Positions 1 through 64,000 of a stretch of DNA of 64,000 bases are shown here, piece by piece. Source of the stretch: Algoriphagus lutimaris (lineage in GTDB: Bacteria; Bacteroidota; Bacteroidia; Cytophagales; Cyclobacteriaceae); contig NZ_JAFIDJ010000001.1 of the NCBI RefSeq assembly GCF_017051705.1, positions 1,641,786-1,705,785 on the forward strand, given 5' to 3'. Made by a program: the position numbers and the translations under genes. Positions within the stretch are counted from its first letter, which is position 1; every line of letters begins with the position of its first letter. Below the pieces are notes generated by a model, which was not told the DNA's origin, did no database searches, and saw only the letters and a program-made list of their open reading frames with translations.

Positions 1-542
1 TTAAATCTGAGGGAGTTTAAAGGAATGGCGATTTCTGCCACCCAATACCCCATATACATTTTAGCTTCCCCTCTCCAGACGTTATCCCAGTCAAGACTAA
101 ATGACCTTTCTCCACTTCCTCCATTTGTAACTAACCCTTCTCTTCGAACTCCAAAAGGATTAATACCGAAAGTAAATGCGTTTGTTCTATCCTGAAAAGT
201 GTCAAAGATGACAGTAAAGTTGTCATTTGCGGCACCTCTAAAATCTCTTCTGAGAGAAGGGGTTACATAGATTCTATCATCAGTAGCATTGTACATGATT
301 CCCAACACATAGATGTTTTTGTCATCGTAAAGCACTTTAGCCACCGACTGGTTTACCGCCAAAGAGGAATCATAGGGGAAATATTGCATCCAATTATAGG
401 CAGAATCAGCTGTGGCCCAAATTTCGTCAATCTCCCCATCGATAATAACCGGCACATCGATTTTCTTAAATTCTATGTCTTGGGCATACGTGCTAATGGA
501 ACATAGAACAAGTCCCAAAAAGTAGATTACTTTTTTAAACAT
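1..542 (-). CDS. DUF5916 / CBM9-like outer-surface protein, 3' end cut by the window
   Basis: The start codon is at 542 and the gene runs off the left edge, so about 180 N-terminal residues are visible. Residues 1-20 form a signal peptide ending at Ala-Gln. The rest is a beta-rich module of the carbohydrate-binding family 9-like type, with phrases such as DGEIDEIW, NDNFTVIFDT and INPFGVRREG. In Bacteroidota this module normally precedes an outer-membrane beta-barrel-like DUF5916 domain, which would lie outside the window. Function is unknown; surface or outer-membrane location is inferred from the family. No partner gene is visible on this side. Confidence 0.8.
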   Translation of the reverse strand, partial: MFKKVIYFLGLVLCSISTYAQDIEFKKIDVPVIIDGEIDEIWATADSAYNWMQYFPYDSSLAVNQSVAKVLYDDKNIYVLGIMYNATDDRIYVTPSLRRDFRGAANDNFTVIFDTFQDRTNAFTFGINPFGVRREGLVTNGGSGERSFSLDWDNVWRGEAKMYMGYWVAEIAIPLNSLRF

Positions 543-885
543 GACACTAAACTAGTCTAATTGGAAAGCCGCTTACCTTAATTTTTTATCAGCGGTTCTC
601 AGGTGTTTGGTATTGGGGTTAAACTTGATCTCCTAAAACAAGTTTAAATACCTCCAATATTTTATGTAAACGGTTGAGCGGTGACAATTAAATTAGCTTT
701 TTGTTCTAGGTATGCTCGATGTTCAACCTTTCCATTTTCAATTAACAAAAATTACTTTTTTAGATTTTTGACAATAAAACCGTTTTTAATTGGGCACCTA
801 GAAAACAATTAATAGTTGATTTTTACTAGAACAGAATAACGCAAAATCCATAGTAATGAATACACCTTTCCCTTCCTCTCAGACA
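543..885. other. intergenic region without a gene
   Basis: This stretch separates the DUF5916 gene from the efflux operon terminator. It is AT-rich. I see no open frame with protein-like composition, no RNA gene and no clear repeat. It probably holds the promoter of the leftward DUF5916 gene, but I could not fix a convincing box. Confidence 0.5.
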
Positions 886-925
886 CAAAAAAACCTCCCG
901 ATAAGCTGCTTCTTACCGAGAGGTT
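886..925 (-). terminator. Rho-independent terminator of the RND efflux operon
   Basis: The inverted repeat has arms at 892-905 and 912-925 (14 bp, two mismatched pairs) around a 6-nt loop. It is preceded on the plus strand by an A-run, which gives a U-run after the hairpin for leftward transcription. It lies just beyond the stop codon of the pump gene at 951. Confidence 0.8.
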
Positions 926-950
926 ACATTCATTTTAAGCCTCTTTCTAA

Positions 951-3900
951 TTAATGATGCAAATGGGCGTTTGGATCATAATTGGCTTCTAATTCGGCCA
1001 AAGTTTTCTTACCATAGGCGATTTTTGTAATCACCACATACAATACTGGTACAAAGAAAATAGCGAGGAAGGTTGCCGCCATCATTCCTCCAATTACCGT
1101 CCAGCCAATGGTCTGTCTAGCCACAGCCCCTGCTCCATTTGAAATTGCCAAAGGAACTACCCCAAGGATAAATGCCAAGGAGGTCATAATGATCGGACGC
1201 AATCTCAATCTAACAGCATCTAGGGTAGCCTTGATCAGTGGCATGCCAACATCTACCCGTTCTTTTGCAAATTCCACGATCAAGATGGCGTTTTTTGCTG
1301 CCAGACCTATCAATGTAATCAGACCAATTTGGGCATACACATTATTGTCAAGTTTAGGTAGGAAGTGCAAAGCAATGATGGCTCCAAATGCTCCCAATGG
1401 CAACGCCAATAGTACTGAAAATGGTACAGACCAGCTTTCATATAAGGCAGCCAACAAAAGCGAAACCAATACAATCGCCAAGGCGAAAATTAGGATCGTC
1501 CTATTTCCTGAAGAAAGTTCCTCCCTGCTCAACCCAGAAAAATCATAGCCATAACCAGCAGGAAGTACTTCTGCGGCCACTTCCTCTAAAGCTGATAAAG
1601 CTTGACCACTACTATATCCTGGTGCAGCATTCCCATTGACTTCTGCGGAGCGGAACAAGTTGTAATGAGAAATCACGGGCGCATTTTCTACTACCTCATA
1701 ATTGATCAATGCACTCAATGGAACGGATTCGCCTCCTGTGCTTCTTACATAATATTGCTCTAGGTTATTGATCCCAGCTCGGTAAGCAGTATCGGCCTGT
1801 GCAATAACCCGGAAATTTCTTCCATATCTGGTGAAATCGTTCACATAGGAACTCCCCATGAAATTAGACATGGTAATGAATATTTCAGTTAATGGAACTC
1901 CAAGCTTTTTGGCTTTCTCACGATCCACAGTAACATGATAACCAGGCGTTTTGGCGGTAAAGAAGCTATAAGCCATCGCAATTTCAGGCCGTTGATTGGC
2001 TGCTGCCAAAAACTTACCCAGTGCCGCCTCAAATTCCTTAATATCTCCCGTACTGGATCGTTGTTCCAACATAAAGCTAAATCCACCTGTCCTTCCTAAC
2101 CCAGGAATTGCCGGTGGTGGCACTACTACAATATTGCCTTCAGTGATTGCTGCAAATTTTTGATTCAAGGTAGCCAACATGCCTCCCAACTGAAGAGAGG
2201 GTTCTGTTCGCTGATCCCAAGGATCCATTTGCACAAAGAAAGTAGCTGAATTCGGTTTGAAAGAGAAGTTAATCACATTCAATCCACCAATACCGGTCAC
2301 GTGGTTAATTCCTTCTGTTTCAGCGAGGATTTTGTTCATTTTTTGCATGACCTCCTGAGTTCGGTTACTTGCTGCTCCCTCTGGCAACTGAAGTGTAACA
2401 TACAATCTCCCCTCATCTTCTGTAGGTAAAAAACCAGTTGGTTTGGTCTGGAATAATCCGAATGTTCCTACAAAAATACATACCAGTAGAATCAGCATTA
2501 ACGGTGCTTTTTTGATTGCTCCTTTCACTCCAGAAGTATAAGACTGGGTAGTTCGATCAAACCACTGATTGAACTTGAAGAAGAACTTATTCAGCCCCTT
2601 TCCTTTTTCATTGACCTCAGAAGGTTTCAACAAAAGCGTACATAATGCAGGAGTCAAACTCAATGCAACAAACGCAGAAATCAATACCGAAATAGCGATA
2701 GTTATGGCAAATTGCTGGTACATTCTACCTACAATTCCAGGGATAAATCCTACCGGAATAAACACTGCGGCCAAAATCAAGGCAATGGCAATTACTGGAG
2801 CAGTAATATCCTTCATCGCCATTCGAGTGGCTTCTTTAGCAGAAATCTTTTTGGAATCTATGTAATGCTGAACCGCTTCCACCACCACAATGGCATCATC
2901 CACCACAATACCAATCGCCAAAACGAACCCAAATAATGTTAGTGTATTAATCGTAAATCCAAGCAAGGGGAAAAATATAAAAGTACCGATAATGGATACC
3001 GGGATTGCCAGCACTGGAACCAAAGTTGCTCTCCAGCTCTGAAGAAATAAGAATACTACAATTACCACCAAAAGAAGAGCTTCTCCGAAGGTTTGAAGCA
3101 CCTCATCTATAGACACTTCCACCACAGATACCGATTCGAATGGAACCGTGTATTTCATATCCGTCGGGAAAGATTTTTGAAGTTCCTCTAAAGCAGCATA
3201 AACTCCTTCTGCAGTCTCAAGCGCATTACTTCCTGGAGCTTGATAAATCAACAGAATTGCTGATTCTTCTCCATCCAAGGTGGAATATCTTCCATAATCA
3301 AATTGGCCCAATTCAATTCTGGCCACATCCCTTAAATATACCAAAGTTCCATCTTGTGGATTTGTTCTCAAGACAATATCCTCAAATTCCTCTGCTCTTT
3401 CCAATCTACCATTGACAGTAATCGGATATTCAAAAGCCTGCGAGTCAAACTGAGGCATACTTCCTACAGTACCTGCTGCTACTTGTAAGTTTTGTTCCTG
3501 AATTGCGGAGGTTACTTCCCTCGCAGAAATCCCATATAGTGCCAATTTATCCGGCTGAAGCCAGACACGCATACTGAAATCCTGTCCAATCGCGGTGATA
3601 TCCCCTACTCCATTGACACGGAGTAAAGCATCTTTGATAAAAATATTCGCATAATTGGATAAGAACTTGCTATCATGAGTTCCTTTCGGTGAAGTAATAC
3701 TCAATACCATCATAATGGATGGGTTCCTTTTTCGAACCACTACCCCAAGCCTACGAACAGCTTCTGGTAAGGATGGTTCTGCAATAGAAACCCTGTTTTG
3801 CACATCCAAGGTGGCAATATCAATATCTGTCCCTACTTCAAACGTAACGTCCATTTGCATTTGGCCGGTACTGGTATTGTTGGAAGAGATATAGGCCATT

Positions 3901-4124
3901 CCCGGAGTACCATTCACTTGGGTTTCTATAGGGGTAGCTACGGTTTGCTCTACGGTCTTGGCATCAGCACCCGTATAATTTGCCGATACTGAAACCACCG
4001 GAGGAGTGATATCGGGGTATTGGGTAACGGGTAGGTTCAGAATGGCTAAGACCCCGACCATGACGAGGACAATGGAAATAACCATTGCAGTGACAGGCCG
4101 TTTTATAAATACGTCTGATATCAT
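951..4124 (-). CDS. RND (HAE1-type) multidrug efflux permease, AcrB/MexB-like
   Basis: At 1057 aa this is a full-length inner-membrane pump. Residues 1-30 start with the typical ISDVFIKRPV and first membrane helix. The proton-relay Asp pair sits at D409-D410 in the fourth helix (GIVVDDAIVVVEA), and the relay lysine is in LAAKNAILIVEF near residue 960. Two large periplasmic loops alternate with twelve predicted helices. Proton-driven efflux of hydrophobic drugs or solvents through the adaptor and TolC channel encoded upstream is the known family role. It is the last gene of a four-gene leftward operon (TetR, TolC, adaptor, pump) and starts 31 bp after the adaptor stop. Substrate cannot be read from sequence. 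Confidence 0.97.
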   Translation of the reverse strand: MISDVFIKRPVTAMVISIVLVMVGVLAILNLPVTQYPDITPPVVSVSANYTGADAKTVEQTVATPIETQVNGTPGMAYISSNNTSTGQMQMDVTFEVGTDIDIATLDVQNRVSIAEPSLPEAVRRLGVVVRKRNPSIMMVLSITSPKGTHDSKFLSNYANIFIKDALLRVNGVGDITAIGQDFSMRVWLQPDKLALYGISAREVTSAIQEQNLQVAAGTVGSMPQFDSQAFEYPITVNGRLERAEEFEDIVLRTNPQDGTLVYLRDVARIELGQFDYGRYSTLDGEESAILLIYQAPGSNALETAEGVYAALEELQKSFPTDMKYTVPFESVSVVEVSIDEVLQTFGEALLLVVIVVFLFLQSWRATLVPVLAIPVSIIGTFIFFPLLGFTINTLTLFGFVLAIGIVVDDAIVVVEAVQHYIDSKKISAKEATRMAMKDITAPVIAIALILAAVFIPVGFIPGIVGRMYQQFAITIAISVLISAFVALSLTPALCTLLLKPSEVNEKGKGLNKFFFKFNQWFDRTTQSYTSGVKGAIKKAPLMLILLVCIFVGTFGLFQTKPTGFLPTEDEGRLYVTLQLPEGAASNRTQEVMQKMNKILAETEGINHVTGIGGLNVINFSFKPNSATFFVQMDPWDQRTEPSLQLGGMLATLNQKFAAITEGNIVVVPPPAIPGLGRTGGFSFMLEQRSSTGDIKEFEAALGKFLAAANQRPEIAMAYSFFTAKTPGYHVTVDREKAKKLGVPLTEIFITMSNFMGSSYVNDFTRYGRNFRVIAQADTAYRAGINNLEQYYVRSTGGESVPLSALINYEVVENAPVISHYNLFRSAEVNGNAAPGYSSGQALSALEEVAAEVLPAGYGYDFSGLSREELSSGNRTILIFALAIVLVSLLLAALYESWSVPFSVLLALPLGAFGAIIALHFLPKLDNNVYAQIGLITLIGLAAKNAILIVEFAKERVDVGMPLIKATLDAVRLRLRPIIMTSLAFILGVVPLAISNGAGAVARQTIGWTVIGGMMAATFLAIFFVPVLYVVITKIAYGKKTLAELEANYDPNAHLHH

Positions 4125-4155
4125 TAGTTAATTAATCAAGTCGTGTAAAAAGAAT

Positions 4156-5271
4156 TTATTGTAATTGGGCCGATTGTTCTGCGATCTGTACCCCTTCCCG
4201 TAGATTTTGGATGCCTGTAACCACTATTTTTGAGCCTTCCTGCAGTCCTCCTCTAACGACGATTTCATTGCCAACCTGGGTCCCCAATTGAACCACCTGC
4301 TGCTTTACGGTATTATCAGGTTGAACTACGTACACAAAGTATTCACCCATTTGCTCCGTCACGGATCTATAAGGAATTGTAATCTGGTCCCCAATATCCT
4401 CATTAAGTACTCTTAAATTCACAGTCATCCCAGCAATCAAATCCTGACTAGGATTAGGAAAGTTTACCCGAAGATTGATAGTACCAGATTGACGTCCCAC
4501 TGCACGATCCATGGTGGTTAATGTCCCCTGATATGGATAAATACTTCCATCACTCAATTCAATAGTCATTAAAGAATCTAGCGTATCCGTTGATTTCAAA
4601 AGCCTATTGAAACGGGGAATTTCTTTTTCGTTGATCACAAAATTCAAGGCCATAGGATCAGTAGAAGACAGTGTATTCAAAAGTGGTTGTCCCGGTGAAA
4701 CCTGAGCTCCTAAACGCACTTGGGAAATACCTACCCTACCATCAAAAGGAGCTTTCAAAACAGAATAACTATAGTCAGTTTTTGCAGACTCTAATTGGGC
4801 ATTGGCATAGGCCATTTGAGATTTCGCATCCAAAACGGCAGTTTGTGCATGATCCAATTGTTGCTTTGCTATGGCATCTTGTTCATCCAATCTTTTATAT
4901 CGCTCCAGGTCTTTCTCCAATTTATCGAGATTTGCTTTTGCACTGGCAAGATTCGCTTCCGCTTGTTGAAGTGCAGCTGCATACTTGCTTCTGTCAATCT
5001 CATAGAGATTCTGCCCTTTCTTTACTTCCTGACCATCTTTGATGTAAATATTAGTGATGTAGCCACTGATTTGAGGTCGGATTTCCACTTCATTTAAAGG
5101 AACTAAGGTAGCCGGGTAAACATCCATCGCTACAACTGGCTTTCTCTCCACTTGAACCGTTGTTACCGAAACTGCACTAGCTGGAGGAGGACCTGCCTGC
5201 TGTTTTGTACCACAGGAAAAAACTGCGAATAGCAGTGCTAAATAGGCAACTTTGCTAAAATTAGATTTCAT
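4156..5271 (-). CDS. RND efflux periplasmic adaptor (membrane fusion protein), lipoprotein
   Basis: 371 aa. The N-terminus has a lipoprotein signal with the modified cysteine at position 20 (AVFSC). It is followed by the biotinyl-lipoyl-like half motif, a long coiled-coil hairpin rich in Ala, Lys and Gln (about residues 95-165), the second lipoyl half (VLKAPFDGRVG) and beta-barrel domains. This is the usual order of AcrA/MexA proteins, which bridge the pump and the TolC channel in the periplasm. It sits between the TolC and pump genes in one operon. Confidence 0.95.
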   Translation of the reverse strand: MKSNFSKVAYLALLFAVFSCGTKQQAGPPPASAVSVTTVQVERKPVVAMDVYPATLVPLNEVEIRPQISGYITNIYIKDGQEVKKGQNLYEIDRSKYAAALQQAEANLASAKANLDKLEKDLERYKRLDEQDAIAKQQLDHAQTAVLDAKSQMAYANAQLESAKTDYSYSVLKAPFDGRVGISQVRLGAQVSPGQPLLNTLSSTDPMALNFVINEKEIPRFNRLLKSTDTLDSLMTIELSDGSIYPYQGTLTTMDRAVGRQSGTINLRVNFPNPSQDLIAGMTVNLRVLNEDIGDQITIPYRSVTEQMGEYFVYVVQPDNTVKQQVVQLGTQVGNEIVVRGGLQEGSKIVVTGIQNLREGVQIAEQSAQLQ

Positions 5272-5301
5272 ATATATATAATTATAGATTCGCTTTTAAT
5301 A

Positions 5302-6621
5302 TTATTCGATAAGTCCCAAGGCTTTTTCTAGATCAAGCTTGCTCTCCAAAACCTGGAAAATGGCATTTAAATGATTGATCTGGGCAGTTCTTAAGTCAGT
5401 TTCTGCTACCACCAAATCCACATAGGCTTTGATCCCCTCGTCGTACTGTAATTTGATGATGTCATATACCTCCTCTGCCATCTTCATATTTTCACGGATA
5501 TTTTCCCATGCATAAATGTCACTTTGATAGGTGGTCAAGGCTACCTCGTACTCAGTCTTAATTTGATTTCCTAGGTTTTCTAAATCAATAGCTCCCCTAT
5601 CCATTTGAAGATCTGCTACCCGTACCCGATGATTTCTTTTACCCCCTTGGAAAATCGGCAAAGATAAGGTCAGTCCAACCAAAGAGGTGGGATAAGCCTG
5701 ATTATACAGATTGGAAAACTCCTGATTGAAATACAACCAGTTGTAGCTATAGTTAGCTGATAACTGTGGCAAGTAATTCCACTTTTCATAGCTAAACTGG
5801 ATTTCATTTAAGGTCTGCTGGGTCTGCATCAACTGATACTCTACCCTGTTTTCCAAAACCAATGGTTCAAAAGCATCCATATAGATTTCAGATAGCATCT
5901 GCTCTCGGTCAAAACTCACCGTAAACTCGAATTCCTCCGGACAGCCCATCAACTGTTTGAGATAGGCATACCTAGCATCAAAAGAAGTTTGAACCCTATT
6001 TCTGACACTCATCTCATTGGATAAGGAAATACTGGCCCTTTGGTAATCTGTTTTATCTACCAAACCTGATTCATATCTGTTTTTGGCATCCTTCAATTGC
6101 TTTTCTAACCTCCCAATATTTTCATTTAATACATTGAGTTGCTCTTCCGCCAAAAGGATATCATAATAAGCCTTACTTACCTCCACAATAGTTGTAATCC
6201 GGGTATTTTTAATGGCTTTGTCAAGCTGATCCCGGTAGTATTTAGATGACTTGGAAGCAAACAATTGATCTCTATTAAATAAAGTTTGATTCACCTGGAA
6301 CATCAGATTGGAATTCCAAGGCTGACCAAAAGTGATCAATTGGTCCCCGATCACAGAGGTCTGAAGTTTAATGTTATAATTCCCCGCACCAGAAAGAGTA
6401 ACCTGAGGATACCAATCCGCCAAACTTGCCTTGATTTCATGGTCCCCTATCTCCTGATCTATTTGTGATTGCTTTACCATTGGACTATTCACCAAGGAAT
6501 ATTCTAAAATTTCCTTCAAGGTTAATTCTCCTTGAGGAATTGGAGGGTTCTCTTGTGCATAGCCAGATGTCGAAAGGAGTAAAACTCCCATCACGACAAG
6601 CAGAACATACTTTTTAAACAT
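5302..6621 (-). CDS. TolC-family outer-membrane efflux channel
   Basis: 439 aa with a signal peptide of about 22 residues. Two OEP repeats of long alpha-helical and beta-strand segments follow; typical phrases are LTLKEILEYSLVNSP near the N-terminus and YDEGIKAYVDLVVAETDL near the C-terminus. It forms the outer-membrane duct of the tripartite pump. The gene begins 29 bp after the TetR gene stop and ends 30 bp before the adaptor gene, so it is the second gene of the operon. Confidence 0.95.
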   Translation of the reverse strand: MFKKYVLLVVMGVLLLSTSGYAQENPPIPQGELTLKEILEYSLVNSPMVKQSQIDQEIGDHEIKASLADWYPQVTLSGAGNYNIKLQTSVIGDQLITFGQPWNSNLMFQVNQTLFNRDQLFASKSSKYYRDQLDKAIKNTRITTIVEVSKAYYDILLAEEQLNVLNENIGRLEKQLKDAKNRYESGLVDKTDYQRASISLSNEMSVRNRVQTSFDARYAYLKQLMGCPEEFEFTVSFDREQMLSEIYMDAFEPLVLENRVEYQLMQTQQTLNEIQFSYEKWNYLPQLSANYSYNWLYFNQEFSNLYNQAYPTSLVGLTLSLPIFQGGKRNHRVRVADLQMDRGAIDLENLGNQIKTEYEVALTTYQSDIYAWENIRENMKMAEEVYDIIKLQYDEGIKAYVDLVVAETDLRTAQINHLNAIFQVLESKLDLEKALGLIE

Positions 6622-6650
6622 AGAATTGATAATTGAATAAAATTTACTTC

Positions 6651-7244
6651 CTAAAAAACTTTGGGCTTATCATCTTTTATACCCTCCCAAATGAGCTTGG
6701 AAATTTCCTCCAAGTCCACATTGTTACGGGCAAGTTTTGCTTTGAAGTTATTTTTGATCTTCACTACTGAGTTGATATTCGAATTGACTAAAATGGCGAG
6801 GATCGTTGGGTTCATGTTTTTGATGGCTCCCTGATCTATTCCAGACTGAAAAAATCCAAAAGACCACTCATGCCAGACATTGGGAAATTGCTGTGAACTC
6901 TCAGAATTAAAAGGAGAATTTAAGAATTGATCATAAAACCCGTGTTGTGCGGGGTTTAATTCATAAAATCTGGTGTAGTTTTTCCAATAATTGAAAAACC
7001 TACTTTTAAAATCCAAGGTCTCATCGTCTCTATCAGAAACATAGGCCTTGATGTTTTGAGAGACATATTCATAAATCCCCAAAATCAATTCTTCTTTGCT
7101 TTCGAAATAGGTATAAATTGATCCTGCCGCCACACCGGCATTCTTAGCTACTTTACTAATAGGGCTTCCATGAAAGCCTTGCTCATTGATTAATTCAAGA
7201 GCACTTTCAAGAATGCATTTTCTTTTGTTGAGTAAATTTTCCAT
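6651..7244 (-). CDS. TetR/AcrR-family transcriptional repressor
   Basis: About 197 aa from the ATG at 7244. A TTG six codons upstream at 7262 is possible, but it would run into the operator palindrome. Residues 1-50 hold the TetR helix-turn-helix with ISKVAKNAGVAAGSIYTYF, the recognition helix. The C-terminal ligand domain is variable. It is the first gene of the efflux operon, so it most likely represses its own operon and is released by a pump substrate. The strong palindrome directly upstream (7248-7265) supports autoregulation. Confidence 0.92.
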   Translation of the reverse strand: MENLLNKRKCILESALELINEQGFHGSPISKVAKNAGVAAGSIYTYFESKEELILGIYEYVSQNIKAYVSDRDDETLDFKSRFFNYWKNYTRFYELNPAQHGFYDQFLNSPFNSESSQQFPNVWHEWSFGFFQSGIDQGAIKNMNPTILAILVNSNINSVVKIKNNFKAKLARNNVDLEEISKLIWEGIKDDKPKVF

Positions 7245-7247
7245 GAC

Positions 7248-7265
7248 TGAATGAACGTTCAATCA
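7248..7265. promoter_or_regulatory. probable TetR operator
   Basis: An 18-bp palindrome with one mismatched pair and a perfect 10-bp centre, TGAACGTTCA at 7252-7261. It sits four bases upstream of the ATG of the TetR gene. This size, position and sequence are typical for AcrR-type operators that control adjacent efflux genes. Confidence 0.75.
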
Positions 7266-7391
7266 CACCTAGAAGAAATAAGTTCCTTCTTATTTCAAAA
7301 AATTTCAATTTTTAAATCTATTTCTAAAAAAGCGACCGAATATCCGCAAACACTTCTCATTAAAGAGCCGGAAATGAATATCCCTCAAAAA

Positions 7392-8483
7392 TTACTTCTT
7401 ATTGGATTTGCTGAAATTCTTTTTGATCAGTTTCCAAAAATTCTCACTTTCTTCAGAAATGGTAATTTCATCACCCAATAAAAACCCATAGGCTTTTAAA
7501 TTCTCATTTTTTTCCAAGGTGATTTTCAATACCCCTACCAGCGGAATAAACAATATCATCCCAGATATTCCCCAAACCCATCCTCCAAATAAAATTGCCA
7601 AAACCACTGCCAAGGCATTTACCTTGACTTCTGAGCCTACTACCAATGGCGTGATTAGGTTATTTTCAATCAATTGAATTCCCCATAACACAAAGAAAGT
7701 AATCAATGGAAAGGCCAAAGAATCAGTGGTAAGAAAAACATAGAGAATGGCAAATAAGGAACTGATAAACACCCCCACATAAGGGATTAAATTCATCAAG
7801 GCTACAAATACAGCAAATAATAAAAAGTATTTAACGCCAATTAGATAGAAAAATAATCCGGACATCAACGCTACAATTGCGGTTACTTTCAGCATTCCCG
7901 CCAAATAAAACTGAATTACCCTACCGGAATCTTTTGCCCAGTTGATGATCTTTTCATTGGAGTCTTTGGATTTTCTGATCAAAAACTCCACAAAAAAATC
8001 TTTATAATACATCAATAAAAAGATGTAAAGCGGAATAATCCCTGCCAATACAATGGATTTTCCAGTAGCAAAAATGGTCTTATTCAGACTACTAAAATCA
8101 AATATTCCCACCTTATCAAGCAAATCATTGGAATTTAACTCAACCCCGAAAAGATCTTGCAAATCACTCAAATAGGTTTCTACTCGGGAATTAAAGGCAC
8201 TTCCAATTTCCGGAATATCGCTGATCAGCCCAATTACTTGGTTAAGCAATAAATAAAAAACACTGAATGCCAATAAACTAACCACTAGAATACTACTTAA
8301 AATCGCTAATCCCCTGGGAATCCTTTTCTTCTCTATCCAACTAGACAAGGGATTTAAGGCAAAAGCGAAAAACACTCCCCAAACTAAGGGCACGATAATA
8401 AATGAGCCCTCCTTAAGGAGAATAAAACCCAAGACCAATACGATCAGAAGGTTTGCAATATTTTGAAGGTTTTCGTTTTTCAT
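7392..8483 (-). CDS. AI-2E family transporter (PerM-like permease)
   Basis: 363 aa from the ATG at 8483. The open frame extends to a TTG at 8594, but the added residues look untranslated and the family normally starts just before the first helix. Eight or so hydrophobic helices, the paired glycine/proline-rich segments and the conserved late motif IQLIENNLITPLVVG identify the family. Members have been linked to autoinducer-2 export or Na+/H+ exchange; the substrate here is unknown. It is divergent from the esterase gene at 8609, and the spacer of about 125 bp carries both promoters. Confidence 0.88.
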   Translation of the reverse strand: MKNENLQNIANLLIVLVLGFILLKEGSFIIVPLVWGVFFAFALNPLSSWIEKKRIPRGLAILSSILVVSLLAFSVFYLLLNQVIGLISDIPEIGSAFNSRVETYLSDLQDLFGVELNSNDLLDKVGIFDFSSLNKTIFATGKSIVLAGIIPLYIFLLMYYKDFFVEFLIRKSKDSNEKIINWAKDSGRVIQFYLAGMLKVTAIVALMSGLFFYLIGVKYFLLFAVFVALMNLIPYVGVFISSLFAILYVFLTTDSLAFPLITFFVLWGIQLIENNLITPLVVGSEVKVNALAVVLAILFGGWVWGISGMILFIPLVGVLKITLEKNENLKAYGFLLGDEITISEESENFWKLIKKNFSKSNKK

Positions 8484-8608
8484 GTTGATAGATGAAAGAT
8501 AAACAAAATCAAATCCCAAGAAAATGACTATTGTCATGATCAACCCGATTTTAATTTTAGAATTATCTCTAATTTGTAGGCCGAAATTACCCAAACCCCT
8601 GATTCACT

Positions 8609-9457
8609 ATGAAGAAGTTGTTGTTCGTTTTGTCCTTCCTACCTTCTTTGGTATTTGCCCAGGCGACTGTGGACACCATTGAGGTTTATAGTCAGGCCAT
8701 GAAGAAAACTCTAAAGGCTGCAGTAACCACTCCTTCAGGATATTCAAACTCCGAAAAGCTTCCAGTTCTTTATTTACTTCATGGAGGAAGTGGTGCTTTT
8801 GACGATTGGCATAAAAAGATAACAGAACCAGGAATCGTCAATAAAATGGCCGAAAAATATAATCTGATCATTGTGACTCCTGGGGTAGGCCCTGCAAGCT
8901 ATTATTATGATAGCCCAATGATGGATTCCGTTCAATACGAAACCTATATCACAAAAGAGCTCATTCCTGAAATAGACAAAAATTACCATACAATAGCTAA
9001 AAAAGAGTCTAGAGCTATAACCGGTTTGTCTATGGGAGGTCATGGAGCAATGATGCTCAGTGCCAAACATCCTGAATTATTTATCGCTGCAGGGAGCATG
9101 AGTGGGGTAATGAATATTGACACCCGACTCTGGAAAGTCCCAGAGAGTTTTCAAAATTTGAGACAATCTCAACAAAAAGCTATGCTTGGAGAAGATTTGA
9201 TGTATGACTCCCCCTATTCCATCTATACCGCTGTTGGCTTAGTTAATAAAATGAAAGACAATGGAATTGCGCTGATTATCGATATTGGAGTAGATGATTT
9301 CTTGATAGAAACAAATAGACAAATGCATCAATTGCTATTGGAAAACGGAACCCCCCATGATTATACAGAAAGGCCTGGTGCTCATACGTGGGAATACTGG
9401 ACTGAAGCACTTCCCTATCATTTATTGTTTATCTCTAAACATCTGAAATGGGAATAA
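8609..9457 (+). CDS. secreted esterase, alpha/beta hydrolase (esterase D / XynC-like, PF00756 type)
   Basis: 282 aa. A signal peptide ends near residue 18 (LVFAQ). The fold signature is PVLYLLHGGSG for the oxyanion region and GLSMGGHGA with the nucleophile S141. Asp and His follow in DIGVDDF and PGAHTWEYW. Family members cleave acetyl or feruloyl esters from polysaccharides, S-formylglutathione or siderophore esters. The secreted form points to polysaccharide or small ester substrates. It is a single gene. Confidence 0.88.
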   Translation: MKKLLFVLSFLPSLVFAQATVDTIEVYSQAMKKTLKAAVTTPSGYSNSEKLPVLYLLHGGSGAFDDWHKKITEPGIVNKMAEKYNLIIVTPGVGPASYYYDSPMMDSVQYETYITKELIPEIDKNYHTIAKKESRAITGLSMGGHGAMMLSAKHPELFIAAGSMSGVMNIDTRLWKVPESFQNLRQSQQKAMLGEDLMYDSPYSIYTAVGLVNKMKDNGIALIIDIGVDDFLIETNRQMHQLLLENGTPHDYTERPGAHTWEYWTEALPYHLLFISKHLKWE

Positions 9458-9545
9458 TTAGCTTGATGGTTAAAAATCATTTAGCGATTATTCTTCAAAA
9501 ATTGACCTAAATTTTGCTTTTTGCAATCTCACTCGCCCTTGTACT

Positions 9546-10691
9546 ATGTCAAATTTTGATTCTATCAGGCCATTTTACGATGCAGAAGCCAATGCTGCCA
9601 TTCGAGAAATAGTGGATGATCCCATGCTGGAGGCCATGATGAATTTCACCTTTCCTTCAGATTCAAAAGAACATTGGAAAGACCTGATGTTACATACCCA
9701 TTCTTTAAGGGATTTTCAAATCAACTTTATTTACCCTGGAGTAAAAAAAGTGCTTGAAAAAAGTTCTGATGGGCTTAGTATCGGTGGTTTCGAGCAATTG
9801 GAACCCAATACGGCATATTTATTTATTTCCAACCACCGGGACATTATTCTCGACACCTCTTTACTTAATGCCTGTCTTTACGAGAATGGGTTGGTCTTAA
9901 CTACTTCAGCTATTGGAGACAATTTGATCAAAAAGAAATTCTTGCATACGCTTTCTAGACTCAATAGAAATTTTGCTATCAAAAGAGGACTTCAAGGAAG
10001 AGCTTTACTGGAAAGTTCTCAATTGGCCTCTGCATATATTAAAAAGTCATTGGTTCATGAAAACAGGTCTGTTTGGACCGCACAAAGAGAAGGAAGAACC
10101 AAGGATGGAAATGATGCTACCCACCGAGGTGTATTGAAAATGCTCACCTTAGCCGAAGATGGTAATGACCCTTTTGCCTACTTCGAAAAAATCAAAGTTG
10201 TTCCGATCTCAATATCCTACGAATACGATCCAACAGACATTTTGAAAATGCCTGAGCTGCTGGCAAAGTCAAGAGATGAAAAATATATAAAGAGCGAAAA
10301 TGAGGACTTCTTAAATCTTTTAAGAGGAATCATGGGTACCAAAAAGAGAATTCACATTCAAGTCAATGGTATTTTAGACCAGGAGATTGCCGAAATTTCA
10401 AAAACTGATCTCAACTTAGGTGAAAAGCTTTCCCAGTTAGCGGCGGTGATAGATCAAAAAATTTGGTCTGGGTATAAACTTTGGCCAAGTAACTACATTG
10501 CCCATGATCTCTTATACGGAGATGAAGAGTACCTTTCTTTTTATACTCCGGAGGAAAAAAATGCATTTGAAAAAAGGTTGGTTGAAAAGGTAGATACCAA
10601 GAATACATTGATGGTTAAAAATTTCCTTGCCATGTATGCCAATCCAGTCAATAATCAAAGGAAAAGCCTGGAATCAAACTCGGTTAATTAA
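9546..10691 (+). CDS. glycerol acyltransferase-family protein (PlsB/PlsC-like)
   Basis: 381 aa with no signal peptide. The acyltransferase block I is ISNHRDIILDTS (about residue 95), which has the essential His and a following Asp. Block III resembles EGR in WTAQREGRTKDGN. These blocks mark enzymes that acylate glycerol-3-phosphate or related acceptors in phospholipid synthesis at the membrane. The spacing H-x5-D differs from the classical H-x4-D of PlsC, so the exact acceptor is uncertain. The 3' end overlaps the convergent kinase gene by 8 bp. Confidence 0.75.
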   Translation: MSNFDSIRPFYDAEANAAIREIVDDPMLEAMMNFTFPSDSKEHWKDLMLHTHSLRDFQINFIYPGVKKVLEKSSDGLSIGGFEQLEPNTAYLFISNHRDIILDTSLLNACLYENGLVLTTSAIGDNLIKKKFLHTLSRLNRNFAIKRGLQGRALLESSQLASAYIKKSLVHENRSVWTAQREGRTKDGNDATHRGVLKMLTLAEDGNDPFAYFEKIKVVPISISYEYDPTDILKMPELLAKSRDEKYIKSENEDFLNLLRGIMGTKKRIHIQVNGILDQEIAEISKTDLNLGEKLSQLAAVIDQKIWSGYKLWPSNYIAHDLLYGDEEYLSFYTPEEKNAFEKRLVEKVDTKNTLMVKNFLAMYANPVNNQRKSLESNSVN

Positions 10692-11886
10692 AACTGATTT
10701 TAATTGTAAACTCAGTCCCTTTTCCTACTTCAGATTGAATGGACATTTCTCCATGTAGATATTTCACCAACTTTCTAACCATATTCACTCCAAAACCAAA
10801 ACCTTTCTCTCCAGAAGTTCCCAGTTCGGTGACTACTTCATTAGAAAGTAACTGAATAATCTTTTCCTGAGACATGCCCATGCCGGAATCCCTCACTTTT
10901 ATTTCCAACATCATTTTATTAGACTCTAGTTTTAAATCCAATAAGATGCATATAGAACCACTGGAGGGAGTGAATTTAATTGAGTTTGAAACTAAGTTCC
11001 CGACAATTTGCATCAATTTAGCCTTTGGGAAAGGCACATATTGATTTTCTTCATTCAAAATTACCTGAAGGTCAATTTCTTTAAGAATTGCCTGAGGAGT
11101 GAACATGTCCAAAATTTTCGTTCGAAAGGATTTTAGATTAAGTTGATAATCTTCGAGTACCGTGGACCGGCGTTGGGAAGTATCATTGTGCTGTTCCAAA
11201 ATTTCATCAGCAAGATCCATCATGGATTTACTACTCTTTTCTATCAATCCCATGTATTCCAACACTTCCTCTGGATCATTACCTCTCCCTTGGCTTATGA
11301 TTATTTCAGCAAGCCCCATAATTCCACCCAATGGTCCTCGAATATCATGGGCAAGCTTTCTTTGACTTTGGTGTAGTCCCCCAATTTGAACTTCCAAATC
11401 TTGAATCTTGCTATTCACTTTCAAACGATCAACAATTTGCCTAGCGATCATTTTAAGCAGTTCTCTTTTTTCCTGACTAACCTGCTTCAACTCGACATCC
11501 ATCACACAAAGTGATCCGAGGTTATACCCTTCCGAAGTTTTCAGAGGAACTCCCAGATAATAAGTCAGATTTGGGTTCTCTGTAACATACTTCTTTTCTT
11601 TGAAGCGCTCATCTAATCTTAAATCATCAACTTCGAAAAATTCACCTTCCTCATTTCCAAGTGTATATTGGCATACGGAATCTTCTCTAGGCATTTGAGT
11701 TAATTCCATACCCACAGAGGCAATACTCCATTGAGTATAGGAATCTATCAAATTAACCAACGAAACTTGGGTACCGGCCACAGATGCAGCCATTTCAGCC
11801 AGCCATTCAATCCCATGCTTGGCATCGTAATAATCTAAATCCAAGTTGCTTAAGGCTAAAATTCTTTCCAACTCATTGTCTAGCAT
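10684..11886 (-). CDS. GAF-domain sensor histidine kinase
   Basis: 400 aa from the ATG at 11886 (a TTG at 11904 is also possible). Residues about 20-155 are a GAF sensor domain. The dimerisation/phosphoacceptor helix has HDIRGPLGGIMG with the phospho-His. The ATPase part has NLVSNSIKFTP (N box), RDSGMGMS (G1) and GFGFGVNMV (G2). There are no membrane helices, so it senses a cytoplasmic ligand or redox state. No response regulator lies nearby, which makes it an orphan kinase. Confidence 0.92.
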   Translation of the reverse strand: MLDNELERILALSNLDLDYYDAKHGIEWLAEMAASVAGTQVSLVNLIDSYTQWSIASVGMELTQMPREDSVCQYTLGNEEGEFFEVDDLRLDERFKEKKYVTENPNLTYYLGVPLKTSEGYNLGSLCVMDVELKQVSQEKRELLKMIARQIVDRLKVNSKIQDLEVQIGGLHQSQRKLAHDIRGPLGGIMGLAEIIISQGRGNDPEEVLEYMGLIEKSSKSMMDLADEILEQHNDTSQRRSTVLEDYQLNLKSFRTKILDMFTPQAILKEIDLQVILNEENQYVPFPKAKLMQIVGNLVSNSIKFTPSSGSICILLDLKLESNKMMLEIKVRDSGMGMSQEKIIQLLSNEVVTELGTSGEKGFGFGVNMVRKLVKYLHGEMSIQSEVGKGTEFTIKISFN

Positions 11887-11997
11887 TAACTTTTGGTTAT
11901 CCAAAGCAGGAATTATATTAGTTAAAACATTGAAAACAGATCAAAATGCCCCATTTTCATATCTAGATTTATTGCAACGCTTAATTTTCATCTTGAA

Positions 11998-12597
11998 ATG
12001 TTCATTAAAAATCAACACTGCCTTTTGACTTTACTATTAGTTTGTATTGTTTGTTCCTTATCTTTTAGTCAATCCTCAAAGAAGGTACCTTTAGGAGAGA
12101 TTAAGACTCCCTATGGGAAAATTTTAATTTCCCTTGCAGATCAAACTCCTAACCATCGTGATAGTTTCATAGAATTGGCAAGCGCAGGCTATTGGGACAC
12201 ACTCACTTTCAATCGGGTTATTCCAAATTTTGTCAATCAAGGGGGATGCCCAGATACTGAAGAAGGGTTTAATGATCCAGAATATTTACTAGCTCCGGAA
12301 ATCACTCCAGAACTTACTCATGTTTATGGTGCTGTTGGTTCAGGAAGAGATGGAAATCCAGAAAAAATCAGTGCTCGTTGTCAATTTTACATTATTCAAA
12401 ATCCGGAAGGAGTCCATCGACTAGATGGAGATTACACGGTATTCGGTCAGGTAGTTCAAGGTATGGATGTAGTGGAAACCATCGCACATCTAGATACCGA
12501 TGACAAAGATGAACCATTGAAGCCGGTTACCATGAAAATTAAAATCAAATACTTCTCTCCCTCAAAAATCGAAAAACTTAAAAATTCAAATCCATGA
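11998..12597 (+). CDS. exported peptidyl-prolyl cis-trans isomerase, cyclophilin type
   Basis: 199 aa. The N-terminal signal peptide ends near residue 25 (SLSFSQ). The cyclophilin domain has FNRVIPNFVNQGGCP, followed by GSGRDGNPEKISARCQFYI and YTVFGQVVQGMDVV. It catalyses proline isomerisation during folding of periplasmic or outer-membrane proteins. Its stop overlaps the start of the next gene (ATGA at 12594), so the two are co-transcribed. Confidence 0.93.
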   Translation: MFIKNQHCLLTLLLVCIVCSLSFSQSSKKVPLGEIKTPYGKILISLADQTPNHRDSFIELASAGYWDTLTFNRVIPNFVNQGGCPDTEEGFNDPEYLLAPEITPELTHVYGAVGSGRDGNPEKISARCQFYIIQNPEGVHRLDGDYTVFGQVVQGMDVVETIAHLDTDDKDEPLKPVTMKIKIKYFSPSKIEKLKNSNP

Positions 12598-13664
12598 AAC
12601 CCATAAAAATATTAGTGGTAGGATGCGGAAACATGGGAGCTTCTCATGCCGCCGCCTATCACCAATTTCCTGAGTTTGAAATTTGCGGATTGGTCGCCAG
12701 AGGAAGCAGTAAAGAAAAGCTCAATCAAAAATTGCAAGCAGCATATCCTCTCTTTGAAGATTTTGAATCTGCATTGGAAAAAACTTCGCCAGATGCTGTT
12801 TGCATCAGCACCTATCCTGACACCCATGAAGAATTTGCTTTGGCTGCTTTGGAAGCTGATTGCCATGTTTTTATTGAAAAACCATTAGCAGATACTGTAT
12901 TGGGTTGTGAAAAGATCATTGCCAAAGCAAAGGAAAAGAACAAAAAGGTGGTGGTAGGATATATCTTGAGACATCATCCTTCCTGGATTAGATTTATAGA
13001 AGAAGCCCAAAAAATGGGAAAACCCTTGGTGATGCGTATGAACCTGAATCAGCAAAGCCAAGGCTATATGTGGGAGGTCCACAAAAACCTCATGAAAAGC
13101 CTAAGTCCCATTGTGGATTGTGGAGTGCATTACATTGATGTAATGTGCCAAATGACCCGTTCTAAGCCAATATCTGTATCCGCAATCGGTGCCCGCTTAA
13201 CCGATGCCATTGCCACTGACAATTACAATTATGGTCAACTACAAATCCGCTTTGAAGATGGTTCTGTTGGATGGTATGAAGCAGGTTGGGGTCCTATGGT
13301 CAGCGAAACAGCTTTCTTTGTCAAAGATGTTTTTGGTCCTAAAGGATCGGTTTCTATTACTGCCAAAGAAGCGGGATCATCTGGGAAATCTGATGATGTA
13401 GATAGCCATACCAAAACAGAATCCATTCGGGTCCACCATGCCGACATCAATACAGAAAACAAGTTTATTAAAAAAGATGAATGGATTGATATGAAGGATG
13501 AACCTGGGCATCAAGAGCTTTGTAACCGAGAGCAGTCTTTCTTTTTGAAATCTATTAGGGATGACCTTAATTTGGATGATCATTTGGATGATGCCCTGAA
13601 CAGTTTAAAGATCGCTTTTGCTTGCGATGAATCAGTAAAGACCGGTGAAACAGTAAAACTGTAG
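12594..13664 (+). CDS. Gfo/Idh/MocA-family NAD(P)-dependent sugar oxidoreductase
   Basis: 356 aa. The Rossmann start GCGNMGASHAAAYHQ is at residues 10-24, and the family signature EKPLADTVLGCEKI with the catalytic-region Lys is near residue 95. The C-terminal alpha/beta domain has VDCGVHYIDVM. Such enzymes oxidise or reduce sugars and inositols. Its place at the head of the fucose-type cluster suggests a sugar or sugar-derivative substrate, but none can be assigned. The start codon overlaps the cyclophilin stop. Confidence 0.88.
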   Translation: MKPIKILVVGCGNMGASHAAAYHQFPEFEICGLVARGSSKEKLNQKLQAAYPLFEDFESALEKTSPDAVCISTYPDTHEEFALAALEADCHVFIEKPLADTVLGCEKIIAKAKEKNKKVVVGYILRHHPSWIRFIEEAQKMGKPLVMRMNLNQQSQGYMWEVHKNLMKSLSPIVDCGVHYIDVMCQMTRSKPISVSAIGARLTDAIATDNYNYGQLQIRFEDGSVGWYEAGWGPMVSETAFFVKDVFGPKGSVSITAKEAGSSGKSDDVDSHTKTESIRVHHADINTENKFIKKDEWIDMKDEPGHQELCNREQSFFLKSIRDDLNLDDHLDDALNSLKIAFACDESVKTGETVKL

Positions 13665-13684
13665 CTTAAAATCAAAAGTTATTG

Positions 13685-13695
13685 CGGTTGGTTAA
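13685..13695. promoter_or_regulatory. candidate operator half-site before the first SDR gene
   Basis: The 11-mer CGGTTGGTTAA occurs here, and its exact reverse complement occurs at 14527-14537 upstream of the FAH gene. Both lie 45-100 bp before a fucose-cluster transcription start region. A LacI- or GntR-type regulator site is possible; no regulator gene is visible. Confidence 0.35.
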
Positions 13696-13730
13696 AAGCG
13701 ACATTATCTTAATTTTTTTTTATAAAAATC

Positions 13731-14486
13731 ATGAAAAATAAAACCATAGTAATAACCGGAGGAGCCAGTGGTATAGGATTGGCAATGGTGAAAAAATTTG
13801 CTTCGGAGGGAAGTTCCGTGTATTTCTTGGATCTCAACGAAGCTGGAGAAGCCATCAGTAAAGAACTTACTGCCGAGGGAAAAACTACCACATTTATCAA
13901 ATGTAACTTAGCATCCTTCTCAGAAACCGACAATGCGATTAAAAGCATTCCTGGAAAAATCGATGTGCTCATCAATAATGCTGGAATTTCCCATATTGGA
14001 AAAGTTGAAAACACCTCGGAAGAAGACTTTGACAAAGTATTTCAAGTCAATGTAAAGGGCATGTTTAACTGTACCAAAGCGGCCTTACCTAAGTTGAAAG
14101 AAAATGGTGGTGGGTCTATTTTAAACATGGCTTCTGTTGCTGCTACTATCGGGATTCCGGACCGATTCGCCTATTCCATGACTAAAGGAGCCGCTTATTC
14201 CATGACTTTAAGTATTGCCCGAGATTATGTAGCGGATGGTATTAGATGCAATTGCTTATCTCCAGGAAGAGTCCATACTCCTTTTGTGGATGGATTTTTA
14301 GCTAAAAACTATCCGGGTCAGGAAAAAGAAATGTTTGAAAAACTTTCTGCAACCCAACCAATAGGAAGAATGGCTACTCCAGAAGAAATTGCCAACCTAG
14401 CCTATTTTGTGAGTTCCGATGCCGGTAGCTTTATTACAGGTACCAATATCCCAATTGACGGAGGGTTTTTAGGACTTAAAATGTAA
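13731..14486 (+). CDS. SDR oxidoreductase, probable 2-keto-3-deoxy-L-fuconate dehydrogenase
   Basis: 251 aa. It has the glycine-rich NAD site TGGASGIG (residues 8-15), NNAG at about 82-85, the catalytic Ser in NMASVAA, and the YSMTKGA (YxxxK) motif. The C-terminal IDGGFLGLKM is classical for the family. In oxidative L-fucose degradation, one SDR oxidises 2-keto-3-deoxy-L-fuconate to the 2,4-diketo acid, which the FAH enzyme encoded next then cleaves. Assignment of this SDR rather than the one at 16339 to that step is inferred from gene order and general resemblance. Confidence 0.7.
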   Translation: MKNKTIVITGGASGIGLAMVKKFASEGSSVYFLDLNEAGEAISKELTAEGKTTTFIKCNLASFSETDNAIKSIPGKIDVLINNAGISHIGKVENTSEEDFDKVFQVNVKGMFNCTKAALPKLKENGGGSILNMASVAATIGIPDRFAYSMTKGAAYSMTLSIARDYVADGIRCNCLSPGRVHTPFVDGFLAKNYPGQEKEMFEKLSATQPIGRMATPEEIANLAYFVSSDAGSFITGTNIPIDGGFLGLKM

Positions 14487-14526
14487 AATAAATTGATTTA
14501 CATTCTTGATTTAGGAATATAGACTA

Positions 14527-14542
14527 TTAACCAACCGATTAA
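14527..14542. promoter_or_regulatory. candidate operator, partial palindrome
   Basis: TTAACCAACCGATTAA is an imperfect palindrome with TTAA ends. Its first 11 bases are the reverse complement of the element at 13685-13695. It lies in the 143-bp gap before the FAH gene at 14630 and may be the control site of the downstream operon. Confidence 0.35.
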
Positions 14543-14629
14543 ATGGCATTCGTTCATTATCCTAAATCTTGATACTAATTCTACACACTCAATTCAAAAT
14601 ACCATATACAAAATTCTAGACACTAGATT

Positions 14630-15490
14630 ATGAAACTGATACGATTTGGAGAAGCTGGTCAAGAAAAGCCAGGAATTATAGATGAAGAAGGAAACTACCT
14701 AGATTGTTCTGGCTTCCTTGAAGATTGGAACGAGCAATTCTTTGCCGAAAATGGGCTCGATAGATTGGACGCTTGGTTAGAAGCAAACCTCGATACCTTA
14801 AATAAAATCCCAGAAGGTAGTAGAATTGCCTCTCCTGTTGCCAGACCTTCCAAAATTGTTTGCATTGGATTAAACTACAGGAAACATGCCATTGAATCAG
14901 GTATGCCGGTTCCCGAAATACCAATCATCTTTATGAAAGCTACTTCTTCCCTATGCGGACCATTTGATCCAATTTATATTCCAAAAAATTCGGTTGCTAC
15001 TGACTGGGAAGTTGAATTGGCGGTAGTGATTGGAAAAAGAGCCAAATATGTCAGCAAGGAAAATGCAATGGATTATGTAGCAGGTTATTGCTTACATAAT
15101 GATGTCAGTGAAAGAGATTTTCAGCTTCGACACGGTGGACAATGGGTAAAAGGAAAAAGTGCAGACAATTTTGCTCCTCTAGGTCCTTTTATGGCTACCA
15201 AAACTGAGATTCCCGATCCTCATAATTTGAGACTTTGGTTGAAACTTAATGGAGAAACGATTCAGGACAGCAATACTTCTGACTTGGTATTTGATATTCC
15301 AACCCTTATCGAACACCTAAGTCAATACATGACTTTATTGCCTGGAGATGTGATCTCTACCGGAACTCCTGCAGGGGTAGGTCTAGGATTTGACCCACCA
15401 AGGTATTTGGCTGAAGGAGATGTAGTAGAGCTAGGAATCGATGGATTGGGCGTTTCCAGGCAAGTGGCAGTCAATGATCCGGAAGCATGA
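14630..15490 (+). CDS. fumarylacetoacetate hydrolase-family enzyme, probable 2,4-diketo-3-deoxy-L-fuconate hydrolase
   Basis: 286 aa with an N-terminal cap and a FAH fold. The conserved opening CIGLNYRKHAIESG begins near residue 82. The metal ligands are in DWEVELAVVIG (two Glu) and the Asp of HNDVSERDFQ. A substrate Lys lies in WVKGKSADNFAP. The family hydrolyses C-C bonds of beta-diketo acids; in fucose catabolism the products are pyruvate and L-lactate. The stop overlaps the start of the lactonase gene (ATGA at 15487), which supports a common operon. Confidence 0.85.
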   Translation: MKLIRFGEAGQEKPGIIDEEGNYLDCSGFLEDWNEQFFAENGLDRLDAWLEANLDTLNKIPEGSRIASPVARPSKIVCIGLNYRKHAIESGMPVPEIPIIFMKATSSLCGPFDPIYIPKNSVATDWEVELAVVIGKRAKYVSKENAMDYVAGYCLHNDVSERDFQLRHGGQWVKGKSADNFAPLGPFMATKTEIPDPHNLRLWLKLNGETIQDSNTSDLVFDIPTLIEHLSQYMTLLPGDVISTGTPAGVGLGFDPPRYLAEGDVVELGIDGLGVSRQVAVNDPEA

Positions 15491-16317
15491 GAATAGATGC
15501 TCACCAGCATTTCTGGAAGTATAATCCACAAAAACATCAGTGGATCAATGATGATATGAAGGTCATCCAGAAGAATTTTCTTCCAGAGGACCTGATTCCT
15601 CTACTTTCCCAACATCAGCTTGATGGCTGTGTGGCTGTTCAGGCTGATGAAAGTTTTTATGAAACCGCATTTTTAATTGATTTAGCAGAAAAGTTCAAAG
15701 AAATAAAAGCAGTGGTAGGTTGGGCTGATTTAGGTAGTGATGCCTTGGACAAGGATCTTGATCAGTTTTCCAAACACAAAAAGCTTAAAGGATACCGGGA
15801 AGTTTTACAAGACAAGCCGGTGGAATACATGCTTAGAAAAGAGTATATCCGTGGTATTGAGAAAATAGGAAAGCGAGGATATACTTATGATATTCTAATC
15901 TTTCCTAATCAACTGGAAGCCACCCTGCAATTTTTGAAACGAAGTCCAGAGCAACCATTTGTCATTGACCATCTGGCTAAACCTAATATTAAGCTGGGAA
16001 TCTGGAGAGAATGGAAAAAGGAACTGTCCCCTATCGCAGAGCGGGAATATGTTTCCTGCAAACTATCTGGTATGGTCACCGAGGCGGACTGGAAAGCATG
16101 GAAACCCAATGATTTTGAAAACTATATGGAGATTGTTTTGGAGACTTTTGGTCCCAAGAGATTGATGTTTGGTTCTGACTGGCCAGTTTGTTTGGTCGCT
16201 GCAGAATATGAACAAGTATTTGAATTGGTAGATCGTTTTACCGACAAGCTTTCACCTTCTGAGAAAAAATTAATTATGGGTGAAAATGCAGTAGATTTTT
16301 ACGGGATAAAAGAATAA
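15487..16317 (+). CDS. amidohydrolase, probable L-fuconolactonase
   Basis: 276 aa. This is an amidohydrolase_2-type TIM barrel opening with IDAHQHFWKY (metal-binding HxH), then FVIDHLAKP and the late MFGSDWPVC with the catalytic Asp. Close relatives hydrolyse L-fucono-1,5-lactone or L-rhamnono-lactone to the free acid. It is translationally coupled to the FAH gene and followed after 21 bp by the second SDR. Confidence 0.85.
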   Translation: MRIDAHQHFWKYNPQKHQWINDDMKVIQKNFLPEDLIPLLSQHQLDGCVAVQADESFYETAFLIDLAEKFKEIKAVVGWADLGSDALDKDLDQFSKHKKLKGYREVLQDKPVEYMLRKEYIRGIEKIGKRGYTYDILIFPNQLEATLQFLKRSPEQPFVIDHLAKPNIKLGIWREWKKELSPIAEREYVSCKLSGMVTEADWKAWKPNDFENYMEIVLETFGPKRLMFGSDWPVCLVAAEYEQVFELVDRFTDKLSPSEKKLIMGENAVDFYGIKE

Positions 16318-17108
<791 letters not shown>

Positions 17109-17109
<1 letters not shown>

Positions 17110-18428
17110 TGAACAACCCAACCCAAAAACCTGCTCTTGTCCCCAAAAATTTAATTCTTCCATTCATTCTGATTACCTCCCTCTTTGCCTTGTGGGGGTT
17201 TGCCAATGACATCACCAATCCCATGGTGGCTGCATTTAAAAGAGTATTGGAATTGAATAACACCCAGGCATCTTGGGTGCAAATGGCATTTTATGGAGGC
17301 TACTTTACCATGGCCCTTCCTGCTGCCTTTTTCATTAAAAAATACTCCTACAAAACAGGAATTCTACTTGGACTAGGTCTGTATGGATTCGGAGCCCTCC
17401 TATTTTACCCAGCAGCAGCTTGGGAAAGTTATGGTTTCTTCTTAGCCTCCTTATACATCTTGACCTTTGGCTTGGCTTTTTTAGAGACCACTGCCAACCC
17501 CTATATTTTGGCAATGGGACCAGAAGCCACCGCTACCCAACGATTGAACTTAGCCCAGGCCTTTAACCCTATGGGAGCTTTGGCAGGCTTATTTGTAGCC
17601 AAGCAATTCATCCTGAATGCCCTCCAATCCAATGAAACAGATGCGGATGGGAATATCATCTTCACCACCTTGGATGAATCTGCTAAGGCCGTGATTAGAA
17701 CTGCAGATTTGATGGTCATACGAAATCCTTATGTGATGCTTGGATTGGTGGTTTTGGCCATTTTAGTCATTATCGCCTTGGCCAAAATGCCCGAAAGTAA
17801 AGACGCTAACAACCGAATTGACTTTGCTGCTACCATGAAAAGGTTATTGGCCAAAAGGAATTTTGTGGAAGGAACTTTTGCACAGATGTTTTATGTAGGT
17901 GCTCAGATTATGGTTTGGACCTATATCTACCAATATGCTGAAGTATTAGGGATTTCCAATGCTTCTGCAGTGAATTACGGGTATTCGGCATTGGTGGTAT
18001 TTTTAATTGGGAGATGGATTTGCACCTACTTATTTAAGTTTTTTGCTCCGGCAAAGTTACTAGCCATTTTCTCTGTATTAGCCATCCTATTTACAGCTGG
18101 AGCCATATTCCTTCCCGGAATGTTAGGATTATATAATTTGGTGGCGATTTCCTTTGCCATGTCCTTGATGTTCCCAACAATTTATGGAATCGCTTTAGAA
18201 GGTCTTGGTGAAGACTCCAAATTTGCTGCTGCCTTTTTGGTAATGGCGATTGTAGGTGGTGCCATCATGCCCACCCTACAAGGAATGATTATGGACATAG
18301 GAGGAGCAGGTTACGATGACACCCTTATTTTAGGGGTACCTGAGGTCAATTTCTCCTTTATTCTGCCTTTAATCTGTTTTGTATTTGTAGGATTGTTTAG
18401 TATTCGAGTAAAATCTTCTGCCCAATGA
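17109..18428 (+). CDS. fucP: L-fucose:H+ symporter-like MFS permease
   Basis: 439 aa with twelve predicted helices. FucP-type hallmarks are ALWGFANDITNPMV in the first helix (the acidic residue is the family proton site), FLETTANPYILAMG and LNLAQAFNPMG. The product imports the deoxy-hexose used by the surrounding enzymes. It overlaps the SDR gene upstream by 1 bp and the mutarotase gene downstream by 4 bp. Confidence 0.88.
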
Positions 18429-18766
18429 AAACCCAAACATTTGTGCTGATCTGTGACCTAAAAAATGAAGAAGAAGCCATTCAAGCCTACGTAGCATGTC
18501 ATAAGGCAGTGGCTCCAGAAATCATTGAGAGTATTCGGGTTGCTGGAGTCTTGCAAATGAGTATTTACCGTTGGCAGAACAGGTTGACCATGATATTGGT
18601 GGGTGACAAGGATTTCTCTTTCGAAAAGAAGGCAAAACTAGATGAGAGCAATCCAAAAGTGCAGGAATGGGAGACCTTCCTTGGACAATATCAGACCAAT
18701 CTCCCAGGTACTCCGGCTAATTGGAGATGGGCGATTACTGAGAAAATTTTTGAGTTTAAAGTCTAA
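18425..18766 (+). CDS. L-rhamnose/L-fucose mutarotase (RhaM family)
   Basis: 113 aa, the full family length. The compact ferredoxin-like alpha/beta fold shows YVACHKAVAPEIIES, MSIYRWQNRLTMIL and a Trp-rich C-terminus (PGTPANWRWA). Mutarotases interconvert the anomers of the imported sugar so that the dehydrogenase gets its preferred form. The start overlaps the permease stop (ATGA). Confidence 0.85.
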   Translation: MKTQTFVLICDLKNEEEAIQAYVACHKAVAPEIIESIRVAGVLQMSIYRWQNRLTMILVGDKDFSFEKKAKLDESNPKVQEWETFLGQYQTNLPGTPANWRWAITEKIFEFKV

Positions 18767-18776
18767 AATAAACCTT

Positions 18777-19700
18777 ATGAAAAAGATATTATTAGTACTC
18801 AGTGTAGTTATGGGTTATGGATTTGTAAATGCTCAAGAAATCGTTTTACCACTTTGGGAAGGAACTCCTCCTCTTCAAACCGATATGGGTTTGGAAGAAA
18901 AAGCCGTGGAGCAAGGAATTATTCGAATTGAAAATGTTCAGATTCCTCAGATTGAAGTCTTTTTACCAAGTAAGCAATCACGAACAGGACAAGCAGTAGT
19001 CATTTTTCCTGGAGGTGGATACCATATTCTAGCTTATGACTGGGAAGGAAGGGATTTTGCCAAATGGCTAAACACCCAAGGAATAGTTGGAATTGTCGTT
19101 AAATACAGACTCCCCGATTCCAAATCACTGACAGATGGGAAGGAGGTTCCCTTACTCGACGCACAAAGAGCTATTCGACTGGCAAGACATCATGCAAACG
19201 ACTGGCAAATAGATCCAGACAAAATCGGTGTCTTGGGATTCTCTGCTGGTGGACATTTAGCCTCGACGGTAAGTACCCAATATGCCCATGAAGTAGATCG
19301 GCCAAAAGATGCCATAGATGCCTTACCTGCACGTCCTGACTTTTCAATTTTAGCTTACCCGGTTATATCATTCAGGGATGCCAGTGCCCATTCAGGTTCT
19401 AGAAGAAACTTAATCGGAGAAAACGCTCCACAAGAGTTGATCGATCGTTTTTCGGGTGAACTAAACGTCACTGAAGACACCCCTCCTACGTTCTTGGTAC
19501 ATGCACAGGATGACAAAGGGGTTCCAATCGAAAACAGCTTTTTATATTACAAAGCCCTTCATGCCAAGGGAGTTCCTGCTTCTCTGCACATCTATCCTAC
19601 CGGAGGACATGGCTTCGGCTTTGGATTAGGTAAAGGTCCTGTTTCTGGATGGAGAGAGGTGTTGTTGGATTGGATGATTTCACTGAGTAGTGAGCAGTGA
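18777..19700 (+). CDS. secreted alpha/beta hydrolase, acetyl-xylan/carbohydrate esterase-like (BD-FAE type)
   Basis: 307 aa from the ATG at 18777; a longer frame overlapping the mutarotase gene is ignored because a clear signal peptide (ends at VNAQ) starts here. The oxyanion segment is IFPGGGYHILAY, the nucleophile motif GFSAGGHLAS has S156, Asp is in HAQDDKGVP and His in GGHGFGFG. Such enzymes remove acyl groups from glycans, which would fit processing of a fucose-containing polymer before uptake. The last codons and the stop lie in the start of a heptanucleotide repeat. Confidence 0.82.
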   Translation: MKKILLVLSVVMGYGFVNAQEIVLPLWEGTPPLQTDMGLEEKAVEQGIIRIENVQIPQIEVFLPSKQSRTGQAVVIFPGGGYHILAYDWEGRDFAKWLNTQGIVGIVVKYRLPDSKSLTDGKEVPLLDAQRAIRLARHHANDWQIDPDKIGVLGFSAGGHLASTVSTQYAHEVDRPKDAIDALPARPDFSILAYPVISFRDASAHSGSRRNLIGENAPQELIDRFSGELNVTEDTPPTFLVHAQDDKGVPIENSFLYYKALHAKGVPASLHIYPTGGHGFGFGLGKGPVSGWREVLLDWMISLSSEQ

Positions 19701-19757
19701 TCAGTGGTCAGTGATCAGTGGTCAGTGGTCAGTGGTCAGGAGTCACTGGTCAGGAGG
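19695..19757. repeat. heptanucleotide tandem repeat, CAGTGRT type
   Basis: About nine 7-bp units run head to tail: CAGTGAT, CAGTGGT, CAGTGAT, then three CAGTGGT, followed by degenerating units. Two further units lie at 19939-19952 and a related block is at 20768-20809. The repeat starts inside the last codons of the esterase gene. Confidence 0.85.
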
Positions 19758-19785
19758 AAGTTGCACTGCGCAGATTTTTTTTGAA

Positions 19786-19843
19786 CTGTCATTGCGAGCC
19801 TGCCTTCCGGTAGGCAGGGAGGAAGAACGACGACGTGGCAATC
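19786..19843. repeat. REP-like dispersed palindromic element
   Basis: The element begins with TCATTGCGAG and ends with GACGTGGCAATCA. Inside it is the hairpin TGCCT-tccggt-AGGCA at 19801-19816. This layout matches an interspersed element type I know from other Bacteroidota intergenic regions. Copy number in this genome cannot be seen from one window. Confidence 0.6.
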
Positions 19844-20075
19844 ACAAAATTCATAAAACAGATTCCTTCCTTTCCTTAAATAAGTTAAATGAAAATTTAG
19901 AAGGCTTAAGTATGAAAAATGAAATTAGTGTTCCGTCGCAGTGGTCAGTGATCGGATTACGTAACTTTGACAAAAAATCGTTTATTCGAATTTTGAAGCT
20001 CTTTATTTTGAGAAGGAACCAAATCATTTTATTCCCTAATCTTTAATTTTTACAACATCTCAATTTTAAAATTTC

Positions 20076-20765
20076 ATGATTAAAGTAATCGCTTTCGACG
20101 CAGATGATACCCTTTGGGTTAATGAGCCATTTTTTCGAGAGGCTGAAGAAAAATTCACAGAGATGTTAGAGGATTTCATGCCTCAACACAGCTCTTTAAA
20201 GGAATTATATCATACTGAGATTGAAAACATTAACATCTATGGCTATGGCATCAAAGGCTTCATGCTTTCCATGATAGAAACCGCCATCCGGGTATCTGAA
20301 AAGAACATTCCAATAACCATGATAGAACGAATCATGGATATTGGAAAAGAAATGATGAGTAAACCAGTGGAAATGCTACCCGAAGTAGAGCAGGTTCTAA
20401 AAGAACTGAGTTCGGATTATAGACTGGTAATGGCCACCAAAGGCGACTTGGTAGATCAGGAAAGGAAACTCAAGAAATCAGGTTTGGAAGCTTATTTCCA
20501 TCATATAGAAATCATGAGCGAAAAAAAGGAAGCGGACTTCCTAAAGCTCATCAAGCATTTGGATATTTCCCCTTCGGAATTTTTGATGATCGGGAACAGC
20601 TTAAAATCAGATATACTCCCTGTCTTGAAACTTGGGGGTCACGCCATTCATATTCCATTTCATGTGACTTGGAAGCATGAAATGATCCATCATGAAATTG
20701 AGCACGAAAACTTTTATCAGGCCGAACAGATTTCACATATTATCCCTTTGATTAAAGAAATGTGA
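20076..20765 (+). CDS. HAD-superfamily hydrolase (phosphatase)
   Basis: 229 aa. Motif I is AFDADDTLW with the nucleophile Asp near residue 7. Motif II is the Thr in VMATKGD, and motif III/IV corresponds to LMIGNSLKSDI. The helical cap lies between residues 15 and 95. HAD enzymes of this type hydrolyse small phosphate esters. The gene stands alone between two repeat-rich spacers and no pathway link is visible. Confidence 0.85.
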   Translation: MIKVIAFDADDTLWVNEPFFREAEEKFTEMLEDFMPQHSSLKELYHTEIENINIYGYGIKGFMLSMIETAIRVSEKNIPITMIERIMDIGKEMMSKPVEMLPEVEQVLKELSSDYRLVMATKGDLVDQERKLKKSGLEAYFHHIEIMSEKKEADFLKLIKHLDISPSEFLMIGNSLKSDILPVLKLGGHAIHIPFHVTWKHEMIHHEIEHENFYQAEQISHIIPLIKEM

Positions 20766-20767
20766 AT

Positions 20768-20809
20768 CAGTGGTCAGTATTCAGTCATCAGTCATCAGTA
20801 TTCAATATT
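20768..20809. repeat. second heptanucleotide repeat block, CAGTNNT type
   Basis: Six 7-bp units (CAGTGGT, CAGTATT, CAGTCAT twice, CAGTATT, CAATATT) start two bases after the stop of the HAD gene. The 3' flank continues with looser 7-9 bp repeats of a CTTCCTA type up to about 20850. Confidence 0.8.
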
Positions 20810-20863
20810 TCAGATTTCCTATTTCGTACTTCCTACTTCTCACTTCAATTATCAATCCCCCTA

Positions 20864-20881
20864 CCCCCTTTTCAAAGGGGG
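20864..20881. terminator. short GC-rich hairpin between convergent genes
   Basis: The perfect arms CCCCCTTT and AAAGGGGG are separated by two bases. It lies between the convergent HAD and ABC transporter genes and could end transcription or be a dispersed repeat. Similar CCCCCTTTT/AAAGGGGG boxes are common in this phylum. Confidence 0.45.
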
Positions 20882-20968
20882 AGTTGGCAGTGCTACTCTT
20901 AACTTTTAGTTCTGAATACTAGGACCTTAACACTGGAAACTGATTTCTGACTTCTTACATCCTAAATC

Positions 20969-22714
20969 CTATATCCTCGCCTGATAAGTATACAATTGAT
21001 AATACCTTCCTTCCAAAGCAATCAATTCTTCGTGCTTCCCTCTTTCTACAATCTTGCCTTGTTCGATCACCAAAATCTGGTCGGCTTGTCTGATGGTGCT
21101 CAATCGGTGTGCAATCACAAAAGTGGTTCTTCCCTTCATCAAGTCTTTTAAACTCGCCTGAATCAAAGTTTCTGATTCCGTATCCAAATTAGAGGTAGCC
21201 TCGTCCAAAATCAATATTCTTGGATCAGCCAAGATGGCTCTCGCAATGGCAATTCTTTGTCGTTGTCCGCCGGAAAGCTTCACCCCTCGTTCTCCTATCA
21301 AGGTTTCCAAACCATCTTCAAAACGATCCGTAAATTCCTGTACATGGGCTGCATGAACCGCCTGAAGCAATCGTTCTTCCGAGGCATCAGGTCTTGGGAA
21401 CAGAATATTTTCCCGAATAGTCCCTTCAAAAAGGAAATCATCCTGTAATACCACGCCCAATTGGGCCCTGAAAGAGTCCAGCGTCACTGTAGCCAAATCA
21501 TTTCCATCCAGGTAAATACTTCCAGAGTCCGGAGTTAAGAACGTGGCTGCCAGTCCAGCAATAGTAGTCTTTCCTGAACCTGAAGTCCCTACCAAGGCAG
21601 TCACAGATCCGGCAGGTGCTTCAAAACTTACCTCTTTCACCACCTCTTTTCCCTCTTCATAAGAAAAAGAAACTCGGTCAAAAACCATATCTCCTTTAAT
21701 TTTGGCTAAAGATAAAGTTCTCAGGTTATCGTCAGCCTCCAATGGAGTATTCATGATTTCCTCAGTTCTATCTAATCCTGCAAAGGCTTCAGTCAACTGA
21801 CTTCCTATGTTTGACATCTGAACAATCGGAGCGATCATAAATCCCAAATAAAGGGTAAAAGCCAGGAAATCCCCAAAAGTCAATTGCTCTTGCATGATCA
21901 TATAACCGCCCAAACCCATGATCCCTGCAGAAGCTAGCCCAAGCAATAAGGCACCTGCGGAAGTCACAAAGCTGGTAGCCGTCAAACTTGCCTTCACATT
22001 CAAAAACAGCTCTTCTACCCCTCTGGCAAAGGTTTTAATTTCCTGTTGCTCCGCATTAAATCCTTTGATCACTCGTATTCCTCCCAAGGTTTCCGTGAGC
22101 CTTCCGGTCACCTGCGCATTAATCTTTCCTCTTTCCCTGAATATCGGCCGGATCCTTCCAAAGGCTTTTAAGGACACCAAACCGAAAATCACCACAGGAA
22201 GCAGCACAAACAAGGTCATTTTAGGAGATATGCTGATCAGTAAAAACAGCGAAATGATCGCCGTCAAGATCCCCCCTACCATTTGGGCAAAGCCCGTTCC
22301 GACCAGGTTCCTGACTCCTTCTACATCCGACATGATTCTGGACACCAATTCTCCAGTTTTAGTATTATCAAAGAATCGGATAGGAAGTTTGATGATGTGA
22401 CTTTGGACCTGAGACCTTAGCTTGGCGATCAGATTTTGTGCTTCCACGCTCAGGATTTGAGTCAAAGCATAAGAGGTGACCGACTGGATCACGATGGCGG
22501 TCACAACGGCAATAATCAACCATTTGAGCATGGTCAGGTCATTACTGGGTATCACATCATCTATCAGGTATTTACTGGCTCCAGGGAGCACTAGGCTGGC
22601 GAGTCTACTGATAATGATCAAAAAAAGACCTAAAAATAAATGCTTTCTTCTGGGCCAGATGATGGTTTTAAATACCTGACCCATGGTCACTTTGCGTGCT
22701 GCTTTTTTAGCCAT
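20969..22714 (-). CDS. ABC exporter, fused permease-ATPase, MsbA/LmrA-like
   Basis: 581 aa. Residues about 15-310 hold six transmembrane helices of the ABC type I exporter fold. The ATPase part shows GTSGSGKTT (Walker A, near residue 378), LSGGQRQRIAIARA (signature) and ILILDEATS (Walker B). Such half-transporters dimerise and export lipids, lipid-linked molecules or drugs. It is divergent from the recombinase locus; its first codons border a segment that recurs at 26672. Confidence 0.95.
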   Translation of the reverse strand: MAKKAARKVTMGQVFKTIIWPRRKHLFLGLFLIIISRLASLVLPGASKYLIDDVIPSNDLTMLKWLIIAVVTAIVIQSVTSYALTQILSVEAQNLIAKLRSQVQSHIIKLPIRFFDNTKTGELVSRIMSDVEGVRNLVGTGFAQMVGGILTAIISLFLLISISPKMTLFVLLPVVIFGLVSLKAFGRIRPIFRERGKINAQVTGRLTETLGGIRVIKGFNAEQQEIKTFARGVEELFLNVKASLTATSFVTSAGALLLGLASAGIMGLGGYMIMQEQLTFGDFLAFTLYLGFMIAPIVQMSNIGSQLTEAFAGLDRTEEIMNTPLEADDNLRTLSLAKIKGDMVFDRVSFSYEEGKEVVKEVSFEAPAGSVTALVGTSGSGKTTIAGLAATFLTPDSGSIYLDGNDLATVTLDSFRAQLGVVLQDDFLFEGTIRENILFPRPDASEERLLQAVHAAHVQEFTDRFEDGLETLIGERGVKLSGGQRQRIAIARAILADPRILILDEATSNLDTESETLIQASLKDLMKGRTTFVIAHRLSTIRQADQILVIEQGKIVERGKHEELIALEGRYYQLYTYQARI

Positions 22715-22776
22715 GAAATAGTGCGTTAAGATTGGTAAACCTGAATTCAGAGAATTCAGTTCAGCTTGTAATTTAA
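22703..22776. repeat. direct repeat, left copy of recombinase-locus upstream region
   Basis: This segment runs from the start codon region of the ABC exporter through GTGCGTTAAGATTGG. It is nearly identical to 26672-26746, which lies upstream of the intact recombinase. It marks the left end of a duplicated recombinase locus. Confidence 0.8.
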
Positions 22777-22884
22777 TTTCAAGATCCGATATACTGAATT
22801 AATTACTTTCAGATTTATTTCAAATCAATTAGAAAACATTAAATGGATTTGATCATTGAAGGACAAGAAAGAAACAAGTAACGT

Positions 22885-23153
22885 CCTGTTAAATATTCAA
22901 AAAGAAGTATTCAGGCTATCCAAAAAAGAGCCGTTAAAAAGGCTGGAATCAAAAAAGCAAAACAGCTCATACCTTAAGACGTTCTCCAAGTAGTCATCGT
23001 GACGCTACCCATTTACTGGAAAATGGAACTGACCTAAGGGATATTCAAAGCTTATTTGAACATGAAAGTGCTAAAACCACCGAGGTATATACACATATGA
23101 TTACCAAAGAGTTTAATTAGATTCAAAGTCCATTGGACAAGTTAGCTATATAA
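22885..23153 (+). pseudogene. decayed 3' end of a second tyrosine recombinase
   Basis: About 270 bp match the last part of the intact recombinase gene (about 27990-28250). The match spans the catalytic region and the PLDKL-like terminus. It has indels in the HxxR region, a CAG-to-TAG change at 23118-23120, and no 5' part. The 3' flank, including the leader palindrome up to CGTTGT at 23187-23192, is conserved with 28284-28289. It is a dead copy left by duplication and deletion. Confidence 0.85.
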
Positions 23154-23159
23154 AATATA

Positions 23160-23193
23160 TGCGAAACTAGTTGCGCACACACAATCGTTGTCA
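23160..23193 (+). other. leader (attI-like) site of the decayed recombinase copy
   Basis: The sequence after the relic is almost the same as that after the intact gene (28258-28291): a CGAAACTAGTT-type palindrome, then CACAATCGTTGT. The match ends right after CGTTGT; what follows is unrelated in the two copies, as expected for an insertion point of cassettes. Confidence 0.65.
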
Positions 23194-23257
23194 AAAATTG
23201 AGATTTGTCACCTTATTCTATTTTCAATCGTCTAATTTAAAAACAAGCATCTCAATT

Positions 23258-24211
23258 ATGAAAAATCCGTTTTCTAATTCAAAAGAAGGTAGACTTCGAG
23301 CAGGCTGGCGTATCTTCATTTTCCTATTACTTTTTTGGGGATTCGCTTCAATTATTTTTTTGATAAAGCCCTTATTTGGTGAAATAGGTAAAAGAGAGTT
23401 CCTACAGAACTATAGTTTGATTATCGTTGCAATTCTTGCTTTCGGCGCAACTGCGTCAGTATTTATATCAAGAAAATATTTGGATAAAAAGTCATTGGTT
23501 TCATTAGGTATAATAATAAATAAAAGAACTATCCAAGATATCTTTTTCGGGTTTTTATTAAGTGGATTGATGGTGAGTATATTTTTTGTTTTATTATATA
23601 CATTTAATTTGGTAGAATTCAATGGATTGAACTTTGGAGATGGTCAAAATATTTCTAATGACTCTTTTACCTTTGTCAATTTTATGAGTATAATTTCAAT
23701 TGGGTCCTTATCCTTGCTTTTATTGGAACATATTTTAGTGGGTTATTGGGAAGAACTTGTTTTTAGGGGTTATATACTGCAAAATATGATAGAAGGGATG
23801 GGATTTAAACTAGCCATAATTATATCGTGCTTGCTATACGGCATCATTCATGCCGCAAATCCAAATGCAGGAATATTATCTTCTTTAATTATTGTACTCT
23901 TTGGCTACTTAAGAATTTATGGATATCTATCTACTAAAATGTTATGGCTATCGATGGGAATGCATATGGGCTGGAATTTTTTTCAAGGTCCAATTTTTGG
24001 TTTTGCCGCTAGTGGACATAAAAAAGCAACTCTAATGGATTTAACTATAACATCTAATATAGATTGGTTAACAGGAGGAGAGTTCGGACCTGAAGGAAGT
24101 GTAATTGTTATTCCAATAATTTTAATAGCCCTATTCATAATGAATTGGTATTCAAAGAAGCAAAATAGGTCATCAACTAATTATTTCTTAAATAAACAAA
24201 ACTCTTTCTAA
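23258..24211 (+). CDS. CPBP-family intramembrane glutamic endopeptidase
   Basis: 317 aa from the ATG at 23258. A longer frame from 23171 adds residues of leader sequence and is unlikely. About eight helices are visible. The family motif pair is WEELVFRGYI (EExxxR) and YGIIHAANPN (HxxxN). CPBP proteases process membrane proteins or prenylated peptides; several act in bacteriocin self-immunity. It is the first unit after the relic leader site, and its stop codon lies in the cassette-end palindrome. Confidence 0.88.
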   Translation: MKNPFSNSKEGRLRAGWRIFIFLLLFWGFASIIFLIKPLFGEIGKREFLQNYSLIIVAILAFGATASVFISRKYLDKKSLVSLGIIINKRTIQDIFFGFLLSGLMVSIFFVLLYTFNLVEFNGLNFGDGQNISNDSFTFVNFMSIISIGSLSLLLLEHILVGYWEELVFRGYILQNMIEGMGFKLAIIISCLLYGIIHAANPNAGILSSLIIVLFGYLRIYGYLSTKMLWLSMGMHMGWNFFQGPIFGFAASGHKKATLMDLTITSNIDWLTGGEFGPEGSVIVIPIILIALFIMNWYSKKQNRSSTNYFLNKQNSF

Positions 24212-24335
24212 CATCATGCATCGCTCATTGCGGCTGAATTCCTTAACGGAATCCATTGCAATTTGCTATCTTTCTGTTACCGCGGAAATTCATAGCTGAT
24301 TTTCCGCATCGAGCCCTATATGCAACGTTGGCATT
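24204..24335 (+). repeat. attC-like cassette site a
   Basis: The left core is CTTTCTAAC (overlapping the CPBP stop) and the right core is CGTTGGCATT. The arms pair over TGCAT and then GCTCnnTGCGG, with extra unpaired bases on the right arm. It has the same layout as the ten sites downstream. Left-end complementarity with the start of its own unit (23188) is only partial (5/9). Confidence 0.6.
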
Positions 24336-24358
24336 AATTAGAAAGAATTTAAGAGCAA

Positions 24359-25471
24359 TTGAAAGTAGAAATTACTGGATTAATCATTTTATTTTTTTCA
24401 GCATGTACTATGAATGAAAGTACTGTAGATATTGTAAAGAAAGAACATCATGCTCCAGCATTTCATTACCTGCTTTTTGATTCAGACTCTGTATTGAATG
24501 AAGTGCTACACGGATATCAAAATGTAGAAGATAAAACAGCGGTTGATAGACGGACCTCTTTTCACGCCTTTTCTGTAACCAAAACTTTTACTGCAGTTGC
24601 AATAATGCAACTCATAGCCGATGGTAAAATCAAGCTTAGCGATACCATTAGTTCACATATTCCTGCCTATTCATTCTCCAGACCTGTTACTATCAGAAAT
24701 TTGCTTAACCATCAATCAGGTATAGCCAATCCACTACCACTTAAATGGACGCATTTAGCAGATAAGCATACGAGTTTTGATTACAGCAAATTCTCCGACA
24801 CAATCATCTTAAATCATTTAGAGTTAAAGCGCTCCCCAGGCACAAAGTATGCCTATTCCAACATAAATTATCTTGTATTGGGAAGACTAATCGAAGAAAT
24901 TAGTGGGAAGGAATATCAAGCATACATTACCGAAAATATTTTAAGCCTTTTACCGACCAAAGAATATATTGGGTTTGACATCCCGGAAACAAATCATGCC
25001 AATGGTTACCATGCAAATACCTGGCTTCAAAACCTGCTTTTAGGATTTTTACTAAATAAGGACACTATGATATATCGAGCAGGTGAAGATTGGAATGGTT
25101 TTCATCCATTTTATAATAATGGTGCACCTTACGGTGGTATTATTTGTGCTCCAGATGCATTAAGAGCCTATTGTCAGGAATTGCTAAAGAATAATGGTAA
25201 AATAATGCCTAAATCCTCAATTAAGGAGATGCTCACAGAACAACAAACTACTAAAGGGGAAAATACGGGTATGGCCTTAGGATGGTTTAAAGGAACTTTA
25301 AATGAGAGTGATTATTACTGCCATGCAGGTGGTGGTGGTGGCTACTATTCGGAAATAAGAATTTATCCTTCTTTGGGGCTTGGAAGCGTAATTATGACAA
25401 ACAGCTCAGGAATGTCAGACGAGAGAATTCTTGACCAGCTGGATATCCAGTACCTGAAAAATATAAAATGA
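24359..25471 (+). CDS. serine hydrolase, class C beta-lactamase-like, lipoprotein
   Basis: 370 aa. The start is TTG at 24359: no ATG precedes the lipoprotein signal LIILFFSACTM, so TTG is well supported. Catalytic SxxK is S72-V-T-K75, the YxN motif is YSNINY near residue 165, and the late HAGGGGG matches the KTG-box region. Such enzymes are D-Ala peptidases or esterases more often than true beta-lactamases. It is the first gene of a two-gene cassette and overlaps the next gene by 4 bp. Confidence 0.88.
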   Translation: MKVEITGLIILFFSACTMNESTVDIVKKEHHAPAFHYLLFDSDSVLNEVLHGYQNVEDKTAVDRRTSFHAFSVTKTFTAVAIMQLIADGKIKLSDTISSHIPAYSFSRPVTIRNLLNHQSGIANPLPLKWTHLADKHTSFDYSKFSDTIILNHLELKRSPGTKYAYSNINYLVLGRLIEEISGKEYQAYITENILSLLPTKEYIGFDIPETNHANGYHANTWLQNLLLGFLLNKDTMIYRAGEDWNGFHPFYNNGAPYGGIICAPDALRAYCQELLKNNGKIMPKSSIKEMLTEQQTTKGENTGMALGWFKGTLNESDYYCHAGGGGGYYSEIRIYPSLGLGSVIMTNSSGMSDERILDQLDIQYLKNIK

Positions 25472-26109
25472 TGAATCGTAAGATAAGTAACGCTCACTGT
25501 TCAGGCTGGTTCCCCATTTCAACTGCAGTTTTAATGCTACTATTCTGGACGCTATTTGCTGTCTTTTTACCAATGCAAGAAGCCTATATTAATTGGGTAT
25601 TAGATAGTAACTGGACCTGGATTAATATAATCGGGTTTATAGGCGCATTACTGGGAATATTTGCATTGAATTCAATTGCTGCAGCTCTCAACTCTAAAAA
25701 GAATATAGATTTTATCGGATACCTTGCTGCGGTTTGTGGAGTTACAATACTCACTGCTATATTATTTTTTGAAGCCTTTATTCTAAAAGATATAGCAATT
25801 CAAAATCCTGAGATCATTAATCTTAATGAGGGCTTTTATCAAAACTCTACATTCAAAACTGCCAACTTATCCGGTGGACTTTTACTATCAATAGGCGCTT
25901 TGATATTAGGTTTCAGCATGATTAAGAAAAGAACATTTAAAAAGTGGAAGGTTATCTTGTTTATGCTCGGATGTCCAATGTTCGGAATTGTTTTCATGCC
26001 AGGCAATGTAAGGCTGATAGGAGTACTTCTATATTCAATCTCTTTAATTGCTATTGGAATTGAAATGATCAAAAATAAACTAATGCCAACTAGACCTAAA
26101 CTGCATTAA
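25468..26109 (+). CDS. multipass membrane protein, unknown function
   Basis: 213 aa, with about six hydrophobic segments (residues 15-35, 48-72, 80-104, 134-152, 162-178, 183-200). I do not recognise the family; a DUF998-like four-to-six helix protein is a loose possibility. It is translationally coupled to the serine hydrolase (ATGATG overlap), so the two likely work together at the inner membrane. Its 3' end lies inside the cassette-end site b. Confidence 0.7.
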   Translation: MMNRKISNAHCSGWFPISTAVLMLLFWTLFAVFLPMQEAYINWVLDSNWTWINIIGFIGALLGIFALNSIAAALNSKKNIDFIGYLAAVCGVTILTAILFFEAFILKDIAIQNPEIINLNEGFYQNSTFKTANLSGGLLLSIGALILGFSMIKKRTFKKWKVILFMLGCPMFGIVFMPGNVRLIGVLLYSISLIAIGIEMIKNKLMPTRPKLH

Positions 26110-26138
26110 AACGCAGTTTAGCTTAAACGCATGGCATA
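26082..26138 (+). repeat. attC-like cassette site b, compact, altered core
   Basis: The left core AATGCCAAC (inside the coding end of the membrane protein) is the exact complement of the start of its own cassette, GTTGGCATT at 24327. A perfect 9-bp stem CTAAACTGC/GCAGTTTAG follows. At the right end the expected GTTGGC reads GCATGGC, so the GTT core is altered. Confidence 0.65.
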
Positions 26139-26166
26139 TAACAATTTAACCACTAAAATATATGAT

Positions 26167-26349
26167 ATGAAGTACAGAGTACATAGACTAGAGGTCAACA
26201 GTGCAAACATGCAAGAAAAATTAGAGCAATATTTAAATAAACTTGATGGAGAAGTTGTTTCAATAATCCCTAATGTTCGTCCAACTTTTCAACTAATGGG
26301 GGCAACAGCGAAAATTGATTATATCCTTATTGTTGAAAAGCAAAAATAA
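26167..26349 (+). CDS. small hypothetical protein, possibly DUF4177-like
   Basis: 60 aa from the ATG at 26167; the upstream ATG at 26131 lies in the cassette site. Two beta-strand segments flank a helix (YRVHRLEV, MQEKLEQYLNKLDGEVVSIIP, KIDYILIVEKQK). This resembles the short DUF4177 fold, which has no known function. It appears to be the start of a cassette whose end was lost at the duplication junction. Confidence 0.55.
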   Translation: MKYRVHRLEVNSANMQEKLEQYLNKLDGEVVSIIPNVRPTFQLMGATAKIDYILIVEKQK

Positions 26350-26697
26350 GAGATTCGTACTTAGTAGAAAAATATGTAAATGAAGCCAATTATTGGAAAA
26401 GAAAAATAACTTTTTTCCAGATCAAGCATCAATAAAAACGATTGATAGCAAAAGGATTATTTATTTTATGATTGCAGTTTTATTTTTCTTTTTGACAGAA
26501 ATAGGTAGGACTATTTATTTATACAAATGTGGATGAATGAAGGACAAATAAATGGTTTACAGTTTTTAGAGAAATCAACAGTCGAAGAAGCCCCCAAAAT
26601 CCAGTCTAACACATACATTGAGAAATTATCTGGTCACGGATTTGGATGGTTTATTGATGGGCCTCCAAAAGTTTTTAGCCATAAAATCGTGCGTTAA
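26350..26697 (+). pseudogene. decayed gene remnant
   Basis: A membrane-helix stretch (FMIAVLFFFLTEIGR, around 26460-26515) ends at a stop at 26533. A second frame opening at 26527 continues with 56 residues of protein-like sequence to 26697. Together they look like one small membrane protein broken by a frameshift and fused to the duplicated locus. No family assigned. Confidence 0.4.
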
Positions 26698-26746
26698 GAT
26701 TGGTAAATCTGAATTCTCTGAATTCTGTTCAGCTTGTAATTTAAAT
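26672..26746. repeat. direct repeat, right copy of recombinase-locus upstream region
   Basis: It is nearly identical to 22703-22776. It even retains the first bases of the ABC exporter gene (GGCTAAAAA on the minus strand), although no exporter is encoded here. It marks where the second copy of the locus joins the older array. Confidence 0.8.
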
Positions 26747-26889
26747 CAAAGAACCTAAATCCTGAATTTAATCCACTTGTAATAAATACAATTCCATCAA
26801 TACAATAATTAATAGATGAACTAATTATTTAGAATTATTTCGCATATTTACCATATAGCTGTATATACGCAACTTTTCAATATTTTTTA
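26747..26889. other. upstream region of the recombinase gene
   Basis: AT-rich spacer that should carry the recombinase promoter. I see no clear SOS box or other named operator. A loosely TATATAC-rich stretch lies 30-15 bp before the start codon. Confidence 0.4.
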
Positions 26890-28251
26890 ATGAATAAAGC
26901 AGTTGAAATAGAAGTAAAAGGGAGAAAGATTCTTTTGAAAATGCCAAAAAATGAAGCTGATATCGGCTATGTCAGAGGCATTCTTTATTCACGTTGGAAT
27001 AAAGACCTTTTTCTTTGGGAAATCCCCCATTATCCCGGTAACCTGGAAAAACTGGAATCTTATTTCGGAAAAAGAATCAGTAAACTGACAAAAGAAGAAC
27101 GACACCAATCCACCACCACACCCAAAACGACCATTGAGAAAACTGGAATATTGGCGATAATAACCCAAAACAGAAGAATCAAACTCCTTTTTGGATATAT
27201 TCCTACACTCATAAAACACATTAAAACTATCCCTTATGCAAAATGGGATAGCAAAAACAAATGGTGGACGGTACCCTATTCTGAACAATTTTTAGAAGAA
27301 ATAAAAGTTCACAGCGCCCAAGCAGGTCTTTCATTAAGAATAGAAATGGAGCCTCCCAAAACAGGGATTACCAAACTCAAGCCTGAGGAAGTCGCTCAGT
27401 ACAAACCTGCTCCTGAATCCTTTAAGGATAAGCTTGTAGAGTTACGATACAGCGAAAACACCATCAAGACCTATATCCCTTTATTTGAGGAGTTTATCAA
27501 TCATTTTCCAGCCGAAGACATGGATTCATTGAATGAGAAACATGTCATAGAATTCTCAAGATTCCTGGTCACTGATCGAAAAGTATCCAGTTCTTATCAA
27601 AATCAAGCAATTAATGCCATCAAATTTTACTTTGAGAAAGTATTAGGTGGTAAAAGAAAGTTGTATTTTGTGGAACGTCCCAGAAGAGAAAAAACACTTC
27701 CTGTAGTCTGTAGTGAAGAAGAGATCAAAAGGATATTAAAAGAAGTGAAAAACATCAAACATTTGGCAATTTTGAGCACAATTTATTCAGCGGGATTACG
27801 GATTGGTGAATTGATTGATCTTCCCATTCATGCGGTTGATTCCAAGCGGATGCAAATCCGGATTGAAGGGGCTAAAGGGAAAAAAGATAGGTACACCATC
27901 TTATCCAAAAAGTTGCTGGATTTATTGAGGGTATATTTCAAACAGTACAAACCTTTTTACTATCTTTTTGAAGGACTAAGAAGTACCTCTGAAAAGCCTG
28001 TACAATATACAAGCAGAAGTATTCAGGCGATTTTAAAAAAAGCAGTAAAAACGGCGGGAATCAAAAAAAATATCACTGTCCATACCTTAAGGCATTCCTT
28101 CGCAACTCACTTGTTGGAAAATGGAACTGACCTAAGATATATTCAAAGCTTATTAGGACATGAAAGTTCTAAAACCACGGAGGTTTACACCCATGTGACT
28201 ACCAAAGGGTTCAATCAGATTCAAAGTCCTTTGGACAAGTTAGATATATAA
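26890..28251 (+). CDS. tyrosine recombinase of the cassette array, with two HARP-like N-terminal repeats
   Basis: 453 aa. Residues 5-60 and 84-150 are two related units, each with a W(N/D)..nn.W.(I/V)P core (SRWNKDLFLWEIP, AKWDSKNKWWTVP) that resembles the HARP domain. A SAM-like core-binding domain covers about 180-265. The catalytic domain keeps all six active-site residues: R304, K329, H398, R401, H424 and Y433. The closest general resemblance is to XerC/D and IntI ([15 protein letters not shown]), but I see no IntI-type insert before the second catalytic block. It is encoded on the same strand as the cassettes and ends 34 bp before the leader crossover site. It is the likely enzyme for cassette insertion and excision; this role is inferred. 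Confidence 0.9.
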   Translation: MNKAVEIEVKGRKILLKMPKNEADIGYVRGILYSRWNKDLFLWEIPHYPGNLEKLESYFGKRISKLTKEERHQSTTTPKTTIEKTGILAIITQNRRIKLLFGYIPTLIKHIKTIPYAKWDSKNKWWTVPYSEQFLEEIKVHSAQAGLSLRIEMEPPKTGITKLKPEEVAQYKPAPESFKDKLVELRYSENTIKTYIPLFEEFINHFPAEDMDSLNEKHVIEFSRFLVTDRKVSSSYQNQAINAIKFYFEKVLGGKRKLYFVERPRREKTLPVVCSEEEIKRILKEVKNIKHLAILSTIYSAGLRIGELIDLPIHAVDSKRMQIRIEGAKGKKDRYTILSKKLLDLLRVYFKQYKPFYYLFEGLRSTSEKPVQYTSRSIQAILKKAVKTAGIKKNITVHTLRHSFATHLLENGTDLRYIQSLLGHESSKTTEVYTHVTTKGFNQIQSPLDKLDI

Positions 28252-28257
28252 AATATA

Positions 28258-28291
28258 TGCGAAACTAGTTTCGTATACACAATCGTTGTGT
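28258..28291 (+). other. leader recombination site (attI-like)
   Basis: Directly after the recombinase gene lies a perfect 14-bp palindrome (CGAAACTAGTTTCG, 28260-28273), followed by ACACAATCGTTGTGT (28277-28291) with a 6-bp stem. The first cassette starts at GTT, 28285. The decayed copy at 23160 has the same leader and departs from it just after CGTTGT, which places the crossover here. Confidence 0.75.
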
Positions 28292-28300
28292 GCCATGCGA

Positions 28301-28393
28301 AGAAAGCCAACGCACATTCAAGCACATTTGGTTTTTGCCGACACGCAAAGCCAAAGCTGAAAAACCAAAAGAGCTTGAATTTTTGCCAACGCT
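28301..28393. repeat. hairpin repeat, left copy, beside the defence operon
   Basis: Two GCCAACGC words (28306 and 28386 regions) flank an inverted repeat with 20-bp arms (two or three mismatches) and the loop core GCCGACACGCAAAGCCAAA. A related hairpin lies at 36168-36253 after the operon. It belongs to a dispersed family of structured repeats, not to the attC-like sites. Confidence 0.7.
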
Positions 28394-28426
28394 CGACTGA
28401 AACGAATAAAGAAGAATAGACATAAA

Positions 28427-30235
28427 ATGAATTTAGATACTCAAAGTTTACAACCAATTATCAACTTCATCTGGACTGTTGCGGATGACGTATTGATTAA
28501 CAAATACCTTGAAAACCAGTATCAGGACGTGATATTGCCAATGACGGTATTGAGAAGGTTGGACTTGGCACTAGAGCCAACAAAAGACAAAGTGCTTAAA
28601 ACACACAATGAGTTCAAAGGGAAAATTGACAACCTATCAGGACTACTGACAAGCAAAGAACATGGCTCTGGATTGGCGTTTTACAATACTTCGCCTTACA
28701 CAATGAAAAAGTTGCTGGCTGACCCGAAAAATATTGACGCCAACTTTTTGGACTATCTAAATGGCTATTCTGAAAATGTCCAAGACATTATTTCAAAGTT
28801 CAAATTCAGAAACCAATTAGAAACCTTTGAAAATACAGGAATCACTTTTTCCTTGATTGAAAAATTCTGTAGTCCGAAAGTTGAACTACGACCAGAAAAG
28901 ATTTCGCCTATGGCAATGGGCTACATGTTTGAGGACTTAATCAGACGGTTCAACGAAAAGACCAATGCAGCGGCAGGACGACACTTTACACCAAGAGAAA
29001 TCATTGAACTGATGACCCATTTGGTTTACCTGCCCGTAAAAGACAAAATACAGCAAGGAACTTACTTGGTTTATGACCCTTGTGCGGGTTCAGGTGCAAT
29101 GTTGACACAATCTAAACGCTATGCGACCAATCCTGATGGTGAGATAAAATCGAAAGCGACCTTTCACTTGTACGGACAGGAAAATACAGGTGAAATGTAT
29201 GCTGTGTGTAAATCAGATATGTTGCTAAAAAATGAAGACCCTGACAAAATCAAGTACGGCTCTACGCTTAGCGAATATGGCTTTGACCCTGATTTGAAGT
29301 TCAACTTCATGCTGACCAATCCGCCTTATGGAACAAGTTGGAAAGAGGATATTGGAAAACTGAACGTAGGTACAGAAAAGAAAGTCAGCATTGTTGACAG
29401 ACGATTTAATCTACCAATCAAAACCTTTAAAGGTGAGTTAGAAGAAACTTGCTTGACTTCCAGAAGCAATGATGGGCAGCTCATGTTCATGCTTCACATG
29501 CTTTCCAAAATGAAAGACCCAAAAGATGGCGGTAGTCGAATTGCTTCTGTTCAAAATGGTTCCGCCCTATTTACTGGAGATGCTGGAAGCGGAGAAAGCG
29601 GAATTCGTCAATATATTTTAGAAAATGACCTTTTGGAATGCATCATACAGTTACCTAATGACATGTTCTACAATACAGGTATTTCAACTTATATCTGGAT
29701 AATCAGCAATGTGAAAGAAGAACGAAGGAAAGGCAAAGTTCAACTTATCAATGCTTCTTCTGCTGAATTCTACAAGAACATGAGAAAGCCACTTGGTGAC
29801 AAGCGAGTAGAATTGACAAATGACCACATCATTAAAATTCAGGAACTGTACTTCGCCTTTGAAGAGAATGAATACAGCTTAATTTTTGACAATGAAGATT
29901 TTGGTTTCTACCAAATTACTGTACACCAACCTGAAAGAAATGCTAATGGCGAAATAATCAAAGACGCTAAGGGTAAGCCCAAGTCCGATAAGGAGTTGAA
30001 AGACACTGAGAATGTACCCATGAAAGAGGACATTCAAGAATATTTTGAACGTGAGGTTTTACCATTTGCTCCTGATGCTTGGTATGATAAGTCCAAAATG
30101 AAGTTGGGCTATGAAATTTCTTTCACTAAGTATTTCTACAAACACGAACCACTTCGAGATCTTGCTGATATTGAGAATGATATTATGCAGTTGGAAAAAG
30201 AAACAGATGGTTTATTAAAAGAGATTGTGGAATAA
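28427..30235 (+). CDS. hsdM: type I restriction-modification methyltransferase subunit HsdM
   Basis: 602 aa. The N-terminal helical HsdM domain covers residues 1-150. The adenine methylase has the SAM site DPCAGSGAML (about 217-226) and catalytic NPPYG (about 298-302). With HsdS it methylates adenines in a bipartite target. The start is 142 bp after the cassette border. Its stop overlaps the hsdS start (TAATGG). Confidence 0.95.
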   Translation: MNLDTQSLQPIINFIWTVADDVLINKYLENQYQDVILPMTVLRRLDLALEPTKDKVLKTHNEFKGKIDNLSGLLTSKEHGSGLAFYNTSPYTMKKLLADPKNIDANFLDYLNGYSENVQDIISKFKFRNQLETFENTGITFSLIEKFCSPKVELRPEKISPMAMGYMFEDLIRRFNEKTNAAAGRHFTPREIIELMTHLVYLPVKDKIQQGTYLVYDPCAGSGAMLTQSKRYATNPDGEIKSKATFHLYGQENTGEMYAVCKSDMLLKNEDPDKIKYGSTLSEYGFDPDLKFNFMLTNPPYGTSWKEDIGKLNVGTEKKVSIVDRRFNLPIKTFKGELEETCLTSRSNDGQLMFMLHMLSKMKDPKDGGSRIASVQNGSALFTGDAGSGESGIRQYILENDLLECIIQLPNDMFYNTGISTYIWIISNVKEERRKGKVQLINASSAEFYKNMRKPLGDKRVELTNDHIIKIQELYFAFEENEYSLIFDNEDFGFYQITVHQPERNANGEIIKDAKGKPKSDKELKDTENVPMKEDIQEYFEREVLPFAPDAWYDKSKMKLGYEISFTKYFYKHEPLRDLADIENDIMQLEKETDGLLKEIVE

Positions 30236-31629
30236 TGGCAAAGAAGAAATACACAAGCTATAAACCTTCTAAAACGCTTTGGCAAGAGGAAATTCCAAGT
30301 CATTGGCAGGAAACTGACTTGAGAATGATTTATACTGAAAACAAAGTCAAGAACATTGGTTTAGTTGAGCGAAATCTTCTTTCTCTGAGTTATGGTAAAC
30401 TGAAACGCAAGGACATTGACAATGCTACTGGCTTAGTACCCGCTTCATTTGAAGGTTATCAAATAATTGAAGAAGGCTACATTATTCTACGTTTTACCGA
30501 CCTGCAAAATGATAAAAAGAGCTTGAGAGTTGGCTACTGCCCTGAAAGAGGCATTATCACCAATGCCTATGTTGGTATCGTTCCGAATGAAGATATACAT
30601 TCCAAATACTTTTATTACCAACTGCACTTTTTAGACACCATAAAGTATTTCTACAATCTTGGCGGTGGAGTAAGACAGTCATTGAGTTACAAAGAATTTA
30701 AAAGGGAAACACTGCTAATTCCTGAACCAGAAGAACAAATCAAAATTGCAGCTTTTCTCGATTACAAACTCGCCAAAATCAACAGATTTATCCAAAAGAA
30801 AAAGCAACTCATTAAACTACTCAACGAGCAAAAAGCGGCCATTATTAACCAAGCCGTTACCAAAGGCTTAGACCCCAATGCCAAAATGAAAGTTAGTGGC
30901 ATTGAGTGGTTGGGAATGATACCAGAAAAATGGAGGGTTTGGAAGTTTAAATACTTTACAAAAATACTTTCAGGATTTTCTCCTGAACAAGTCAAGTTTT
31001 TAGATGAGGGTGGCGTTGATTATTTCAAGGTTGAGCAATTAAACAATATTGATAATAGATATAGATTGAATGAAAGTACTTGGAGAATTGATGATGCAGA
31101 GTTAAAGAAAATTCATCCTAGTAATATTTTATTGATTCCAAAAAGAGGAGCTGCAATCAGCACAAACAAAATTGCAATTACAACTGATAGATCTGTTTTT
31201 GACACAAATGTAATGGGGCTCAAGCTAAATTCGAAAATGGTAAATATCGATTTTATTGCACTATGGATAAAGAACAGGAATCTTATTGAAATAGCAGATA
31301 CTACCACCATCCCTCAAATCAATAACAAACACATAAACCCACTGCAAATAGCTTTGCCAGAATTGGATGAACAGCAGTCTATTATAGACCACATTATATC
31401 GGAAGTGGATAATATTGAATTAACTATCAGCAAAATAAACCAGGAAATACTCTTGACCCAAGAATACAAAACAGCCCTTATCGCAGAGGCCGTTACTGGA
31501 AAAATTGATGTCAGGGATTTTGAAATTCCAGAATCAATCGAAGATGAGAGTTTTGAAGATTTAGAAGAGGAATTGAGTTTAGCAGCTGAGAATGAAGCGG
31601 ACTATCAAACCGAAGAAATTGAAGAATGA
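30235..31629 (+). CDS. hsdS: type I restriction-modification specificity subunit HsdS
   Basis: 464 aa. It has two target-recognition domains (about residues 15-170 and 215-375), each followed by a conserved helical spacer (PEEQIKIAAFLDYKLAKINR and LDEQQSIIDHIISEVDN). The repeated phrase IP.HW / IPEKWRVWKF opens each half. It determines the DNA half-sites recognised by the complex. Acidic C-terminal tail. The stop overlaps the hsdR start by 4 bp. Confidence 0.95.
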   Translation: MAKKKYTSYKPSKTLWQEEIPSHWQETDLRMIYTENKVKNIGLVERNLLSLSYGKLKRKDIDNATGLVPASFEGYQIIEEGYIILRFTDLQNDKKSLRVGYCPERGIITNAYVGIVPNEDIHSKYFYYQLHFLDTIKYFYNLGGGVRQSLSYKEFKRETLLIPEPEEQIKIAAFLDYKLAKINRFIQKKKQLIKLLNEQKAAIINQAVTKGLDPNAKMKVSGIEWLGMIPEKWRVWKFKYFTKILSGFSPEQVKFLDEGGVDYFKVEQLNNIDNRYRLNESTWRIDDAELKKIHPSNILLIPKRGAAISTNKIAITTDRSVFDTNVMGLKLNSKMVNIDFIALWIKNRNLIEIADTTTIPQINNKHINPLQIALPELDEQQSIIDHIISEVDNIELTISKINQEILLTQEYKTALIAEAVTGKIDVRDFEIPESIEDESFEDLEEELSLAAENEADYQTEEIEE

Positions 31630-34600
31630 GTAAAAGTACAGATACCACAGAAAAGGGCTTAGAAAGTCATATCACCAACTATTTGGTAGAGGCGAATAGG
31701 TACATCCAAAGAGAAAGTACGGATTACAATAATGTCTCCTGTTTAGATGAAGACTTATTGTTTCAATTTTTAGAAACTACCCAACCCAAAGCGGTCGAGA
31801 AGCTCAAGCGGTATCACAAAGAGTTGTATCGCCAAAAAATCATCAAACGTCTGAACGACCGCATTCAAGCCAAAGGGGTAATTGAAGTTTTAAGAAAAGG
31901 CATTGTTGATGGCTTTACAGATACCAAACTCAAGCTGTTTTATGACAAGCCTGTTTCGGCTTACAATGCCAGCGCAAGTGCCTTGTACCAAGCTAATATT
32001 TTTTCGGTCATTCGTCAGGTCTACTACTCTACTAAAAACAAGAATTCCTTGGATATGGTCGTTTTCATTAACGGCTTGCCTGTCATCACTTTTGAGTTAA
32101 AAAATGAACTAACCAAACAGAATGTAAAACACGCCATCAACCAATACAAAAAGGACAGAGACCCTAATGAGGAATTATTTCGCTTGGGGCGTTTGGTTGT
32201 CAATTTTGCTGTTGACACAGAAGAAGTTTGGATGTGTACTCAACTAAAAGGCGAGCATTCGTATTTCTTACCATTTAACAAGGGCAATAGCAATGGAGCT
32301 GGAAATCCACCAAACCGAGGAATAAAAACAGATTATCTCTGGAAAGAAATCCTAACCAAGGATAGCCTAACAGACATCATTCAAAACTTCTCTCAGCTCA
32401 TTACCGAAGAAAAAGAATACACGGACGACAAGGGCAAAAAGCGAACTAAAAAGGAAAAAAAACTCATCTTTCCACGTTACCACCAACTATCCGCAGTAAG
32501 ACAGCTCTTGGCAGATGCACAAGAAAAAGGTTCGGGACAGAAATATTTGATTCAACATTCCGCAGGTTCAGGCAAGTCCAATTCAATCGCTTGGATTTCG
32601 CACCAGTTAATTGGCTTGCACGACAAGTCAGGAAGTAACAACATTTTTGATACGGTTATTGTCGTTACAGACCGTAGAGTGTTGGATGCTCAAATCCGAG
32701 AAAACATCAAGCAATTTCAACAAGTCAGTGGTGTGGTAGAAGCGATTACCGAAGGAAGTAAGCAACTCAAAACTGCCTTGGAAGACGGAAAGAAAATCAT
32801 CATAACCACCATTCAGAAGTTTCCGCACATAGTAGAAGAAATTGGAGAATTGCCTGGAAACAATTTTGGAATTGTCATAGATGAAGCTCACAGCAGTTTG
32901 AGCGGTCAGATGGCCAGGAAACTTAATGAATCTTTATCCAAACTAAATGATGAAGACGAATTGAAATCTGACTTGGAAGATTATGACGAAAATGAAAACA
33001 GTGAAGTAACAGGAGAGGATTTAATCAGGGCTTTAGTGAAGTCAAGAAAACTCTTGCCAAATGCCAGTTATTTTGCTTTTACGGCCACTCCCAAAAACAA
33101 GACTTTAGAACTCTTTGGAGTTCCTTATCAAGAAAGAGATAAAACCAAATTCAGAGCTTTCCATCTCTACTCTATGAAGCAGGCGATTGAAGAAGGCTTC
33201 ATCAAAGATGTATTGCAGAACTACACTACTTATCAAAGCTTCTACGCCTTACTCAAAAAGATTGAGGATGACCCTGAATACGACAAGAAGAAAGCACAAA
33301 AGAAACTCAAAGCTTTTGTAGAAAGCCATGAACACGCCATTAAGAAAAAGTCAAAATTGATGGTTGACCATTTTATGGAAAATGTGATTCAGAAAAAGCG
33401 AATGGGCGGCAAAGCAAAAGCCATGATGGTAACGAGTAGCCGAAAAAATGCTGTGCAATACAAAAAGGCCTTTGATGCTTATTTGAAATCCATTAACAGT
33501 CCTTATAAAGCGGTTGTAGCGTTCTCAGGCGAAATTGACGGAGAAACAGAAGCAAGTTTGAACGGCTTTTCAAGTAGCTCAATACCTTCTGAATTTGAGA
33601 AGAATGAATACCGTTTTCTGCTGGTAGCCAATAAATATCAAACTGGTTTTGACCAGCCTTTACTTCACACTATGTATGTAGATAAAAAACTAGGCGGAGT
33701 AAATGCAGTTCAAACCCTATCAAGGCTTAACAGAAGTCACCCTTTGAAGAAAGACACTTTTGTGCTTGACTTTGCGAACACAGCAGAAGATATGGAAAAT
33801 GCTTTCAAGCCATATTTTGAAAGCACAATTCTTGGAGAAGCTACGGATCCAAACAAGCTGTTTGATTTGCAAGATGCTTTAGACAACTATCAAGTGTATT
33901 CGCGTGAACAAGTCGAAGATTTTTCAAACAAGATTTTAAATAATGTGCCAGTTGACCAGCTACATGCATCATTAGATGAATCGGCTGCAATTTTCAGAGA
34001 CGACTTAGAAGAAGAACAGCAAGCAGATTTCAGGGCAAAAGTCAAAACATACGTTCGCCTTTATATTTTCCTTTCTCAGATTGTACCGTTTGAGAATCCT
34101 TATTTGGAGCGTCTTTACATTTTCCTGAATCACCTACAAAACAAATTTGGTGGTGATACTTCTGTGGATTTAGCAAAAGGAGTTTTGGACAATATTGACA
34201 TGGACAGTTACCGCCTACAATTGGAATCAACAACCAATGTGGTTTTAGAGCAGGGCGAAGACTTGAAGCCTATTCCAACCGATATGAGAGGCGGAGTGAG
34301 TGATCCTGAAATTGACAAACTTTCAAATATCCTTCAAACTTTCAACGACCGCTACGGAACTGAATTTGAAGACGCAGATAAAGTCCGTCAAATGGCGGAA
34401 AATATCGCAACTGATGTAGCTAAGAACAAAGAGTTGATAAGTTCTATTCAACATTCAGACGAACAGAACGCAAGAATCACCAGTGACAAAATTGTAGGAG
34501 AAGAACTGCTAAAGCATATCACTACCAACTTTGACCTGTACAAGTTGTATTCGGACAACAAGGAATTTAAAGAGGACTTCTCGGCAATGATGTTCGGTGT

Positions 34601-34643
34601 TGTGAAAGAATTAATCAACAGAGGAATAAACGCACAGAAGTAA
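31626..34643 (+). CDS. hsdR: type I restriction endonuclease subunit HsdR
   Basis: 1005 aa. The N-terminal nuclease has VVFINGLPVITFELKNE with the ExK part of the PD-(D/E)xK site (about 145-160). The SF2 translocase has HSAGSGKSN (Walker A, about 310), VIDEAHSS (DEAH, about 417), FTATP and QTLSRLNR. A helical C-terminus binds the HsdMS core. It cleaves unmethylated DNA after translocation. It is followed after 3 bp by the Kiwa-like pair, so all five genes form one operon. Confidence 0.95.
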   Translation: MSKSTDTTEKGLESHITNYLVEANRYIQRESTDYNNVSCLDEDLLFQFLETTQPKAVEKLKRYHKELYRQKIIKRLNDRIQAKGVIEVLRKGIVDGFTDTKLKLFYDKPVSAYNASASALYQANIFSVIRQVYYSTKNKNSLDMVVFINGLPVITFELKNELTKQNVKHAINQYKKDRDPNEELFRLGRLVVNFAVDTEEVWMCTQLKGEHSYFLPFNKGNSNGAGNPPNRGIKTDYLWKEILTKDSLTDIIQNFSQLITEEKEYTDDKGKKRTKKEKKLIFPRYHQLSAVRQLLADAQEKGSGQKYLIQHSAGSGKSNSIAWISHQLIGLHDKSGSNNIFDTVIVVTDRRVLDAQIRENIKQFQQVSGVVEAITEGSKQLKTALEDGKKIIITTIQKFPHIVEEIGELPGNNFGIVIDEAHSSLSGQMARKLNESLSKLNDEDELKSDLEDYDENENSEVTGEDLIRALVKSRKLLPNASYFAFTATPKNKTLELFGVPYQERDKTKFRAFHLYSMKQAIEEGFIKDVLQNYTTYQSFYALLKKIEDDPEYDKKKAQKKLKAFVESHEHAIKKKSKLMVDHFMENVIQKKRMGGKAKAMMVTSSRKNAVQYKKAFDAYLKSINSPYKAVVAFSGEIDGETEASLNGFSSSSIPSEFEKNEYRFLLVANKYQTGFDQPLLHTMYVDKKLGGVNAVQTLSRLNRSHPLKKDTFVLDFANTAEDMENAFKPYFESTILGEATDPNKLFDLQDALDNYQVYSREQVEDFSNKILNNVPVDQLHASLDESAAIFRDDLEEEQQADFRAKVKTYVRLYIFLSQIVPFENPYLERLYIFLNHLQNKFGGDTSVDLAKGVLDNIDMDSYRLQLESTTNVVLEQGEDLKPIPTDMRGGVSDPEIDKLSNILQTFNDRYGTEFEDADKVRQMAENIATDVAKNKELISSIQHSDEQNARITSDKIVGEELLKHITTNFDLYKLYSDNKEFKEDFSAMMFGVVKELINRGINAQK

Positions 34644-34646
34644 GAG

Positions 34647-35210
34647 ATGAGACTAACAATTCAAATATTGCTTTTCGTTATTTCATACGTTCCATTGTAC
34701 TTCATTCTGTTTTTTCAAAACCTGAATGACAAACTTTGGACGAAAGCAAATGAATTTATAGGCATCAAAGAAGCCCTGATTTTAAATAAAGTTTCATTGG
34801 CCTTTTTAATATTAATTATCGGTTCAGTTTCGCTTTATTTTATCCTCTACAAAATTGTTATCAAGTCATCCCACGAAGAAATTAAGGTTGTCAGAATTCA
34901 GGACAATCATGCAGAACATCTCTCTTATTTGGCAACCTATATTCTGCCGTTTATAGGTTTAAAATTTGATACTTGGCAAAATATTCTGTCAACTGTGGCA
35001 TTGTTCTACATACTTGGGCACATATACATTAAAACCAACCTCATTCTTACAAATCCAACTCTGACCTTGTTCGGATATCATATTTCAAAGATTGAGAACG
35101 ATAAAGAGAAAATGAAAATCATTATTCATAAACAAGCATTAAAGAAAGGGCAAACAGAGAAGGTGGTTCACTTGACATCTAATGTTTACCTACAAAAGAT
35201 AACAGAATGA
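34647..35210 (+). CDS. kwaA: KwaA-like membrane protein of a Kiwa-type defence system
   Basis: 187 aa with four hydrophobic segments (about 4-22, 51-72, 92-104, 111-133), as in KwaA. The segment YLATYILPFIGL followed by NP.LTLFGYHI resembles the family. KwaA is a membrane protein that senses phage infection at the envelope and acts with KwaB. It is placed 3 bp after hsdR and overlaps kwaB by 4 bp. Family call rests on topology, context and partner, so an HMM match is desirable. Confidence 0.72.
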   Translation: MRLTIQILLFVISYVPLYFILFFQNLNDKLWTKANEFIGIKEALILNKVSLAFLILIIGSVSLYFILYKIVIKSSHEEIKVVRIQDNHAEHLSYLATYILPFIGLKFDTWQNILSTVALFYILGHIYIKTNLILTNPTLTLFGYHISKIENDKEKMKIIIHKQALKKGQTEKVVHLTSNVYLQKITE

Positions 35211-36175
35211 CTAGAGACGATCTATTAAATCACTTAGCATTCCTTGATTTAGAGGAAACACCAACAGTTGAAGTCTATATACTTGACCAGCCTGTTGATT
35301 CTGAAAACGGAATTGACTTAAATATTTACAAAGGCAGAATGCATGAAGATTTGGATCAACAAATCATTGATACATTCTATCCCAAAATAAGAAGTCGCTT
35401 GATAAGACGACAATACGACCTAATTCCATATAATCCAGCACTTACGCCTGATAGAACCGTTAATTGGTTCTATCCAAGTGATGAAGTTCCATTCTATGGT
35501 ATTGTTCTCGAAAAGTTGGCTGAGTTAGATGATGAAAACCCCATCTATTACGACAACACGACATTACCTTATTCGGATATTTGGGCTTTATGGATAAAGC
35601 TTAGTATTCAGGGCAATGATTTCTATTTTTTAAGAAAAATTACGCCTCAGAAAGTTTTAGATACTGGTGGTAAACTTGCCCTCATATTCAGTCAAACAGT
35701 TTTCAGAAAACTTGACCAAAACGTTTTGACCATTGATGGAAACTTTGATGTATTTGCATTTAATGGCACTTTGATTTTTGAGAATAAGACCAATTTTGAA
35801 AAGACTCTCCTTTACGAAGAAGTCAAGAGACAAGTAGCTAATGAAACCTTGGACGACATACAATCAATTGATATCATTGAGAATTTTGACGAACTGAGAG
35901 GGTTTTTAGAAGACGACAAGCATTCGATTAATAAGCTCAACAAATTGAGAGAGAAAGAATACTTCCGACAAAAGACCTTTGCTGACTATCACAGAATAAT
36001 TCGAGACTATGGAGTTCCTGTGACTGTTGATGAAGCAAACGGAAAATTCAATATTTCGAGTAAAGCGGAAGCCAAACAACTGATTAAAGTTCTAAATGAC
36101 GACTACTTGAAATCAGAATTAACGGACTTGAAATATTCAGCGAACAGTAAAGAAGAAACTAATGCCAACGCTTAG
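35207..36175 (+). CDS. kwaB: KwaB-like protein (DUF4868) of a Kiwa-type defence system
   Basis: 322 aa, soluble. The central to C-terminal DUF4868 region shows FYFLRKITPQKVLDTGG, NFDVFAFNGTLIFENKTNFEKTLLYEE and a helical end. KwaB is a DNA-binding partner that stops phage replication or transcription after KwaA signalling in described systems. Translationally coupled to kwaA. Being in the same operon as a full HsdMSR set suggests joint control of two defence layers. Confidence 0.8.
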   Translation: MTRDDLLNHLAFLDLEETPTVEVYILDQPVDSENGIDLNIYKGRMHEDLDQQIIDTFYPKIRSRLIRRQYDLIPYNPALTPDRTVNWFYPSDEVPFYGIVLEKLAELDDENPIYYDNTTLPYSDIWALWIKLSIQGNDFYFLRKITPQKVLDTGGKLALIFSQTVFRKLDQNVLTIDGNFDVFAFNGTLIFENKTNFEKTLLYEEVKRQVANETLDDIQSIDIIENFDELRGFLEDDKHSINKLNKLREKEYFRQKTFADYHRIIRDYGVPVTVDEANGKFNISSKAEAKQLIKVLNDDYLKSELTDLKYSANSKEETNANA

Positions 36176-36253
36176 CATCCATACACATTGGCAAGTCGCT
36201 CAAAGCCGACCCGCAAACCAAAACTTGCCAAAGAGTATGGCTGCCCCAACGCA
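36168..36253. repeat. hairpin repeat, right copy, beside the defence operon
   Basis: GCCAACGC, then an inverted repeat with 17-bp arms (about three mismatches) around GCCGACCCGCAAACCAAAA, then CCAACGC. Arm and loop are related to the hairpin at 28301-28393, in the same orientation, so the operon is bracketed by two direct copies. Confidence 0.7.
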
Positions 36254-36279
36254 CAGACGAACAGAAAAAATAAAGCACA

Positions 36280-36416
36280 GGCACACAACATTGTGTATAA
36301 GCAATAGCGGGTACAGTGCTATTTTGAAACATAAAACTATAAATCAAAGGTCTGTGCTATCTGACAGTTTAGTGGGTTAAAATCCGCTACTGCTCATACA
36401 CGAGACCGTTGGCGGT
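36280..36416 (+). repeat. attC-like cassette site 1 (end of HsdMSR-Kwa cassette)
   Basis: The left core GGCACACAAC is the exact complement of the cassette start GTTGTGTGCC at 28285. The right core is CCGTTGGCGGT (GTT at 36408). The arms pair over GTGTATnAGCAnTAGCGG, and the right arm carries about four extra bases next to the core. Confidence 0.85.
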
Positions 36417-36424
36417 AATTTAAA

Positions 36425-36976
36425 ATGAGAAAACTGATAATCATAATTTTCGCAGTAGTCGGATTGGGTTCCTGTAAAACGGATGAATTTTATAATGTAA
36501 CTAAAATTATTGAAGCACCAGAACAGATACAACTTGACAAACCTTTCAAGTTCAAACTTAAACTCGTAAATAAAACAGATTCCGTTTTACCATTAACACT
36601 TGACAAGGATATTACTAAATCAATTCAGTTTTTACCGAATTGGTATTGTGGTGAAGATTTATTAATTGATAGAACTCCAAAACCAGCGAATAAAAAACAC
36701 AATTACTATTCCGTAAACTTAGAACCAAAAGACTCCTTAACTTTCGAAATGACTGCTGAATTAAAGACCTATTCAAATGCGGACAGTTTATTGTTTATGA
36801 TTGACAATTATGAAGAGGATTTTAGACTCGCTAACCAAAATTGCAAGGATTTTCATCTAAACTTTGGAGGAATGTGGATTCCAGGGAATGGACCTTTTGA
36901 TGATTCAATGGAAGGATACAATTTTAGAACGAAAATTAGAATAGAAAATACCGCCAACAATGTATTTAAAAAATAG
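36425..36976 (+). CDS. lipoprotein of unknown function
   Basis: 183 aa with a lipoprotein signal (VGLGSC, Cys 17). The rest is beta-rich with phrases such as KFKLKLVNKTDSVLPLTLDKD, which suggest an immunoglobulin-like fold. I do not recognise a family. It is the only gene of cassette 2. Its last residues (TANNVFKK) are encoded inside the cassette-end site. Confidence 0.75.
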   Translation: MRKLIIIIFAVVGLGSCKTDEFYNVTKIIEAPEQIQLDKPFKFKLKLVNKTDSVLPLTLDKDITKSIQFLPNWYCGEDLLIDRTPKPANKKHNYYSVNLEPKDSLTFEMTAELKTYSNADSLLFMIDNYEEDFRLANQNCKDFHLNFGGMWIPGNGPFDDSMEGYNFRTKIRIENTANNVFKK

Positions 36977-37084
36977 GCGAAACATCAATAAAATTAAGGC
37001 TTGTGGCGGCTATTAAAATTTGTGTTTAGCCGAAAATTTCGAACTTCGAAATCGCCTACTTTTCATATACTAAACGTTAGCAAC
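36950..37084 (+). repeat. attC-like cassette site 2
   Basis: The left core ACCGCCAAC lies within the lipoprotein coding end and is the exact complement of GTTGGCGGT at 36408. The right core is CGTTAGCAAC (GTT at 37076). The arms share TAGGCGA and an AT-rich stem. Confidence 0.82.
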
Positions 37085-37104
37085 AAGCAGAACAAAACAC
37101 AATA

Positions 37105-37647
37105 ATGAAAAATAATTTTAAAGAATTTATTAAAAATATAATACCTGTTCTATTGGGTGTATTAATTGCATTGTGGATAGATAATTGGAATGAAGATAGA
37201 AAAGACAGAAAATATATTGACAACTTCTATTTATCTTTAAAAAAGGAATTAGGGGATACCGATAAAGAAATAACTGAAAAAAACCCATACCAAAAAGCAT
37301 TAGTAGATACCCTTGATTCTTACTCGAATAACGAAACATTACCATTAATTACTATCATTGAAAAAGCTGGGGGCATTAATGGCCCTCGTATCAAACTTAA
37401 TTACTGGAGGGCATTATCGAACTCCAAAATAGAGTTGATTGAATACGGTAAATTATCTGTTTTGACAGATATAGAAGAAGGGAATGAACTCTTAAAGTAC
37501 AAACAGAATAAACTTTTGGATTTCATTTATTCCAACCTGACTGAAACGGGTAAAAAAGAAAAAATCTTACTAAAATTAATGATGGAAGAGTTAATGAGAA
37601 CACAAATAAGTGTACAAAAGGATATCCAAAAAATATTGAATGAATAA
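37105..37647 (+). CDS. DUF6090-family membrane-anchored protein
   Basis: 180 aa. One N-terminal membrane helix reads IIPVLLGVLIALWIDNWNEDR, a phrase typical of DUF6090 proteins (IxxGILIALQINNWNE), and is followed by a helical soluble part rich in Lys, Glu and Leu. Function unknown; the family is widespread in Bacteroidota accessory regions. Sole gene of cassette 3. Confidence 0.78.
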   Translation: MKNNFKEFIKNIIPVLLGVLIALWIDNWNEDRKDRKYIDNFYLSLKKELGDTDKEITEKNPYQKALVDTLDSYSNNETLPLITIIEKAGGINGPRIKLNYWRALSNSKIELIEYGKLSVLTDIEEGNELLKYKQNKLLDFIYSNLTETGKKEKILLKLMMEELMRTQISVQKDIQKILNE

Positions 37648-37653
37648 ATGCCA

Positions 37654-37773
37654 GTTGCTAACAATGCATAACCGAAATTACAGTGGATTCGACTACGTCC
37701 GAATCTACTAGGAATTGCTAAAGTAAGTGCCAAACCGAAAATTAACGCTTATTAACCCGAGACCGTTGTGGGC
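37654..37773 (+). repeat. attC-like cassette site 3
   Basis: The left core GTTGCTAAC is the exact complement of the cassette start GTTAGCAAC at 37076. The right core is CCGTTGTGGGC (GTT at 37765). The outer arms pair poorly, but an inner stem GGATTCG/CGAATCT is clear. Confidence 0.75.
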
Positions 37774-37866
37774 AAACCACTGGACAAATTAGAACAACTC
37801 GAAAAATCCGGATATAGAAGTATCTTACCTAGACATAAGAGTAATAAATCATTTAAAAATGGCACT

Positions 37867-38757
37867 ATGAAAAGAAGATCGTTTATCAAAAATTCATCTC
37901 TCACCGCTTTGAGTATTAGCGCATTTGGATCCATTCAATGGAATGGCAAGAGCTTTGTCGGAGACACTCCAACAACCACTGACATTCTTGGACCCTTTTA
38001 TAGGCCGGGTGCGCCAATGAGAAGTGATATTATTCCACCTGATTCGAAAGGAATTCCGATGAACCTAACTGGAACAATTTTTAAAGAAGATGGAAAAACT
38101 CCATTGGACAATGTACACGTTGAAATATGGCAATGTGATGAGAATGAACATTATGACAATACTTCTGATAGTTTTTTATTCAGGGGAGCAATAAAGACCG
38201 AGAAGAACGGAAAGTATGCCTTCAAAACTATTGTGCCAGTTCCTTACAAAGCTGACCCTAATAATGATGAATCCTGGCGACCAGCCCATATCCATATGCG
38301 GGTTTCCGTTGCCGACCAACAAGACTTAATTACGCAAATTTATTTTAAAGGCGACAAATACAATGATACGGACACATCGGCATCCTCTCCGCAGGCTGTG
38401 AACAGAATCTTGGAAATTGTCAAAAATTCATCCGGGGAGCATTCAGTCACATTCGATGTTGTACTGAGTAAAGAATTTCCGCTCGACCAGGAAGTATACA
38501 ATAAGATTACCGGTCTATACAGAATGGACAGTAACAGTACCCTGGAGTTCATAAAGAGAGACGACTTATTGTTCATGAAAAGAAACGGTCAGTTGATCGC
38601 AAGTTTTAATTACATAGGCAACAATACATTTGAATCTGGGAGAGGATCTCTAAAAGTAACCTTCGAGTTGTTACCCAAAGGGGATGCTAAAGTGGTCGTT
38701 ACCACGCGGGACAACACCTACACGGGTGAGAAATTCTTAAAATACAGTGATGGATAA
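37867..38757 (+). CDS. intradiol ring-cleavage dioxygenase-like protein, Tat-exported
   Basis: 296 aa from the ATG at 37867. The frame could start at a GTG at 37768, but this lies on the cassette border and the Tat signal MKRRSFIKNSS starts here. The fold signature is TTDILGPFYRPGAP, a beta-sandwich, IWQCDENEHYDN (Tyr ligand) and WRPAHIHMRV (two His ligands of the Fe site). Family enzymes open catechol rings; exported versions may act on lignin- or protein-derived phenols. An extra C-terminal domain of about 90 residues is present. Sole gene of cassette 4. Confidence 0.82.
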   Translation: MKRRSFIKNSSLTALSISAFGSIQWNGKSFVGDTPTTTDILGPFYRPGAPMRSDIIPPDSKGIPMNLTGTIFKEDGKTPLDNVHVEIWQCDENEHYDNTSDSFLFRGAIKTEKNGKYAFKTIVPVPYKADPNNDESWRPAHIHMRVSVADQQDLITQIYFKGDKYNDTDTSASSPQAVNRILEIVKNSSGEHSVTFDVVLSKEFPLDQEVYNKITGLYRMDSNSTLEFIKRDDLLFMKRNGQLIASFNYIGNNTFESGRGSLKVTFELLPKGDAKVVVTTRDNTYTGEKFLKYSDG

Positions 38758-38797
38758 TCTTAGGTAAGGTAATTTGAAACAAAGCTGAAAGCGGCCA

Positions 38798-38930
38798 GCC
38801 CACAACAAAATGTTTGTGCAATGGTGGCAGGATGTCAGGGTATTAAGTTATATTTTTTTATATAGTTTGTGCACGGGGACAGGACGCGGTTTTAATATGC
38901 CACCAATGCGCAAACACCAACGTTATCTAT
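38798..38930 (+). repeat. attC-like cassette site 4
   Basis: The left core GCCCACAAC is the exact complement of GTTGTGGGC at 37765. The right core is CGTTATCTAT (GTT at 38922). The arms pair over TGTTTGnGCAnTGGTGGCA, one of the longest clean stems of the set. Confidence 0.85.
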
Positions 38931-38943
38931 AATTATCAGAAAC

Positions 38944-39882
38944 ATGAAAAAAACAATCGGCATATTATTAATTACTTTCTCTTTCCCATTATTTGGTCAA
39001 GAAAAAATCAATGTCCTGATTCTACAAAACGAGTATGCCCACGATGTGCATATTATAACAGACGTATTTGAGGAAGTACTGAATAACACGGGAAATTATT
39101 CGATTGACAAGTTTTTTGTTCAAGAAAAAGATGGCTGGGAGAAATTCAATTATAATTTCAAAGATTATCAATTGATAATATCATCAAGACTTGGTGGTGA
39201 TATGCCTGAAAAATTAAGAAATGAATTTGTTTATTACATAGCAAATGGAGGTAATCTAGTCATAACTCATCAAGGTGTTAGTTCTTTTTATGATTGGCCA
39301 AAATTTCATGAAGTAATTGGGTTAGGATGGTATAAATCAGATGCGGGAGAACATATTTTCTGGAACGAAAGCAGCGGTGATTTTGTCAGAACTCCTATAT
39401 ACCACGGAGTCGGAGTCGGCCATGGAAAACAACATGAATTTCTTGTGACTATGAGAGATACTGAACATCCCATTTCTAAAGGCATTCCAGTAGAGTGGAT
39501 ACAATCAAAAGATGAATTATATCATGGTTTGCGAGGGCCAGCCCAAAATATAACAATTATAGCTACTGCATATTCTGACAAAAACACTTGGGGTTCTGGA
39601 GACCATGAACCTATAGCATGGACTACTAATTATGGGAAAGGAAGGGTATTTGTAACTGTTCTTGGACATGTTATGAAACAGGAATACGAGAATGCTATCA
39701 ATGGAATAAATTCTTGTGAAAATAAAAATGAGGCTATTTACTCTGTTGGTTTTCAAACGCTTTTCGCACGAGGAGCCGAATGGGCTGCTACTGGCAAAGT
39801 GAGTATTGAAAATCCTGATAATTTCCCTTCAAAAACGGAATCTAGTTCTGTTGAACCTAGTAAAGTTAAATGGAAGAAATAA
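38944..39882 (+). CDS. secreted ThuA-domain protein
   Basis: 312 aa with a signal peptide ending near residue 19 (LFGQ). The ThuA class I glutamine amidotransferase-like fold is seen in INVLILQNEYAHD, YYIANGGNLVITHQG, HPISKGIPVEW and GKGRVFVTVLGH. The family is associated with sugar use (trehalose, glycan) though activity is seldom known. The visible catalytic Cys of true amidotransferases is absent. Sole gene of cassette 5. Confidence 0.85.
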   Translation: MKKTIGILLITFSFPLFGQEKINVLILQNEYAHDVHIITDVFEEVLNNTGNYSIDKFFVQEKDGWEKFNYNFKDYQLIISSRLGGDMPEKLRNEFVYYIANGGNLVITHQGVSSFYDWPKFHEVIGLGWYKSDAGEHIFWNESSGDFVRTPIYHGVGVGHGKQHEFLVTMRDTEHPISKGIPVEWIQSKDELYHGLRGPAQNITIIATAYSDKNTWGSGDHEPIAWTTNYGKGRVFVTVLGHVMKQEYENAINGINSCENKNEAIYSVGFQTLFARGAEWAATGKVSIENPDNFPSKTESSSVEPSKVKWKK

Positions 39883-39887
39883 AAAAT

Positions 39888-40023
39888 GTAGCTAACACCG
39901 TGTAAAAATAATTGCTTGGTTCTCGCCTATTAGAAAATCATTATGGTTTTTCTATGATTCGTTCCATTTTTAGTAAGTTAGTTGCTTGCACACGCAACTA
40001 TCTTTACACAAACCGTTATCAAC
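39888..40023 (+). repeat. attC-like cassette site 5
   Basis: The left core GTAGCTAAC matches the complement of its cassette start (GTTATCTAT at 38922) at 7 of 9 positions. The right core is CCGTTATCAAC (GTT at 40015). The stem pairs GTGTAAAnATAnTTGC, and the right arm has two to three additional bases beside the core. Confidence 0.82.
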
Positions 40024-40037
40024 AATAAATACAAACT

Positions 40038-41228
40038 ATGGATAATAAGGTTATCACTATTATCAGTATCCTTTTTTTCTTTTTATCATCATGTGATAAT
40101 CACAATAAAGAAAATCAGTTTCCCACTGCATCTTGGAAAATTTCAACTTTTGAGGCTGAAGGCCTGAATAGTAAGCCTTTTGATGATTTATTGAATAGGA
40201 TTGCAAATGGAGTTTACGGTAATGTTGACCAACTGCTCTTAATTAAAAATGGAAAGTTGGTATTTGACCAATCATTTACGAATGACTACGAAAAAATAAG
40301 TAAAGGAAAGTCAGGTGTTCTTGGATGCGGATTTGCAACCTGTGAAGATTCGACGATTTTTGGAGACTATAATTATTATCATCCCAATTGGCATCCATAT
40401 TATCAAAATCAAAAGATTCACACCCTACAATCTGTTACCAAATCAATTGCTTCTATTATGATTGGCGTTGCAATTAAAGAAGGTGATATTAGCAGTACAG
40501 ACGTCAGAGTAATTGATTTTTTTGAAGATTACGACTTATCAATGGCTGACGAATCTCTCAAAACTGCAACCTTAGAAAATTTGCTGACTATGCAACTGGG
40601 GATGGAATGGCATGAAATAGACAGGCCAATAGATTCAACAAATACTACCGGACAGCTTGAAGCAAGTCAAGATTGGATTCAGTTTACATTGAATCAACCC
40701 ATGGACACGATTCCAGGAACTAAATGGGTTTATAATAGCGGGGGGAGTCAACTAATGTCAGGGATCATCAAAAAAGCAACTGGATTATACATTGACGAAT
40801 ATGCAGAGAAACATCTATTTACACCTCTGGGAATAGAAAACTATCATTGGAAAAAAACACCCACTGGATATACCGATACTGAGGGTGGATTGTATTTAGA
40901 AGGCCAAGATTTGGCGAAAATTGGTTTTTTAATGCTAAGAGAAGGTAAATGGAATGGACAACAGATAATTTCTTCTGAGTGGGTAAAAAAGAGTGTCACA
41001 AAACAGGTCTCTTTCGACAAAGAAAAAGGATATGGGTATCAATGGTGGAGAGACGATCAAGATGGTGTAGAAATCTGGGCTTGTCATGGTTTTGGTAATC
41101 AATACCTTCTGGTATTTCCAAAATTCGAAACTATAGCAGTGGTTAATAGTTGGAACATATTTGATGAAGAAACGGAGAATATTTTGGAAGCAACTAACAC
41201 AGCTGTGATTCAGTCAAACTCTCAATAA
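40038..41228 (+). CDS. serine hydrolase, class C beta-lactamase-like, lipoprotein
   Basis: 396 aa. Lipoprotein signal FFLSSCDN. The catalytic SxxK is S132-V-T-K135 and the YxS motif is Y232-N-S. A late HGFGNQY replaces the KTG box. It resembles 6-aminohexanoate dimer hydrolase / esterase-type family members. Followed after 7 bp by a sodium symporter gene in the same cassette, which suggests that the hydrolysis product is imported. Confidence 0.88.
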   Translation: MDNKVITIISILFFFLSSCDNHNKENQFPTASWKISTFEAEGLNSKPFDDLLNRIANGVYGNVDQLLLIKNGKLVFDQSFTNDYEKISKGKSGVLGCGFATCEDSTIFGDYNYYHPNWHPYYQNQKIHTLQSVTKSIASIMIGVAIKEGDISSTDVRVIDFFEDYDLSMADESLKTATLENLLTMQLGMEWHEIDRPIDSTNTTGQLEASQDWIQFTLNQPMDTIPGTKWVYNSGGSQLMSGIIKKATGLYIDEYAEKHLFTPLGIENYHWKKTPTGYTDTEGGLYLEGQDLAKIGFLMLREGKWNGQQIISSEWVKKSVTKQVSFDKEKGYGYQWWRDDQDGVEIWACHGFGNQYLLVFPKFETIAVVNSWNIFDEETENILEATNTAVIQSNSQ

Positions 41229-41235
41229 GAGTCAT

Positions 41236-42627
41236 ATGAACTCAAGCCAATGGGTAATCCTAATTTTCGGAATATTGTATTTTAGCTTCATCCTCTTTAC
41301 CCGAAAAAAAGGAAATTTTGAGGAGTATTCAGTAGCAGGAAGAGGCCTTGGCTTTTTTCTTATTTTTTCTTCGCTTTGTGCTTCTTTTATAGGGCCAGGT
41401 TGGTCTATGGGGTTAGTGAGGGAAGGTTTTTCAAGAGGTATGTTTTTGGCTTATCTTCTTCCGCTTTGTGGATTGGGTTTGATACTGGTTGGCATCTTTT
41501 TAGTTCCCAGAATTAGAAATAAATTCAATGATATATATTCTATTGGAGATTTAGTTGGAGGTATAAAAAGTCACAATCATAAATTTGTTCGACTGGCTAC
41601 TGGAGTTTTCTCTCTTCTTTTTTTCGGGTCTATCACAGTGGCTATGAGTTATGCCGGTGGTGAATTAGTGAATAACGTTTTTGGCTTTTCTAAAATATGG
41701 TCTATAGTAATAGTAACTACCATTGTAATATGCTATTCTTATTTTGGTGGTATTAGGGCTACTATTCAAACAGATTCAATTCAATTTGTTCATTTTATAA
41801 TTCTGATACCCATATTGGCTATTTTGATATTATCTGAGGACCGGTTTATTTGGAAAGATTACATAGAGGCAACTTCTTCCAAGACAACAAGCGCATTTGA
41901 TTCGCATCCAATAATTGGAATCTTCAGTTTCGGAGTATTATGGCTTCTTAGCTCAACAGGCCTTGATTCAGGTGGACTAGGGAGGTTTCTTGCTTCAAAA
42001 AGCAATAAAGTTGCTCGAAATTCGACTGTTGCCGCAGGTGTATTTATGGCCATATGGCTTGTCTTAATGGTTTTTATAGGAAGTACAGGGTATTACTTAT
42101 ATCCTGAACTTGATAATAATGATCAAGTATTACTTCATATTGCTTCAGAACATTTTCCTGGCATACTCTATGGCATTTTCATTATTGCCATGTTAGGTGT
42201 AGTCATGTCGTCTCAGGATACTGTACTAAATGCAGGCAGTATCCTATTTAGTGAAGATATTATAGGCGTGTTGAAGCCAATGACAGAAAAACAAAAACTT
42301 AAAGCTGCGAAACTATATACCCTGTTAATGGGAATAATCTGCATAATTATAGCTAGTTATCTGTCTTCAATTCTTGAAGTGATAATGATTATTACCGAGT
42401 TCTACATTCCAGTTATGATACCAGTAATTGTTTTTTCAATTCTTAAGAAAAATTTTCATTGGCAAGCTGCTTTAATATCTATGTTCGTTGGCTTTATTTC
42501 ATACATCATTTGGAGACAGTTTTTGAGTTTTCTTTTACCTGAGTTAGTAGCGGCTTTAACCCTAAGTACTTTATCATATTTTGTAAGTGATTATATTCTA
42601 GCTAAAAAACTAAGATTAAATGATTAG
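41236..42627 (+). CDS. sodium:solute symporter (SSS family)
   Basis: 463 aa with about twelve to thirteen helices. Signature regions are FEEYSVAGRGLG, SYFGGIRATIQTDSIQF and MSSQDTVLNAGSILFSEDI. Family members co-transport sugars, amino acids or organic acids with Na+. Second gene of cassette 6, paired with the serine hydrolase. Confidence 0.92.
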   Translation: MNSSQWVILIFGILYFSFILFTRKKGNFEEYSVAGRGLGFFLIFSSLCASFIGPGWSMGLVREGFSRGMFLAYLLPLCGLGLILVGIFLVPRIRNKFNDIYSIGDLVGGIKSHNHKFVRLATGVFSLLFFGSITVAMSYAGGELVNNVFGFSKIWSIVIVTTIVICYSYFGGIRATIQTDSIQFVHFIILIPILAILILSEDRFIWKDYIEATSSKTTSAFDSHPIIGIFSFGVLWLLSSTGLDSGGLGRFLASKSNKVARNSTVAAGVFMAIWLVLMVFIGSTGYYLYPELDNNDQVLLHIASEHFPGILYGIFIIAMLGVVMSSQDTVLNAGSILFSEDIIGVLKPMTEKQKLKAAKLYTLLMGIICIIIASYLSSILEVIMIITEFYIPVMIPVIVFSILKKNFHWQAALISMFVGFISYIIWRQFLSFLLPELVAALTLSTLSYFVSDYILAKKLRLND

Positions 42628-42677
42628 TCTCTAGCCTATTAAAAAGGAAATAATATTGAAATGTGAATGAAATAACT

Positions 42678-42879
42678 GTTGCTAACACAGTGTATAAAGC
42701 ATAGCTAATAAGTGTTAAACCCAAAGGTTTACGTATATTTAGAAAGCCCGACAAATTTTTAATTTGGCTTTTAAATAAGAGAAAAATTAAAAACAAAATA
42801 TAAAAATTCGGCTCTGTGTTAATCCGAAAAGTTAGTCTCTTTTTACACACTACGTTTCATACACAAGACCGTTGTGTGC
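42678..42879 (+). repeat. attC-like cassette site 6, longest of the set
   Basis: The left core GTTGCTAAC matches the complement of GTTATCAAC (40015) at 8 of 9 positions. The right core is CCGTTGTGTGC (GTT at 42871). The outer stem pairs GTGTATnAA.C.TAG. A long AT-rich middle part accounts for the length of about 200 bp. Confidence 0.82.
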
Positions 42880-42890
42880 AAGCAAAAACA

Positions 42891-43451
42891 ATGAAAGACT
42901 TCTTAAATAAAATACATTCAATAGATCAAAAAATTCTTGAGGAGTACATTTCTCAATGGACTGAATACAAGGCTCCTAGAAAAACCATAATGACAGCTCC
43001 AGGCGAAACGGAACGATACATGTATTTTGTGCTAGACGGGATTCAAAAATCCTATTATTTAAAGAAGGATAAACAACACGTCATTGCTTTTACCTATCCT
43101 CCCTCGTTTAGCGGAATACCAGAATCCTTTCTTACCCAAACACCATCAAAGTACTTCATAGAGACCATTACAGAAAGTTCATTTCTTCGGATTTCTTTTG
43201 AAAAACATCAACAACTAATGCAAGAATATCGGGAGATAGAAACGCTGTTTAGAAAAGCCACTGAACTCGTATTAATCGGCATGGTACAACGCCACTATGA
43301 GTTAATGGCATTTGATATAAATGAGCGATTTAAATCCTTTGCTCAAAGAAGTCCACACCTGTTCAGTTTAGTTGCTCACAAAGACCTGGCTTCCTACTTG
43401 CGGATCGACTCAACGAACTTCAGCAAGTTGTTCAACACGATTAAGATTTAG
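42891..43451 (+). CDS. Crp/Fnr-family transcriptional regulator
   Basis: 186 aa from the ATG at 42891. The cyclic-nucleotide-binding-like beta roll covers residues 20-125 (YMYFVLDGIQKSYYLKKDKQ). The C-terminal helix-turn-helix is HKDLASYLRIDSTNFSKL. The subgroup common in Bacteroidota lacks obvious cAMP contacts. It precedes a dehalogenase-like gene in cassette 7 and may regulate it. Confidence 0.85.
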   Translation: MKDFLNKIHSIDQKILEEYISQWTEYKAPRKTIMTAPGETERYMYFVLDGIQKSYYLKKDKQHVIAFTYPPSFSGIPESFLTQTPSKYFIETITESSFLRISFEKHQQLMQEYREIETLFRKATELVLIGMVQRHYELMAFDINERFKSFAQRSPHLFSLVAHKDLASYLRIDSTNFSKLFNTIKI

Positions 43452-43516
43452 AATCTTGGTTTATACCAAAAATAAGCCGGGTTAGGTGTCTGACATTTGT
43501 TTAAAATTAATAAACA

Positions 43517-44428
43517 ATGAAACGGGCTATTAACATTTTAATCTTAATCATCATGAGTACAACAGCATTTTCCCAATCATGGGTAGACACATCCCTTTAT
43601 CCATTTGAAAACAAATACCTGCGATTGGAAGCAGGCAACGTGCATTATGTGGATGAAGGAAAAGGTGATATTATTCTCTTCGTTCACGGCACTCCAACAT
43701 GGTCATTCTTATACAGGGATTTTATAAAAGAACTTTCAAAAGAAAATCGTTGCATTGCCTTAGACCACTTAGGGTTTGGCTTATCTGACAAACCGGACTC
43801 AGCCACTGGAACACCTGAATGGCATTCGGACAATCTTAGCGAATTCATCAAAAAACTGGACCTTCAAAACATCACTTTGATTGTGCATGATTTTGGAGGC
43901 CCTATCGGATTAGCAGCGGGCATTAAAAATTCAGAAAGAATTAAAAGAGTTGTATTGTTCAACTCCTGGTTTTGGGCTACTGATCAAAGAAAGGATGCTG
44001 AAAAAATAAATAAGATCGCTAACAGCTGGTTTGGCAAGTTTATGTATCTCAATATGAATTTCTCTGTGAAGGTACTTTTGAAAAAAGGCTTTGCAAACAA
44101 GAAAAATCTATCGAAAGAAGTTCATCAACAGTACATCAATCCATTTCCAGACAAAAACTCCAGAATTCCTTTACTCAATCTTGCCAAAGCGTTGGTCGGT
44201 TCATCGGATTGGTATCAGAAACAATGGGAGCAGCTTGACCTTTTATCAGACAAAGAATGGCTAATTCTATGGGGAACTGAAGACGCATTCATTACAATGG
44301 ACAACTTGGAGAAATGGCAAAAAAGGCTTTCAAATTCTAAAACGAAAGAATTTGATTGTGGTCATTTTGTTCAAGAAGAAGCTACAGAGGCTTCAATCAA
44401 AGAAATAACTAACTTCATGAATAAATAA
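43517..44428 (+). CDS. haloalkane dehalogenase-like alpha/beta hydrolase, exported
   Basis: 303 aa. Signal peptide MKRAINILILIIMSTTAFSQ. The oxyanion region is FVHGTPTWSFLYR with the Trp of halide binding. The nucleophile is Asp (D125 in VHDFGGP), which is typical of haloalkane dehalogenases and not of esterases. The His is H283 in CGHFVQEE. A second halide-binding Trp may be in NSWFW. Exported versions are less usual. It converts halogenated alkanes to alcohols if the assignment is right. Confidence 0.82.
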   Translation: MKRAINILILIIMSTTAFSQSWVDTSLYPFENKYLRLEAGNVHYVDEGKGDIILFVHGTPTWSFLYRDFIKELSKENRCIALDHLGFGLSDKPDSATGTPEWHSDNLSEFIKKLDLQNITLIVHDFGGPIGLAAGIKNSERIKRVVLFNSWFWATDQRKDAEKINKIANSWFGKFMYLNMNFSVKVLLKKGFANKKNLSKEVHQQYINPFPDKNSRIPLLNLAKALVGSSDWYQKQWEQLDLLSDKEWLILWGTEDAFITMDNLEKWQKRLSNSKTKEFDCGHFVQEEATEASIKEITNFMNK

Positions 44429-44433
44429 AGTCA

Positions 44434-44496
44434 ACACACGACAAGGTGTATAGGGCATACCCTGCGGGATACGCACTATACACCAACCATGAGCAA
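44434..44496 (+). repeat. attC-like cassette site 7, compact, altered core
   Basis: The left core ACACACGAC matches the complement of GTTGTGTGC (42871) at 7 of 9. A strong hairpin follows with the 9-bp arms GGTGTATAG/CTATACACC and an inner stem. At the right end GTT is replaced: ACCAACCATGAGC in place of the expected ACCAACGTTGAGC. Confidence 0.65.
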
Positions 44497-44505
44497 TTAT
44501 ACATT

Positions 44506-45573
44506 ATGAAAAAATTTCTATTAATACCCATCCTACTTACTGTACTTTCTTGTGCTGAAACAAAAAATAATAAAGAGACAGATAAATCCTTAATGGACAA
44601 AAGTCACTTTAGACATCTACGTTATTTGCTTAATGTTAAAAATGAAACTGCTAAAAAATATTGGCCTGATTTCGCAGAACAAGACTTTTTTCAAACTGTT
44701 GTATATTATTCCAGAGAAAATACCTACGTACTTAATCCGAGCGACCATATTCTCAATAACTTCGATTATCAAGAGATCGGAAATTTTAACGAGGTAAAAG
44801 TCATCCAACTACCAGATAGTTATACTGACACGACGGCTTTTAAATTTGAGACAAGTGTAGGGATGGACAGTACTGAGCTTCATTACAAGAAGCCGGTTTT
44901 ATATTTTCAAAGTTTTGAACTCTCCAAGAAGTTTCCTGAAGTAGGTGTAAATGATCTGGAGGATTGGTCCTTGATGGTGATACATGAGCTGTTCCATGGC
45001 TATCAATGGTCAAAACCAAAAATGTTTGCGCTAGCAAGAGCCACTTCTATACCTGGCGGACCAGATGAATTTCTTGGTTCATACCGCAGAGATCTTAATT
45101 GGTACAAAGAAAGTGTGAAAAGGGAAAATGATGTACTAAAAGCAATTTGGATTGACGGAGCAGACTTAAATCAGAATCTAAAGCAATTTGACTCTCTACG
45201 TGATCTAAGGATTGAAAGAATTAAACGAGAATACGATGTTGATATTCGAGCGGCTGAAGATTATGAAAACACCATTGAAGGAAACGCACGCTATTTTGAC
45301 TCGTTCACCAGACGATACTTAGCCGAAAACAAACCGGACGTCTCTTTTTTGACCGAGGGAGATAAAAAGGACATTATTGATAGGTTCAATAGCTATAAGG
45401 TTTCAACAGACAGCTTAAATTATAATATCACTAAGGATAGATACTGGTATCCTCTTGGCTTTAACATGTCTATGATCCTGGAAAAATACGATTCCGATTT
45501 TAAGAATAAAATTTATACTGAAAAGGTGACCCTTCGTGATTTATTGGAAGAATTAAAAAGCTCACAACAATAA
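44506..45573 (+). CDS. lipoprotein with HExxH zinc-metallopeptidase motif, new or uncommon family
   Basis: 355 aa from the ATG at 44506; an upstream frame start at 44446 lies in the cassette site. Lipoprotein Cys in TVLSCAE. The motif H160-E-L-F-H164 lies in SLMVIHELFHGYQW, and a downstream Glu E258 (ENTIEGNARYF) is a good candidate for the third zinc ligand, as in gluzincins. No family recognised. Sole gene of cassette 8. Confidence 0.72.
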   Translation: MKKFLLIPILLTVLSCAETKNNKETDKSLMDKSHFRHLRYLLNVKNETAKKYWPDFAEQDFFQTVVYYSRENTYVLNPSDHILNNFDYQEIGNFNEVKVIQLPDSYTDTTAFKFETSVGMDSTELHYKKPVLYFQSFELSKKFPEVGVNDLEDWSLMVIHELFHGYQWSKPKMFALARATSIPGGPDEFLGSYRRDLNWYKESVKRENDVLKAIWIDGADLNQNLKQFDSLRDLRIERIKREYDVDIRAAEDYENTIEGNARYFDSFTRRYLAENKPDVSFLTEGDKKDIIDRFNSYKVSTDSLNYNITKDRYWYPLGFNMSMILEKYDSDFKNKIYTEKVTLRDLLEELKSSQQ

Positions 45574-45616
45574 ATAAACGGTATTAAAATGACCGTTTAT
45601 TAAGATCGTTAGCCTC
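45560..45616 (+). repeat. attC-like cassette site 8, 57 bp
   Basis: The left core GCTCACAAC overlaps the coding end of the metallopeptidase. A 10-bp perfect stem AATAAACGGT/ACCGTTTATT has a 9-nt loop, and the right core is CGTTAGCCTC (GTT at 45608). It is the shortest complete site and keeps only one stem. It may also serve as a terminator. Confidence 0.75.
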
Positions 45617-45636
45617 AATTACTAAAAATAAATTAT

Positions 45637-46893
45637 ATGATTAATAAGCCGCTAATAATACTTATAATCTCACTAATAATGATTATTCATAATTCATTAT
45701 TTTCTCAATCAAAAAAGGACCAACAGTATTTATTTGAAATAGGGCTTGTTGATAGTTTATATTCAAAAACATTAGGTGAATACAGAAAGATCTGGGTACA
45801 TGTACCGGAAAGTGTAACATCTGACAAAAACAAAAAATATCCGGTTCTCATCGTTTTAGATGGAGATACACAGCTACTTAAAATTAGAGCAATTCTGCAG
45901 CAACTTGAAAGGGTTAAAGTACCCGAAATGATTATTATTGGAGTGGATAATAATACTAACAGACTAAGAGATTTAACACCAACAAAACCCCACAATCCAA
46001 GTCCGGCTTCTCCTTTACCTGGTGGTGGGGAGAAATTTACTCAGTTTATTCAAAATGAATTGCTTCCTTATGTAGATAGCAAATATCCTACAACACCTTA
46101 TCGCACCTTTTTTGGACATTCTATTGGGGGTTTACTTGTATTAAATTCATTATTTTTAAATTCCGCTAGTTTTGATAACTATATAGCAATTGAACCCAGT
46201 CTATGGAGGGGTGGCGATTACGATTATTTAAAAGAGTATTCGACTTATTTAAAGAACACTCAATTTTTTCAAAAATCACTTTTTGTAGGAGTTGCTAATA
46301 CGATGTCAAGATTAAATTTAAATCTTGACACGACTTCTGTTTTAAAAGATAACTCAAGAGCAACAGAACATATTCGTCATATTTTGACCTTTGCAAAGAC
46401 AGCAAGTGAAACTAATCAAAATAAACTAAATTTTGATTGGAAGTATTATGACAATGAAGACCATAATAGTGTTGTTCTAAGATCAACCTATGATGCTTTA
46501 TGTTTTCTCTTTAGTTGGTATCCAGAAAATAAAAATGATTTGATGAAAATTAAAAACGCTGATACGCCTGTAGACGAAGCACTCAACATATTTAATAAAC
46601 GAAATAAAGAACTAAGTAGTCATTTTGGGTATACTGTTATGCCGGAAGAACAAGTAATAAATCGACTTGGTTATCAATTATTATCGATGGGTCAGAGTGA
46701 AAAATCATATGCTTTCTTTAAAATGAACATTGACTATTATCCCAAAAGTCCTAATGTATATGATTCTATGGCAGATTATTTTGAATCTGAAAAAGACAAA
46801 GAAAACGCTTTAAAGTATGCAAGAATAGCATATGAAATTAGTGGCGAAGACTACTATAAGGATAGAATAAAAAAGCTTGAATCAAATAAATAA
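45637..46893 (+). CDS. secreted esterase (PF00756-type) with C-terminal TPR-like helices
   Basis: 418 aa. A hydrophobic N-terminal signal ends near LFSQ. The esterase domain (about 35-290) has YPVLIVLDGD for the oxyanion part, S162 in FFGHSIGGLL, and His in NEDHNSVVL. Residues 330-415 form two or three TPR-type helix pairs (INRLGYQLLSMGQSEKSYAF). IroE/Fes-like and acetyl esterases share this fold. Sole gene of cassette 9. Confidence 0.85.
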   Translation: MINKPLIILIISLIMIIHNSLFSQSKKDQQYLFEIGLVDSLYSKTLGEYRKIWVHVPESVTSDKNKKYPVLIVLDGDTQLLKIRAILQQLERVKVPEMIIIGVDNNTNRLRDLTPTKPHNPSPASPLPGGGEKFTQFIQNELLPYVDSKYPTTPYRTFFGHSIGGLLVLNSLFLNSASFDNYIAIEPSLWRGGDYDYLKEYSTYLKNTQFFQKSLFVGVANTMSRLNLNLDTTSVLKDNSRATEHIRHILTFAKTASETNQNKLNFDWKYYDNEDHNSVVLRSTYDALCFLFSWYPENKNDLMKIKNADTPVDEALNIFNKRNKELSSHFGYTVMPEEQVINRLGYQLLSMGQSEKSYAFFKMNIDYYPKSPNVYDSMADYFESEKDKENALKYARIAYEISGEDYYKDRIKKLESNK

Positions 46894-46895
46894 TA

Positions 46896-47033
46896 GAGGC
46901 TAACAACACCTAAGAAAACATGGGTCGGACAGTGGTTCCCGCAAGGTTCGTTCTTCGTGGCCTTCTTTGTTACAGACGAAGAGAAAAGTACTCTGAAAGG
47001 CCCCAAGCTTCTTTACTCCAAGCTGTTATATTC
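46896..47033 (+). repeat. attC-like cassette site 9 (right border provisional)
   Basis: The left core GAGGCTAAC is the exact complement of GTTAGCCTC at 45608. The right core is set at GTTATATTC (47025), because its first six bases are complementary to the left core TATAAC of the next site and the arms pair over AAC...TAAnGAA. The pairing is weaker than in other sites. Confidence 0.6.
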
Positions 47034-47163
47034 CAGAGAAGAGGTAAGGAGAAAACCAAAAAAATCCGACTTGGAAAACCTTCAGAAAACGTACGCTCCA
47101 TTGGCGAGAGCGCTATTTGAGCAGTATAAGATTATTTCACTAGACAATTACTAAAACAAACAC

Positions 47164-49323
47164 ATGCAACAGATCTCTTTTTGGCAAACATGGGTAGTGG
47201 CAGGCTTACTGATGATGTTGCCCTCAATAGTAACAGCACAGGAAGGTGAGCTCACTCTTGATGACCTATTCGCAACGCCAAAATTGACGGGAACAACCCC
47301 GTCCCAACCCACTTGGGCACCAAACAGCAAGCACTTTGCCTTTTCCTGGAGTGAACCAGGAAATCCTAGGCGTGGCCTCTGGGTCTTCACAAGCGATGGG
47401 AAGCAAGTGCGCCTTAATTCCGATACGGCATCCGAGTCAGTGCGCGATATTGCATGGACCGACGCGAACACAATCGTCAGCCTCCGAGGCAACAACTTAT
47501 GGCAGACTTCGCTGAGCCAGGGAAAAGACCTCCAGTTGATGCCCGTCCAGGCAGATGCACATAACCTGTCGATATCGCCAAACGGCAAGCAAGCGGCATA
47601 TATACGGAACGGTGACCTTTGGCTTGCTGACTTCCCTTCCAAACAGAATCGCCAGCTCACCAAGATCGGCATCGCCAGTCTCTCGAGCTTACAGAAGGGG
47701 CGATACAGCCGACCGGAACGTGAAATCGGTCCAGGCATCTGGAGTGGGCCAACTTACAAATGGTCCCCGGATGGCAAAACAATTGCGTTTCATATCGTTG
47801 ACAGACGTGAGATGCGAAAGGTACCGTTCCCGGATTACCTCGCTGATGAAACGAATCCCAACGTAGTACGCAGAAGTTACCCGGGCGATCCAAATGAGAT
47901 TCGTAGGGTTGGACTGCTCGATGTAGAAAGTGGTAACATTATATACCTAGATTTGCCAGATCCGCATGCCAACCAGGTCATCGACTTCAACTGGTCACCA
48001 AGCGGTGCGCTGCTGGTGGATATCGCATCCGACACGGCGGTTGAACGTAAGTTGTTTGTAGTTGCACCCGGAGAAAGCCAACTGCGCGAGATTTGGCGAG
48101 GTGTTCGAGAGAGCCGCATGTATACATCGTTTGGGTCTACCTGGCATCCGGATGGAAAAAAGGTTGTTTTCTTAAGCGATTTGGGTGATCGCTACGGCCT
48201 GTTCACGATCGATGCCTCACCGTCTGGGGATCGTCCGCAGCTCCTGACAGATTCGTCCTACGATGTACTATCCGTTCCAAGTATTGCTGGTGATGCACTG
48301 TTTTATCCAGGCAACGGTGTCAATCCGTACGAACAACACGTGTATCGCCTGAAAATGTCCGGTGGCGATCCAGAGCAGGTGACGGGTCTTTCGGGCCGGA
48401 ACGATGGCTACCCCTCACCGGATGGCCGGCACTTGGTGTTCATGCACAGCAACGACACATCACCGCCCGAGCTTTATGTGGTAAGCAGCGAGGGTGGTGA
48501 CGCTACGCGAGTAACCAACTCGCCCTTGCCCGCCTTTACGGAGCGAACCTGGGCAGCTGCCGAATACGTTAGTTTCCCCAGTCTTGTAGATGAATACACG
48601 CTCCATGCCAGGATTCTGAAACCTACTAACATGCAGCCCGGCAAGAAGTATCCCGTACTGTTTGGGCCCGTGTATTCAAATACAGCGAGGAACCGCTGGG
48701 CAGGTAACTACAGCCTCGTACAGCAGCTGTTGGTCAGGAAGGGATATATTATCGTACAAGTGGATTCACGAGGTAGCGACGGTTATGGCCGAGCATTCCG
48801 AGAAGAGTTTTTGCTGGGTTTTGCGGACCAGGACATTGAGGATTATGCAAGTGCCGTTGCCTACATGGAGTCACTGGATTATGTAGATCCCGATCGCATC
48901 GGGATTTGGGGCAGCAGTTACGGTGGCACACTCTCCGTTTATTCGCTGTTGATGAAGCCGGGCTTATTCCAGGTGGGTGTTGCTGCAGCGGCGGCTGTTG
49001 ACCCGATGTTCTTTGGCACGGACGACGTTGCGATTGTTCGTACCCCACAGACACACCCGGAGATCTTCGAAAGAAAAGCGCTCAACTATGCATCAAATCT
49101 GCAGGACAAACTCCTGTTTATCCATGGTATGCAAGACCATGTGGTGCCCTTCAAGACAGTGGCCGTGTTAGCTGAAGAACTGATTAAACAGGGTAAAGAC
49201 TTCGACTTTGCGTTTGCTCCGGGTGCGACGCATGGATGGAGCCGTGAGCAGAATTATGATCGCTACCTATTTGGAAAGATAATCGAATACTTTGACCGAC
49301 ACCTAGCCGTTCCGTCAAAGTAG
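47164..49323 (+). CDS. S9-family (prolyl oligopeptidase / DPP-like) peptidase, GC-rich, foreign origin
   Basis: 719 aa with a signal peptide ending near residue 25 (VTAQ). The N-terminal WD40-like beta-propeller has repeated SP.GK / WHPDGKKVVFLSD phrases. The C-terminal hydrolase has the nucleophile S585 in WGSSYGGT, Asp in HGMQDHVVPF and His in PGATHGWS. It releases dipeptides or short peptides from peptides in the periplasm. The G+C content and codon choice (many C/G third positions) are far above all neighbours and look gammaproteobacterial. Sole gene of cassette 10. Confidence 0.92.
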   Translation: MQQISFWQTWVVAGLLMMLPSIVTAQEGELTLDDLFATPKLTGTTPSQPTWAPNSKHFAFSWSEPGNPRRGLWVFTSDGKQVRLNSDTASESVRDIAWTDANTIVSLRGNNLWQTSLSQGKDLQLMPVQADAHNLSISPNGKQAAYIRNGDLWLADFPSKQNRQLTKIGIASLSSLQKGRYSRPEREIGPGIWSGPTYKWSPDGKTIAFHIVDRREMRKVPFPDYLADETNPNVVRRSYPGDPNEIRRVGLLDVESGNIIYLDLPDPHANQVIDFNWSPSGALLVDIASDTAVERKLFVVAPGESQLREIWRGVRESRMYTSFGSTWHPDGKKVVFLSDLGDRYGLFTIDASPSGDRPQLLTDSSYDVLSVPSIAGDALFYPGNGVNPYEQHVYRLKMSGGDPEQVTGLSGRNDGYPSPDGRHLVFMHSNDTSPPELYVVSSEGGDATRVTNSPLPAFTERTWAAAEYVSFPSLVDEYTLHARILKPTNMQPGKKYPVLFGPVYSNTARNRWAGNYSLVQQLLVRKGYIIVQVDSRGSDGYGRAFREEFLLGFADQDIEDYASAVAYMESLDYVDPDRIGIWGSSYGGTLSVYSLLMKPGLFQVGVAAAAAVDPMFFGTDDVAIVRTPQTHPEIFERKALNYASNLQDKLLFIHGMQDHVVPFKTVAVLAEELIKQGKDFDFAFAPGATHGWSREQNYDRYLFGKIIEYFDRHLAVPSK

Positions 49324-49361
49324 ATGTTTGTAGGTCTCTTGTTTCTAGGGGTTGAGGAACA

Positions 49362-49481
49362 CCGTATAACAAACGATATACCACATGCCTCACCTGAGTT
49401 ATCTGAAAGTGAAACGCAACAAAGAAACATTACCGATATTTGAAAGCCCAGAGGCATGTGCCATATCTGGACGTTAGCAAA
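49362..49481 (+). repeat. attC-like cassette site 10, last of the array
   Basis: The left core is CCGTATAAC and the right core ACGTTAGC (GTT at 49473). The arms pair over GATATnnCACATGCCTC, with two to three extra bases on the right arm. No TTTGCTAAC-type left core that would pair with GTTAGCAAA is found downstream, so the array ends here. Confidence 0.82.
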
Positions 49482-49606
49482 TAATATTTTTCAGATTTTT
49501 TTAGGTAAAACAAAAACAAGCCAATTTAGGTAGTATACAAAGCAATAGGTTATTTTTCTAATTGACTACTTATTCGTTGAAAACCAACTGCAAACTAATA
49601 CAAACC

Positions 49607-49966
49607 ATGAAGCTCTTGTTTTTACTACTCTGCTTGACTTTTGTCACCACTTATGAAGTTTTTGCACAAACAGTTTTTGTGCTCAAACCCTCCCAAAGTA
49701 TGATCATAACAGGAAAAGGACCTGGTCAAGACGCGACGATTAATCCTTATCGAGGACAGGATTGCTATGCAATTGTTGAAAATATTGGGGACAGGCAATT
49801 TTCGGTTAGAATTCAACAAGACGGAAAAATCATCAATGAAATCACCATTCTTAAAGGGGAATCAAAAAAGATCAAACTTTTAAAAGATCATGAACTCTAC
49901 CTAGATCCAAATCCAAAAGGCACCGCAAAAGCCAGTGTGGATTATGAAAAAATAAGTGGTAAGTGA
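49607..49966 (+). CDS. small exported protein, unknown function
   Basis: 119 aa from the ATG at 49607 (the frame opens upstream at 49562). Signal peptide ends at VFAQ, residue about 22. The rest is a short beta-sandwich-like domain (CYAIVENIGDRQFSVRIQQDGKIINE). No family recognised. It is the first gene of the core flank after the array, not part of a complete cassette. Confidence 0.7.
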   Translation: MKLLFLLLCLTFVTTYEVFAQTVFVLKPSQSMIITGKGPGQDATINPYRGQDCYAIVENIGDRQFSVRIQQDGKIINEITILKGESKKIKLLKDHELYLDPNPKGTAKASVDYEKISGK

Positions 49967-50174
49967 ATGTTTATTCCAAGCGATATTTTTTAATTCCTGT
50001 TAAAGTAGTGTCTATAAAGTAAACATGATTTATGACGAGGATTTAAGTTGAATACCTCCAGTTAGGTTTTCTAGCCCCTTCCCTATTTTTATTTATTACA
50101 ATTCCATATTCCCTGTACTCCAAGGTTTTATGTGATTTTTAAAGTAAATTCATAGACATTAAAATCGCAAAGCC

Positions 50175-50417
50175 ATGTCTATCCGAATCGCATCCAGTTG
50201 CAACCACTGCAACTCTTTTTCCGAATCCCACATGTGCAAAACACATGATTTAAAAGTCAGTGAGGAATACACATGTGACCAATTTTCTATTCTTCAGCAA
50301 TTAAACAAATCCATGCATTGCAATAGTTGCCAACGAATGAATCGGGCAGATTGCGAACATCCCGATTTGGCTGCCGAAGGAATGCTATGTGCAAGTTGGG
50401 CTCCGAAGGTTTCTTGA
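50175..50417 (+). CDS. small cysteine-rich protein, probable metal binder
   Basis: 80 aa with ten Cys, among them CNHC, CNSC and single Cys before His. The pattern suggests a zinc- or iron-sulfur-binding fold. No signal peptide. Unknown function; I believe similar small proteins occur in related genomes. Stand-alone gene. Confidence 0.65.
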   Translation: MSIRIASSCNHCNSFSESHMCKTHDLKVSEEYTCDQFSILQQLNKSMHCNSCQRMNRADCEHPDLAAEGMLCASWAPKVS

Positions 50418-50762
50418 ATAAAAGAGTGCTTCTTGAATAGTTAAGGCCCAAAGAAGCTTAGGGAATGCCTTTTCCTCAGAAATTAAGAAGAGATTCTACT
50501 ACTTTATCATAAAAGTGGATTAGGTAGCTTATGACTAAAATTAATGATACCTGAATGCCCCATCCCCAATTCTTAAAAAGTCTTTACCGAATAGCAAACT
50601 CCTTTTTCCCTACATTCGAGCATTATGAAATCTACCTAGAATCATTTTGATAGTGAGAAAAGGATCATTAACTACTAAATAATAAACTTACATCAAGGTT
50701 AACTGTGGCTTAATACAAATTCTGTGTAGCTTTTATAAACCACACTCAAAGCTTCCCCCTGA
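50418..50762. other. intergenic region without a recognised gene
   Basis: 345 bp, AT-rich, with no protein-like frame, repeat or RNA structure that I can support. It should contain the promoter of the cation transporter gene. Confidence 0.4.
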
Positions 50763-51557
50763 ATGGAAAAATCAACCTTTGAAATTCCAAAAATGGACTG
50801 TCCTTCCGAGGAAAATTTAATCCGGATGAAGCTAGATGGATTAGCAGGTATTAAACAATTGAAATTTGATATTCCTAATAGAAAATTAACTATTTATCAT
50901 CAAGGGGAGACTGAAAAAATTGAAGGATCCATTTTGGATTTGAATTTGGGTAGTAAAAGGCTGAAAACAGAAAAAATAGAGCAATTAGATTTCGAAGAAA
51001 CTACCCAGCAGAGAAAATTACTCTGGGCAGTCCTAGCGATCAACTTTTCCTTTTTCCTCATTGAACTTACCACTGGTCTAATTTCAAAATCCATGGGCTT
51101 GGTGGCAGATAGTCTGGATATGCTTGCCGATGCTTTTGTTTATGGAATCAGCCTCTTTGCAGTGGGTGGAACACTGATGCGGAAAAAGAAAATTGCAAAG
51201 CTAGCAGGCTATTTTCAAATCCTATTGGCTGCATTCGGGTTCTTGGAAGTATTGAGAAGATTTTTCGGAACAGAAAACCTCCCCCACTTTACTACCATGA
51301 TTTACATTTCTGTCTTGGCTTTGGTAGCAAACGGAATATGTCTCTATTTATTACAACAATCAAAAGGGAAGGAAGAAGCACATATGAAAGCCAGTATGAT
51401 CTTCACTTCCAATGATGTCATCATCAATTTAGGAGTCATTATAGCTGGACTTTTGGTGCATTGGTTAAACTCCAATAAGCCAGATTTAATTATTGGGAGC
51501 ATCGTTTTTGTTTTGGTGGTGCAAGGAGCTGTCAGGATATTGAAATTAGGAAAATAA
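50763..51557 (+). CDS. cation diffusion facilitator-like transporter with HMA-like N-terminus
   Basis: 264 aa. Residues 1-65 resemble a heavy-metal-associated domain (IPKMDCPSEENLI; the usual CxxC is reduced to a single Cys). Residues 80-264 are a CDF membrane part with DSLDMLADAFVYG, the HxxxD/DxxxD-type metal site, and FTSNDVIINLG. It lacks the large C-terminal cytoplasmic domain of classical CDF proteins. Likely exports Zn2+, Co2+ or similar ions from the cytosol. Confidence 0.8.
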   Translation: MEKSTFEIPKMDCPSEENLIRMKLDGLAGIKQLKFDIPNRKLTIYHQGETEKIEGSILDLNLGSKRLKTEKIEQLDFEETTQQRKLLWAVLAINFSFFLIELTTGLISKSMGLVADSLDMLADAFVYGISLFAVGGTLMRKKKIAKLAGYFQILLAAFGFLEVLRRFFGTENLPHFTTMIYISVLALVANGICLYLLQQSKGKEEAHMKASMIFTSNDVIINLGVIIAGLLVHWLNSNKPDLIIGSIVFVLVVQGAVRILKLGK

Positions 51558-51708
51558 ATCCCTAGTCACTTTTAGCTAATTTCTTTAAAAAATCTTCAAA
51601 CTGAACCCACCAAAGATTTATAGGATTTTGGTAAATTAATTTGCTTTTACTTACTGGAATTAGTCTGTTGAATTTTTATACTCCCGTTTGACTACGTTAA
51701 AAACTGAA

Positions 51709-52773
51709 ATGACTCTGGAAGAATTAGGATTTACCGAATCGCTGGCTACTTATCAAAAAGAGCAACATCTTGATTCTTTTTTAGTAGGAAGAGTAATATC
51801 CGAACACAAGGAACGATACCTAGTAAGAACGGCTGACTCGGAATACGACAGTGAAATTATCGGCAATTTAAGATTCACTGCCAATAGCCGGGCTAATTTC
51901 CCTGCTGTTGGGGACTGGGTGGCCATTTCTCCTTTTAATGAAAAGGATGCATTGATACACGCTGTATTTCCCAGAAAAACAATCATAGAACGAAAGGCAG
52001 TTGGAAAACACGGAGAAAAGCAAATCATTGCCACCAATATTGATTATGCCTTTATTGTTCAAGCTGTGGATCGGGATTTCAACATCAATCGCATCGAACG
52101 ATACCTTAGCATTTGCTATGCTTCCAAGGTAATCCCCATGATCATTCTTAATAAAATAGATTTAATTGAGGATTCAGACCTACAATCCTTAGTAGCAAAA
52201 GTACGGAATAGAATCCCGGATGTTCAATTATTCACTATAAGCAATGAAAGCCTTCATGGTATTGAGATGATTAAAAAGGTCATACAAAAAGGCAAAACTT
52301 ATTGCTTACTAGGATCCTCTGGTGTTGGCAAATCCAGTTTATCCAATATTCTTTCAGGTAAACAATCCATGAAAACGGATGCCATCAGTACCAGTACAAA
52401 CCGAGGAAAACATGTGACCAGTCATCGGGAACTATTGATTTTAGAAAATGGAGGAATCCTGATTGATAATCCTGGAATGAGGGAAGTTGGATTGACAGAT
52501 ACCCGTGAAGGCCTTGACCAAACATTTGAACAGATTATTACCTTGGCTAAGGAGTGTAAATTCAAAGATTGCACCCATACTAGTGAATTGGGGTGTAGAG
52601 TCCTTAAAGCTGTGGAAAAAGGAGAGCTTAATCAATCTGCCTACGAAAACTACCTAAAAATGGAACGGGAAAAAGCCCATTTCGAATCAACAGTAGTGGA
52701 AAAACGCAAAAGGGACAAGCATTTTGGAAAGATGATGAAGAATTATAAAAAGGATCAAAACAAGTTTAAATAG
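51709..52773 (+). CDS. rsgA: ribosome small-subunit-dependent GTPase A
   Basis: 354 aa from the ATG at 51709 (a TTG at 51688 gives seven more residues). An OB-fold (about 25-95) precedes a circularly permuted GTPase with NKIDL, GSSGVGKSS and DNPGMRE. The C-terminal zinc site is CKFKDCTHTSELGCRV. It checks late maturation of the 30S subunit and is released by GTP hydrolysis. Single gene. Confidence 0.93.
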   Translation: MTLEELGFTESLATYQKEQHLDSFLVGRVISEHKERYLVRTADSEYDSEIIGNLRFTANSRANFPAVGDWVAISPFNEKDALIHAVFPRKTIIERKAVGKHGEKQIIATNIDYAFIVQAVDRDFNINRIERYLSICYASKVIPMIILNKIDLIEDSDLQSLVAKVRNRIPDVQLFTISNESLHGIEMIKKVIQKGKTYCLLGSSGVGKSSLSNILSGKQSMKTDAISTSTNRGKHVTSHRELLILENGGILIDNPGMREVGLTDTREGLDQTFEQIITLAKECKFKDCTHTSELGCRVLKAVEKGELNQSAYENYLKMEREKAHFESTVVEKRKRDKHFGKMMKNYKKDQNKFK

Positions 52774-52803
52774 CCAAAAACGCTCACTCCTAATTTTTAT
52801 CCT

Positions 52804-52834
52804 ACAAAACAGCCTCCCGGAATTCCGAGAGGCT
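52804..52834 (-). terminator. terminator between RsgA and DUF1573 genes
   Basis: The inverted repeat 52811-52834 (AGCCTC...GAGGCT with an inner CGGAATTCCG) is almost a perfect palindrome with one mismatched pair. It sits between convergent genes and has an A-run on its left, which suits the leftward DUF1573 gene. It may also stop RsgA transcription. Confidence 0.7.
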
Positions 52835-52867
52835 ATGTATTGATTTTAATCACATCAAGCTTTTTGA

Positions 52868-53263
52868 TTACTTGGTCTTAGGTAGCACATTGGAGATCAA
52901 AGAAATCTTCTCAATTGGCTCAGATGCGTTGGAATAAATTCTAACTACCGAATTTTGCTTGCCCATTTTTCCTGTAGAGTTAAAGGAAACTTTAATTTCA
53001 GCAGATTTACCTGGAGCGATTGGTTCTTTAGGCCAACTAGGAACAGTACATCCACAAGTTGCTGCTACATTGGAAATGATCAATGGAGCTTTTCCAGTGT
53101 TGGTTAATTCAAAGGTATGGGACACTTTTTCACCTTGGGTAATATCTCCAAAGTCAATTGACTTTTCCTTAAAGGTAATTGCTGCTCCAGAAGCTTCTTG
53201 TGCATTGGCATGGAATACCAAAGCAAATGCAAAAAGGCTAAATAGAATGGCTAATTTTTTCAT
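52868..53263 (-). CDS. DUF1573-domain exported protein
   Basis: 131 aa with a signal peptide (ends HANA-Q). The Ig-like domain has FGDITQGEKVSHTFELTNTGKAPL and the conserved ATCGCTVPSWPKEPIAPG motif. Family members in Bacteroidota are small periplasmic proteins of unknown role. Single gene ended by the palindrome at 52811. Confidence 0.9.
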   Translation of the reverse strand: MKKLAILFSLFAFALVFHANAQEASGAAITFKEKSIDFGDITQGEKVSHTFELTNTGKAPLIISNVAATCGCTVPSWPKEPIAPGKSAEIKVSFNSTGKMGKQNSVVRIYSNASEPIEKISLISNVLPKTK

Positions 53264-53385
53264 GGTAAATCTATCTTATAGTTTTCAAATATTTATTTTT
53301 TTCGAATAGCATCAAACAACGAAATTGACTTCTATTGGTTTTTTTAATTGAAAATACCTTGCCAAAAATACTTGAATGACTCACT

Positions 53386-54831
53386 TTAATCTTCGCTTTC
53401 CGGTGATTTAACAAAAAATAGTGGATTAAAATTCACCAAATACAGTTCCTCAGTAGCTCTGGTGACAGCTGTATACAACCACCTGGTAAAGTCTTTATCA
53501 ACCTGGTCTTCTTTCAGATACCCTTGATCCACAAAAACCGCCTTCCACTGCCCTCCTTGGGCCTTATGGCATGTTAAGGCATAGGCAAACTTTATCTGCA
53601 AGGCATTTAAATAAGGATCCTTTCGAATGAGTTCCTGTCGCTCTACTTTGCTGGCTACATCTGCATAATCCTCTGAAACCTGTTGGTAAAGACTTCTATA
53701 TTGATCTCTGGTCAAAGATGGGCTCGGTGAATACAGGGTGTCCAAGAGTACTTTTGCCTCAAAGTGAGGTTCATCTGGATAATCCAGCAGCCGAAGTTCT
53801 AAGGTTGCAAACCTGAATCCATATAATTCTTCAAAGGATTTGATTTTCATCACTTCTGCCATATCACCATTGGCCAGGAAATTCACCCGATCCGAATCAG
53901 CCATGTAGGTGTAGTTATTTTTCACGATCATCAACAAATCACCGGTACTGATCTCATCCTCAAAAAAATGAATCACTTTTCGGATGTACAGATTATACTG
54001 AACAGCTGCTTTATTAGATCTAGTGACTATGGTGGTGTTTTCCGTACCATATTTATCATAGGCATATCTTAATCCATCTTCCAGCCTTTCTCCGGTCATC
54101 TTGAAGGTATCCCTGAAGCGATTAGTCGTAATCTGTATTTCCTGTTGCTCCTTTCTTAATTGATCCCTCAAGTTGGTCGCATTGTACAGAATACCCGATT
54201 CCAATTTTTGACGCATTACCTCTGTCAATTCAATTTGGTCTGTATCTAGACGAAAATGCCTAAGCAAATACCCGGACTCTAAGGCAGGGCTATAATCACT
54301 TCCAACCGGTGGCAATTGCGCGGTATCCCCAACCAAGATCAATCGATTCCCGGTTCCTTGAAACGTAAATCGGATCAGATCCCCCAATAAGGTCCCGGAC
54401 ATCCCTCCATCATCAGCAAGCATGGAGGATTCGTCAATGATGAAAACGGTATCTTTATAGTAGTTTTTCTGAAGAATAAAGCCCATTCCCAGATTCCCAT
54501 CTTCTCCTTTAGGCTTATAGATGATTTTGTGAATGGTATAAGCAGCTCTATTACTATAATTCCCCATGACTTTGGCAGCTCTTCCTGTAGGAGCAAGCAA
54601 CAGAGCCCTCATGTTCAGTCGTGGCAAACTTTTTACCAGGGCTGAAATCACAGATGTCTTCCCCGTTCCCGCATATCCCCGGAGTACAAATGTGGGTTTG
54701 GATTCAGGCTCCATCAACAGAAACTGATCCATTTTCTTAAAAAAGCTGGATTGTCCTGATGTGGGAGGAAAAGGAAAATTTTTGATCAATAAATCCGAAG
54801 GCTTCGGCAAGTGCTGATTATCTTTAGCCAT
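53386..54831 (-). CDS. ATP-dependent RecD-like DNA helicase
   Basis: 481 aa from the ATG at 54831 (a TTG at 54852 is unlikely as it overlaps the start of the divergent Nudix gene). SF1B motifs: GYAGTGKTSV (Walker A), FIIDESSML (Walker B), ILVGDTAQLPPVG, and the late UvrD/RecD-type ALTCHKAQGGQWKAV and YTAVTRA. Alone-standing RecD-like helicases act in repair or recombination. Its 5' end is divergent from and nearly adjacent to a Nudix gene. Confidence 0.9.
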   Translation of the reverse strand: MAKDNQHLPKPSDLLIKNFPFPPTSGQSSFFKKMDQFLLMEPESKPTFVLRGYAGTGKTSVISALVKSLPRLNMRALLLAPTGRAAKVMGNYSNRAAYTIHKIIYKPKGEDGNLGMGFILQKNYYKDTVFIIDESSMLADDGGMSGTLLGDLIRFTFQGTGNRLILVGDTAQLPPVGSDYSPALESGYLLRHFRLDTDQIELTEVMRQKLESGILYNATNLRDQLRKEQQEIQITTNRFRDTFKMTGERLEDGLRYAYDKYGTENTTIVTRSNKAAVQYNLYIRKVIHFFEDEISTGDLLMIVKNNYTYMADSDRVNFLANGDMAEVMKIKSFEELYGFRFATLELRLLDYPDEPHFEAKVLLDTLYSPSPSLTRDQYRSLYQQVSEDYADVASKVERQELIRKDPYLNALQIKFAYALTCHKAQGGQWKAVFVDQGYLKEDQVDKDFTRWLYTAVTRATEELYLVNFNPLFFVKSPESED

Positions 54832-54845
54832 AGAAACGAATGTAA

Positions 54846-55355
54846 ATGTCAAAAGACGAAATCAGCAAAGAAATCGAATCAAAATTTGGAAATCATTTAC
54901 GAGTACGGGTAAATGGAATCCTTATCGAGGACAATAAATTGTTAATGGTTAAACATTTGATGGGAAATGGAAAGATTTTGTGGTCCGTCCCAGGAGGTGG
55001 GATGCATTATGGAGAAAATGCAGCACAAAATCTCATTCGTGAATTCGAAGAAGAGACTGGCCTAAATGTTAAAATTGCTAAATATTTGTTCGTTCATGAG
55101 TATTTAGACCCTCCTTTACATGCCATGGAGCATTTTTTTAGCGTAAAATCCACAGGAGGTTCTTTGAAACTCGGAGAAGATCCCGAACTTAGTAAGGAAT
55201 TCCAGATTCTAAATGAATTGTCATGGATGAGCCTGGAAGATATCCGTTCACTGCCTCAGGACTCCCTTCATCAAATCTTTTGGCGAATAAATTCACTTGA
55301 AGACCTAGGTTTGTGGAAAGGATATTTTAATTTTGGAAATATTTCCATAAAATAG
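54846..55355 (+). CDS. Nudix hydrolase
   Basis: 169 aa. Nudix box GGGMHYGENAAQNLIREFEE begins near residue 50 and ends EETGL, with the GX5EX7REUXEEXGU pattern complete. It hydrolyses a nucleoside diphosphate linked to another group; the substrate is not clear. Starts 14 bp from the divergent helicase gene. Confidence 0.88.
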   Translation: MSKDEISKEIESKFGNHLRVRVNGILIEDNKLLMVKHLMGNGKILWSVPGGGMHYGENAAQNLIREFEEETGLNVKIAKYLFVHEYLDPPLHAMEHFFSVKSTGGSLKLGEDPELSKEFQILNELSWMSLEDIRSLPQDSLHQIFWRINSLEDLGLWKGYFNFGNISIK

Positions 55356-55403
55356 CACGTTTTAAAAACCTTCAACCTTACCTTGATTTAAAATTTAATC
55401 AAA

Positions 55404-55985
55404 ATGAATCTAACGAAAGTATTATCCTTTGTCTTCCTTTTAGCTGCTCTAGGTCTTGGTTACCTTCTTTGGAAAGGCGTAGATGATGTAGTGGAAACTG
55501 AAAAGAGAATTGCAGCGACAGAAGCTGCCATTATCGGAAAGCTCCAAATGCTACGTGATGCTGAATTAGCATACCAGGCAGCCAATGGGAAATATGCAGA
55601 CAACTGGGACTCCTTGAAGCAATTTATCAAGGAAGGTAAAATCTGGTTAGTACAAAGAACAGAAACTACTAAATTGTTAGAATACGGTAAAGAAGAAACC
55701 ACCGTTACTTTTGACACGTTGGGTTCTGTCAATGTACTTGACTCTTTGTTTAATGATAGAAAATATCCAGACTTCAACTTAGAAGCGCTTGCAGTGGTTC
55801 CAGGTTCAGGAGGAAAGCAATTTGAATTCTTTGCTGACAAAATCGAAAGAAATAATTACGAGGTTGCTGTATTCGAGATCAGAGACCCTGCTCCTATCAA
55901 TCCTGAAAGAAGATTAAACAATAACGAAAAAGCCCTTAAAGTGGGTTCCAGAACTGATGCTTCAACTGAAGGTAACTGGAAATAA
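55404..55985 (+). CDS. membrane-anchored conserved protein, unknown function
   Basis: 193 aa with a single N-terminal helix (VLSFVFLLAALGLGYLLW) and a periplasmic part with an amphipathic coil (about 30-60) followed by an alpha/beta domain. No family assigned with confidence; I expect orthologues upstream of the DUF3822-CoaD pair in related genomes. Probably co-transcribed with the following two genes. Confidence 0.7.
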   Translation: MNLTKVLSFVFLLAALGLGYLLWKGVDDVVETEKRIAATEAAIIGKLQMLRDAELAYQAANGKYADNWDSLKQFIKEGKIWLVQRTETTKLLEYGKEETTVTFDTLGSVNVLDSLFNDRKYPDFNLEALAVVPGSGGKQFEFFADKIERNNYEVAVFEIRDPAPINPERRLNNNEKALKVGSRTDASTEGNWK

Positions 55986-55997
55986 TCCCTACGGATT

Positions 55998-56816
55998 TTG
56001 GAAAACATTCTAAAAGTATATAAAAGTGATAAGTTTGATGTGGAAGACACAACGAGCTTATCACTTTTTTTATATCCCAATTCTCTCGCTGTTTTTGCCA
56101 AGGACAACAACCAAGCAAACATTGGTATACACTTTTATACCACATTTAGTTGGGATAAATTAGACGGACTTCTAGTCAATGACCCATTATTGAAGTTAGA
56201 CCTCCCGACCAAAGTCTACCTTCATCAACCCGACTTTTGCCTGGTTCCGGGAGTGTTATTTCAACCAGGAAAAGAAGAAACTTACTTATCTTTTATTGGA
56301 GATTTAAAAAAGGATAATTTTTACTTTTCATCACCTCTGGATAGCAATAACATCCAGTTGGTTTCTTATTTGAATAAGAAAGCGAAGAAATCTTTAGAAG
56401 CCAGATTTTCTGATTTAAGTTTTTATCACGGAGGCACCTCCTTTCTCTCCTATCTTTTCAAGGAGCGGTTCAATTTAATAGGACAGGAGATCTTGGTATG
56501 TGTTTTTGATCAGTACATCTACTTGGCTGCATTTACTGATCAAGAACTAAGTGTGTTCAATATTTTTGAAGTTCAAGATAAAGCAGACATCCTCAAATAT
56601 GTGAGCATCCTTATCGCCCAGCTTAATTTTGATAAGAATTATGTTCGCATCAGTTTATTTGGAGCAACAGAGCAGAATGGAATCACAGAAGATTGGGGAA
56701 AAAGTTATTTCCACCATTTCCGGATACTGACTCCTCATTCCAATCAAAATTATCCCCATGGATTTAAACATTTGAAATCCAGAGGATTATTTGAAACTTA
56801 CTGGCAATTCGATTAA
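55998..56816 (+). CDS. DUF3822-family protein
   Basis: 272 aa, starting with TTG at 55998 because no in-frame ATG precedes the conserved YKSDKFDVEDTTSLSLFL segment. The protein resembles an actin/Hsp70-like (ASKHA) fold with two halves. The family is usually encoded next to coaD in Bacteroidota, as here (3 bp gap). Function unknown. Confidence 0.8.
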   Translation: MENILKVYKSDKFDVEDTTSLSLFLYPNSLAVFAKDNNQANIGIHFYTTFSWDKLDGLLVNDPLLKLDLPTKVYLHQPDFCLVPGVLFQPGKEETYLSFIGDLKKDNFYFSSPLDSNNIQLVSYLNKKAKKSLEARFSDLSFYHGGTSFLSYLFKERFNLIGQEILVCVFDQYIYLAAFTDQELSVFNIFEVQDKADILKYVSILIAQLNFDKNYVRISLFGATEQNGITEDWGKSYFHHFRILTPHSNQNYPHGFKHLKSRGLFETYWQFD

Positions 56817-56819
56817 CCA

Positions 56820-57275
56820 ATGAAAAAAGTAGCCATATTTCCAGGTTCATTTGACCCATTTACCATGGGACATCATGACATAGTAATCCGAAGTTTGAAA
56901 CTATTTGATGAATTAATCATTGGAATCGGCTACAACTCTACCAAACAAAATCGATATTTCGACATCGATATGATGGTCAGCAAGATCGAGGATGTTTACA
57001 AAGGAATAGACTCGGTGAAAGTAATCGTATACAATGAATTGACTTCTACCCTTGCTAAAAAACATAATGCATCCTATTTGGTCAGAGGGCTTAGGAATAC
57101 CACCGATTTTGAATATGAAAACACGATCAGTCAGATGAACCGGTATTTAAACGAAGATCTTGAAACCGTATTTTTGATTACCTCTCCGAACTACGCGGCA
57201 ATCAGTTCTACGGTAATCAGAGAAGTACATCGTTATGGGGGGGATATTTCTAAGTTCGTCCCCTATAAAATCTGA
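56820..57275 (+). CDS. coaD: pantetheine-phosphate adenylyltransferase
   Basis: 151 aa. The nucleotidyltransferase motif is PGSFDPFTMGHHDI with the HxGH-type site. Later signatures are YLVRGLRNTTDFEYE and ISSTVIRE. It converts 4'-phosphopantetheine and ATP to dephospho-CoA, the penultimate step of coenzyme A synthesis. Its 3' end overlaps the convergent Nudix gene by 13 bp. Confidence 0.95.
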   Translation: MKKVAIFPGSFDPFTMGHHDIVIRSLKLFDELIIGIGYNSTKQNRYFDIDMMVSKIEDVYKGIDSVKVIVYNELTSTLAKKHNASYLVRGLRNTTDFEYENTISQMNRYLNEDLETVFLITSPNYAAISSTVIREVHRYGGDISKFVPYKI

Positions 57276-57952
57276 ACCTTTGGACGGTTTTTTATGAACT
57301 GCTTAAACAGGTAGCGCATGGAAGGGTAAGAATTGACTAATGCAATCTTGGCATCTGTTTCATAAAACCAACGAATATCATCGATGCCTTCTTCTTTTTG
57401 AGGCGTCATTTCTTTATCATCTAAGCATTCCATTTCATACCAAAAAGTCTTCTTTAGAATACTCTTTCTGTTCTGGGTATAGGTATGCCATGTATTGTAT
57501 AAGTGCTTTTTTGATTTCACTTTGATGGCACATTCCTCTTCTACTTCGCGCACAGCACATTGTTCGGGAGTCTCACCTTTCTCAAATTTTCCTTTAGGGA
57601 AGTCCCATTTTCCCAACCTGTAAATCAATAGTACTTTTTTCTTCTTATTGGTCACCACCCCTCCAGCAGCTTTAATAATCATAAACCTACTTTTCACAAA
57701 CTTCTTAAGGGCAGCTTTATCATTTGTCACCAAGGTAATGGAATCCAGATTTTTAAGTTTTCGAGTTCTCAATACATATAACAGTTTGATTACCAGGTCA
57801 TGGGAAGGCTCATGAAACAATATATCATCATTCCAAGAAACTTGGTTCAGCAATTCATCTGGTTGGCGGTAAATCGACTCATAAGACTTCTTTGCATCTA
57901 ACTCTTCGTATGAAAGGAGTTCCAAAGGCTTGTCGTTCACAAAAATTCTCAT
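57263..57952 (-). CDS. Nudix hydrolase with N-terminal extension
   Basis: 229 aa. Residues 1-95 are an extra domain of unknown type. The Nudix part from about 98 shows KWDFPKGKFEKGETPEQCAV with REVEEECAI, a diadenosine-polyphosphate/MutT-like box. Such enzymes clear nucleotide alarmones or damaged nucleotides. Convergent with coaD. Confidence 0.87.
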   Translation of the reverse strand: MRIFVNDKPLELLSYEELDAKKSYESIYRQPDELLNQVSWNDDILFHEPSHDLVIKLLYVLRTRKLKNLDSITLVTNDKAALKKFVKSRFMIIKAAGGVVTNKKKKVLLIYRLGKWDFPKGKFEKGETPEQCAVREVEEECAIKVKSKKHLYNTWHTYTQNRKSILKKTFWYEMECLDDKEMTPQKEEGIDDIRWFYETDAKIALVNSYPSMRYLFKQFIKNRPKVQIL

Positions 57953-58049
57953 AAAAATACTGAGTCTTTAATTTACTGAATGAGCCAAAAATGCATAAAA
58001 AAATCAGCAGCAACAACCTTCAGCAAAGTTTATCACTTATTTTTGGGGT

Positions 58050-58694
58050 ATGGAAATCTTAGACCCGAGTGTAGCTGCAGAAGTAGCTGATAAATTACTG
58101 GAAATACAAGCCATTCGTCTCCAGCCAGAAAACCCATTTACTTGGGCTTCCGGATGGAAATCCCCTATCTATTGCGATAACCGACTGTCTTTATCTTTTC
58201 CAAAAGTCCGTAATCTTATCAAAGAACAATTGATAAGAAGTGTAATGCATTATTTTCCAGAAGCAGAAGCCATTGCCGGCGTTGCCACTGCAGGTATTCC
58301 TCAGGGTGCTTTAATTGCCAATGATCTGGAGCTTCCTTTTATTTATGTTCGCTCTAAGGCCAAAGGCCATGGAATGGAAAATATGATTGAAGGAAAAGTT
58401 ACTCCTGGCCAAAAAGTAGTGGTAGTAGAAGATCTGGTTTCTACCGGTGGCAGTTCATTGAAAGCAGTAGATGACTTAAGAAAAGCTGGATTCGAAGTTC
58501 TTGGAATGGTAGCCATTTTTACCTATGGTTTTGATGTTGCAGATCAGAATTTTAAAAACTCAAACACCAAATTGATCTGCTTAAGTCATTACGAAGCCTT
58601 ACTTCCTAGGGCGATCCTAAAAAAATATATCACAGATGAAACCTTAAAGTCCCTATCCGCCTGGAGAAAAGACCCTGGCAGTTGGACTCCTTAA
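58050..58694 (+). CDS. pyrE: orotate phosphoribosyltransferase
   Basis: 214 aa. PRPP-binding loop VVVEDLVSTGGSS near residue 128, substrate regions FTWASGWKSPIYCDNR and AGVATAGIPQGA. It makes OMP from orotate and PRPP in pyrimidine synthesis. A perfect TAnnTTTG box (58038-58045) ends 4 bp before the ATG, which could mean an almost leaderless mRNA. Confidence 0.95.
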   Translation: MEILDPSVAAEVADKLLEIQAIRLQPENPFTWASGWKSPIYCDNRLSLSFPKVRNLIKEQLIRSVMHYFPEAEAIAGVATAGIPQGALIANDLELPFIYVRSKAKGHGMENMIEGKVTPGQKVVVVEDLVSTGGSSLKAVDDLRKAGFEVLGMVAIFTYGFDVADQNFKNSNTKLICLSHYEALLPRAILKKYITDETLKSLSAWRKDPGSWTP

Positions 58695-58706
58695 ATCATA
58701 AACATC

Positions 58707-58747
58707 AATCCCTCATTAATAGCAATTTATTAGTGAGGGATTTTTTT
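58707..58747 (+). terminator. terminator of pyrE
   Basis: Arms 58707-58720 and 58729-58742 (AATCCCTCAnTAAT type, one mismatch) with an 8-nt loop, followed by a run of seven T. Classical intrinsic terminator 13 bp after the pyrE stop. Confidence 0.88.
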
Positions 58748-58807
58748 AATGGTGGAAAAAATCTATTAGGGCTTCATTCTAAATTAGATTTCTTTCACCT
58801 CAGAATT

Positions 58808-59320
58808 TTAGTGTTGTAGAGCGGAAAAGTTTTTGGATAAATACAACTTAACAATTCCTGCAAGTAGGAATAATGCTAATAACCCTACCAACAACCATTT
58901 ACATGTAGTGATAATAGAGGCCCAAGTCACCATAATGGGCTTTTCTACTGGATAGGAATTTAAAATTTGGATAATCAGGATATTTTCAATCAAGTCAAAA
59001 AGAACTATTCCTAAAGGAATAAGCAGAACAGTAGGCTTTTTCCAAACTAAAAATAGTAAGCCGCTTGCAAGCATACCATAAACAAACATATATGGGAAGT
59101 CCAATGCTAAAATTCCTACTCGGTATAAGTCTCGGTCAGGTTTAGATAGATTTCCAATAGCATTATATGCTTGTTCTACTGTGTAAGCAAATTTGAGATC
59201 CAAGGCATACTCAGAGGGGAGAAAATAATTCAATAGAAAATTGAATACTAAAAATAGGAGCGTTAAACATATTAAAACTGCCCTCCTACTAAGCGATAAA
59301 AAAATTGCTTTAGGAATCAT
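58808..59320 (-). CDS. four-helix membrane protein, unknown function
   Basis: 170 aa with hydrophobic segments at about 12-32, 72-90, 95-115 and 132-155. No motif recognised. Single gene; overlaps nothing. Small inner-membrane protein. Confidence 0.6.
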   Translation of the reverse strand: MIPKAIFLSLSRRAVLICLTLLFLVFNFLLNYFLPSEYALDLKFAYTVEQAYNAIGNLSKPDRDLYRVGILALDFPYMFVYGMLASGLLFLVWKKPTVLLIPLGIVLFDLIENILIIQILNSYPVEKPIMVTWASIITTCKWLLVGLLALFLLAGIVKLYLSKNFSALQH

Positions 59321-59419
59321 AAAAAATGGATTTGATAATAGAAATTTACAAAAAAATATAATTTAAACCATTAAATGCTTACTGTTTTTTATGGCAATTC
59401 ATTTAAATTTTAGAAAGTT

Positions 59420-59935
59420 TTACTCTTTTTCAAACCAAGAGGCATACATCGGATAATTTTTGGCAGTTCTATCTATTACCTCCTGCATAGCTTCCCCTGT
59501 ATCCTTCACTTTTTTAGCAGGCATACCCGCATAAATCGAATTTGCTTCCACTACAGTGCCAGCCAATACCACTGCTCCGGCAGCGATGACTGCACCGGAA
59601 TGAACCACAGCACCATCCATTACAATAGCTCCCATTCCAACAAGTACTCGATCATGAATAGTACAACCATGGACGATGGCATTATGGGCGATCGATACTT
59701 TATTTCCTATGATTGTAGGAAACTTCTGATAGGTACAGTGGATCACCGCCCCATCTTGTATGTTGGTATCATCCCCAATTTGAATTTTATGGACATCTCC
59801 CCTGATAACTGCGTTATACCAAACCGTACAGTTTTTACCCATCCTAACCTCACCTACCACTGTTGCATTAGGTGCTAGCCAACAATTTTCACCAAAGGAC
59901 GGCTCTTTTGAATTCACTGGAATAATTAATGCCAT
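59420..59935 (-). CDS. gamma-carbonic anhydrase-family protein
   Basis: 171 aa from the ATG at 59935. Left-handed beta-helix of hexapeptide repeats (NATVVGEVRMGKNCTVWYNAV), with the His ligands in VIHCTYQ and AHNAIVHGCTI (HxxxxH). The family includes zinc or iron carbonic anhydrases and PaaY/CaiE-like proteins. Many bacterial members have uncertain activity. Confidence 0.9.
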   Translation of the reverse strand: MALIIPVNSKEPSFGENCWLAPNATVVGEVRMGKNCTVWYNAVIRGDVHKIQIGDDTNIQDGAVIHCTYQKFPTIIGNKVSIAHNAIVHGCTIHDRVLVGMGAIVMDGAVVHSGAVIAAGAVVLAGTVVEANSIYAGMPAKKVKDTGEAMQEVIDRTAKNYPMYASWFEKE

Positions 59936-60020
59936 AACGTATTTACAATTAGATTTCATTCAAATCTAATTAGATAAATTTCTCAACATAAAATTATTTA
60001 AATGAAACTTTTCTAGAAAT

Positions 60021-60052
60021 TTTGAGTTTACATGTATATACACATAAATTTG
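60021..60052 (+). promoter_or_regulatory. Bacteroidota-type promoter before the YceI gene
   Basis: A TTTG box at 60021-60024 and TAAATTTG at 60045-60052, 20 bp apart, fit the phylum consensus (TTTG, 19-21 bp, TAnnTTTG). They lie 35 bp before the ATG at 60087. Confidence 0.7.
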
Positions 60053-60086
60053 CAACGTATTCAACCCTTATCAAATAATACAACCA

Positions 60087-60812
60087 ATGAAAACTATTAA
60101 ACTATCAGGATTATTTATTGCTGCTGCATTGATCGCTTTCTCATGTAGCAAACCTACAGACACTGTAGAAACTTCAGAAGCTCAGGAAGTTGCTGCGGCA
60201 GAAGGTAAAACATTAGAGATTATTCCAGATGCTACTACTATTGCTTGGAGAGGTTACAAACCAGCTGGACAGCATTTCGGCAAAATCCCTGCAGTAGAAG
60301 GAACTTTAGCTGTACAGGGAGAAGAAATCACTGGAGGTAAATTTACCTTTGACATTACCGGCCTTAAGATTGAGGATATGGAAGAGACTGACGAGAGCTA
60401 TGGTAAGCTTTATGGTCACTTGCAATCTGCTGATTTCTTTGATGCCGAAAATCATCCTAAAGCTACTTTTGAAATCACTGCAGTAGAGCCATTCAACAGT
60501 GATGATGTAATTGCAGATGTTGAACAGTTTGAAACCGACAACACTCCGCTTTCTTCTTCAGAACTTTCTCCTGAAAATCCTACTCACTGGATCAGCGGAA
60601 ACCTGACTATGAGAGGAACTACCAAAAACATTAAATTTCCTGCAGCAGTAAGCTTAGAAAATGGTGCTGTTGTAGCTAAAGCTGGTTTTAATATCGATAG
60701 AACTGCTTGGGGACTTGCTTATGGAGATGAAGCTTCAGCTGTAGACAAAGCAAAAGACAAGTTTATCTACAATACTGTTTCTCTTTCCTTAGATGTGAAA
60801 GCTTCAGAATAA
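60087..60812 (+). CDS. YceI-family lipoprotein
   Basis: 241 aa. Lipoprotein signal LIAFSCSKP. The YceI lipocalin-like barrel shows WRGYKPAGQHFGKIPAVEGTL, SADFFDAENHPKATFEIT, NLTMRGTTKNIKFPA and FNIDRTAWGLAYG. Such proteins bind isoprenoids or other amphiphiles in the periplasm. It has its own promoter and a strong terminator. Confidence 0.92.
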   Translation: MKTIKLSGLFIAAALIAFSCSKPTDTVETSEAQEVAAAEGKTLEIIPDATTIAWRGYKPAGQHFGKIPAVEGTLAVQGEEITGGKFTFDITGLKIEDMEETDESYGKLYGHLQSADFFDAENHPKATFEITAVEPFNSDDVIADVEQFETDNTPLSSSELSPENPTHWISGNLTMRGTTKNIKFPAAVSLENGAVVAKAGFNIDRTAWGLAYGDEASAVDKAKDKFIYNTVSLSLDVKASE

Positions 60813-60829
60813 TCAGTATAATTTATTTC

Positions 60830-60864
60830 AAAAGAGGAATTCATAAGAATTCCTCTTTTTTTTG
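60830..60864 (+). terminator. terminator of the YceI gene
   Basis: Perfect 13-bp arms (60830-60842 and 60847-60859) around ATAA, followed by a T-run to 60863. Confidence 0.92.
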
Positions 60865-60871
60865 TCCTTCC

Positions 60872-62128
60872 ATGAATGAATATCCTTTTTCATACCGTCT
60901 AGATTTTCCTAATTGGAAACAAAAATTAATTTGTTGGGTAAATAAGAACTATGATTACCTAGCGCTTTTTCAAGGAAATGGCTACGAATACCCAGAAGGG
61001 CCTTTCCAAGATTTTTTGTTTGTAGCCAATACCCAATTGACAGAAGAGGAGCTTTGGGATGATCAAAGGAATGTAGCCAAAGTTGGAATCTTCGGGTATG
61101 ATCTAAAAAATCAAATAGAAAAGCTGGAAAGTAATAACCGGGCTACTTTTAAGTTACCTGACCTGTGTTTTTTTACCCCAGAACTCAGTTTTTCATTTCA
61201 AGACAATCTGGTAAAAAGTAAAACAGCAATACCTAACACCTTTTGGACACACATTGAAAACACTGTTATAGAAGAAGGGAATACCTCTTGTTCATTCTAT
61301 GGGCTAACTTCAAAAGAGGAGTACATTGCTACTGTAAAAAAAATTCAAGACTATATCATCGAAGGAGAAACTTATGAAATGAATTTTTGTCAATCCTTTG
61401 AAGGATCCTTTGAACATTGGGATCCCGTGACTGCATTTTTTAGATTACAAGGCACCTCCCCCATGCCTTTTTCTTCCTTATTTAAAGCAAAACACCAATG
61501 GCTTGTTTCAGCCTCTCCTGAGAGGTTTATCAAAAGAAATCATGTTCGATTGATCGGACAACCAATAAAGGGAACTATTCGAAGGGGAAGCACTGTAGAG
61601 GAAGATCGACTAAATAAGGAAAGGTTACTTGCCAGTGAAAAAGAAAGAGCTGAAAATCTAATGATAACAGATTTGACCAGAAATGACCTATCTAAGGTTT
61701 CAGAAATAGGTTCTGTCAAAGTAGATGAATTATTTGGAGTCTATGCCCTTCCTAGAGTCTTCCAGATGATCACTACTGTAAGTGCCGAATTAAAAGAAAA
61801 TTCTTCTTTGAAAGAGATCATTCATGCCACCTTTCCCATGGGGTCGATGACTGGAGCTCCGAAAATCAGAACAAAGAAACTGATTGAACAATTGGAATCT
61901 TTCAAAAGAGGCTGGTTTTCAGGAGCTATTGGTTGGGTCAATGAAGCCGGAGATTTTGATTTTTCGGTGGTGATTCGAAGTATCATTGCAGACTTAGAGT
62001 TCAAAAAACTCTATTTTGGAGTAGGAAGTGCCATCACCATCGACTCTGACCCCATTCAAGAGTACGAGGAATGCGAACTTAAGTCACAAGCCATTCGAGA
62101 GGTATTAAATGGAAGAAGTAAGTCCTAA
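60872..62128 (+). CDS. pabB: chorismate-binding enzyme, aminodeoxychorismate synthase component I-like
   Basis: 418 aa. The chorismate-using domain has YEMNFCQSFEG, RLIGQPIKGTIRRG, MITDLTRNDLSKV, TFPMGSMTGAPK and a late QEYEECELKSQA. PabB makes 4-amino-4-deoxychorismate for folate; a TrpE or isochorismate synthase role is less likely given the GAPK motif and size. No PabA or PabC lies next to it. Its end overlaps dinB by 20 bp. Confidence 0.82.
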   Translation: MNEYPFSYRLDFPNWKQKLICWVNKNYDYLALFQGNGYEYPEGPFQDFLFVANTQLTEEELWDDQRNVAKVGIFGYDLKNQIEKLESNNRATFKLPDLCFFTPELSFSFQDNLVKSKTAIPNTFWTHIENTVIEEGNTSCSFYGLTSKEEYIATVKKIQDYIIEGETYEMNFCQSFEGSFEHWDPVTAFFRLQGTSPMPFSSLFKAKHQWLVSASPERFIKRNHVRLIGQPIKGTIRRGSTVEEDRLNKERLLASEKERAENLMITDLTRNDLSKVSEIGSVKVDELFGVYALPRVFQMITTVSAELKENSSLKEIIHATFPMGSMTGAPKIRTKKLIEQLESFKRGWFSGAIGWVNEAGDFDFSVVIRSIIADLEFKKLYFGVGSAITIDSDPIQEYEECELKSQAIREVLNGRSKS

Positions 62129-63218
62129 TGTGCTCAGAAAAATCATTCATGTGGACATGGATGCATTCTATGCTTCGGTAGAGCAAATGGATCATCCTGA
62201 ATGGAGAGGAAAACCTTTGGTAGTAGGTGGGAACGAATCTCGGGGAGTGGTAGCAGCGGCAAGTTATGAAGCCAGAAAATTCGGTATTTATTCTGCCATG
62301 GCATCCAGTTTAGCAGCTAGAAAATGTCCCCATCTGATTTTTGCCAAACCTCGATTTGATCGATACAAAGAGCTCTCTTTGCAAATTAGAGAAGTATTTT
62401 ACGAATACACTGATTTAGTAGAACCCCTATCTTTAGATGAAGCATTTTTGGATGTCACAGAGAATAAAAAAGGCTTGACTTCCGCCATATTAATTGCCAA
62501 ACAAATCCGGGCCAAAATCAAAGAAAAAACAGGACTCAATGCTTCTGCAGGTGTTTCTTACAATAAATTCCTGGCTAAGATCGCTTCCGACCTAAACAAA
62601 CCCAATGGCCAAGCGTATATCCTTCCCGAGGAAGCAGAGGAGTTTCTAGAGAAACTTCCAATTGGAAAGTTTTTTGGTATAGGAAAAGTAACCGCTGAAA
62701 AAATGCGAAAAATTGGCATTCACAACGGTGCTGACCTAAAGCAGTTTTCATTACAATTCCTCTCTAAAAAATTCGGAAAGTCCGGGCTTCACTATTTCAA
62801 TATTGTCAGAGGAATTCATCTTTCGGAGGTTCAACCTCATCGGGTTAGAAAATCTTTAAGTGCTGAAAACACCTTCGAAAAAGACTTAATTTCCGATTTA
62901 GAATTGATGGAGGCTTTACATGCAATCTATTTGGAACTAGCCAAAAGAATAGAAAGAAGTGGAGTCAAAGGTAGAACCGTCACCTTAAAAATTAAATACG
63001 CAGACTTCACCCAACAGACCAGAAGCAAGACATTAGACCAATACCCGGAAAATGACAATATTTGGGAAATCGCCCAAGAGCTCCTTTTTCAAGAAAGTCT
63101 TCCTAAGGCCATTAGATTACTTGGGCTAGGTATTTCTAACCTGAATATCACAGAAGAGCATCAACATTTTGGGGAACAACTGAAAATACCTTTTTCCAAA
63201 ATGAGCTCCTCTAGATAA
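62109..63218 (+). CDS. dinB: DNA polymerase IV (Y-family, error-prone)
   Basis: 369 aa. Catalytic carboxylates in HVDMDAFYASVEQ and PLSLDEAFLDVT. HhH region IGKFFGIGKVTAEKMRKIGI and a little-finger domain with KSLSAENTFEKDL. Performs translesion synthesis. The start codon lies within pabB, so the two are coupled. No beta-clamp peptide is obvious at the C-terminus. Confidence 0.95.
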   Translation: MEEVSPNVLRKIIHVDMDAFYASVEQMDHPEWRGKPLVVGGNESRGVVAAASYEARKFGIYSAMASSLAARKCPHLIFAKPRFDRYKELSLQIREVFYEYTDLVEPLSLDEAFLDVTENKKGLTSAILIAKQIRAKIKEKTGLNASAGVSYNKFLAKIASDLNKPNGQAYILPEEAEEFLEKLPIGKFFGIGKVTAEKMRKIGIHNGADLKQFSLQFLSKKFGKSGLHYFNIVRGIHLSEVQPHRVRKSLSAENTFEKDLISDLELMEALHAIYLELAKRIERSGVKGRTVTLKIKYADFTQQTRSKTLDQYPENDNIWEIAQELLFQESLPKAIRLLGLGISNLNITEEHQHFGEQLKIPFSKMSSSR

Positions 63219-63307
63219 GCTTTGGTATTTCCCAAAGAAAAAGAGTAAGATAATCTGCCATTTTGTCTGCATTTTATTAATTTCGCATCCCGAAAGTATT
63301 TCTATAC

Positions 63308-64000
63308 ATGGAAAATCTAATTAAAGACATTGACATCATCTCTGGCGAGGAAGCACAAGCATGCGACTTTAAAACCACTGTAGATGAGAATACTGGAAAA
63401 TCCAGAAAACTATATATCGAGAGTTATGGTTGCCAAATGAATTTCTCTGATTCAGAGATAGTGGCTTCCATTATGAAGGAAAATGGGTTTGATACCACTT
63501 CTGACTTCAACCAAGCAGACGTTATCTTTCTAAATACTTGCTCGATTCGCGAAAAAGCCGAACAAACAGTCAGAAAGAGGTTAACAGATTTCAATAAAGC
63601 TAAAAGAAGCAAGCCAGAAATGACCATTGGTGTCTTGGGTTGTATGGCGGAGCGTCTTAAAGAAAAACTTCTGGAAGAAGAGAAAATTGTAGACGTAGTG
63701 GTGGGGCCGGATGCCTACCGTGACCTTCCTAATCTCATTGCTTCTGCGGAAGAGGGTAATAAAGGAGTCAATACATTCCTATCTCGAGAAGAAACTTATG
63801 CGGATATCGCTCCCGTCCGGCTAAACTCAAATGGAATTACAGCATTTATCTCCATTATGAGAGGTTGTGACAACATGTGTTCTTTTTGTGTAGTACCATT
63901 TACGAGAGGAAGAGAGCGAAGCAGGGATCCCCATTCCATTGTAGCGGAAGCCCAGGATTTATTTGCAAAAGGATACAAGGAGGTAACCCTCCTAGGCCAA
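63308..64000 (+). CDS. miaB: tRNA-2-methylthio-N6-dimethylallyladenosine synthase MiaB, cut by the window
   Basis: 231 N-terminal residues are visible. The UPF0004 domain has [24 protein letters not shown] and [11 protein letters not shown] with its three Cys. The radical-SAM motif [20 protein letters not shown] (CxxxCxxC) follows. It adds a methylthio group to i6A37 of tRNAs reading UNN codons. The 3' end lies outside. Confidence 0.95.

What the first reader, a model, noticed from the sequence alone, without database searches (positions are those of the whole stretch)
28285..49472. Integron-like cassette array in a Bacteroidota chromosome
Sixteen genes on one strand are divided into ten units, each ending in an imperfect palindrome with a left ...AAC core and a right CGTT(A/G) core. 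The decisive sign is that the start word of each unit is the reverse complement of the left core of the palindrome at its own far end, not of some other unit. Perfect cases: 28285/36280 (10/10), 36408/36950 (9/9), 37076/37654 (9/9), 37765/38798 (9/9), 45608/46896 (9/9). This is what results when each unit was a closed circle cut at its own site. No transposase or phage gene explains the region. Classical integrons are well known, but one of this type in this phylum may be undescribed.
Basis: partly seen in the sequence, partly recalled or inferred. Interest (0 to 1): 0.95.

Follow-up and report, generated by a model that had tools for sequence, protein, structure and literature searches.

The report
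Bacteroidota integrons with a different integrase
The window holds a gene-capture platform that looks like an integron but has a different kind of recombinase; related platforms are found across the Bacteroidia, and one of them carries the antibiotic-resistance gene tet(X) as a movable cassette.

Summary
The array is real. At 28285-49473 eight imperfect palindromes divide 16 same-strand genes into cassettes whose starts match their own far ends (reached by 4 of 362,880 permutations). The system looks like an integron, but the recombinase is not IntI: it lacks the ~40-residue IntI insertion, lies outside the IntI clade and has a HARP-like N-terminal extension. Sites of this type occur in 55 of 73 same-class genomes, where canonical IntI occurs in 1 of 73, and in 0 of 39 non-Bacteroidota genomes. 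In one relative, cassette copies break exactly at C|GTT. In another, a full tet(X) gene is an intact cassette; on an Acinetobacter plasmid tet(X3) begins at the same base, behind a truncated relative of this recombinase and its attI-like site. Recombination itself was not tested. Ten searches of an open-access library found no description; preprints and most subscription journals were not covered.

The parts
22880..23135 (+). degraded 3' remnant of a second copy of the recombinase (only read, not mended)
   Evidence: PF00589 hit at G000:C1:1664723-1664884; DNA read
23150..23190 (+). second attI-like site, GTT at 23187, closely similar to the one at 28285
24203..24336 (+). attC-like site of the upstream remnant array (AAC 24210, GTT 24327)
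   Evidence: R1 29.1 bits; E 0.015 in the genome-wide search
26890..28251 (+). 453-aa tyrosine recombinase: HARP-like extension (about 1-155), SAM-like core-binding domain (177-253), catalytic domain (275-438), no IntI-specific insertion
28256..28288 (+). attI-like site: palindrome TATGCGAAACTAGTTTCGTATA, 7-nt spacer, GTTG; cassette 1 starts at 28285
28285..36407 (+). cassette 1: type I restriction-modification (hsdM, hsdS, hsdR) plus KwaA and KwaB (Kiwa-like); start GTTGTGTGCC matches its own end GGCACACAAC
28294..28402 (+). terminal hairpin h1 of cassette 1
36156..36278 (+). terminal hairpin h2 of cassette 1
36278..36417 (+). attC-like site 1 (AAC 36287, GTT 36408)
   Evidence: R1 112.1 bits
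36408..37075 (+). cassette 2: 183-aa protein, no Pfam match
36947..37085 (+). attC-like site 2 (AAC 36956, GTT 37076)
   Evidence: R1 85.3 bits; matches alone in 19 of 98 family genomes
37076..37764 (+). cassette 3: 180-aa protein, no Pfam match
   Evidence: body found in another context in L152
37651..37774 (+). attC-like site 3 (AAC 37660, GTT 37765), weak stem, not reported by R1
37765..38921 (+). cassette 4: intradiol dioxygenase-like protein
   Evidence: body found in two other contexts, L150 and L151
38795..38931 (+). attC-like site 4 (AAC 38804, GTT 38922)
   Evidence: R1 63.5 bits
38922..40014 (+). cassette 5: ThuA-like protein
39885..40024 (+). attC-like site 5 (AAC 39894, GTT 40015)
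   Evidence: R1 81.3 bits
40015..42870 (+). cassette 6: protein with Pfam Beta-lactamase domain and sodium:solute symporter
42675..42880 (+). attC-like site 6 (AAC 42684, GTT 42871)
   Evidence: R1 49.5 bits; not in the genome-wide list
42871..45607 (+). cassette 7: cNMP-binding domain protein, haloalkane dehalogenase-like alpha/beta hydrolase, 375-aa protein without Pfam match; a partial left arm of a site lies near 44433
45557..45617 (+). short attC-like site (AAC 45566, GTT 45608), not reported by R1
45608..49472 (+). last unit(s): esterase-like gene ending at a weak site near 46902-47034, then a prolyl oligopeptidase-like gene
49359..49482 (+). last attC-like site (AAC 49368, GTT 49473), not reported by R1

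Best explanation
The region is the proximal part of a gene-capture platform that works like an integron and belongs to a system spread through the class (Bacteroidia, by its named relatives). Most likely mechanism: the recombinase at 26890-28251 binds the bottom strand of each cassette site folded as a hairpin, cuts at C|GTT, and inserts circular cassettes at the attI-like site at 28285 just downstream of its own gene. Each cassette opened at its own site therefore begins with the complement of its own far end. The HARP-like extension, and in some close relatives an SSB encoded next door, would help capture or hold single-stranded hairpins. Shown: gene, sites, start/end rule, co-localisation, exact breakpoints of cassette copies in relatives, and the missing IntI insertion. 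Inferred: that this recombinase is the catalyst, bottom-strand use, circular intermediates, and the role of the extension.
For: Residues R304, K329, H398, R401, H424 and Y433 (catalytic by recalled knowledge of the family) are invariant in the 12 aligned members. Model R1 gives 38 matches in 10 loci around such recombinases (in 8 of the 10) and 0 in 10 loci around canonical IntI of the same phylum; set against the coordinates, all 38 lie downstream in the same orientation. In 80 named loci the simple scan gives 45 forward sites downstream (in 16 loci), 1 upstream and 2 on the other strand. Genomes with a close recombinase (E<=1e-40) have a site in 72 of 77 cases, others in 58 of 117. Start/own-end match: 0 of 10,000 permutations over 64 pairs. 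Breakpoints in two arrays of one genome: of 51 pairs identical for 40+ bp rightwards, 42 share only 1 or 3 bp to the left of GTT; of 58 pairs identical leftwards, 53 share only 3-6 bp rightwards. Of 40 cassettes of 250-1500 bp, 35 have their longest ORF on the forward strand. The bottom strand folds more stably in 85 of 102 sites, and A opposite C on top occurs 176 times against 19 for C opposite A. An attI-like palindrome (score 8 or more) follows 9 of 36 pieces behind recombinase genes, against 23 of 3000 control pieces. tet(X) units in L250 and L233 agree from exactly the G of GTT, behind an attC-like site in one and an attI-like site in the other.
Against: No recombination was observed. 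58 of 117 genomes without a close recombinase have sites, so another recombinase could act on them, or they are remnants. 5 of 77 recombinase genomes had no site at E<=1e-4, and 2 of 10 recombinase loci had none. 34 of 64 site pairs match their own end at fewer than 8 of 10 positions (missed sites in between would do this). The attI-like palindrome was not found in 27 of 36 pieces. In other classes of the phylum R1 sites occur as often with canonical IntI (36 of 85 genomes) as without (59 of 138). The HARP match covers only the second repeat of the extension, and the window's own protein scores below Pfam's cut-off. One Bacteroidota recombinase with a site and palindrome behind it (L071) falls outside the family clade in the tree.
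Confidence: 0.87

Rival explanations
1. A canonical integron whose IntI has merely diverged and lost or shortened its insertion.
For: Best NCBIfam hit of the recombinase is integron integrase TIGR02249 (219.8 bits, cut-off 265); best PDB sequence and Foldseek hit is VchIntIA 2a3v; the C-terminal SPLD motif is shared with IntI rows. PMC8138268 (passages) says the insertion is not fully conserved in its integron-like subgroup.
Against: 24 IntI rows, 12 of them from this phylum, form one clade with SH-aLRT 100 and a long stem; the window's protein groups with 53 other rows (support 92) outside it (quick method). Spacing between the catalytic lysine loop and HxxRH is 57-62 aa in the 30 family loci and 99-101 in the 21 canonical IntI that could be measured (18 phylum IntI could not). 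VIA-align ranks archaeal Xer proteins above VchIntIA.
Confidence: 0.1
2. The sites are acted on by another recombinase (for example the chromosomal Xer pair), and the neighbouring gene is incidental.
For: 58 of 117 genomes without a close recombinase still have sites.
Against: Arrays lie downstream of this gene on one strand; association Fisher p 1.8e-11; attI-like sites sit behind this gene, and in L233 the tet(X3) unit starts at such a site.
Confidence: 0.07
3. Ordinary palindromic repeats (REP-like elements or terminators) between genes, with no recombination.
For: Intergenic hairpins are common and the sites sit between genes.
Against: The start/end rule; cassette copies in different orders with breaks at one base pair; few such sites in shuffled sequence (8 in 40 shuffled strands without core filter; 1 in 72 with it, which stopped with an error after 36 of 80 loci); 0 of 39 non-Bacteroidota genomes.
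Confidence: 0.02

Closest known systems
Chromosomal (sedentary) integrons with IntI and attC arrays, e.g. Vibrio superintegrons
   Same: Tyrosine recombinase next to an attI-like site, one-strand arrays of mostly single-gene cassettes, hairpin sites with AAC...GTT ends, cassette start complementary to its own end, breaks at C|GTT (features of integrons recalled and from PMC9024848 and PMC9668308, passages).
   Different: Recombinase lacks the IntI insertion, lies outside the IntI clade, carries a HARP-like extension and points towards the array; the box is longer (about 13 bp) and fits GTTRRRY in only 12 of 98 sites; R1 finds nothing in Vibrio atypicus.
Complete integron of Salinibacter ruber M1 (PMC9024848, passages) and canonical IntI of other classes of the phylum
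   Same: Same phylum, integron anatomy.
   Different: The latter carry canonical IntI; no R1 site in 10 such loci examined. The Salinibacter locus itself was not examined.
XerA / XerC / XerD recombinases
   Same: Simple core fold without the IntI insertion; archaeal Xer proteins are the top structural matches by VIA-align.
   Different: dif sites are short duplex sites (recalled), not folded cassette sites in arrays.
ISCR2-tpnF(xerD)-tet(X3) units of Acinetobacter (PMC8635130, PMC7722449, PMC12523817; passages only)
   Same: tpnF is a truncated member of this recombinase family (68.7% identity over window residues 211-453), followed by an attI-like site with tet(X3) as first unit.
   Different: Described there as an ISCR2-mediated transposition unit; the passages I saw make no link to an integron or attC.
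SMARCAL1 HARP domain (4o66)
   Same: The only PDB sequence matched at E<=1 by a profile of the recombinase extension (E 0.0005).
   Different: There it belongs to a eukaryotic annealing helicase (recalled).

Membership tests
Integron (IntI-based) | Integron integrase with the IntI-specific insertion in the catalytic domain | tested here: not met
   Spacing 57-62 aa against 99-101; VchIntIA residues 189-245 left out of the alignment; sequences
Integron (IntI-based) | Recombinase inside the IntI clade | tested here: not met
   Tree of 106 rows, quick method, SH-aLRT only
Integron (IntI-based) | attI site next to the integrase gene where the first cassette starts | tested here: met
   Anatomy only: palindrome plus GTTR behind 9 of 36 recombinase genes against 23 of 3000 control pieces; start of the tet(X3) unit at such a site
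Integron (IntI-based) | Imperfectly palindromic attC sites with AAC and GTT ends | tested here: met
   108 sites; model R1
Integron (IntI-based) | Classical core boxes GTTRRRY and RYYYAAC (consensus recalled) | tested here: not met
   12 of 98 and 17 of 98 sites
Integron (IntI-based) | Cassette start complementary to the inverse core at its own end | tested here: met
Integron (IntI-based) | Cassettes move independently with breaks at the GTT core | tested here: met
   Comparative only:
Integron (IntI-based) | Recombination through the folded bottom strand | tested here: inconclusive
   Predicted energies favour the bottom strand in 85 of 102 sites, the top strand in 16; no experiment
Integron (IntI-based) | Recombinase shown to excise and insert cassettes | not testable with these tools
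   needs an assay
Integron (IntI-based) | Promoter driving the first cassettes | not tested
   not examined
Xer/dif and pdif modules | Short duplex Xer sites flanking genes (recalled) | tested here: not met
   Sites are long hairpins: 65 of 108 span 115-124 bp from AAC to GTT, others from about 40 to about 190
HARP domain (PF07443) | Sequence match to the family | tested here: inconclusive
   8 of 13 members at E<=0.05, best 4.8e-8, but the window's own protein is at 14.1 bits against a cut-off of 25; 4o66 the only PDB hit of the profile

The most novel reading that the evidence does not exclude
The Bacteroidia have their own class of integron, run by a recombinase lineage that is not IntI and is fused in part to a HARP-like DNA-annealing domain. 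Its sites are in about three quarters of the genomes sampled in the class; it carries phage-defence cassettes among others, and is the platform from which tet(X) was mobilised as a cassette into Acinetobacter plasmids.
Probability: 0.7. Interest if true: 0.96.

Novelty: new variant of a known kind. Interest (0 to 1): 0.93.

Why it matters
Complete integrons are reported as rare in Bacteroidetes (PMC9024848, passages: only integrase-only elements earlier, then one complete integron in Salinibacter ruber). If this reading holds, part of the reason may be that detection relies on the IntI-specific domain (method as given in PMC9668308, passages), so that a large gene-capture system in a major phylum was overlooked. 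It would show that folded-site cassette capture does not require the IntI insertion, which makes the question of how such recombinases read hairpins testable by comparison. It also offers an origin for tet(X) as a movable cassette and a way to find other cargo.

Tried and rejected
Rfam at gathering thresholds found nothing in the window. A simple DNA pattern for the right core (ACRAGACCGTTR) was no better than its reversed control in the genome (4 against 5), because the core is variable. The idea that the sites belong to canonical IntI of the phylum was tested and rejected at the locus level, although at genome level in other classes sites are equally common with and without IntI. The idea that window cassettes are kept in a fixed order was not borne out. 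Several window cassette bodies (dioxygenase, prolyl oligopeptidase) occur in relatives with no site reported beside them, so not every homologue is in a cassette. Hairpins h1 and h2 were first taken for further attC sites; both ends carry CCAACGC in direct, not inverted, order, so I set that aside. The whole-protein fold search did not test the extension: only residues 171-433 were covered by a fifth or more of the rows, and no HARP entry is among the rows shown. R1 gave no match to the site arm behind tet(X3) on the plasmids (best 10 bits, E 0.93), as expected if half is missing but no support either.

The control holds no genome known to match. The E<=1e-40 line for a close recombinase was chosen after seeing the table. 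The tallies use lists typed; the 73 same-class genomes assume that the shortened list of genomes without a match is sorted by kinship; that the class is Bacteroidia is inferred from named relatives. The tree was given 22 of 30 family rows and 12 of 29 phylum IntI; rows with stops (L074, L103, L112, L117, L122, L132) or under 250 aa were left out. Two non-Bacteroidota sites (L096, L116) were dropped before the folding and box counts. One search stopped with an error after 36 of 80 loci; one search covered all 80 without shuffles. One search had three wrong coordinates and was redone.
Full report
Observation. The window is part of a 4.7-Mb assembly whose nearest named relative by recombinase is Aquiflexum, Cyclobacteriaceae, Bacteroidota. 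Sixteen + strand ORFs, not counting one nested, lie between 28427 and 49323. A scan for AAC, a nearby stem and GTT over the whole 64 kb puts all its + strand hits in this array. Sites have a short left spacer (1-4 nt) and a longer right spacer (4-8 nt); 65 of 108 collected sites span 115-124 bp from AAC to GTT. The rule that a cassette starts with the reverse complement of its own end holds: for nine units 58 of 81 bases match, reached by 4 of 362,880 permutations, the real one included.

The recombinase. Its best NCBIfam match is the integron integrase model TIGR02249, but below the cut-off (219.8 of 265 bits; XerA model 210.9 of 220). Its closest solved sequence is VchIntIA, 2a3v, in two stretches that leave out chain residues 189-245. 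The same gap is seen in relatives: the distance from the catalytic lysine loop to HxxRH is 57-62 aa in 30 family loci and 99-101 aa in the 21 canonical IntI that could be measured. In a tree of 106 rows the 24 canonical IntI, 12 of them from this phylum, form a clade with support 100, and the window's protein groups with 53 other rows, Bacteroidota or unnamed (support 92). One Bacteroidota row with a site behind it, L071, falls outside that group. The first 155 residues form two similar alpha/beta repeats in the predicted structure (mean pLDDT 82.7, pTM 0.50). A profile of this part finds a single PDB sequence at E<=1, the HARP domain of SMARCAL1 (E 0.0005), and Pfam HARP matches 8 of 13 members, the window's own protein below the cut-off. 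Behind 9 of 18 of the closest relatives examined, an ssb gene starts 38-56 bp after the recombinase (Pfam SSB in 3 of 3 tested); the window has none there.

attI. Behind the window's recombinase lies the palindrome TATGCGAAACTAGTTTCGTATA, a 7-nt spacer and GTTG at 28285. Similar palindromes (score 8 or more) were found behind 9 of 36 pieces examined, against 23 of 3000 control pieces. A decayed recombinase remnant at about 22880-23135 is followed by a closely similar site (GTT 23187), so the locus holds an older copy of the platform.

Larger set. With the simple scan, 45 forward sites lie downstream of the recombinase in 16 of them, 1 upstream and 2 on the other strand; named isolates with sites include Seonamhaeicola, Winogradskyella, Rufibacter, Algoriphagus, Flavobacterium and Algibacter. 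From these and other loci I collected 108 sites. Over 64 distinct consecutive pairs the start/own-end match averages 6.5 of 10, against 3.55 for 4026 mismatched pairs; 0 of 10,000 permutations reach it, also within arrays. The box is longer than the classical one: matches extend to about 13 bp, except for the eighth position after GTT, matched in only 2% of pairs, where the start has A in 96 of 98 sites and the end C in 68 of 98. Left A opposite right C is by far the commonest mismatch in the stems (176, against 19 for the reverse), and the bottom strand is predicted more stable in 85 of 102 sites. On the bottom strand these become G-T pairs, so strand choice could be encoded this way; that is inference.

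Turnover. In genome G037 two arrays downstream of two recombinase genes share cassettes in different order. Of 51 pairs of boundaries identical for at least 40 bp to the right, 42 share only 1 or 3 bp to the left; of 58 pairs identical to the left, 53 share only 3-6 bp to the right. A 182-bp cassette has seven identical copies. For the window's own array, 53 of 98 family genomes (the window's own included) hold a match to some part of 36287-49480; many matches cover one site or one cassette body alone, site 2 in 19 of 98 genomes. Bodies of the dioxygenase, oligopeptidase and 180-aa cassettes occur in other contexts.

Distribution. A covariance model R1 from 47 sites matches 130 of 194 genomes of the order and 150 of 296 of the phylum at E<=1e-4, and 0 of 39 non-Bacteroidota genomes including Vibrio atypicus (no positive genome was in that set). 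In the order, 72 of 77 genomes with a close recombinase have a site, against 58 of 117 without (Fisher p 1.8e-11). In the class, 55 of 73 genomes have sites and none of those 55 has canonical IntI at E<=1e-50; 1 of 73 has IntI at all. In other classes IntI is common and sites occur with it (36 of 85) as often as without (59 of 138). At the locus level R1 gives 38 matches around 10 recombinases of this family (8 loci positive) and none around 10 canonical IntI.

Cargo and tet(X). Cassette 1 carries a type I restriction-modification system and KwaA/KwaB. A protein search of plasmids at E<=1e-40 gave 224 records, 51 with 60-80% identity; the 15 rows listed (14 Acinetobacter, one uncultured bacterium) are at 68.7% over residues 211-453. 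I looked at the annotation of two: an A. indicus plasmid (L233) and pHH1107 of an uncultured bacterium (L234), with the same gene positions. In L233 I read the sequence: the recombinase gene, TnpF, is truncated and is followed by the palindrome TATACGCCATTTGGCGTATA, a spacer, GTTATGTGCC, and then tet(X3); after tet(X3) comes what looks like a left site arm behind CGGCTACTAAC, but no right half, R1 gives no match there, and this end fits the start of the unit at only 7 of 10 positions. In a same-class genome (G807, locus L250) with 10 R1 sites in 11 kb, a gene that scores 861.7 bits on the Tet(X) model (cut-off 750) is an intact cassette: it starts after a cassette site at C|GTTATGTGCC and ends in GGCACATAAC before a full site. 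The two tet(X) units are 86% identical from exactly the G of GTT, while the alignment does not extend to the left. Other tet(X)-like genes in that search (L251, L252, L253; 67-69% identical) have no R1 site nearby. The simplest reading is that tet(X) moved as a cassette and was inserted at an attI of this system before ISCR2 carried the block further. This is described from sequence only.

Literature. Ten searches of the open library and passages of nine papers found no description of such a system. PMC9024848 (passages) reports only integrase-only elements earlier and one complete integron (Salinibacter ruber) in Bacteroidetes; PMC9668308, PMC8618304 and PMC2426708 (passages) list Bacteroidota or Bacteroidetes/Chlorobi among integron groups without detail on this; PMC7370490 (passages) has no mention of Bacteroidetes; PMC8138268 (passages) notes that the IntI insertion is not fully conserved in its integron-like subgroup, so members of this family may already sit there unnamed; PMC8635130, PMC7722449 and PMC12523817 (passages) describe tpnF or xerD beside tet(X3) without linking it to integrons. 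Preprints and most subscription papers were not searchable, and the 2016 integron survey I tried to open was not held.

Conclusion. It works like an integron by most comparative tests run here, but fails the membership test for IntI-based integrons on the recombinase and on the classical core boxes. I file it as a new variant of a known kind, with function inferred.

Noticed in passing
window 28294-28402 and 36156-36278; L158, L225, L227, L228, L230, L232: A conserved pair of hairpins (h1 at the start, h2 at the end) brackets unrelated restriction or other defence genes in the 7 loci whose payload I examined: type I RM plus Kiwa, a PDC-S37/Hhe-like helicase-nuclease, type II RM, type IIG RM, type I-like MTase plus S, type I RM, type II RM. 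In at least five loci h1 sits within about 40 bp after a GTT box. In L226 the order is reversed.
   Followed up: partly
L250 (G807:C2:38000-49000) and L233/L234: tet(X) as an intact cassette in an array of a same-class genome, and tet(X3) behind an attI-like site and a truncated recombinase of this family on plasmids.
   Followed up: partly
G000:C8:658229-680850: A second cluster of four R1 sites in the window's genome; none of the five PF00589 hits of the genome lies near it.
   Followed up: no
L046 and L047 (G037): A 182-bp cassette with seven identical copies in two arrays, too short for an ordinary gene; its role is unknown.
   Followed up: no
L097, L098, L101, L102, L104, L107, L111, L113, L120, L124, L127, L129, L130: A related group of short recombinases without the IntI insertion in Pseudomonadota, 13 rows with support 100 in the tree; recalled as resembling IS91-associated recombinases.
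   Followed up: no
L089, L091, L092: Very long relatives (676-720 aa as open frames); L092 has four sites downstream.
   Followed up: no
window 22880-24336: Remnant of an older platform: recombinase 3' end, attI-like site, CPBP (Rce1-like) protease cassette and one weak site.
   Followed up: partly
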